19,771 nucleotides of DNA, taken from positions 1 to 19,771 of the forward strand of contig CALPKD020000001.1 of assembly GCA_943324055.2 (NCBI GenBank), given 5' to 3'. The translations under genes and the position numbers were made by a program. Positions 1-19,771 of this stretch are shown piece after piece. Position 1 is the stretch's first letter; each line of letters starts with the position of its first letter. The notes under the pieces were generated by a model. It did no database searches. It was not told the origin of the DNA and worked only from the letters and a program-made list of their open reading frames with translations. Source of the stretch: Chitinophaga pinensis (GTDB lineage: Bacteria > Bacteroidota > Bacteroidia > Chitinophagales > Chitinophagaceae).

Positions 1-312
1 GACTACTTTTTCAAGATGGTGTTGGATAGTGGGAATTGCATTTCTTACATAAAAATGGTGGTGTATTTGAATATAGGAAATGAGTTGTGCTGCTGTCATT
101 TCGGTAAATGGCATTTTGGGCTTATTTTCTGCGACGGTCAGGTTTAGTTCAGCAAAGAGACCGTCAATTGAAATATTTTTTTCTGCACAAGCTTCACCTA
201 ACGTTTTGGCTCCTCTACAACAAAAGTCTAGACTGTACTTTTCTAATACGGGTATGTATTCGTGGTGTTCTAATGCAATACTTTTTAATGTTTTCTCTTT
301 TAGGTTTTCCAT
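1..312 (-). CDS. Iron-sulfur cluster repair di-iron protein (RIC/ScdA/YtfE type), N-terminal part
   Basis: This is a 104-codon open frame starting at the CAT at 310-312 (minus strand) and running off the window edge, so the gene is partial. The N-terminus reads MENLKEKTLKSIALEHHEYI, followed by a double cysteine at residues 31-32 (DFCCRGAKTLGEAC), the signature of the DUF542 / ScdA N-terminal domain. Around residues 85-103 a stretch rich in paired histidines (HHHFYVRNAIP, then QHH) matches the start of the hemerythrin-like di-iron domain. Family members repair Fe-S centres and di-iron sites damaged by nitric oxide or hydrogen peroxide in the cytoplasm. The usual motif is FCCGG; here it is FCCRG. 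The gene sits behind a Crp/Fnr-like operator at 361-374. The C-terminal iron ligands lie outside the window. The family call is firm; the exact substrate is not. Confidence 0.88.
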   Translation of the reverse strand, partial: MENLKEKTLKSIALEHHEYIPVLEKYSLDFCCRGAKTLGEACAEKNISIDGLFAELNLTVAENKPKMPFTEMTAAQLISYIQIHHHFYVRNAIPTIQHHLEKVV

Positions 313-330
313 AGTATAAAATTTATGATG

Positions 331-374
331 CTAAATTCTACCTATAAAAACTTACACGTTATGACGTAGGTCAT
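331..374 (-). promoter_or_regulatory. Crp/Fnr-type operator and promoter of the iron-centre repair gene
   Basis: A perfect inverted repeat ATGAC-gtag-GTCAT lies at 361-374. On the minus strand the octamer GAATTTAG (331-338) is centred exactly 33 bp downstream. It matches 4 of 6 fixed positions of the Bacteroidota -7 element TAnnTTTG, so it is the weakest of the six. The operator centre is 55 bp upstream of the start codon, the same as at the other promoters of this set. Operator plus spacing suggests class II activation. Confidence 0.6.
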
Positions 375-450
375 TTTCTTTCATGAAGTTCATCAATTTG
401 GGAATAATTCCGGATTTCAACAATGCATTGTATACACAAAAAATAAGTGC

Positions 451-1428
451 TTAATCTTTAAATGGTTTTTTCTTAATCATTCCGCCCTTTGTATCTTTTA
501 CTGTATTCATTACTACGAATGCAGTGGGGGTGATTTTCTCAATTTCTGCGTTCAATTTATTTACTTCTAGGCGTGTTATAACTGTATATATAATATCAAC
601 TTCTTTTACTTCCCCTCGTTTCCCGAAACCCTTTTTTCCACTATATACCGTTACCCCTCTTCCCATTACTTCGATTATCATTTTTTGTATTGCTTCGCAA
701 TGGGTTGAGACGATGGTGACTCCTATGTACTCGTCAATACCTTCAATGATAAAATCGAGCGTTTTGGATGCTGCGAAATAAGTAATCATAGAATACATAG
801 CCACTTCGATAGAAATCAGATAAGCGGCTGTTGAAAATAGGACTAGATTAATGATGATAATAATATCGCCAATAGTGACTCCAAACCTTTTGCTTAAATA
901 GATCGCAAGCACTTCTGTGCCATCAATTACAGCTCCTCCTCGGACAGCTAATCCAATCCCTCCGCCCAGGAATATACCTCCAAAAATGGCGATTAATAAG
1001 CTATCCTTTGTAATGGGTGGGAAACTGATCAGTGCAATGCATAGAGATAAAGTTGTGATTGCCAAGGCCGTCTTTATTGCGAATGATTTTCCGAGTGTGA
1101 TATACCCCAGTAAAATGAATGGGATATTGATACCAATGATTAATAAGTATACAGGAATTCCTGTTAGAGTAGAAGTTAAAAGGGAAATCCCCGTTGCCCC
1201 TCCATCCAAGAATTGATTGGGTATTAAAAATCCCTTCAATCCTAAAGTTGCCGAAAAAACGCCTATTAAAATTAAGAAAAAATCTTTTGTATAATGCTTG
1301 ATTGATATTCTAAAACTGCGATATTTTTTTGCAGCCTTATAGCCACTCTCTTTTTTGGACACAATCAATGCAATTGATCTTATATTTTCTAATACAAGTG
1401 ATTTTATTTTTTGTGGAAGTAGTTGCAA
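451..1428 (-). CDS. YitT family membrane protein (DUF161 + DUF2179)
   Basis: A 325-residue integral membrane protein. After about 48 mostly basic, soluble residues there are about five hydrophobic segments (roughly 50-70, 90-110, 120-137, 143-165, 186-210). Family landmarks are the loop PNQFLDGGATGISLL (about 70-84) and AVIDGTEVLAIYLSKRFG (about 166-183). The C-terminal soluble part (about 235-310, with HCEAIQ and GRGVTVYSGKKGF) fits the DUF2179 domain. YitT proteins are widespread and their transported substrate is not established, so no function is assigned. The gene begins 10 bp after the GH30 gene ends on the same strand, so the two are probably co-transcribed. The N-terminal extension before the first membrane segment is longer than I expect for the family, so a later start is possible, although no other ATG is available before the first helix. 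Confidence 0.85.
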   Translation of the reverse strand: MQLLPQKIKSLVLENIRSIALIVSKKESGYKAAKKYRSFRISIKHYTKDFFLILIGVFSATLGLKGFLIPNQFLDGGATGISLLTSTLTGIPVYLLIIGINIPFILLGYITLGKSFAIKTALAITTLSLCIALISFPPITKDSLLIAIFGGIFLGGGIGLAVRGGAVIDGTEVLAIYLSKRFGVTIGDIIIIINLVLFSTAAYLISIEVAMYSMITYFAASKTLDFIIEGIDEYIGVTIVSTHCEAIQKMIIEVMGRGVTVYSGKKGFGKRGEVKEVDIIYTVITRLEVNKLNAEIEKITPTAFVVMNTVKDTKGGMIKKKPFKD

Positions 1429-1438
1429 GTAAATAATA

Positions 1439-2899
1439 TTATTTAATGACTAATGTCTGTATTGCATGAGGCAAGATTGTAATAACCGCAGCATAAGTAC
1501 CAATACATAAATTATATCTAATTTGATTTTCACTTTGATTCATTACTATTACATTAATACTCTTGTCTTGATTTACAAAAGCAGTAGTTAATAGTTGACT
1601 CCTGCTAGCCGAACTATTAATTAATTTTGCACCTGGGCGAACAAATTTTGAAAAATGTCCGATATAATAATAGGCACTTGTAAAAATAAGTGTTCCTTTT
1701 TTCAAATCAGCATGCACTGGTGCAAAGCATAAATTTCCAACATGATTTGGTCCGCCAGTTTCGTCTAATAAGATATTCCAGTCTGTCCAGCCCACACTTC
1801 CATTATTAAAATCATTGATCATGGATCGGCCATAACGTTCCCCTAAATACCAAGCATTTAGTTTTGAATAATCAAAACGCTCTCCGCATCCTTCGGTAAA
1901 CATTATATTTTTATTTGGATACGCTTTGTGTACGAGCCCTACATTATTAAACATGGGCTGACCGCCGCTCCAGTCCTCATACCAGTGAAAACCCATTCCC
2001 CATGCGTATTTAGAAGCTTCTGGATCATCAAAAATTACATTGGCTCTATGTACCATTAAATCTCTATTGTGGTCCCATACGATAATTTTTTTAGCACCAA
2101 GTCCAGCTTTTTGCATTGTAGGACCTAAGTAGTTTTTTAAGAAATCTCTTTCTTCCTCAGCAGTATAAATACAAGACTCCCATTTTTGTGTAGCCATTGG
2201 TTCATTTTGTACAGTGATCCCCCAAACAGGGACACCCTCTTTTTCGTAGGCCTTAATAAACTTAGTATAATAATTTGCCCAGCTTTGACTAAGTGCTGGC
2301 TTTAATTTTCCGCCATGTAGCATTTCATTATTTGTCTTCATAAAAGCAGGAGGACTCCACGGACTTGCATACAGCGTAATTTTTCCACCAGCCGCTTTAA
2401 TTACTTCTTTTATAAATGGTAATCGATATGCGCGATCGTGATCAATATTAAATGTTTTTAAGGCCGTGTCTCCTTCCTTCACGTAGGTATAACTTCCACT
2501 ACTAAAATCACTGCTATGGATTGTGGTCCTTGCTATTGAGTATCCAATACCCTTTTCTTTGCTATAATAGGCCTCTAGTAATTGTACTTGTTGGATTTTT
2601 GATAATTTGGAAAAAGTTTCAGCGCTCGCATCTGTTAAGGCACCTCCAATACCAAGTACTGTTTGAAATTGCTTAGTTGGATCTACAAATACACTTATTT
2701 CTCCTTCAACCGGCTGTGGTAGTATAGTAAAGCCAATTGGAGGCGCAGCTGATATCCTCATATCACTATTTTCTGCTGTAGAAAAAACGGTGACAATTTT
2801 TGAAGCAATACTTGACGAATGCGATTTTTTTTGCTGCTTGTTTTGAGCGAACGTAGACAATGAAAGGAATGGCAATAAAAATACGAAAATTATTCTCAT
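1439..2899 (-). CDS. Glycoside hydrolase family 30 (glucosylceramidase-like beta-glycosidase), secreted
   Basis: A 486-residue protein with a clear Sec signal peptide (MRIIFVFLLPFLSLSTFAQ; cleavage expected around residue 19). The GH30 core is recognisable: FQTVLGIGGALTDASAETF (78-96), SPWSPPAFMKTNN (179-191), ITVQNEP (228-234) with the acid/base Glu233, and IMFTEGCGE (332-340) with the nucleophile Glu336. The motif WNILLDETGGPNH (374-386) is also typical. GH30 enzymes are retaining beta-glycosidases with a TIM barrel and a side beta domain, acting on beta-glucosides, beta-xylosides or related glycans. Export to the periplasm or outside is expected. The sequence looks closest to the bacterial glucosylceramidase / beta-1,6-glucanase branch, but substrate cannot be read from it. 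The downstream YitT gene is probably in the same transcript. Both catalytic acids are present, so the enzyme should be active. Confidence 0.92.
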   Translation of the reverse strand: MRIIFVFLLPFLSLSTFAQNKQQKKSHSSSIASKIVTVFSTAENSDMRISAAPPIGFTILPQPVEGEISVFVDPTKQFQTVLGIGGALTDASAETFSKLSKIQQVQLLEAYYSKEKGIGYSIARTTIHSSDFSSGSYTYVKEGDTALKTFNIDHDRAYRLPFIKEVIKAAGGKITLYASPWSPPAFMKTNNEMLHGGKLKPALSQSWANYYTKFIKAYEKEGVPVWGITVQNEPMATQKWESCIYTAEEERDFLKNYLGPTMQKAGLGAKKIIVWDHNRDLMVHRANVIFDDPEASKYAWGMGFHWYEDWSGGQPMFNNVGLVHKAYPNKNIMFTEGCGERFDYSKLNAWYLGERYGRSMINDFNNGSVGWTDWNILLDETGGPNHVGNLCFAPVHADLKKGTLIFTSAYYYIGHFSKFVRPGAKLINSSASRSQLLTTAFVNQDKSINVIVMNQSENQIRYNLCIGTYAAVITILPHAIQTLVIK

Positions 2900-2953
2900 A
2901 CTAGGTGGTATTATGCTGGGTTAACGAAAGGTTACTATTTAATAGCTGTAAAA

Positions 2954-2961
2954 CAAATTTA
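2954..2961 (-). promoter_or_regulatory. Possible -7 element for the GH30 gene
   Basis: The minus-strand octamer TAAATTTG is an exact match to the Bacteroidota -7 consensus TAnnTTTG, 55 bp upstream of the GH30 start codon. It is also the left arm of a short inverted repeat, CAAATT-taaac-AATTTG (2954-2970). I see no convincing -33 TTG at the right spacing, so this is tentative. Confidence 0.3.
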
Positions 2962-3066
2962 AACAATTTGCGATTCATATTGAATTATTTGTTGAGCCAT
3001 TTTGTTGCAAAAAAATAAAGATTAATTGCAAGATTTACGCTATTTTCATTCTTATAAAATTATAAT

Positions 3067-3291
3067 ATGTCAACAAAAATTACCATTAATAATAATGGAT
3101 CGATAAAAGTAGAAGGAGATTTCACTATTGTAGACCGAGAAGGAAACCAGTATGATTTGGGAGGTAGGGAAGTATTAGGACTTTGTCGTTGTGGACTTAG
3201 TAAAAATAAGCCATTTTGTGATGGAGCACATAATGGTCAATTTGAACACGAGGCAAAAGCATTTGCTTTGCCACCTAAAAAAACACTTTAG
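3067..3291 (+). CDS. CDGSH-type iron-sulfur domain protein
   Basis: A 74-residue protein with the full CDGSH signature: Cys40-x-Cys42, then KPFCDGAH with Cys51 and His55. This three-cysteine, one-histidine pattern binds a redox-active [2Fe-2S] cluster, as in mitoNEET and its bacterial relatives. No signal peptide or membrane segment is seen, so it is probably cytoplasmic; it is a single-domain form. The N-terminal part (MSTKITINNNGSIKVEGDF) resembles the beta-strand lead-in usual in bacterial members. It is followed after 14 bp by the DinB-like gene and then by the DUF2461 gene on the same strand, suggesting a three-gene operon. The precise physiological role of bacterial CDGSH proteins is not settled; redox or Fe-S handling is the family-level expectation. 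Confidence 0.93.
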   Translation: MSTKITINNNGSIKVEGDFTIVDREGNQYDLGGREVLGLCRCGLSKNKPFCDGAHNGQFEHEAKAFALPPKKTL

Positions 3292-3305
3292 TCTAAAATA
3301 TACCG

Positions 3306-3773
3306 ATGCCTAAATTATTAAGCCTTATTGATCAGTTAGCGCAACAGATAAAAAATTTGGACCAAGTCAGTCACACTGTCTCTAAAGGCAGTGTGGCATG
3401 GCATATAGAACATAGTTTATTAGTTATTACTCAGATAGTAGAAGGAGTTAAGCATTCTGACCCGACTAAATATAAATGGGAATTCAATTTCAAACGCATA
3501 ATTGTACTCGCATTAAATAAAATACCAAGGGGGAAGGCCACAGCACCCGCATCCGTTTTGCCAATCGAAAATTTGACGCAAGCCCATTTAATGGAAAGCA
3601 TCAATAAAGCAAAAAACAGCCTCAAGGTCTTGGATAGTTGTGACCCATACCAGTATTTTACGCATCCTTTTTTTGCTCATTTAAAGGTAGCACCTACTAA
3701 AAGATTTTTTGTAGTACATACAACGCATCATCTAAGAATTATAAAAGATATTTTAAAAGCTAATGTCAGATGA
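3306..3773 (+). CDS. DinB-superfamily protein, DUF1569-like
   Basis: A 155-residue, largely helical protein. The N-terminal helix (PKLLSLIDQLAQQIKNL) is followed by SVAWHIEHSLLVITQIV (about 29-45) with paired histidines, and a C-terminal THHLRIIKDIL (about 140-150) supplies more. This histidine layout fits the DinB / DUF1569 four-helix bundle, in which three histidines hold a metal. The Lys-Pro-rich stretch PRGKATAPASVLP in the middle is also like DUF1569 proteins. Members are mostly uncharacterised; some related families use bacillithiol or other thiols, but nothing here proves that. The stop codon overlaps the start of the next gene by four bases (ATGA at 3770-3773), implying translational coupling. 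Family assignment is by memory of the pattern and is moderately secure. Confidence 0.65.
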   Translation: MPKLLSLIDQLAQQIKNLDQVSHTVSKGSVAWHIEHSLLVITQIVEGVKHSDPTKYKWEFNFKRIIVLALNKIPRGKATAPASVLPIENLTQAHLMESINKAKNSLKVLDSCDPYQYFTHPFFAHLKVAPTKRFFVVHTTHHLRIIKDILKANVR

Positions 3774-4432
3774 TACAACATAGTACGATACAATTTTTAA
3801 AGGCATTAAAAAAGCACAACAATAGAGAGTGGTTTTTGGAAAACAAGCCAAAATATGAGTTAGCAAAGGCAGACTATTTATTATTTGTTGAAAAAGTATT
3901 AAACGGAATACAAGCATTTGATACTTCGCTTTCGCACATAGAACCAAAAAAATGTGTTTTCAGAATTAATCGAGATGTACGATTTAGTAAAAATAAAGAT
4001 CCCTATAAAACCAATCTAGGCGCTAGTTTTAGCAAGGGGGGCAAAAAAATTGATTCTGCAGGTTATTATTTTCATTTAGAACCAGGCGCTTCTTTTATTG
4101 GCGGCGGCTTATGGATGCCAATGGCTCCTGAATTAAAAAAAGTGAGACAGGAGCTCGACTATTGTTACAAAGAATTTAAAGCGATACTTAATAATAAAAA
4201 ATTTAAGGCCCATTTTGAAGGTCTAGATAGTTCAGAGAAGTTGGTACGAGCGCCAAAGGATTATGAAATAGATAATCCTGCAATCGAATGCTTAAAATTA
4301 AAAAGCTTTGTCGTAATGATGCCCATATCAGATGCTGAGTTGTTAGATAAGCAGTTAATTAAAAAAACAATTTCCGCATTTGAATCTATGGCACCTTTTA
4401 TTCATTTTTTAAATCGCGCTTTAGACAACTAA
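3770..4432 (+). CDS. DUF2461 domain protein (TIGR02453 family)
   Basis: A 220-residue soluble protein without a signal peptide. The sequence follows the DUF2461 family along its length: FLKALKKHNNREWFLENK at the N-terminus, a central FRINRDVRFSKNKDPYKTN (about 64-82), then GYYFHLEPGASFIGGGLWMP (about 99-118). The biochemical function of this family is not established; its members are common in Bacteroidota and some other bacteria. The start codon overlaps the upstream stop (ATGA), so it is translated in series with the DinB-like gene. Its stop codon is only 3 bp from the stop codon of the convergent cytochrome c peroxidase gene, leaving no room for an intergenic terminator. Confidence 0.88.
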   Translation: MIQHSTIQFLKALKKHNNREWFLENKPKYELAKADYLLFVEKVLNGIQAFDTSLSHIEPKKCVFRINRDVRFSKNKDPYKTNLGASFSKGGKKIDSAGYYFHLEPGASFIGGGLWMPMAPELKKVRQELDYCYKEFKAILNNKKFKAHFEGLDSSEKLVRAPKDYEIDNPAIECLKLKSFVVMMPISDAELLDKQLIKKTISAFESMAPFIHFLNRALDN

Positions 4433-4435
4433 GTC

Positions 4436-5644
4436 CTATTGTGCTAAAAAGGGGTTAGACCATTTTTTGTCTGTGTAAATATTGGTTCCTCCTAGTGTCT
4501 GTATAAATGCAATTACAGCAGTGGTTTCGGCGGGGGTTAAATTCAATTTATTACCAACGTTGTCAACTTTTAAACGACCATCTAAATTATTATTTCCTAC
4601 AACATTCGGGATTGCATTGTAATGTGCAAGTACTGCATTCAATGTTCTAAATTGTCCGGTATGCATCATAGGACTATTTACTGTGCCGTCTGGCTTAACC
4701 AAGTCTCTAAGGGATGGTGATTTAGTGTTATTTAATTCAGTAGCTGCGCTACCAATGATACCAATAATTCCGTTGTTTCTTGAATTGGGATCTATATCAA
4801 ATTCCGGCGCTCTATGACATCCATTACAACCTATTCCTCCTCCAATTCTATTCCCACTTCCGTCAAAAACTGGGGGTGTTAAAAATAAATTTTTCCCATT
4901 GTTTTCGACAGCGGAATAATTTGGGAAGGGATTATTGTTGTTGTTTGTTTGGGCTCTTCCAATGTCAAATTTGCTATCGAACGACTGGATGCTTCTAATA
5001 AATTGTGACATCGTTTCTTGGAGACGCGGTTCTGTTACAAGCGTATCCGCATAAACAGCTTTAAATAGTTCCTTGTAGTAGTTGATACCCGCAAGTTTAG
5101 CCAGCAAAGTGGCAATGGTTGGGCGCCCGTTTAAACCACTAAAGCCCATTTCGGCATGGTCCTGAATAGGCATGGTAGTTTGTTGTTCTAAGCTTGCAGC
5201 TCTTTCATTCCAGAAAAAATTTACCTCATTTGAAAATCTAGCATTGATTAATCTCATGGAGTGCCTAATGGATACGCCACCAAGCACTCCATTGCTTATT
5301 GTTGAGGTATCGCTAAATGCGAATGCTTGCTTGTGGCAACTACTACATGAAATAGTATTATTAATACTTAAATTCTTGTCATAAAATAAAACGCGACCCA
5401 ATGTTGCTTTTTTGTCGGTTATAGGATTGTTTCCTCCATTGTCATTTGTAATATAACTTGGCCTTACTTGTAAGGCATAATTGCTTAGTTGCGAAAAATC
5501 GATTGCTGTTCCAAAGGCAGCTTTAATGGCTGCATAGGGGTCGACTGTTACGGGTATTGGCGCAATTACGTCGGTTTTTGAACAACTTGATATGAATCCA
5601 ATGAATACAAAAAAAGAGATCGCTACTAGTATTGCTTTGTTCAT
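4436..5644 (-). CDS. Dihaem cytochrome c peroxidase family lipoprotein
   Basis: A 402-residue protein. The N-terminus is a lipoprotein signal peptide (hydrophobic 4-18, then FISSC with Cys21 as the likely lipidated residue). Two CxxCH haem c sites are present: Cys100-Cys103-His104 (CSSCH) and Cys273-Cys276-His277 (CNGCH). Downstream PMMHTGQFRTL supplies a methionine that could be the axial ligand in the peroxidase family. LGRVLFYDKNLS and RNAR-like blocks also fit the CcpA/MauG superfamily. The expected reaction is reduction of H2O2 to water in the periplasm using electrons from small cytochromes; MauG-type oxidation of another protein cannot be excluded. A poly-Asn run (residues 234-238) sits between the two haem domains. 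The gene is monocistronic as far as seen, and convergent with the DUF2461 gene. Confidence 0.9.
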   Translation of the reverse strand: MNKAILVAISFFVFIGFISSCSKTDVIAPIPVTVDPYAAIKAAFGTAIDFSQLSNYALQVRPSYITNDNGGNNPITDKKATLGRVLFYDKNLSINNTISCSSCHKQAFAFSDTSTISNGVLGGVSIRHSMRLINARFSNEVNFFWNERAASLEQQTTMPIQDHAEMGFSGLNGRPTIATLLAKLAGINYYKELFKAVYADTLVTEPRLQETMSQFIRSIQSFDSKFDIGRAQTNNNNNPFPNYSAVENNGKNLFLTPPVFDGSGNRIGGGIGCNGCHRAPEFDIDPNSRNNGIIGIIGSAATELNNTKSPSLRDLVKPDGTVNSPMMHTGQFRTLNAVLAHYNAIPNVVGNNNLDGRLKVDNVGNKLNLTPAETTAVIAFIQTLGGTNIYTDKKWSNPFLAQ

Positions 5645-5671
5645 AATGGAGCAGGTAATAATTAATAAATA

Positions 5672-5685
5672 ATTGAATATTCAAT
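5672..5685. promoter_or_regulatory. Perfect palindrome upstream of the cytochrome c peroxidase gene
   Basis: ATTGAATATTCAAT is a 14-bp perfect palindrome centred 34 bp upstream of the peroxidase start codon. Upstream of it, TAAACTTG (minus strand, 5705-5712) matches 5 of 6 positions of the -7 consensus. If that is the promoter, the palindrome would lie just after the transcription start, a position suited to a repressor. It differs from the Crp/Fnr-like repeats. The binding protein is unknown. Confidence 0.35.
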
Positions 5686-5731
5686 CTGATTCATTTATTA
5701 CCAACAAGTTTAAACCAAAAATTCAATTTTC

Positions 5732-5747
5732 TACGATTATTATCGTA
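5732..5747. repeat. Inverted repeat TACGAT-N4-ATCGTA
   Basis: TACGAT-tatt-ATCGTA has two perfect 6-bp arms around a 4-bp spacer, between the divergent peroxidase and flavoprotein genes. The geometry resembles the Crp/Fnr-like repeats, but the core is CGAT rather than TGAT/TGAC, and no -7-like octamer lies at the 33-bp spacing. It could be a degenerate member or the site of another regulator. Confidence 0.35.
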
Positions 5748-5830
5748 ATTAACATGAATTTGGCAAATTAGTCATGTAAAGGCGCCACTAAAAATTATAG
5801 GACTATAGGTTATCAAATCGTATTCTTTGA

Positions 5831-5875
5831 TGTGATAGTTGTCACAATAAATATTGCGATAAATATTGATTTTTG
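5831..5875 (+). promoter_or_regulatory. Crp/Fnr-type operator and promoter of the flavoprotein-rhodanese gene
   Basis: TGTGAT-agtt-GTCACA lies at 5831-5846, close to the E. coli CRP consensus TGTGA-N6-TCACA. The octamer GATTTTTG (5868-5875) matches 5 of 6 fixed positions of TAnnTTTG and is centred exactly 33 bp downstream. The operator centre is 54 bp upstream of the start codon at 5893. Confidence 0.7.
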
Positions 5876-5892
5876 TGTTCTAAACTAGTAAA

Positions 5893-7548
5893 ATGAAATA
5901 CATAATAGTGGGTGCTGTTGCAGGTGGAGCTAGTACTGCAGCAAGATTAAGAAGATTAGACGAACATGCTGAAATAATTATTTTTGAAAAAGGGGAATAC
6001 ATTTCCTATGCCAACTGCGGCTTGCCTTATTATATTGGCAATGTAATTAAGGACCGTAATAGCTTGTTTGTACAAACAGCAACAGCCTTTAATCAACGGT
6101 TCAATATTGATGTGCGGGTGCAAACTGAAGTAGTATCAATTGATGTAGTAAACAAAACAATTAAGGCAAGCAATAAAATTACAGGAGCTATTTATGAAGA
6201 AAGTTTTGACAAGCTTGTTTTGTCTCCAGGAGCTGAACCCATTCGTCCTCCCTTACCAGGGATTGAAAACGAGGGTATTTTTACATTACGCAATGTAAAC
6301 GATACGGATTATATCAAATCCTATGTGACACAACAGTCGGTTAAAAAAGCAGTTGTTATTGGGGGAGGGTTTATTGGATTAGAGATGGCCGAAAATTTAA
6401 AAGAACTAGGGATAACCGTTACAATCATTGAAATGGGTAATCAAATTTTAGCTCCAGTAGATTTCCCAATTGCTGCTATTGTTCAACAGCATATCCGTTC
6501 CAAAGGAGTAGACCTTCGTTTAAGTACTGCAGTAACTGGATTTGAAAAAATGGGAGCTCGATTGCAAGTAAATGTATCAGCAGGCGCACCTATTGAAGCA
6601 GATGTTGTTATTTTATCAATTGGGGTTAAGCCGGATACGAGGTTAGCGTTGGCTGCAGGATTAAAAATCGGCGCTGCGCGCGGTATTTGGGTCAATGAAT
6701 TTTTGCAAACTTCTCATCCTGATATATACGCTGTAGGAGATGCCATCGAATTTGAAAATCCAATCACACATCAACCATTAATTACTTATTTAGCAGGTCC
6801 TGCCAATAAGCAAGGCCGGATATGTGCAAATAATATTGTACTTGGAAATGTGCAAGCATATCATGGATCTATCAATACCGCGATTGTAAAAGTTTTTGAC
6901 ATGACTGTTGCCACAGCAGGCACTGCTGCAAAGCATTTAGTCGCAGCAGGAATTAAGCATATTGTGTCTACTACACATAATGGAGCACATGCCGGATACT
7001 ACCCTGGTTCAAAACAAATGAGTATCCAAATTGCATTTTCACCTGAAACAGGTCAGTTATATAGTGCTCAGATTGCTGGGTACGATGGGGTAGACAAAAG
7101 AATTGATATATTGGCTTCCTTAATAAAAAGGAATAGTACTATTTATGAACTCGTCGATTTTGAACATGCTTACGCACCACCTTATTCTTCTGCAAAAGAT
7201 CCGGTGAATATGGCTGGCTTCGTAGCTGAAAATATTTTATTAGAAAGATTGCATATTTTTTATTGGAATGAAATAGGGCTGATCACCGCTGATGAGCTAC
7301 TTATAGATGTTCGCAGGGCGGATGAATTTGAAAATGGGAAAATCAACAATGCGATAAATATTCCGGTAGACGAACTAAGAAAAAGAATGAGTGAAATTTC
7401 TAAAGATAAAAATGTATTTATATACTGTGAAGCAGGATTACGGGGATATTTAGCGCAACGTATTTTATTGCAAAATGGGTATAAAAATGTGAAAAATTTA
7501 TCCGGTGGATACCAGCTATGGAATGCAGCTAGTAAGGAAGCCGTATAA
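5893..7548 (+). CDS. CoA-disulfide reductase-like flavoprotein with C-terminal rhodanese domain (CoADR-Rhd type)
   Basis: A 551-residue soluble protein with two parts. Residues 1 to about 440 are an FAD/NAD(P)H pyridine nucleotide-disulfide oxidoreductase: the FAD-binding GAVAGGASTAARLRR (7-21), a single active cysteine in SYANCGLPYY (Cys42), a second dinucleotide motif VVIGGGFIGLEMAENL (about 155-170), and the FAD-contacting IYAVGDAIEF (about 280-289). Residues about 455-551 are a rhodanese domain with active Cys512 in CEAGLRGYLAQ. Characterised enzymes of this fusion type reduce CoA disulfide, CoA persulfide or polysulfide with NAD(P)H. The single N-terminal cysteine instead of a CxxxxC pair supports this CoADR/Npsr class over glutathione reductase types. 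The gene stands alone behind a Crp/Fnr-like operator and ends in a shared hairpin terminator. The exact substrate (CoA disulfide, persulfide or S0) is undetermined. Confidence 0.9.
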   Translation: MKYIIVGAVAGGASTAARLRRLDEHAEIIIFEKGEYISYANCGLPYYIGNVIKDRNSLFVQTATAFNQRFNIDVRVQTEVVSIDVVNKTIKASNKITGAIYEESFDKLVLSPGAEPIRPPLPGIENEGIFTLRNVNDTDYIKSYVTQQSVKKAVVIGGGFIGLEMAENLKELGITVTIIEMGNQILAPVDFPIAAIVQQHIRSKGVDLRLSTAVTGFEKMGARLQVNVSAGAPIEADVVILSIGVKPDTRLALAAGLKIGAARGIWVNEFLQTSHPDIYAVGDAIEFENPITHQPLITYLAGPANKQGRICANNIVLGNVQAYHGSINTAIVKVFDMTVATAGTAAKHLVAAGIKHIVSTTHNGAHAGYYPGSKQMSIQIAFSPETGQLYSAQIAGYDGVDKRIDILASLIKRNSTIYELVDFEHAYAPPYSSAKDPVNMAGFVAENILLERLHIFYWNEIGLITADELLIDVRRADEFENGKINNAINIPVDELRKRMSEISKDKNVFIYCEAGLRGYLAQRILLQNGYKNVKNLSGGYQLWNAASKEAV

Positions 7549-7563
7549 TTACAATGGGGTAAT

Positions 7564-7601
7564 AAAAAAAGGGAGTCATTTATCAATGACTCCCTTTTTT
7601 T
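7564..7601. terminator. Bidirectional intrinsic terminator
   Basis: A 10-bp perfect stem (GGGAGTCATT at 7571-7580 with AATGACTCCC at 7585-7594) closes a TATC loop. Seven A precede it and seven T follow it, so it gives a hairpin plus U-tract in both directions. It lies between the convergent flavoprotein gene (ends 7548) and the DUF2892 gene (ends 7619) and should serve both. Confidence 0.92.
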
Positions 7602-7618
7602 ATTAGTATAGCAAACTA

Positions 7619-7861
7619 TTAATGCTTGTGGTCGTGTTTATGATGTGCTTCGTGTTCCTTTTTCACAGCGCAAGTATTCATTCCGAGTAGGGTATATAAT
7701 GGGCAAAAACTGATAATACTTGTCAAAAGGAAAACTCCTCCAAGAACGAGTAAAATAGTACCTACTGTCCCTTCTACCATTTTAGTAATGTACAATGCAG
7801 CAAACGTAATTGCTAAAATTATACGAATTGCTTTGTCAAGTGGTCCCATGTTGCTTTTCAT
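7619..7861 (-). CDS. DUF2892 (YgaP transmembrane-like) small membrane protein with His-rich tail
   Basis: An 80-residue protein with two transmembrane helices (about 10-28 and 32-50) followed by CPLYTLLGMNTC (Cys53 and Cys64), the hallmark of DUF2892, the membrane part of YgaP-like rhodaneses. The C-terminus is a histidine-rich tail (HEAHHKHDHKH), probably metal-binding. In E. coli YgaP one polypeptide carries both a rhodanese and this membrane domain. Here the rhodaneses are separate genes upstream in the same cassette, so this protein may anchor or receive sulfur from them (inference). It is the last gene of the five-gene minus-strand cassette, 28 bp after the metal-binding protein gene, and ends in front of the bidirectional terminator. 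The first ATG was taken; a second at residue 5 is possible. Confidence 0.85.
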   Translation of the reverse strand: MKSNMGPLDKAIRIILAITFAALYITKMVEGTVGTILLVLGGVFLLTSIISFCPLYTLLGMNTCAVKKEHEAHHKHDHKH

Positions 7862-7889
7862 AATTGTTTAATTAAAATGTGAATGAATT

Positions 7890-8135
7890 TTATTTTTGAA
7901 TCAACGCGCTTAACTTATTTAGAAACCCCTTCTTTTTACTTTCAGGGAAACCTAGTTTAGCAAGCTCGGCAAGGATAACTGAATTTACAAAATCATCGCC
8001 AGTAATCAGTACTTTACCAGTTACTTTTTCGGCTACTACTGATCGAATATTCTCGTGTTTAACAAGAGCTGTCTGAATTTTAGCTACACAGCCTTCACAT
8101 TTTACATTGTCTAATTGCAAGGATAGTGTTTTCAT
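7890..8135 (-). CDS. Heavy-metal-associated (HMA) domain protein
   Basis: An 81-residue soluble protein with the ferredoxin-like HMA fold signature: beta strand TLSLQLDNVKCEGC with the metal-binding pair Cys13-x-x-Cys16, then a helix (VAKIQTALVKHENIRSV) and strands with VLITGDD. Such single domains carry copper(I), zinc or mercury to transporters. The usual GMTCxxC is here VKCEGC, still CxxC. A basic C-terminal tail (SKKKGFLNKLSALIQK) extends beyond the domain. Its start overlaps the stop of the DUF6132 gene by four bases, implying coupled translation. Its place in a rhodanese cassette suggests handling of a thiophilic metal or a persulfide-bearing CxxC, though this cannot be decided from sequence. 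Confidence 0.88.
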   Translation of the reverse strand: MKTLSLQLDNVKCEGCVAKIQTALVKHENIRSVVAEKVTGKVLITGDDFVNSVILAELAKLGFPESKKKGFLNKLSALIQK

Positions 8136-8332
8136 TTTGCTTCTTGTTTGAACATACTAAATAATAAATAGCCCATTAAAGCTCCATAGAGACTACTATT
8201 TAATGGCTTAGCGGTAATCATGCAAGTTCCACTTGCACAGCCAATAAATTTCCAATAGGCGAAGCCTGCAACAGCACCTACCAGTAAGCCAATCATTCCT
8301 AATTTATTTTTTTGGATCCAATTTGTGATCAT
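8132..8332 (-). CDS. DUF6132 family small membrane protein
   Basis: A 66-residue protein with two predicted transmembrane helices (about 12-28 and 46-61) separated by FIGCASGTCMITAKPLNSS. The CxxxxxC pair (Cys32, Cys37) followed by a Thr/Ser-rich loop is what I recall for DUF6132 proteins of Bacteroidota, which are often found beside rhodanese genes. The function is unknown; the two loop cysteines at the membrane surface could carry a thiol, disulfide or metal. The gene follows the first base after the preceding rhodanese gene and overlaps the HMA gene by four bases, so it is tightly embedded in the cassette. Confidence 0.75.
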   Translation of the reverse strand: MITNWIQKNKLGMIGLLVGAVAGFAYWKFIGCASGTCMITAKPLNSSLYGALMGYLLFSMFKQEAK

Positions 8333-8641
8333 TTAACTAATTTTTGAACGTAAACTAAACCAACTGCCTCCATTGTACACTTCCACACCAGCTGCTTTTA
8401 GCGCCGATTTTGCCATTCCACTTCGGGCACCACTTTGACAAACTGTAATAATGGGCTTGCCCCATTTTTTGATGGTACTTAGTTCCCGCTGAATAATATT
8501 GACAGGTATATTTTTTGATCCCTGAATGTGCCCTCCGTCAAATTCTTGAGGAGAACGTACGTCGATAATAATTGCCCCTTGGTCTTTTAATGCTTTAAAG
8601 TCGACACCTGGGCCAAATAATTTTTTTAAGAAGCTGAACAT
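8333..8641 (-). CDS. Rhodanese-like sulfurtransferase (single domain)
   Basis: A 102-residue single rhodanese domain. Landmarks are AIIIDVRSPQEFDGGHI (23-39), SKNIPVN and the active loop VCQSGARSGMA with Cys68. The CxxGxRS loop is the usual six-residue active-site loop that holds a persulfide and passes sulfane sulfur to an acceptor. A short hydrophobic, basic N-terminus (MFSFLKKLFG) precedes the domain and might touch the membrane, but it is not a signal peptide. The C-terminal end (VYNGGSWFSLRSKIS) is normal. Its start codon lies 1 bp from the stop of the first rhodanese gene. This is the second of two adjacent rhodaneses, with different N-termini, so they are probably not redundant. Confidence 0.92.
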   Translation of the reverse strand: MFSFLKKLFGPGVDFKALKDQGAIIIDVRSPQEFDGGHIQGSKNIPVNIIQRELSTIKKWGKPIITVCQSGARSGMAKSALKAAGVEVYNGGSWFSLRSKIS

Positions 8642-8642
8642 A

Positions 8643-8930
8643 TTAGTTATTATTTAGAATAGAAATAAGATTGTGGATACCTCCGCCATTATAAACGTCG
8701 GGTATTCCATTTTGTTTTAAGATACTCGTTGCAATACCACTACGACCACCACTTAAACAATACACTAAAATTGGCTTAGGCATAGCTGCTATTTGGCTTA
8801 TGAAACCTTCAAGGGTATCTAGTGGCATATTTACTGCATGTGGGATATGCTCTTGCTCAAATTCCATTTGAGTTCGGACGTCTAATAATGTGCCTTTGTT
8901 TTCCTTTATGGCTGTTATTATATTTTGCAT
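8643..8930 (-). CDS. Rhodanese-like sulfurtransferase (single domain)
   Basis: A 95-residue rhodanese domain, the first gene of the five-gene minus-strand cassette. It has LLDVRTQMEFEQEHIPHAVNMP (15-36, shown in parts) and an active loop VYCLSGGRSGIA with Cys58 as the persulfide-carrying cysteine. No signal peptide is present, so it is expected in the cytoplasm. It is directly preceded by a near-perfect CRP-type operator at 8977-8992. Rhodaneses of this size move sulfur from thiosulfate, persulfides or protein donors to thiols or cyanide; which donor and acceptor are used here is not visible. The fused flavoprotein-rhodanese and the thioredoxin in the neighbourhood are plausible redox partners. 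Confidence 0.92.
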   Translation of the reverse strand: MQNIITAIKENKGTLLDVRTQMEFEQEHIPHAVNMPLDTLEGFISQIAAMPKPILVYCLSGGRSGIATSILKQNGIPDVYNGGGIHNLISILNNN

Positions 8931-8947
8931 AGTTTAAATTTCTATTA

Positions 8948-8992
8948 CAAAATTGGAGTTTTTTATACTTTCTGACTGTGATATTTATCACA
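8948..8992 (-). promoter_or_regulatory. Crp/Fnr-type operator and promoter of the rhodanese cassette
   Basis: TGTGAT-attt-ATCACA (8977-8992) is a perfect inverted repeat and matches the E. coli CRP consensus TGTGA-N6-TCACA completely. On the minus strand CAATTTTG (8948-8955) matches 5 of 6 fixed positions of TAnnTTTG and is centred exactly 33 bp downstream. The operator centre is 54 bp from the start codon of the first rhodanese gene. It also lies just past the 3' end of the regulator gene. Confidence 0.75.
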
Positions 8993-9006
8993 TCAATTAC
9001 TATCTG

Positions 9007-9639
9007 TTAGGGCCTAATCCAATCAAATGAATTTCGATTCATTTTGATCCATTCGTTGTGCTCCATTTTCTTTAATAATCTACTCACTACTTCCCTAGAA
9101 GTATTTAAGTCATTGGCTATTTCCTGATGTGTAAGATGCACTGTATTTCCAAACTGATTCACTTGTCTTTTTATGTAGAATTCTAATCTTTCGTCCATGT
9201 TTTTAAAGGCTATTTCATGTATTGTCTTTAACAATTCTTCATACCTGCTTCGATAGGTTCTTATTACAAAGTAGTGCCAGCTCTTAAATTCGTTCAGCCA
9301 TTTATCCATGAATTCTATCGGGATTGCCAAATATTCAATGTCAGTAACCGCTTTGGCTAATACCTGACTTTTTTCATGATGATAATTACATACAAGTGTC
9401 ACAGCACAAGCTTCTCCTGGATTTAAATGGTACATAAAATATTCTCCTCCATTTTCATCTTCCTGAAAAAGCTTCACAGTGCCATCGACTACCAACATGG
9501 CCGACTTTATATTTTGTCCCATTTTTAAAAGCGTTGTCCCTGCTTTCGCTTCCTTTAATTCGGCATTTTGTAATATAGCATCATAGAGGCCATCCTCCCA
9601 ATCAGGAAATATACTTTTTAGTTGTGCTTTAGCTAACAT
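9007..9639 (-). CDS. Crp/Fnr family transcriptional regulator
   Basis: A 210-residue protein with an N-terminal cyclic-nucleotide-binding-like beta barrel (about 10-115, including VVDGTVKLFQED), a dimer helix (about 117-150) and a C-terminal winged helix. The recognition helix TSREVVSRLLKKME has Arg182, Glu183 and Arg187 in the spacing of E. coli CRP Arg180-Glu181-Arg185, which reads GTGA half-sites. No N-terminal Fe-S cysteine cluster of the FNR type is seen. Two cysteines, Cys78 and Cys84 (GEACAVTLVC), lie where CRP binds the cAMP phosphate. The CRP cAMP-pocket Arg-Ser pair is not evident, so the ligand may not be cAMP; a thiol, persulfide, NO or haem signal is possible. The matching operators nearby suggest it controls much of this window. 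The start is the first ATG. Confidence 0.93.
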   Translation of the reverse strand: MLAKAQLKSIFPDWEDGLYDAILQNAELKEAKAGTTLLKMGQNIKSAMLVVDGTVKLFQEDENGGEYFMYHLNPGEACAVTLVCNYHHEKSQVLAKAVTDIEYLAIPIEFMDKWLNEFKSWHYFVIRTYRSRYEELLKTIHEIAFKNMDERLEFYIKRQVNQFGNTVHLTHQEIANDLNTSREVVSRLLKKMEHNEWIKMNRNSFDWIRP

Positions 9640-9683
9640 TTTGTGTTTTAATTCAGTTGTGAATATAGTCCATTTGTAAGTAA

Positions 9684-9728
9684 TGTAATATAAGTCACAT
9701 TTTAGATTGTATTGAGAAAGTACCTTTG
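9684..9728 (+). promoter_or_regulatory. Crp/Fnr-type operator and promoter of the membrane protein-thioredoxin pair
   Basis: TGTAAT-ataa-GTCACA (9684-9699) has one intact half-site and one with G replaced by A. The octamer TACCTTTG (9721-9728) is an exact match to TAnnTTTG and is centred exactly 33 bp downstream, so transcription should start near 9732, 12 bp before the ATG at 9744. The operator centre is equally far (52 bp) from the divergent regulator start at 9639, so the site may also autoregulate the regulator. A weaker, one-sided copy (TGTGAA-tata-GTCCAT, 9658-9673) lies closer to the regulator gene. Confidence 0.65.
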
Positions 9729-9743
9729 GGAAAATAATTTTTT

Positions 9744-9992
9744 ATGCAAAAGCTGTTTTCTAAAATTGATTGGGTGCTTGTTCCTCGACTCATTATGAGC
9801 AGCATCATGTGTATAGTTGGATACCAAACAAATGACTATATCGCAGGCGTCTTTGGTTTGTTTTTTGCAGGGTATTCGATTTTTGGTGCTAAGTATAAGG
9901 TTGGGTGCGGTTATAACGGTTGCGGATACACACCTCGTTCCGCACAAAAGAAGGATCAAAATGTTTCAATTGAGTTTAAGGAATTAAAATAG
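9744..9992 (+). CDS. Small membrane protein with a CX4C motif, unknown family
   Basis: An 82-residue protein with two likely transmembrane helices (about 11-28 and 31-49), then YKVGCGYNGCGYTP with Cys55 and Cys60, and a polar tail (SAQKKDQNVSIEFKELK). The layout recalls the DUF2892 / YgaP membrane domain (two helices then cysteines), but the cysteine spacing and surrounding residues differ and I do not recognise the family with confidence. The gene starts 16 bp downstream of an exact TAnnTTTG element behind a Crp/Fnr-like operator, and a thioredoxin gene follows after 5 bp. This context suggests its two cysteines are redox-active or a substrate of the thioredoxin (inference). The cysteines are predicted to be just outside the second helix. 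Confidence 0.8.
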   Translation: MQKLFSKIDWVLVPRLIMSSIMCIVGYQTNDYIAGVFGLFFAGYSIFGAKYKVGCGYNGCGYTPRSAQKKDQNVSIEFKELK

Positions 9993-9997
9993 TTATT

Positions 9998-10306
9998 ATG
10001 TCAAATGTAGAAACTTTCGGGACCATAATTAAGGGGGAAACTCCAGTGTTGGTCGATTTTTTTGCTACCTGGTGTGGTCCTTGTAAAATGATGCAACCCA
10101 TTTTAGAGCAAGTGCATAATCGTTTAGGAGATAAGGTACGAATCCTAAAAATAGATGTGGACAAGAACCAGCGATTGGCTTCGGAATTGAATGTATCAAG
10201 TGTACCTACTTTAGCCATTTTCCATAAAGGAGAAATAATGTGGAGGCAGGCCGGTGTGCAACAAACTGCTGCGCTTATTGATTTACTTAAGCCCTACACG
10301 AGTTAG
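9998..10306 (+). CDS. Thioredoxin family protein
   Basis: A 102-residue thioredoxin with the canonical active site FFATWCGPCKMM (Cys26-Gly-Pro-Cys29), the buried Asp in VLVDFF (Asp20), KIDVDKNQRLASELNVSSVPT with the cis-proline after VSSV, and the C-terminal helix. No signal peptide is present, so it is cytoplasmic; size and motifs are those of ordinary Trx. It would reduce protein disulfides and persulfides using thioredoxin reductase, which is not in this window. Co-transcribed with the CX4C membrane protein upstream (5-bp gap), under the Crp/Fnr-like operator shared with the rhodanese genes. That makes it likely to be a dedicated thioredoxin of this island rather than the housekeeping copy, though the latter cannot be excluded. 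Confidence 0.95.
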   Translation: MSNVETFGTIIKGETPVLVDFFATWCGPCKMMQPILEQVHNRLGDKVRILKIDVDKNQRLASELNVSSVPTLAIFHKGEIMWRQAGVQQTAALIDLLKPYTS

Positions 10307-10341
10307 CAGTTAGGCATATCGCCATATTCAAAATTTATGTA

Positions 10342-10575
10342 TTAGTCTTTAGGTTGCTCTATCATCCTAATGTAAAGCTGTTCCACTTTTGTTCTAGCCC
10401 ATGGTGTTTTGCGTAAAAAAGTCAAACTGGATTTTATGCTTGGATTGCTTTTAAAGCAATTAATTGGAATATGCTGACCCAAATCCTCCCATCCAAAATA
10501 TTTCACCAACTCGGTAACGATAAATTCTAGTGTTTTTCCATGTAAAGGGTCTTTAGAAACTTGTTGCATATGCAA
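10342..10575 (-). CDS. VF530 family DNA-binding protein (DUF2132)
   Basis: A 77-residue protein that matches the VF530 / DUF2132 family nearly end to end: KDPLHGKTLEFIVTEL, GWEDLGQHIPINCF, NPSIKSSLTFLRKTPWAR and a C-terminal KVEQLYI. The family is small and basic with a helical fold and is annotated as DNA-binding on the basis of structure; its cellular role is unknown. Either Met1 or Met3 can be the start (ATGCATATG); the first gives 77 residues. The gene is divergent from the pseudouridine synthase, with only 19 bp between the two start codons, so the two must share an overlapping promoter region or start inside each other's 5' sequence. No link to the neighbouring redox genes is apparent. 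Confidence 0.9.
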   Translation of the reverse strand: MHMQQVSKDPLHGKTLEFIVTELVKYFGWEDLGQHIPINCFKSNPSIKSSLTFLRKTPWARTKVEQLYIRMIEQPKD

Positions 10576-10594
10576 TATTAAGTAATTTGCCTGG

Positions 10595-11194
10595 ATGAAT
10601 GCACATCGTTACTTTATGATCAATAAGCCCATCAATATGGTGTCTCAATTTGTTAGTAGCCATGCGGTAAATTTATTAACCAATTTACCCTTTGTATTCC
10701 CTGAGGGTACCCATGCAATTGGTAGGTTAGATCAGCAGTCGGAAGGGCTGTTGTTGTTGACCACTAATAAAAAAGTGACCCGATTGTTATTTCAAGGTGC
10801 AGTTCCTCATAAACGTACTTACCTGGTACAAGTAAAAAATAAAGTAGATACATCAACGGTCAAAAAATTGGCTGCAGGAATCACTATCAGTGCAAAGCAA
10901 GGTGCTGTATTTAGTACAACACCTTGTGAAATTGAACTAGTACAAAAACCAGTAGGCTTATTTGAAGTAGGCACTCCCTTACATGAAAATGTCCAAACAT
11001 CCTGGCTACTTATTACATTAACAGAAGGGAAATATCATCAAGTGCGAAAGATGGTAGCTGCAGTGAATCATAAATGCATTCGCCTGATTCGCGTTTCCAT
11101 CGAGGGGTTGGAATTAGGTAACATGCAACCTGGAGAAATAAAAGAGTTAGCCGAAGCTCATTTTTTTGAACAACTTAGACTAAATGCGGTCTAA
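10595..11194 (+). CDS. RluE-like rRNA pseudouridine synthase (RsuA family)
   Basis: A 199-residue enzyme of the RsuA/RluE/RluF branch of pseudouridine synthases, without an N-terminal S4 domain. The N-terminus HRYFMINKPINMVSQF is the usual strand opening of this branch, and AIGRLDQQSEGLLLLT holds the catalytic aspartate Asp46. Downstream HKRTYLVQV and GKYHQVRKMVAAVNHKCIRLIRVSIEGL complete the family pattern. It isomerises a uridine in ribosomal RNA; absence of the S4 domain and overall length favour the RluE type, which in E. coli modifies U2457 of 23S rRNA, but target assignment is by similarity only. It is divergent from the VF530 gene and convergent with hypE. The start is the first ATG that gives the complete N-terminal strand. 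Confidence 0.9.
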   Translation: MNAHRYFMINKPINMVSQFVSSHAVNLLTNLPFVFPEGTHAIGRLDQQSEGLLLLTTNKKVTRLLFQGAVPHKRTYLVQVKNKVDTSTVKKLAAGITISAKQGAVFSTTPCEIELVQKPVGLFEVGTPLHENVQTSWLLITLTEGKYHQVRKMVAAVNHKCIRLIRVSIEGLELGNMQPGEIKELAEAHFFEQLRLNAV

Positions 11195-11227
11195 GTAAGT
11201 TTTGAATATTTCACAATAAAATGGGTA

Positions 11228-12289
11228 CTAGCAAATCCGAGGGAGTTGTTCTCCCGTTAAATAATTTACAATTCTTTTCCCCCCAATACTACTTTTCATA
11301 ATTACTTTGCCTGGGTGGGTAAGCGTTACTTCGCCAATCACTGCCGCATTTACTCCGTTTTCATCCGCTTTTAGTTTTGCTAAAAATTCCACTGCAATTT
11401 CTTTTTTTACAACTGCTAAAAATAAGCCTTCATTCGCTACATATAAAGGGTCTAGACCAAGCATTTCGCATGCGCCTTCTACCGACTCATTAATCGGTAT
11501 CAAATTTTGGTCCAGATAAAAACTAAGCTTGGTTAATTCGGCAACTTCATTTAAAACCGATGCGACGCCACCGCGAGTAGGGTCTCTTAAAAATTTAATG
11601 CCCTTTCCAAAAGTTTCGATAAGGGCTAGCACTGTGTGATTTAAGTTGGCTGTATCACTTTGGATTGTTGTTTCAAATTCAATCCCTTGACGCAAACTCA
11701 TAATAGCAATACCATGATTGGCAATATTTCCACTCACGATTACCACATCTCCTTCTTCAATATTATTATGATGAATACTCGCTTTAGGATGTATAATACC
11801 AATGCCAGATGTGTTGATGAATATCTTATCGCCCTTGCCTTTTTCTACCACTTTGGTATCACCGGTTACGATTTTAATATTCGCCTTGTCTGCAGCATTT
11901 TTTATACTCACTAGTACTTCCCAAAATTCCTTCATCGTAAAACCTTCTTCGATGATAAAACCTAAAGACATATACTTAGCTTCGGCCCCGCACATTGCAA
12001 TATCGTTTACTGTTCCATTGATTGCTAAGTCGCCAATATTTCCTCCTGGAAAAAAGATAGGAGAGATTACATAACTGTCAGTGCTAAAAGCTACTTTCCC
12101 ATTTAATTCAAAAATAGCACCGTCATGTTGCTGGTCTAATAAATCATTCTTTAAAATATCAAAAACACCACTTTGCAGGAATTTGTGAGTTAGCAAGCCG
12201 CCACTGCCATGCCCCATTGTGATTACGTCAAAGTCAAACTTTGGCATCGGGCATTGTAGATTCATTTTTATTTTAGGGTCAGTTGACAT
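11228..12289 (-). CDS. hypE: [NiFe]-hydrogenase maturation protein HypE
   Basis: A 353-residue protein of the PurM/AIR-synthase-like fold. Landmarks are ITMGHGSGGLLTHKFL near the N-terminus, KVAFSTDSYVISPIFFPGGNIGDLAINGTVND, and RDPTRGGVASVLNEVA. It ends in GEQLPRIC, so the conserved C-terminal cysteine is the last residue; this cysteine receives the carbamoyl group from HypF and is dehydrated to a thiocyanate that gives the CN ligand of the active-site iron. ATP-dependent dehydration is the family reaction, in the cytoplasm. It is the last gene of the minus-strand hyp operon and follows hypD after 37 bp. Length and motifs are complete, so it should be functional. Confidence 0.97.
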   Translation of the reverse strand: MSTDPKIKMNLQCPMPKFDFDVITMGHGSGGLLTHKFLQSGVFDILKNDLLDQQHDGAIFELNGKVAFSTDSYVISPIFFPGGNIGDLAINGTVNDIAMCGAEAKYMSLGFIIEEGFTMKEFWEVLVSIKNAADKANIKIVTGDTKVVEKGKGDKIFINTSGIGIIHPKASIHHNNIEEGDVVIVSGNIANHGIAIMSLRQGIEFETTIQSDTANLNHTVLALIETFGKGIKFLRDPTRGGVASVLNEVAELTKLSFYLDQNLIPINESVEGACEMLGLDPLYVANEGLFLAVVKKEIAVEFLAKLKADENGVNAAVIGEVTLTHPGKVIMKSSIGGKRIVNYLTGEQLPRIC

Positions 12290-12326
12290 AATTTGATTTG
12301 AGATGGATGAAAAATTAAAACACTTT

Positions 12327-13430
12327 TTATTTAACTGCAGCTTCGTTTACGCCCGAATAGTGATAATATGCAGCGCAAGCCCCTTCACTGCTTACCATTG
12401 GTGCGCCAAGCGGGTGTTCAGGTTTGCATTTTGTTCCAAAATTGGGGCATTGCTTTGGCTTTTTTAACCCCTTCATGATTTCTCCGCTAATACATTCCTT
12501 GTTTTCTTCTGCTAAAGGAATATCGATATTGAATTTTATTCTGGAGTTAAATGCTTTGTAACGATCGTTTACTTCATACCCGCTTTGTGGAATTTTTCCA
12601 ATACCTCTCCAAACGCGATCACTTACTTCAAATACTTTATGGATCGTATCCTGTGCCATTTTATTTCCTTCCCGTTGCACACTTCTTGCATATTGGTTTT
12701 CTACTTTATATTCCCCACTTTCAAGTTGTTGCACTGCCATCAAAATTCCCTGCAATAAATCAACTGGCTCAAAACCGGTGACTACCATCGGACATTTGTA
12801 TTTTTCAGCAATCGGATAGTATTCGTCAATACCCATAATGGTGCAAACATGGCCTGCTGCTAAGAAACCATCAATTTTATTATCCTCGTCACTTAAAATC
12901 GCTTCCATTGCTGGTGGCACAAGCACATGAGATGCTAAGATGCTATAATTGGTAATGCCCATCTGATCGGCATGTACTACGCTTAAAGCATTCGCAGGGG
13001 CAGTGGTTTCAAATCCTACTGCAAAAAATACTACTTCTTTTTCGGGGTTTTGTTTTGCCAATTGGACTGCTTCAAGTGGGGAGTATAAGATCCTTACGTC
13101 TGCCCCTTCCGCTTTTGCTTCTAATAAACTTTTTTTACTACCTGGTACACGCAACATGTCTCCAAATGAACATAAAATTACATTTGGTTGCATGGCTAAA
13201 TAGATGGCTTCGTCAATCACACTTACACTAGTTACACATACAGGACATCCAGGTCCATGAACCATTGTAATGTGTTCGGGTAACATTTCTAAAATCCCAT
13301 TTTTTACTAAGCTATGTGTTTGTCCACCACATATTTCCATCAAAGTCCATGGCTTGGTGGTAATTAGATGTATTTGTTCCAAGTAAGCGGTTACTAATTC
13401 AGGGTCTCTGTATTCGGTTAAAAATTTCAT
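12327..13430 (-). CDS. hypD: [NiFe]-hydrogenase maturation protein HypD
   Basis: A 367-residue protein. The conserved blocks are [16 protein letters not shown] with Cys34, [13 protein letters not shown] with Cys62 and Cys65, [10 protein letters not shown], and a C-terminal cysteine cluster ([27 protein letters not shown]) that carries the [4Fe-4S] cluster. HypD with HypC forms the scaffold on which Fe(CN)2CO is assembled. All expected cysteines are present. The first ATG gives a standard family N-terminus ([13 protein letters not shown]). It follows hypC after 11 bp and precedes hypE, as in many hyp operons. Confidence 0.97.
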
Positions 13431-13441
13431 ATTTGTATAGT

Positions 13442-13699
13442 TTAAATACTTGGTATTTCTAATTCTTCCACCTCTCCCATATCCTTTAAATATTGAAAGG
13501 TTAATTTTGCCTCAGCTTCATCTACGACACTTATTGCAACGCCAACATGTACAAGTATATAGTCGTCAATTTTTGCCTCTGGCACCATGAATAAGTTCAC
13601 TTCCTTTTGGATGCCTCCAAATGAGACTTTCCCTGTTCTGAAAGTATCATCCAATTGTGCAGTAATGGCTAGTAATTTCCCTGGTATTGCTAAACACAT
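13442..13699 (-). CDS. hypC: HypC/HybG/HupF family hydrogenase maturation chaperone
   Basis: An 85-residue protein beginning [10 protein letters not shown]. The cysteine at position 2, exposed after removal of the initiator Met, is the key residue of HypC, and His51 ([15 protein letters not shown]) is the second conserved ligand. HypC carries the Fe(CN)2CO group with HypD and hands it to the hydrogenase large-subunit precursor. Size and motif are normal. It lies between hypF (10-bp gap) and hypD (11-bp gap). Only one copy is present in the window, so it should serve the adjacent group 1 enzyme. Confidence 0.97.
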
Positions 13700-13709
13700 A
13701 AATTGTTGT

Positions 13710-16016
13710 TTAAAAATTATTAATTTCTTCTTCTTCTTTTAATTTGCTAAAATGAATTTCGTTCAAATGATAAGCCATTTGACCTAATGCAATTCCTTCG
13801 TCATTTGGGCTTACTTGTTTTTGAAAATAGAGCACTCTTTTATCTCCAATATTTTCAATGAGCGTATCTACCAATAATGCATTTTGAAATACACCGCCGC
13901 TAAACGCAAGTTGATAAACTCCATGTTGATTACTGAGCGCTAACACTAATTGTACGAGTCCATTGACAATTTTTCGTGCTATAAAATCTTTTTCTTTATG
14001 CATGTCTAGATCAAGCAATAACTCTTGTATAAAGCCATTCCAATGTATTTTATGGTCTATGATTTTAAATGAATAATAAGCTTTATGCGCATAACTGGTT
14101 CGAGCAATCGCTTCCAATTTCATGACGGCTTCCCCTTCAAAACTAGTCTTACTATTAATGCCCATTATACAAGCAAGACCGTCTAAAAAGCGACCCATAC
14201 TACATGTTTGTATACCCGCAGGCTGTTCTATTAATTGGCTATAATATTGCCATTCTTGTGTTGTAAAGTGTTTTTTTACCAGTTGCTCCTTGTTTATTGA
14301 TTTTAGTAAACTCAGTGCTGATAAACGAGGTTCTTTACTCATTTTATCGCCTAGTAAAATAGGAAAGTATTCAAGATGAGCAAGTCTTGTAAATAACGCT
14401 TCCTTGTACATAAACAATTCCGATCCCCATATTTGCCCGTCTTCTCCGTATCCTGTTCCATCCCAAATAAAGCCGAGAATTATATGATTTTCCCCCAATA
14501 ATCCATTTTCACTAAGAACGGACGCGAAATGTGCTTTATGATGTTGTATCGTATGTAATGCCGCATTTGTATTGCCTGCTATTTGCTTTCCTGCATCACC
14601 AACAAAATAATTTGGGTGCATATCTATTAATACCTTTTCGGGTATTTTTTTAAATAACTTTTGAAACTGTTTAAATGTTTGGCCATATGCTTCCTGAGAT
14701 GCTAAATGACTTTGGTCTCCCAAAAACTGACTAATATATAATTGGTTTAGATTTGCATAGGCAAATGCGCTTTTCAATTCTCCCCCAGTGGCTAATATTA
14801 TTTCTTTGTTATCGCTAAATGGGTTTGGGAAATAATTTGGAGCGAGCCCACGACTTCTTCTTAGTATTATCTTTTGACCTTCACTTGTAAACTGAATGAC
14901 AGTATCGTCCTGAGGGCTAACAATGTCTCGATCATAAGTAAGTACTAGGGAAGCGACTTGAAACAAGTTTTCTAGGGCATCTACGTCTTTATAGATAATG
15001 GGTGCGCCACTTATATTTGCACTTGTTGCGATCATTGGCCCTTTTACTTCTAATGAAATTATATACAGTAGGGCAGAACTAGGTAAGATTATGCCGAGCT
15101 TGTCTAATGCCGGTGCAATGGATTCTTTTTGAACAGATGTGGCTGATTCGTCTTTGATCTTACATAAAACAATCGGAGCAACAATCGATTCAAGTGCGTG
15201 TGCCTCTTGTTCAGTAATTACAACGGCTTTTTTTGCAGCGGCCACACTAGAAAACAAAACTGCAAATGGCTTTGTAGGCCTCTTTTTATTTTTTCTAAGT
15301 GTTTCAATCGCAACTTTATTTGTTGCATCGCATAGTAGCAGGTACCCTCCTGTATTTTTGATTGCAATTGTCTCCCCATTTTTAATTGCATTCACTACAC
15401 TAGTAATTATTGTCTTATTATCATGTGAAACACAGCTATTAGGACTTTCAAATAAATACATCGGTATAGTACAATTCCGGCAAGAATTAGTTTGGCTATA
15501 ATGTCGCCTATCCAATACATCATTATATTCTTTTTCACAACTAGGACACATCTCTATTTTTTTCATAGTAGTATGTGCTCTGTCATACGGCAGCTTTTCA
15601 ATGATGGAATATCTCGGCCCACATGCTAAGCAAGTAGTAAATGCATATTTATACCTTTTATTAGTAGCATCTTGTATTTCATTCTTGCATTCAGTGCAGA
15701 TTGAGAAATCAGGAGCTATTAATAAATCTGCTTCTCGAGTTGGATCACTTGCTTGAATTTCAAAAACCGTAAATTGTTTTGTTGTAGTTTCTTGGATATG
15801 CGTAGTAGTAATAATGGCGTTACAAGGTGCATTTTCGATTAAGGCCTGTAAAAATGAATTTGCATTTTCGGCACTTGCATTTAATTCGATATGAACGCCA
15901 TCCATACCGTTATTTACCCACCCCTTCAAATTCAAGCGGGTAGCTAGTTGATACACGTATGGCCTAAATCCCACACCCTGTACAAGGCCATTGATATGAA
16001 TGTGAAAAGTATGCAT
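13710..16016 (-). CDS. hypF: Carbamoyltransferase HypF
   Basis: A 768-residue, full-length HypF. From the N-terminus: acylphosphatase domain (1-90) with GLVQGVGFRPYVY (Arg18) and Asn36; four zinc-finger pairs, CTEC (107-110), CLAC (129-132), CPSC (157-160) and CRNC (179-182); a YrdC-like domain (about 200-385) with KKRPTKPFAVLF and TSANISG; and a Kae1-like domain (about 400-755) with the metal motif HHKAH (492-496), FIWDGTGYGEDG and AFSGGVFQNALL. It makes carbamoyl-adenylate from carbamoyl phosphate and ATP and transfers the carbamoyl group to HypE. The second zinc-finger and terminal finger regions are somewhat off consensus (CRNC-TIP instead of C-x-x-CGP). The gene starts on the base next to the hypB stop, so translation is probably coupled. 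Confidence 0.97.
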   Translation of the reverse strand: MHTFHIHINGLVQGVGFRPYVYQLATRLNLKGWVNNGMDGVHIELNASAENANSFLQALIENAPCNAIITTTHIQETTTKQFTVFEIQASDPTREADLLIAPDFSICTECKNEIQDATNKRYKYAFTTCLACGPRYSIIEKLPYDRAHTTMKKIEMCPSCEKEYNDVLDRRHYSQTNSCRNCTIPMYLFESPNSCVSHDNKTIITSVVNAIKNGETIAIKNTGGYLLLCDATNKVAIETLRKNKKRPTKPFAVLFSSVAAAKKAVVITEQEAHALESIVAPIVLCKIKDESATSVQKESIAPALDKLGIILPSSALLYIISLEVKGPMIATSANISGAPIIYKDVDALENLFQVASLVLTYDRDIVSPQDDTVIQFTSEGQKIILRRSRGLAPNYFPNPFSDNKEIILATGGELKSAFAYANLNQLYISQFLGDQSHLASQEAYGQTFKQFQKLFKKIPEKVLIDMHPNYFVGDAGKQIAGNTNAALHTIQHHKAHFASVLSENGLLGENHIILGFIWDGTGYGEDGQIWGSELFMYKEALFTRLAHLEYFPILLGDKMSKEPRLSALSLLKSINKEQLVKKHFTTQEWQYYSQLIEQPAGIQTCSMGRFLDGLACIMGINSKTSFEGEAVMKLEAIARTSYAHKAYYSFKIIDHKIHWNGFIQELLLDLDMHKEKDFIARKIVNGLVQLVLALSNQHGVYQLAFSGGVFQNALLVDTLIENIGDKRVLYFQKQVSPNDEGIALGQMAYHLNEIHFSKLKEEEEINNF

Positions 16017-16790
16017 TTAAACAGTTTCAGGAGCTAGCACTTTTGATTTTAACCAATGATACCATTCTTGTAAACCTTCGCCCGTTGTACAACTCACCTC
16101 AATGATGCGTAGGTTTCTATTAATTTTTAAAGCGTTTTCTTTTACCTTATCCATACTAAAAGACACATAGGGAAGTAAGTCAATTTTATTTACAATACAT
16201 AAAGTAGAAGTGTAAAACATATCAGGGTATTTCAAAGGTTTGTCGTCTCCTTCGGTTACACTGATGATAACCACTCTTTCCTTTTCCCCTAAATCAAACA
16301 TAGCTGGACATACTAGGTTGCCTACATTTTCGATGAACAACACCGAGTTGTTTTTAAGTTTCATTCCTTGCACTGCATGTAGTACCATATGTGCATCTAG
16401 GTGACAGCCCTTGCCTGTATTAATTTGTGTTACTTTTGTACCTGTTGCGTGAATACGATCTGCATCATTGGTAGTTTGCTGGTCTCCTTCGATCACTGCA
16501 AATTCTACCTGTCCTTTTAAGTCGGTCAAAGTTTTTTCGAGTAAAGTGGTTTTTCCTGAACCCGGCGAACTTACTAAGTTTAGTGCAAGAATATTTTTAG
16601 CGTCAAAATATCCTTTATTCCGCTCTGCTAATAAGTTATTCTGTTGTAAAATATCTTGTTCAACATCCACAATTTTTTTTCCATGACTATGGGTGTGATC
16701 CTGACCATGACTATGATCGTGATTGTTATCCTGACCAGGAACGTGCATTGTTACAGTTCCATCGGCGCTACATCCGCAAGTTGCACACAT
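16017..16790 (-). CDS. hypB: Hydrogenase nickel incorporation GTPase HypB
   Basis: A 257-residue GTPase. It begins MCATCGC (Cys2, Cys5, Cys7), the high-affinity nickel site, followed by a histidine-rich stretch (residues 24-37, HDHSHGQDHTHSHG) that can store nickel or zinc. The G domain shows the P-loop SSPGSGKTTL (74-83), NTGKGCHLDAH with the metal-site Cys129-His130, and the G4 motif NKIDLLPY. GTP hydrolysis drives delivery of Ni to the large subunit with HypA. Possession of both the N-terminal CxxCxC site and a His-rich region combines the E. coli-like and rhizobial-like designs. The gene is 40 bp downstream of hypA and directly abuts hypF. Confidence 0.97.
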   Translation of the reverse strand: MCATCGCSADGTVTMHVPGQDNNHDHSHGQDHTHSHGKKIVDVEQDILQQNNLLAERNKGYFDAKNILALNLVSSPGSGKTTLLEKTLTDLKGQVEFAVIEGDQQTTNDADRIHATGTKVTQINTGKGCHLDAHMVLHAVQGMKLKNNSVLFIENVGNLVCPAMFDLGEKERVVIISVTEGDDKPLKYPDMFYTSTLCIVNKIDLLPYVSFSMDKVKENALKINRNLRIIEVSCTTGEGLQEWYHWLKSKVLAPETV

Positions 16791-16830
16791 ATATATAGTT
16801 TTAAAAAATTAGTTTGAATACTTTGTAGTA

Positions 16831-17172
16831 TTAGTTTACTACCAAGCTTTTTACTTTTAATTCCTTCCCCTTTTTGATATTTAAAAAATGCCCACTACAT
16901 ACTGGACATGCGTCGTATAAGTTCTTTACTGAAAAATCAATCATACAGTCAAGGCATGTTGCCAAACCTTCGATATGGTTAATCCTGCGCTCAGCAAATT
17001 GCAAGGGCGTGTTTTTTACAGCTTCTTTCCAAGCAAATTCAAAGGATTGAGCTTCAATGCCACTTAGGTCTCCAATCTCTAATTCAATCTCCTCAATGAT
17101 TGTAGCATCCGCCCCTTCCATTTGTTGTTTTGCAATATCAATGATACTCATTACAATGGACAGCTCATGCAT
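16831..17172 (-). CDS. hypA: Hydrogenase maturation nickel metallochaperone HypA
   Basis: A 113-residue protein beginning MHELSIVMSII; Met1-His2-Glu3 form the nickel site. A zinc ribbon is formed by two pairs: Cys73/Cys76 (CLDC) and Cys89/Cys92 (CPVC). Both features are those of HypA/HybF. It passes nickel to HypB and the large-subunit precursor. The acidic block EEIELEIGDLSGIE (27-40) is also typical of the family. It sits after the small His-rich membrane protein (5-bp gap) and before hypB, in the divergently transcribed hyp operon. Only one HypA-type gene is visible. Confidence 0.96.
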   Translation of the reverse strand: MHELSIVMSIIDIAKQQMEGADATIIEEIELEIGDLSGIEAQSFEFAWKEAVKNTPLQFAERRINHIEGLATCLDCMIDFSVKNLYDACPVCSGHFLNIKKGKELKVKSLVVN

Positions 17173-17177
17173 AATAA

Positions 17178-17390
17178 TTATTTAGACTTTTGCTTCTTGC
17201 CTGAAATTAATACAATTGCTAATGTTACAACGATACAGCCTATTGTTACAATTGCATGCATTGGCTCAACAAAGTAATGTATAATAGAGTAGCCAGTATC
17301 TCCATGATCTCCGTGACCAGGATGTGCAAATAATACTTCTGGTAAAAAAGCGACAAATATCATGAATGCTAGTGTGATAAACTTTTTCAT
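17178..17390 (-). CDS. Small His-rich membrane protein (HupE-like N-terminus), first gene of the hyp operon
   Basis: Read from the second ATG (17388-17390), this is a 70-residue protein starting MKKFITLAFMIFVAFLPEVLFAHPGHGDHGDTG: a signal peptide (1-22), then a mature N-terminus HPGHGDHG, and a transmembrane helix (about residues 40-58) with a Lys-rich tail (GKKQKSK). Nothing in the 13 residues before the second Met looks like a signal peptide, so the later start is preferred; the earlier ATG at 17429 gives 83 residues. The mature HPGHG start resembles the beginning of HupE/UreJ nickel transporters, whose N-terminal histidines and HPxGxDH motif serve nickel uptake, but the remaining helices of HupE are absent. 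A reduced nickel-binding or scaffold protein is plausible. It precedes hypA by 5 bp, and is probably in the same transcript. Confidence 0.82.
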   Translation of the reverse strand: MKKFITLAFMIFVAFLPEVLFAHPGHGDHGDTGYSIIHYFVEPMHAIVTIGCIVVTLAIVLISGKKQKSK

Positions 17391-17410
17391 ATGTTTTTGA
17401 TTTATGTATC

Positions 17411-17454
17411 CAATATTATAACGATTCATAAATTGACTTTATGATTACAATCAT
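17411..17454 (-). promoter_or_regulatory. Crp/Fnr-type operator and promoter of the hyp operon
   Basis: ATGAT-taca-ATCAT (17441-17454) is a perfect inverted repeat. On the minus strand TAATATTG (17411-17418) matches 5 of 6 fixed positions of TAnnTTTG and is centred exactly 33 bp downstream. Transcription would begin near 17403-17406, which lies inside the reading frame of the longer start (17429) and so supports the shorter one (17390). Confidence 0.65.
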
Positions 17455-17462
17455 TACGCCTT

Positions 17463-17506
17463 ATGACATTTGTCATTACAGTAAGGTATAACGGTATCTA
17501 AATTAG
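17463..17506 (+). promoter_or_regulatory. Crp/Fnr-type operator and promoter of the hydrogenase structural genes
   Basis: ATGAC-attt-GTCAT (17463-17476) is a perfect inverted repeat. TAAATTAG (17499-17506) matches 5 of 6 fixed positions of TAnnTTTG, centred exactly 33 bp downstream. The leader to the ATG at 17546 is about 30 bp, longer than at the other promoters. The centre is 22 bp, about two helical turns, from the divergent hyp operator. Confidence 0.68.
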
Positions 17507-17545
17507 TGGTCGGATTGAACAATTTTCACCTTTAAATTTTTCGAC

Positions 17546-18679
17546 ATGGACACCGAAATGCTCGAAGTAAAAAAACAACCTACTTATTACGAAGAGGTTA
17601 TACGCAAAGGGTACGATCGCCGCGATTTTATGAAGTTTGCTAGTATGATGGCCGCCTTTATTGGTTTGGAAAAATCAGCCATCGGGCAAGTTGCAAAAGC
17701 AATGGAAACTAAGTCTCGTATACCTATTATTTGGTTACACTTTCAAGAATGTACTTGTTGTAGCGAAAGTTTTATTCGCTCTTCACATCCAATGGTTGCT
17801 GATATCTTATTAGACATGGTATCATTGGACTACACCGAAACGCTTATGGCCGCATCTGGTGCGCAAGCCGAAAAATCACTTAAGGATACCATGAAAAAAT
17901 ACAAAGGTGAATATATCCTTTGTGTTGAGGGTAGTGTTCCGGTAGCTGCGGATGGTGTGTATTGTATGATCGGAGGTAAAACTTCCATGAGTATTTTAGA
18001 AGAAGCAGCGAAGGATGCAAAAGCGATTATCGCTTGGGGAAGTTGCGCTAGCAATGGTTGTGTTCAATCTGCAAAGCCAAATCCTACACAAGCAACGCCT
18101 ATTCATAAATTAATTTCGGGCAAACCCATTATCAAAGTACCAGGCTGTCCTCCAATTGGAGAGGTAATGGCTGGTGTAATTGTGCATTTATTAACCTTTG
18201 GAACGATACCTGAATTAGATAGAGTAGGTCGTCCAAAAGCGTTCTATAGTAAGAGAGTACATGATAGTTGTTATCGTCGTCCTTATTTTGATGCAGGTTT
18301 ATTCGTGGAAACTTTTGATGATGAAAATGCTAAAAAGGGATATTGTTTATATAAAGTGGGTTGTAAAGGACCAAGTACCTACAATGCATGTGGTATTGTA
18401 AAATGGAATGGTGGTGTTAGCTTCCCGATTCAATCAGGACATGGATGTATCGGATGTAGTGAAGAAAATTATTGGGACAATGGTAGATTGTATGATCGAG
18501 CTTCGTCTTTCGCAGGTTTTGGAATAGAAGCAAGCGCGGATACCATTGGGAAGGTAGCATTGGGTACCACTTTGGTAGCAGTTGCAGGTCATGCAGTTGC
18601 AACTAATATTAGCAAGAAAAATAGCATTCACGATTTAGAAACCGAAGGCAAAGCAAGCGAACTCGAATTGCCTTCTTAA
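17546..18679 (+). CDS. [NiFe]-hydrogenase small subunit, oxygen-tolerant group 1 type, membrane-anchored
   Basis: A 377-residue precursor. A Tat signal ([18 protein letters not shown], Arg25-Arg26) directs export. The electron-transfer domain has the six-cysteine proximal cluster of O2-tolerant enzymes: Cys69, Cys71 and Cys72 in [12 protein letters not shown], Cys167 and Cys172 in [10 protein letters not shown], and Cys201 in VPGCPP. The extra Cys71 and Cys172 correspond to those that give a [4Fe-3S] cluster in Ralstonia MBH and E. coli Hyd-1. The distal cluster is His239, Cys242, Cys267 and Cys273; the medial one is Cys282, Cys301, Cys304. A C-terminal helix (about 334-354, with His349) is the membrane anchor and possible haem b ligand. 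Together these indicate a periplasmic membrane-bound uptake hydrogenase (hyaA/hupS-like, group 1d). It is followed by the large subunit after 25 bp. Confidence 0.95.
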
Positions 18680-18704
18680 TTGATTCACCTCCTTAATTAA
18701 TTTT

Positions 18705-19771
18705 ATGAGTAAAAGAATAGTAGTTGATCCCGTAACCCGTATCGAAGGCCACTTACGTGTTGAAGCAGATATTGAAAATGGTAAAATTGTAGATGCATAT
18801 AGTAGTGGAACGATGGTACGTTTGTTAGAAGAAATATTACGTGGCAGAGACCCCCGCGATGCATGGGCTTATGTAGGTCGTGTTTGTGGAGTTTGCACTT
18901 CAACCCACTCACTTACCTCAGTAAGAACAGTCGAAGATGCTTTAGGTATTGAGGTTCCGCCCAATGCAGAATTGGTAAGAAACTTAATGCATTGTGTTTT
19001 GTATATGCATGACCACGTTGTACATTTTTATCATTTACATGCAATGGATTGGGTGGATGTGGTAGCTGCGTTAAAAGCAGATCCTAAAAAAACATCTGAA
19101 TTAGCACAGTCTATTTCAAAATGGCCAAAGAGTTCTCCTGGTTATTTTGCTGACATTCAAACAAGAATTCAAAAATTTGTTGAAAGTGGTCAACTAGGAA
19201 TTTTTGCGAATGGTTACTGGGGACATCCTGCTTATAAATTACCTGCTGAAGTGAACTTAATTGGCTTAGCACATTATTTAGAAGCGTTGGATTGGCAAAA
19301 AGAAATTGTAAAAGTGCAAGCGATTTTCGGTGGTAAGAATCCACACCCTAATTATCTAGTAGGCGGTATGGCTTGTTCCATTAGCTTAGATGAGGTGAGT
19401 GGTATTAATGCAGAACGTTTAGCATACATACATCAATTGTTAAAACAAGGTAAAGAATTTATTAACCAAGTTTATATTCCAGACTTAATGGCGATTGCTT
19501 CGTTTTATAAGGACTGGGGCGCCATTGGCGGCGGCTTAGGTAACTATTTAGTATATGGTGATTTACCAACAAAAGGATACAAAGATACTGCTTCATATAA
19601 ATTCCCTTCAGGTGCTATCTTAAACAAAGACATCAGTAAAGTATACGAAGTGGATTTAAGAAAAGAAGATGAAGTGCAAGAATTTATTACACATTCTTGG
19701 TATGATTATGAAGGAGAAGGCAGTAAGACGAAAGGATTACATCCTTGGAAAGGCGAAAGTAAAATTAACTA
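18705..19771 (+). CDS. [NiFe]-hydrogenase large subunit, 3'-truncated by the window edge
   Basis: 355 codons of the large subunit read through the window end, so the C-terminus is missing. The start MSKRIVVDPVTRIEGHLRVE is the conserved family N-terminus with the IEGH motif. The first Ni-Fe ligand pair is Cys61 and Cys64 in VGRVCGVCTSTHSL; here Val replaces the usual Ile. NPHPNYLVGGMAC and SWYDYEGE are further conserved blocks. The second CxxC pair, with its downstream protease-cleaved tail, lies beyond the window. The protein oxidises H2 at the NiFe(CN)2CO site built by the Hyp proteins. It sits downstream of the Tat-exported small subunit, and would travel with it as a folded complex. Confidence 0.96.
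   Translation, partial: MSKRIVVDPVTRIEGHLRVEADIENGKIVDAYSSGTMVRLLEEILRGRDPRDAWAYVGRVCGVCTSTHSLTSVRTVEDALGIEVPPNAELVRNLMHCVLYMHDHVVHFYHLHAMDWVDVVAALKADPKKTSELAQSISKWPKSSPGYFADIQTRIQKFVESGQLGIFANGYWGHPAYKLPAEVNLIGLAHYLEALDWQKEIVKVQAIFGGKNPHPNYLVGGMACSISLDEVSGINAERLAYIHQLLKQGKEFINQVYIPDLMAIASFYKDWGAIGGGLGNYLVYGDLPTKGYKDTASYKFPSGAILNKDISKVYEVDLRKEDEVQEFITHSWYDYEGEGSKTKGLHPWKGESKIN

Follow-up and report, generated by a model that had tools for sequence, protein, structure and literature searches.

Two candidate Crp/Fnr-type operator classes share one promoter geometry at a sulfur and hydrogenase gene locus of Chitinophaga pinensis

In a 19,771-nucleotide stretch of a Chitinophaga pinensis contig (hereafter the window), genes for H2 oxidation, Fe-S repair and sulfur metabolism surround the gene of a Crp/Fnr regulator, which we named Reg. 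Six inverted repeats precede these genes. Do they form one Crp/Fnr regulon, as a first-pass annotation of this DNA had proposed, or do they answer to more than one regulator?

Six repeats and their spacing to a -7-like box

Reading the sequence directly, we found all six inverted repeats where the first-pass annotation had placed them, each of them intergenic (Table 1). Its consensus, nTGA(C/T)-N4-(G/A)TCAn, was less exact: the repeats are in place, but 9684-9699 breaks the rule with a left half reading TGTAAT. A TAnnTTTG -7-like octamer, said to lie exactly 33 bp from each repeat centre and to face the proposed gene, was present at 6/6 sites with the same scores as claimed (4, 5, 5, 6, 5 and 5 of 6, in the order of Table 1), and the centre-to-start distances at four sites, given as 52-55 bp, came to 55, 54.5, 54.5 and 52.5 bp from the coordinates. 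When the octamer score was summed over the six sites at offsets 12-79, offset 33 reached 30 and the next best 19. When the downstream segments were shuffled by mononucleotide 20,000 times, none of the 40 offsets scored above 25 in any shuffle, and the observed 30 was reached in 0/20,000.

The same 33-bp spacing recurs in the Reg-linked, hydrogenase and cbb3-oxidase promoters of relatives. Class II CRP/FNR promoters have their site about 41 bp before the start; a centre-to-box distance of 33 bp, as observed in all promoter sets, would place the operators near -41.5 of the predicted starts. These observations support six predicted Crp/Fnr-type operators with a fixed, class II-like spacing.

Table 1. 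Features of the window, with candidate operators and -7-like boxes
Feature	Position	Strand	Basis or remark
RIC/ScdA-like Fe-S repair protein, cut by contig end	1..312	-	Pfam ScdA_N; longer homologues in relatives
-7-like box GAATTTAG, 4 of 6	331..338	-	RIC operator
A-class operator AATGACCTACGTCATA	360..375	-	before RIC; site 361
G-class operator TGTGATAGTTGTCACA	5831..5846	+	before CoADR-rhodanese
-7-like box GATTTTTG	5868..5875	+	33 bp from centre of operator 5831
CoA-disulfide reductase-like flavoprotein, C-terminal rhodanese domain	5893..7548	+	Pfam, NCBIfam; TIGR03385 below its cut-off
Rhodanese cassette	7619..8930	-	Pfam
YgaP-like membrane protein (cassette)	7619-7861	-	Pfam
HMA-domain protein (cassette)	7890-8135	-	Pfam
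Small membrane ORF (cassette)	about 8132-8332	-	ORF reading
Second rhodanese (cassette)	8333-8641	-	Pfam
Rhodanese (cassette)	8643-8930	-	Pfam
-7-like box CAATTTTG	8948..8955	-	rhodanese cassette
G-class operator TGTGATAAATATCACA	8977..8992	-	before rhodanese cassette
Crp/Fnr regulator Reg, 210 aa	9007..9639	-	Pfam; recognition helix SREVVSRL; cysteines C78, C84
G-class operator TGTAATATAAGTCACA, one perfect and one imperfect half	9684..9699	+	before thioredoxin operon
-7-like box TACCTTTG, 6 of 6	9721..9728	+	operator 9684
Small cysteine-containing protein, 82 aa	9744-9992	+	no family match in family searches
Thioredoxin	9998-10306	+	family searches; unit 9744..10306
ORF83-hypA-hypB-hypF-hypC-hypD-hypE maturation operon	11228..17429	-	NCBIfam HypE, HypC, HypB
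-7-like box TAATATTG, hyp side	17411..17418	-	operator 17441
A-class operator AATGATTGTAATCATA (plus strand TATGATTACAATCATT)	17440..17455	-	near site for ORF83-hyp
A-class operator TATGACATTTGTCATT	17462..17477	+	near site for hyaA
-7-like box TAAATTAG, hyaA	17499..17506	+	operator 17463
[NiFe] hydrogenase small subunit	17546-18679	+	NCBIfam hydA
[NiFe] hydrogenase large subunit, cut	18705..19771	+	reading frame; Pfam NiFeSe_Hases for relative's large subunit

Two classes at half-site position 2

The operators divide into two classes by the base at position 2 of the half-sites. In a comparison that omits the window's own sites, locus L104 (very like L103), 15/66 hydrogenase sites with a core mismatch and 11/45 Reg loci with no core site in the 110 bp after Reg, both halves carried G in 41/43 sulfur-locus operators (NGTGAY-N4-RTCACN; six of them from the relative G277, where the search pattern permitted only A or G) and in 0/73 hydrogenase, cbb3 and RIC operators (Fisher p = 2e-29, kinship ignored). 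Since the rows are related, the p-values overstate independence. One of the six G277 sites belongs to an RND efflux operon. Outside the window, 33 hydrogenase loci gave 51 sites, of which 0/51 had G in both halves and 43/51 had no G at this position. Log2 ratios assigned the window sites 5831, 8977 and 9684 to the G class (+7.1 to +8.8) and sites 361, 17441 and 17463 to the A class (-9.8 to -11.7). Hybrid operators with one G and one A half, in the same orientation throughout, were found in other genomes at 18/26 persulfide-dioxygenase-like promoters. The six sites do not share one operator motif, and the single-regulon proposal is supported for the sulfur sites and unsupported for the hydrogenase and RIC sites, on position 2 and on two genomes considered below (G311, G180).

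The RIC operator has counterparts at the corresponding place, 50-53 bp upstream of RIC, in L103, L105, L106 and L107, and the position of its -7 box in relatives reads GAATTTTA, GAGTTTTA or GAATTTTG. Loci L105-L107 provide an internal control, since a single intergenic stretch there serves both RIC and a divergent thioredoxin-permease gene, and the two genes each have a site of their respective class. At the hydrogenase promoter, the operators form a divergent twin, with the partner site 22 bp away in 34/34 loci. Over these loci the -7 box averaged 4.47 at offset 33 on the hyp side (next best offset 3.15) and 4.24 on the hyaA side (next best 2.56); at offset 33, L193-L196 had poor boxes in both directions (1-3 of 6), and so did L179, L181 and L182 on the hyaA side (3 of 6). 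The hyp gene order was the same in loci L197-L216, where the genes were present; beyond HypE, HypC and HypB, we take the operon members to be ORF83, hypA, hypF and hypD.

Reg and the sulfur genes

Reg matched PF00027 and PF13545 above cut-off and combines the cNMP-binding-like domain and Crp-type HTH of the Crp/Fnr superfamily. Its AlphaFold2 model (mean pLDDT 89.9, pTM 0.69), used for secondary structure only, has a beta-strand domain, a long helix and an HTH. Among 71 aligned sequences, window included, the CX5C pair was nearly invariant (C78 in 71/71, C84 in 70/71), and the recognition helix kept R182 (71/71), E183 (67/71) and R187 (71/71). CRP contacts DNA through this R-E--R pattern. Aligned to a CRP chain, Reg resembles E. 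coli CRP and class II promoters in fold, in this helix, in TGTGA-N6-TCACA half-sites and in the distance of about 41 bp to the inferred start. Reg differs in its promoters, whose -7 box is the Bacteroidota TAnnTTTG, and in the position aligned with CRP Arg82, which is variable; it has two conserved cysteines instead. The Arg-Ser of the phosphate-binding cassette, a mark of cAMP-responsive CRP, is not kept in Reg: Ser91 was invariant in 41 sequences and the preceding Arg-aligned position was variable. The N-terminal cluster set of the Fe-S FNR subfamily is likewise missing, as the only cysteines of Reg are C78 and C84 of the effector domain. Reg has both a conserved cysteine pair and putative sulfide/persulfide target genes, as expected of a dithiol persulfide sensor, and is probably a persulfide-responsive activator.

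Around Reg, the G-class sites were widely conserved. Sites corresponding to operator 5831 were found before CoADR genes in L019, L022, L069, L071 and G277. The site after the regulator gene was of the G class in 16/16 close relatives, with a mean -7 box score at offset 33 of 5.5 of 6 over these 16 and 4.78 over 18 distant relatives. On the thioredoxin side, the imperfect operator TGTAAT-N4-GTCA (site 9684) was kept in 16/16 close relatives and the -7 box averaged 5.81 at offset 33 over 16 relatives. A core site lay at most 110 bp after Reg in 34/45 relatives, both-G in 32 of those 34, and no core site was found within this distance in 11/45. Reg orthologues, including those of distant relatives, adjoin persulfide-dioxygenase-like, TauE/SafE and rhodanese genes, names that come from domain matches, several of them below NCBIfam cut-offs. 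Recognition helix, cysteine pair and gene contexts fit the G class as the operator of Reg, and a coherent sulfur regulon centred on Reg is supported.

CstR, SqrR/BigR and FisR sense sulfide or persulfide through multiple thiols (PMC9774590), and unlike Reg they belong to the CsoR, ArsR and Fis/sigma54-activator families. Persulfide sensors named in that review are of CsoR, ArsR, Fis-type and other families; 'fnr' is absent from its main text and 'crp' occurs in its references only (PMC9774590). PgRsp and HcpR of Porphyromonas gingivalis are, like Reg, Bacteroidota Crp/Fnr proteins, acting in redox and nitrosative stress; their description as heme-binding is the difference, and the PgRsp paper uses neither 'rhodanese' nor 'sulfide' in its main text. 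The best PDB sequence match, the solved Crp/Fnr-family structure 3dv8 (E 7e-14), has cysteines aligned to C78 and C84 and is a remote sequence relative (55 bits across about 200 residues). A literature search, mostly outside subscription journals, returned no recognisable description of Reg or of this gene combination. At least 7,968 clusters of 8,000 scored candidates resembled Reg at E 1e-30, with generic names among the 120 matches listed. If true, persulfide sensing by a Crp/Fnr protein would be a novel solution, in a large family.

Proposed explanation, rivals and candidate A-class readers

We consider it likely, though well short of certain, that two Crp/Fnr-type regulators with a common promoter geometry act at the six sites as class II-like activators, Reg on the G class and one of a respiratory or low-oxygen circuit on the A class. 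For binding, activation, the signals and the A-class reader, we infer the following. Reg would sense persulfide or polysulfide, most likely via Cys78-X5-Cys84 in its effector domain. It would then bind TGTGAY-N4-RTCACA, some 41 bp ahead of the start, and bring RNA polymerase to a promoter of the Bacteroidota type (-7 TAnnTTTG). Genes induced in this way would be CoADR-rhodanese, the thioredoxin operon and the cassette of rhodaneses and, in relatives, also those for persulfide-dioxygenase-like proteins, TauE/SafE exporters, SQR-like proteins and thioredoxin/permease. Sites 361, 17441 and 17463, the A class, would belong to an FNR/FixK-like circuit; in the hydrogenase twin, 33 bp separate each site from the -7 box of the gene it would serve, and the partner lies 22 bp further upstream, in an arrangement much like that of a cbb3 promoter. 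As a wider and decidedly tentative extension, an unstudied large Bacteroidota Crp/Fnr branch may sense persulfide through a dithiol and drive sulfide detoxification from class II promoters; G or A at position 2 would insulate it from a parallel low-oxygen Crp/Fnr circuit (hydrogenase, cbb3), and the oriented hybrids at the O2-using persulfide dioxygenase would read both signals. Together, the 33-bp rule and the G/A discriminator would give a concrete code, open to test, by which sulfur and low-oxygen/H2 regulons could be predicted in Bacteroidota, whose promoters are hard to read, and the two-class split corrects a tempting fusion of two circuits.

Chance repeats in AT-rich promoters are hardly credible, even if a bare count, blind to position and promoter context, gives little excess or none. 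In the window's assembly (1.59 Mb), WTGAYNNNNRTCAW had 65 matches vs 36 for the reversed control, and TGTGAYNNNNRTCACA was found in two places, 5831 and 8977. Over 17 genomes, forward counts showed no excess over the reversed control for TGTGAYNNNNRTCACA (10 vs 13) or TATGAYNNNNRTCATW (57 vs 65), and the relaxed DRTGAYNNNNRTCAYH occurred in 20 places vs 25 for the control in the complete relative G277. Enrichment at other promoters of the genome, which the first-pass annotation had set as a test, fails in such a plain count, and as the 16-mers lack an excess we do not take genome-wide enrichment of the motif alone as proving a regulon. Nine of the 10 TGTGA matches in the 17 genomes lay at a rhodanese or CoADR promoter and one within an unrelated ORF; in G277, 7/20 relaxed-motif places clustered within one 26-kb stretch containing these genes, and an eighth lay between a persulfide-dioxygenase-like gene and a TauE gene. 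Position, conservation and spacing are what is significant in the repeats, rather than bare counts, and the 33-bp spacing in each promoter set, the invariable twin spacing and the conservation strongly oppose chance.

A single regulon, in which Reg reads all six sites and the TATGA sites, of lower affinity, give a graded response joining H2 oxidation to sulfide stress, appears unlikely to us. It would account for the core and geometry common to all six sites, for a Reg match better than 1e-50 in 26/30 hydrogenase genomes (4/30 are without a strong Reg) and, in another comparison, for a strong Reg in 6/6 hydrogenase genomes vs 35/110 others (p = 0.0015). Hybrid G/A sites near Reg and the distance of the hydrogenase from Reg, 8 kb in the window and 22 kb in G277, point the same way. 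However, position 2 differs in the hydrogenase loci outside the window, two genomes of the same genus (G311, G180) have mismatch-free hydrogenase twin sites despite a Reg relative only 41% identical, and 0/20 fetched hydrogenase loci (7.7-19.9 kb) held a Reg match. Much less probable still is an A class read by an NO-responsive Crp/Fnr, as encoded upstream of RIC in G118 and G129, with hydrogenase and RIC forming a nitrosative or denitrification regulon. The gene of this protein carries a TATGATTTTGGTCATG site of its own, whose -7 box at offset 33 scores 6 of 6, and RIC follows two genes downstream; the divergent genes resemble cytochrome c and, by eye only, nosZ. As a general A-class reader it is not supported, since it was recognised in 2/17 close genomes, where several other short Crp-like matches are also present, and was missing from the three Crp/Fnr matches found in G131, a genome that retains the hydrogenase sites.

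Returning to two regulators with one geometry, the A-class sites are probably read by a regulator other than Reg. FNR/FixK/FixLJ low-oxygen circuits have cbb3 oxidase and hydrogenase among their targets. The A-class core, and a heme-PAS FixL-like kinase beside a Crp output in relatives, recall these circuits; unlike them, the relatives' receiver and Crp are fused in one protein (REC-Crp), the twin sites stand 21-23 bp apart, and the hydrogenase assignment is putative. In G129, outside the window, the FixL-like PAS beside REC-Crp matched 1d06 (E 6.2e-16) and the remainder gave kinase matches, the heme-PAS and kinase domain of a FixL-type kinase; we take the aligned His in its yrheHdgy stretch to be the heme ligand. 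The hydrogenase twin resembles the cbb3 promoters that adjoin this kinase and the REC-Crp fusion, of which 8/9 scored 6 of 6 at offset 33 and one 5. Because ccoNO is scarce among REC-Crp loci (9/27 fetched loci and, in a set of 20, 2/20), this comparison rests on close relatives plus G142. The near sites of 6/9 cbb3 promoters end in TCAC and, together with the hybrid G/A sites, suggest that Reg may tolerate A halves. REC-Crp was absent at E <= 1e-60 from 10/30 hydrogenase genomes, including G311, G180 and G087 with mismatch-free twin sites, and we therefore rejected it as the sole A-class reader. The window's assembly carries a second REC-Crp (C24).

The six sites and their spacing

The first-pass annotation had placed six inverted repeats in the window (at 361, 5831, 8977, 9684, 17441 and 17463), each with a TAnnTTTG-like -7 box 33 bp from the repeat centre (offset 33). 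On re-reading, the repeats and their six -7 scores, each out of 6, were an exact match. The fixed spacing was likewise confirmed: scores summed over the six sites reached 30 at offset 33 and 19 at the next best offset, with a maximum of 25 in 20,000 shuffles. At the level of sequence, this pattern is repeated in independent data. For hydrogenase, 34 loci were scored: the window's, 29 from family genomes and 4 from close relatives. Here offset 33 gave mean -7 scores of 4.24 (hyaA side) and 4.47 (hyp side), ahead of the runner-up offsets at 2.56 and 3.15, respectively; -7 boxes were poor on both sides in L193-L196 and on the hyaA side in L179, L181 and L182. Sites linked to Reg, the window's Crp/Fnr regulator gene, averaged 5.5 at offset 33 in 16 close relatives and 4.78 in 18 distant ones. 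The divergent thioredoxin operon averaged 5.81 (16 relatives), and cbb3-oxidase promoters scored 6/6 in eight cases and 5/6 in the ninth. Overall, the six sites and their spacing are a real, conserved promoter code.

Hydrogenase was present in 31/394 family genomes (the window's counted) and 16/101 genera. The best pair of cores (TGAY-N4-RTCA) at its promoter was spaced 22 bp in all 34 loci (tied with another spacing in two), without mismatch in 19, with one in 14 and with two in 1. Each site lies at +33 relative to its own divergent gene, and therefore two sites serve each gene, one near and the other 22 bp further upstream. We read this promoter as a conserved twin operator.

Two operator classes

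All six sites had been attributed to one regulon; the sites were right, but the single regulon is probably wrong, as the window's six divide cleanly into a G class (5831, 8977, 9684) and an A class (361, 17441, 17463), named after half-site position 2. When sites were selected by the core alone, with this position left free, it was G in 69/76 Reg-linked half-sites (38/46 loci); in hydrogenase half-sites it was A in 76/106 and G in 8/106. Outside the window, both halves were G in 32 of the 34 sites found after Reg (34/45 Reg relatives), in 3/3 thioredoxin-permease sites and in 6/6 sulfur-locus sites of the complete relative G277, and in 0/51 hydrogenase, 0/18 cbb3 and 0/4 RIC sites (Fisher p = 2e-29, overstated because most rows are related). 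In L105, L106 and L107, the intergenic stretch between RIC and a divergent thioredoxin-permease gene holds two sites, A class for RIC and G class for the other gene.

Two observations nevertheless leave some plausibility to a shared regulon with graded sites. Strong Reg was commoner with hydrogenase (6/6 hydrogenase genomes vs 35/110 others, p = 0.0015, assuming that the 117 genomes are all among the 394 family genomes). In addition, persulfide-dioxygenase-like MBL-rhodanese genes (loci L033-L061, L217-L241) had a site in 26/26 cases, of which 18 were G/A hybrids, 7 both-G and 1 other; all 18 hybrids had the G half, of TGTGA type, upstream and a TCAT half facing the gene.

Reg and the G class

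The G class is predicted to belong to Reg. In distant orthologues, the gene behind Reg's G-class site encodes a TauE/SafE exporter, an MBL-rhodanese or a rhodanese (genes chosen by start motifs, some loci being near-duplicates); TauE/SafE genes had a core site in 25/26 cases, all 25 both-G. In G277, DRTGAYNNNNRTCAYH occurred at 20 places vs 25 for the control. Seven lie inside 26 kb, one is at a persulfide-dioxygenase-like/TauE pair, where the -7 box at offset 33 scores a weak 3, another has mixed halves and is upstream of a weakly NapH-like gene, and 11 give no clear case; the names SQR, dioxygenase and NapH are matches under NCBIfam cut-offs. Site 9684-9699 is 52.5 bp from the Reg start (9639), with a Reg-side -7 score at offset 33 of only 1/6. 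Since that side has no offset-33 -7 box, the site may act as a repressor site for Reg, or Reg may be transcribed from a different promoter.

The recognition helix SREVVSRL has the Arg-Glu--Arg pattern of CRP, residues that contact DNA in CRP, predicting TGTGA. C78 was conserved in 71/71 aligned Reg sequences and C84 in 70/71; in the Reg model, C78 immediately precedes a short helix (79-86) that contains C84, and this stretch aligns with the cAMP cassette of CRP. From the cysteines and gene context, we infer persulfide as the signal. The sulfur half of the sites points to a Crp/Fnr-type persulfide regulator, of which no description was found in the literature searched.

The window, contig C1 of a 1.59-Mb assembly (275 contigs, 56% complete), carries a cut RIC, CoADR-rhodanese, a rhodanese/HMA/YgaP cassette and Reg, followed in this list by thioredoxin with its small protein partner and by the hydrogenase operons hyp and hya, which diverge from each other. 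The small protein gave no Pfam or NCBIfam match and was present in 16/16 close relatives. ORF83 gave no Pfam match, was present in 18/20 fetched hydrogenase loci and may truly start at an internal Met (~17390). L028, a record titled Comamonas sp., is probably in the wrong bin or wrongly titled, because it contains a Bacteroidota gene cluster (Reg 81% identical, hyp genes).

Small genes of the window and G-class or related sites of G277
Feature	Location	Remarks
82-aa protein	window 9744-9992	Cysteine motif at the C terminus; encoded between Reg and thioredoxin
ORF83, 83 aa	window 17178-17429	His-rich, membrane-type; first in hyp operon
RND efflux operon operator (G class)	L258 3688-3703 (G277)	6/6 -7 box; OEP domain by Pfam, other two genes by eye
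DRTGAYNNNNRTCAYH sites within 26 kb	G277	CoADR, rhodanese cassette, thioredoxin-rhodanese-permease, SQR-like flavoprotein, RND efflux operon, hydrogenase (two)

Candidate readers of the A class

The A class looks respiratory. A similar twin layout, with sites 21-23 bp apart, was found at the promoter of cbb3 genes that lie close to a FixL-like PAS kinase (match to FixL 1d06, E 6e-16) and a receiver-Crp fusion. In L272-L278 this kinase (examined in L273) adjoins the fusion near cbb3-oxidase genes; the pair is a two-component system with a Crp protein as output domain. The fusion was absent at E <= 1e-60 from 10/30 hydrogenase genomes, and strong Reg (E <= 1e-50) from 4/30 (G311, G180, G142, G284). 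The twin sites of G311 and G180 are mismatch-free, yet both genomes lack the fusion and strong Reg at these thresholds. Upstream of RIC in L136 (G118) and G129:C61 lies a Crp/Fnr gene with its own A-class site, divergent from a cytochrome c gene and a gene that by eye looks like nosZ.
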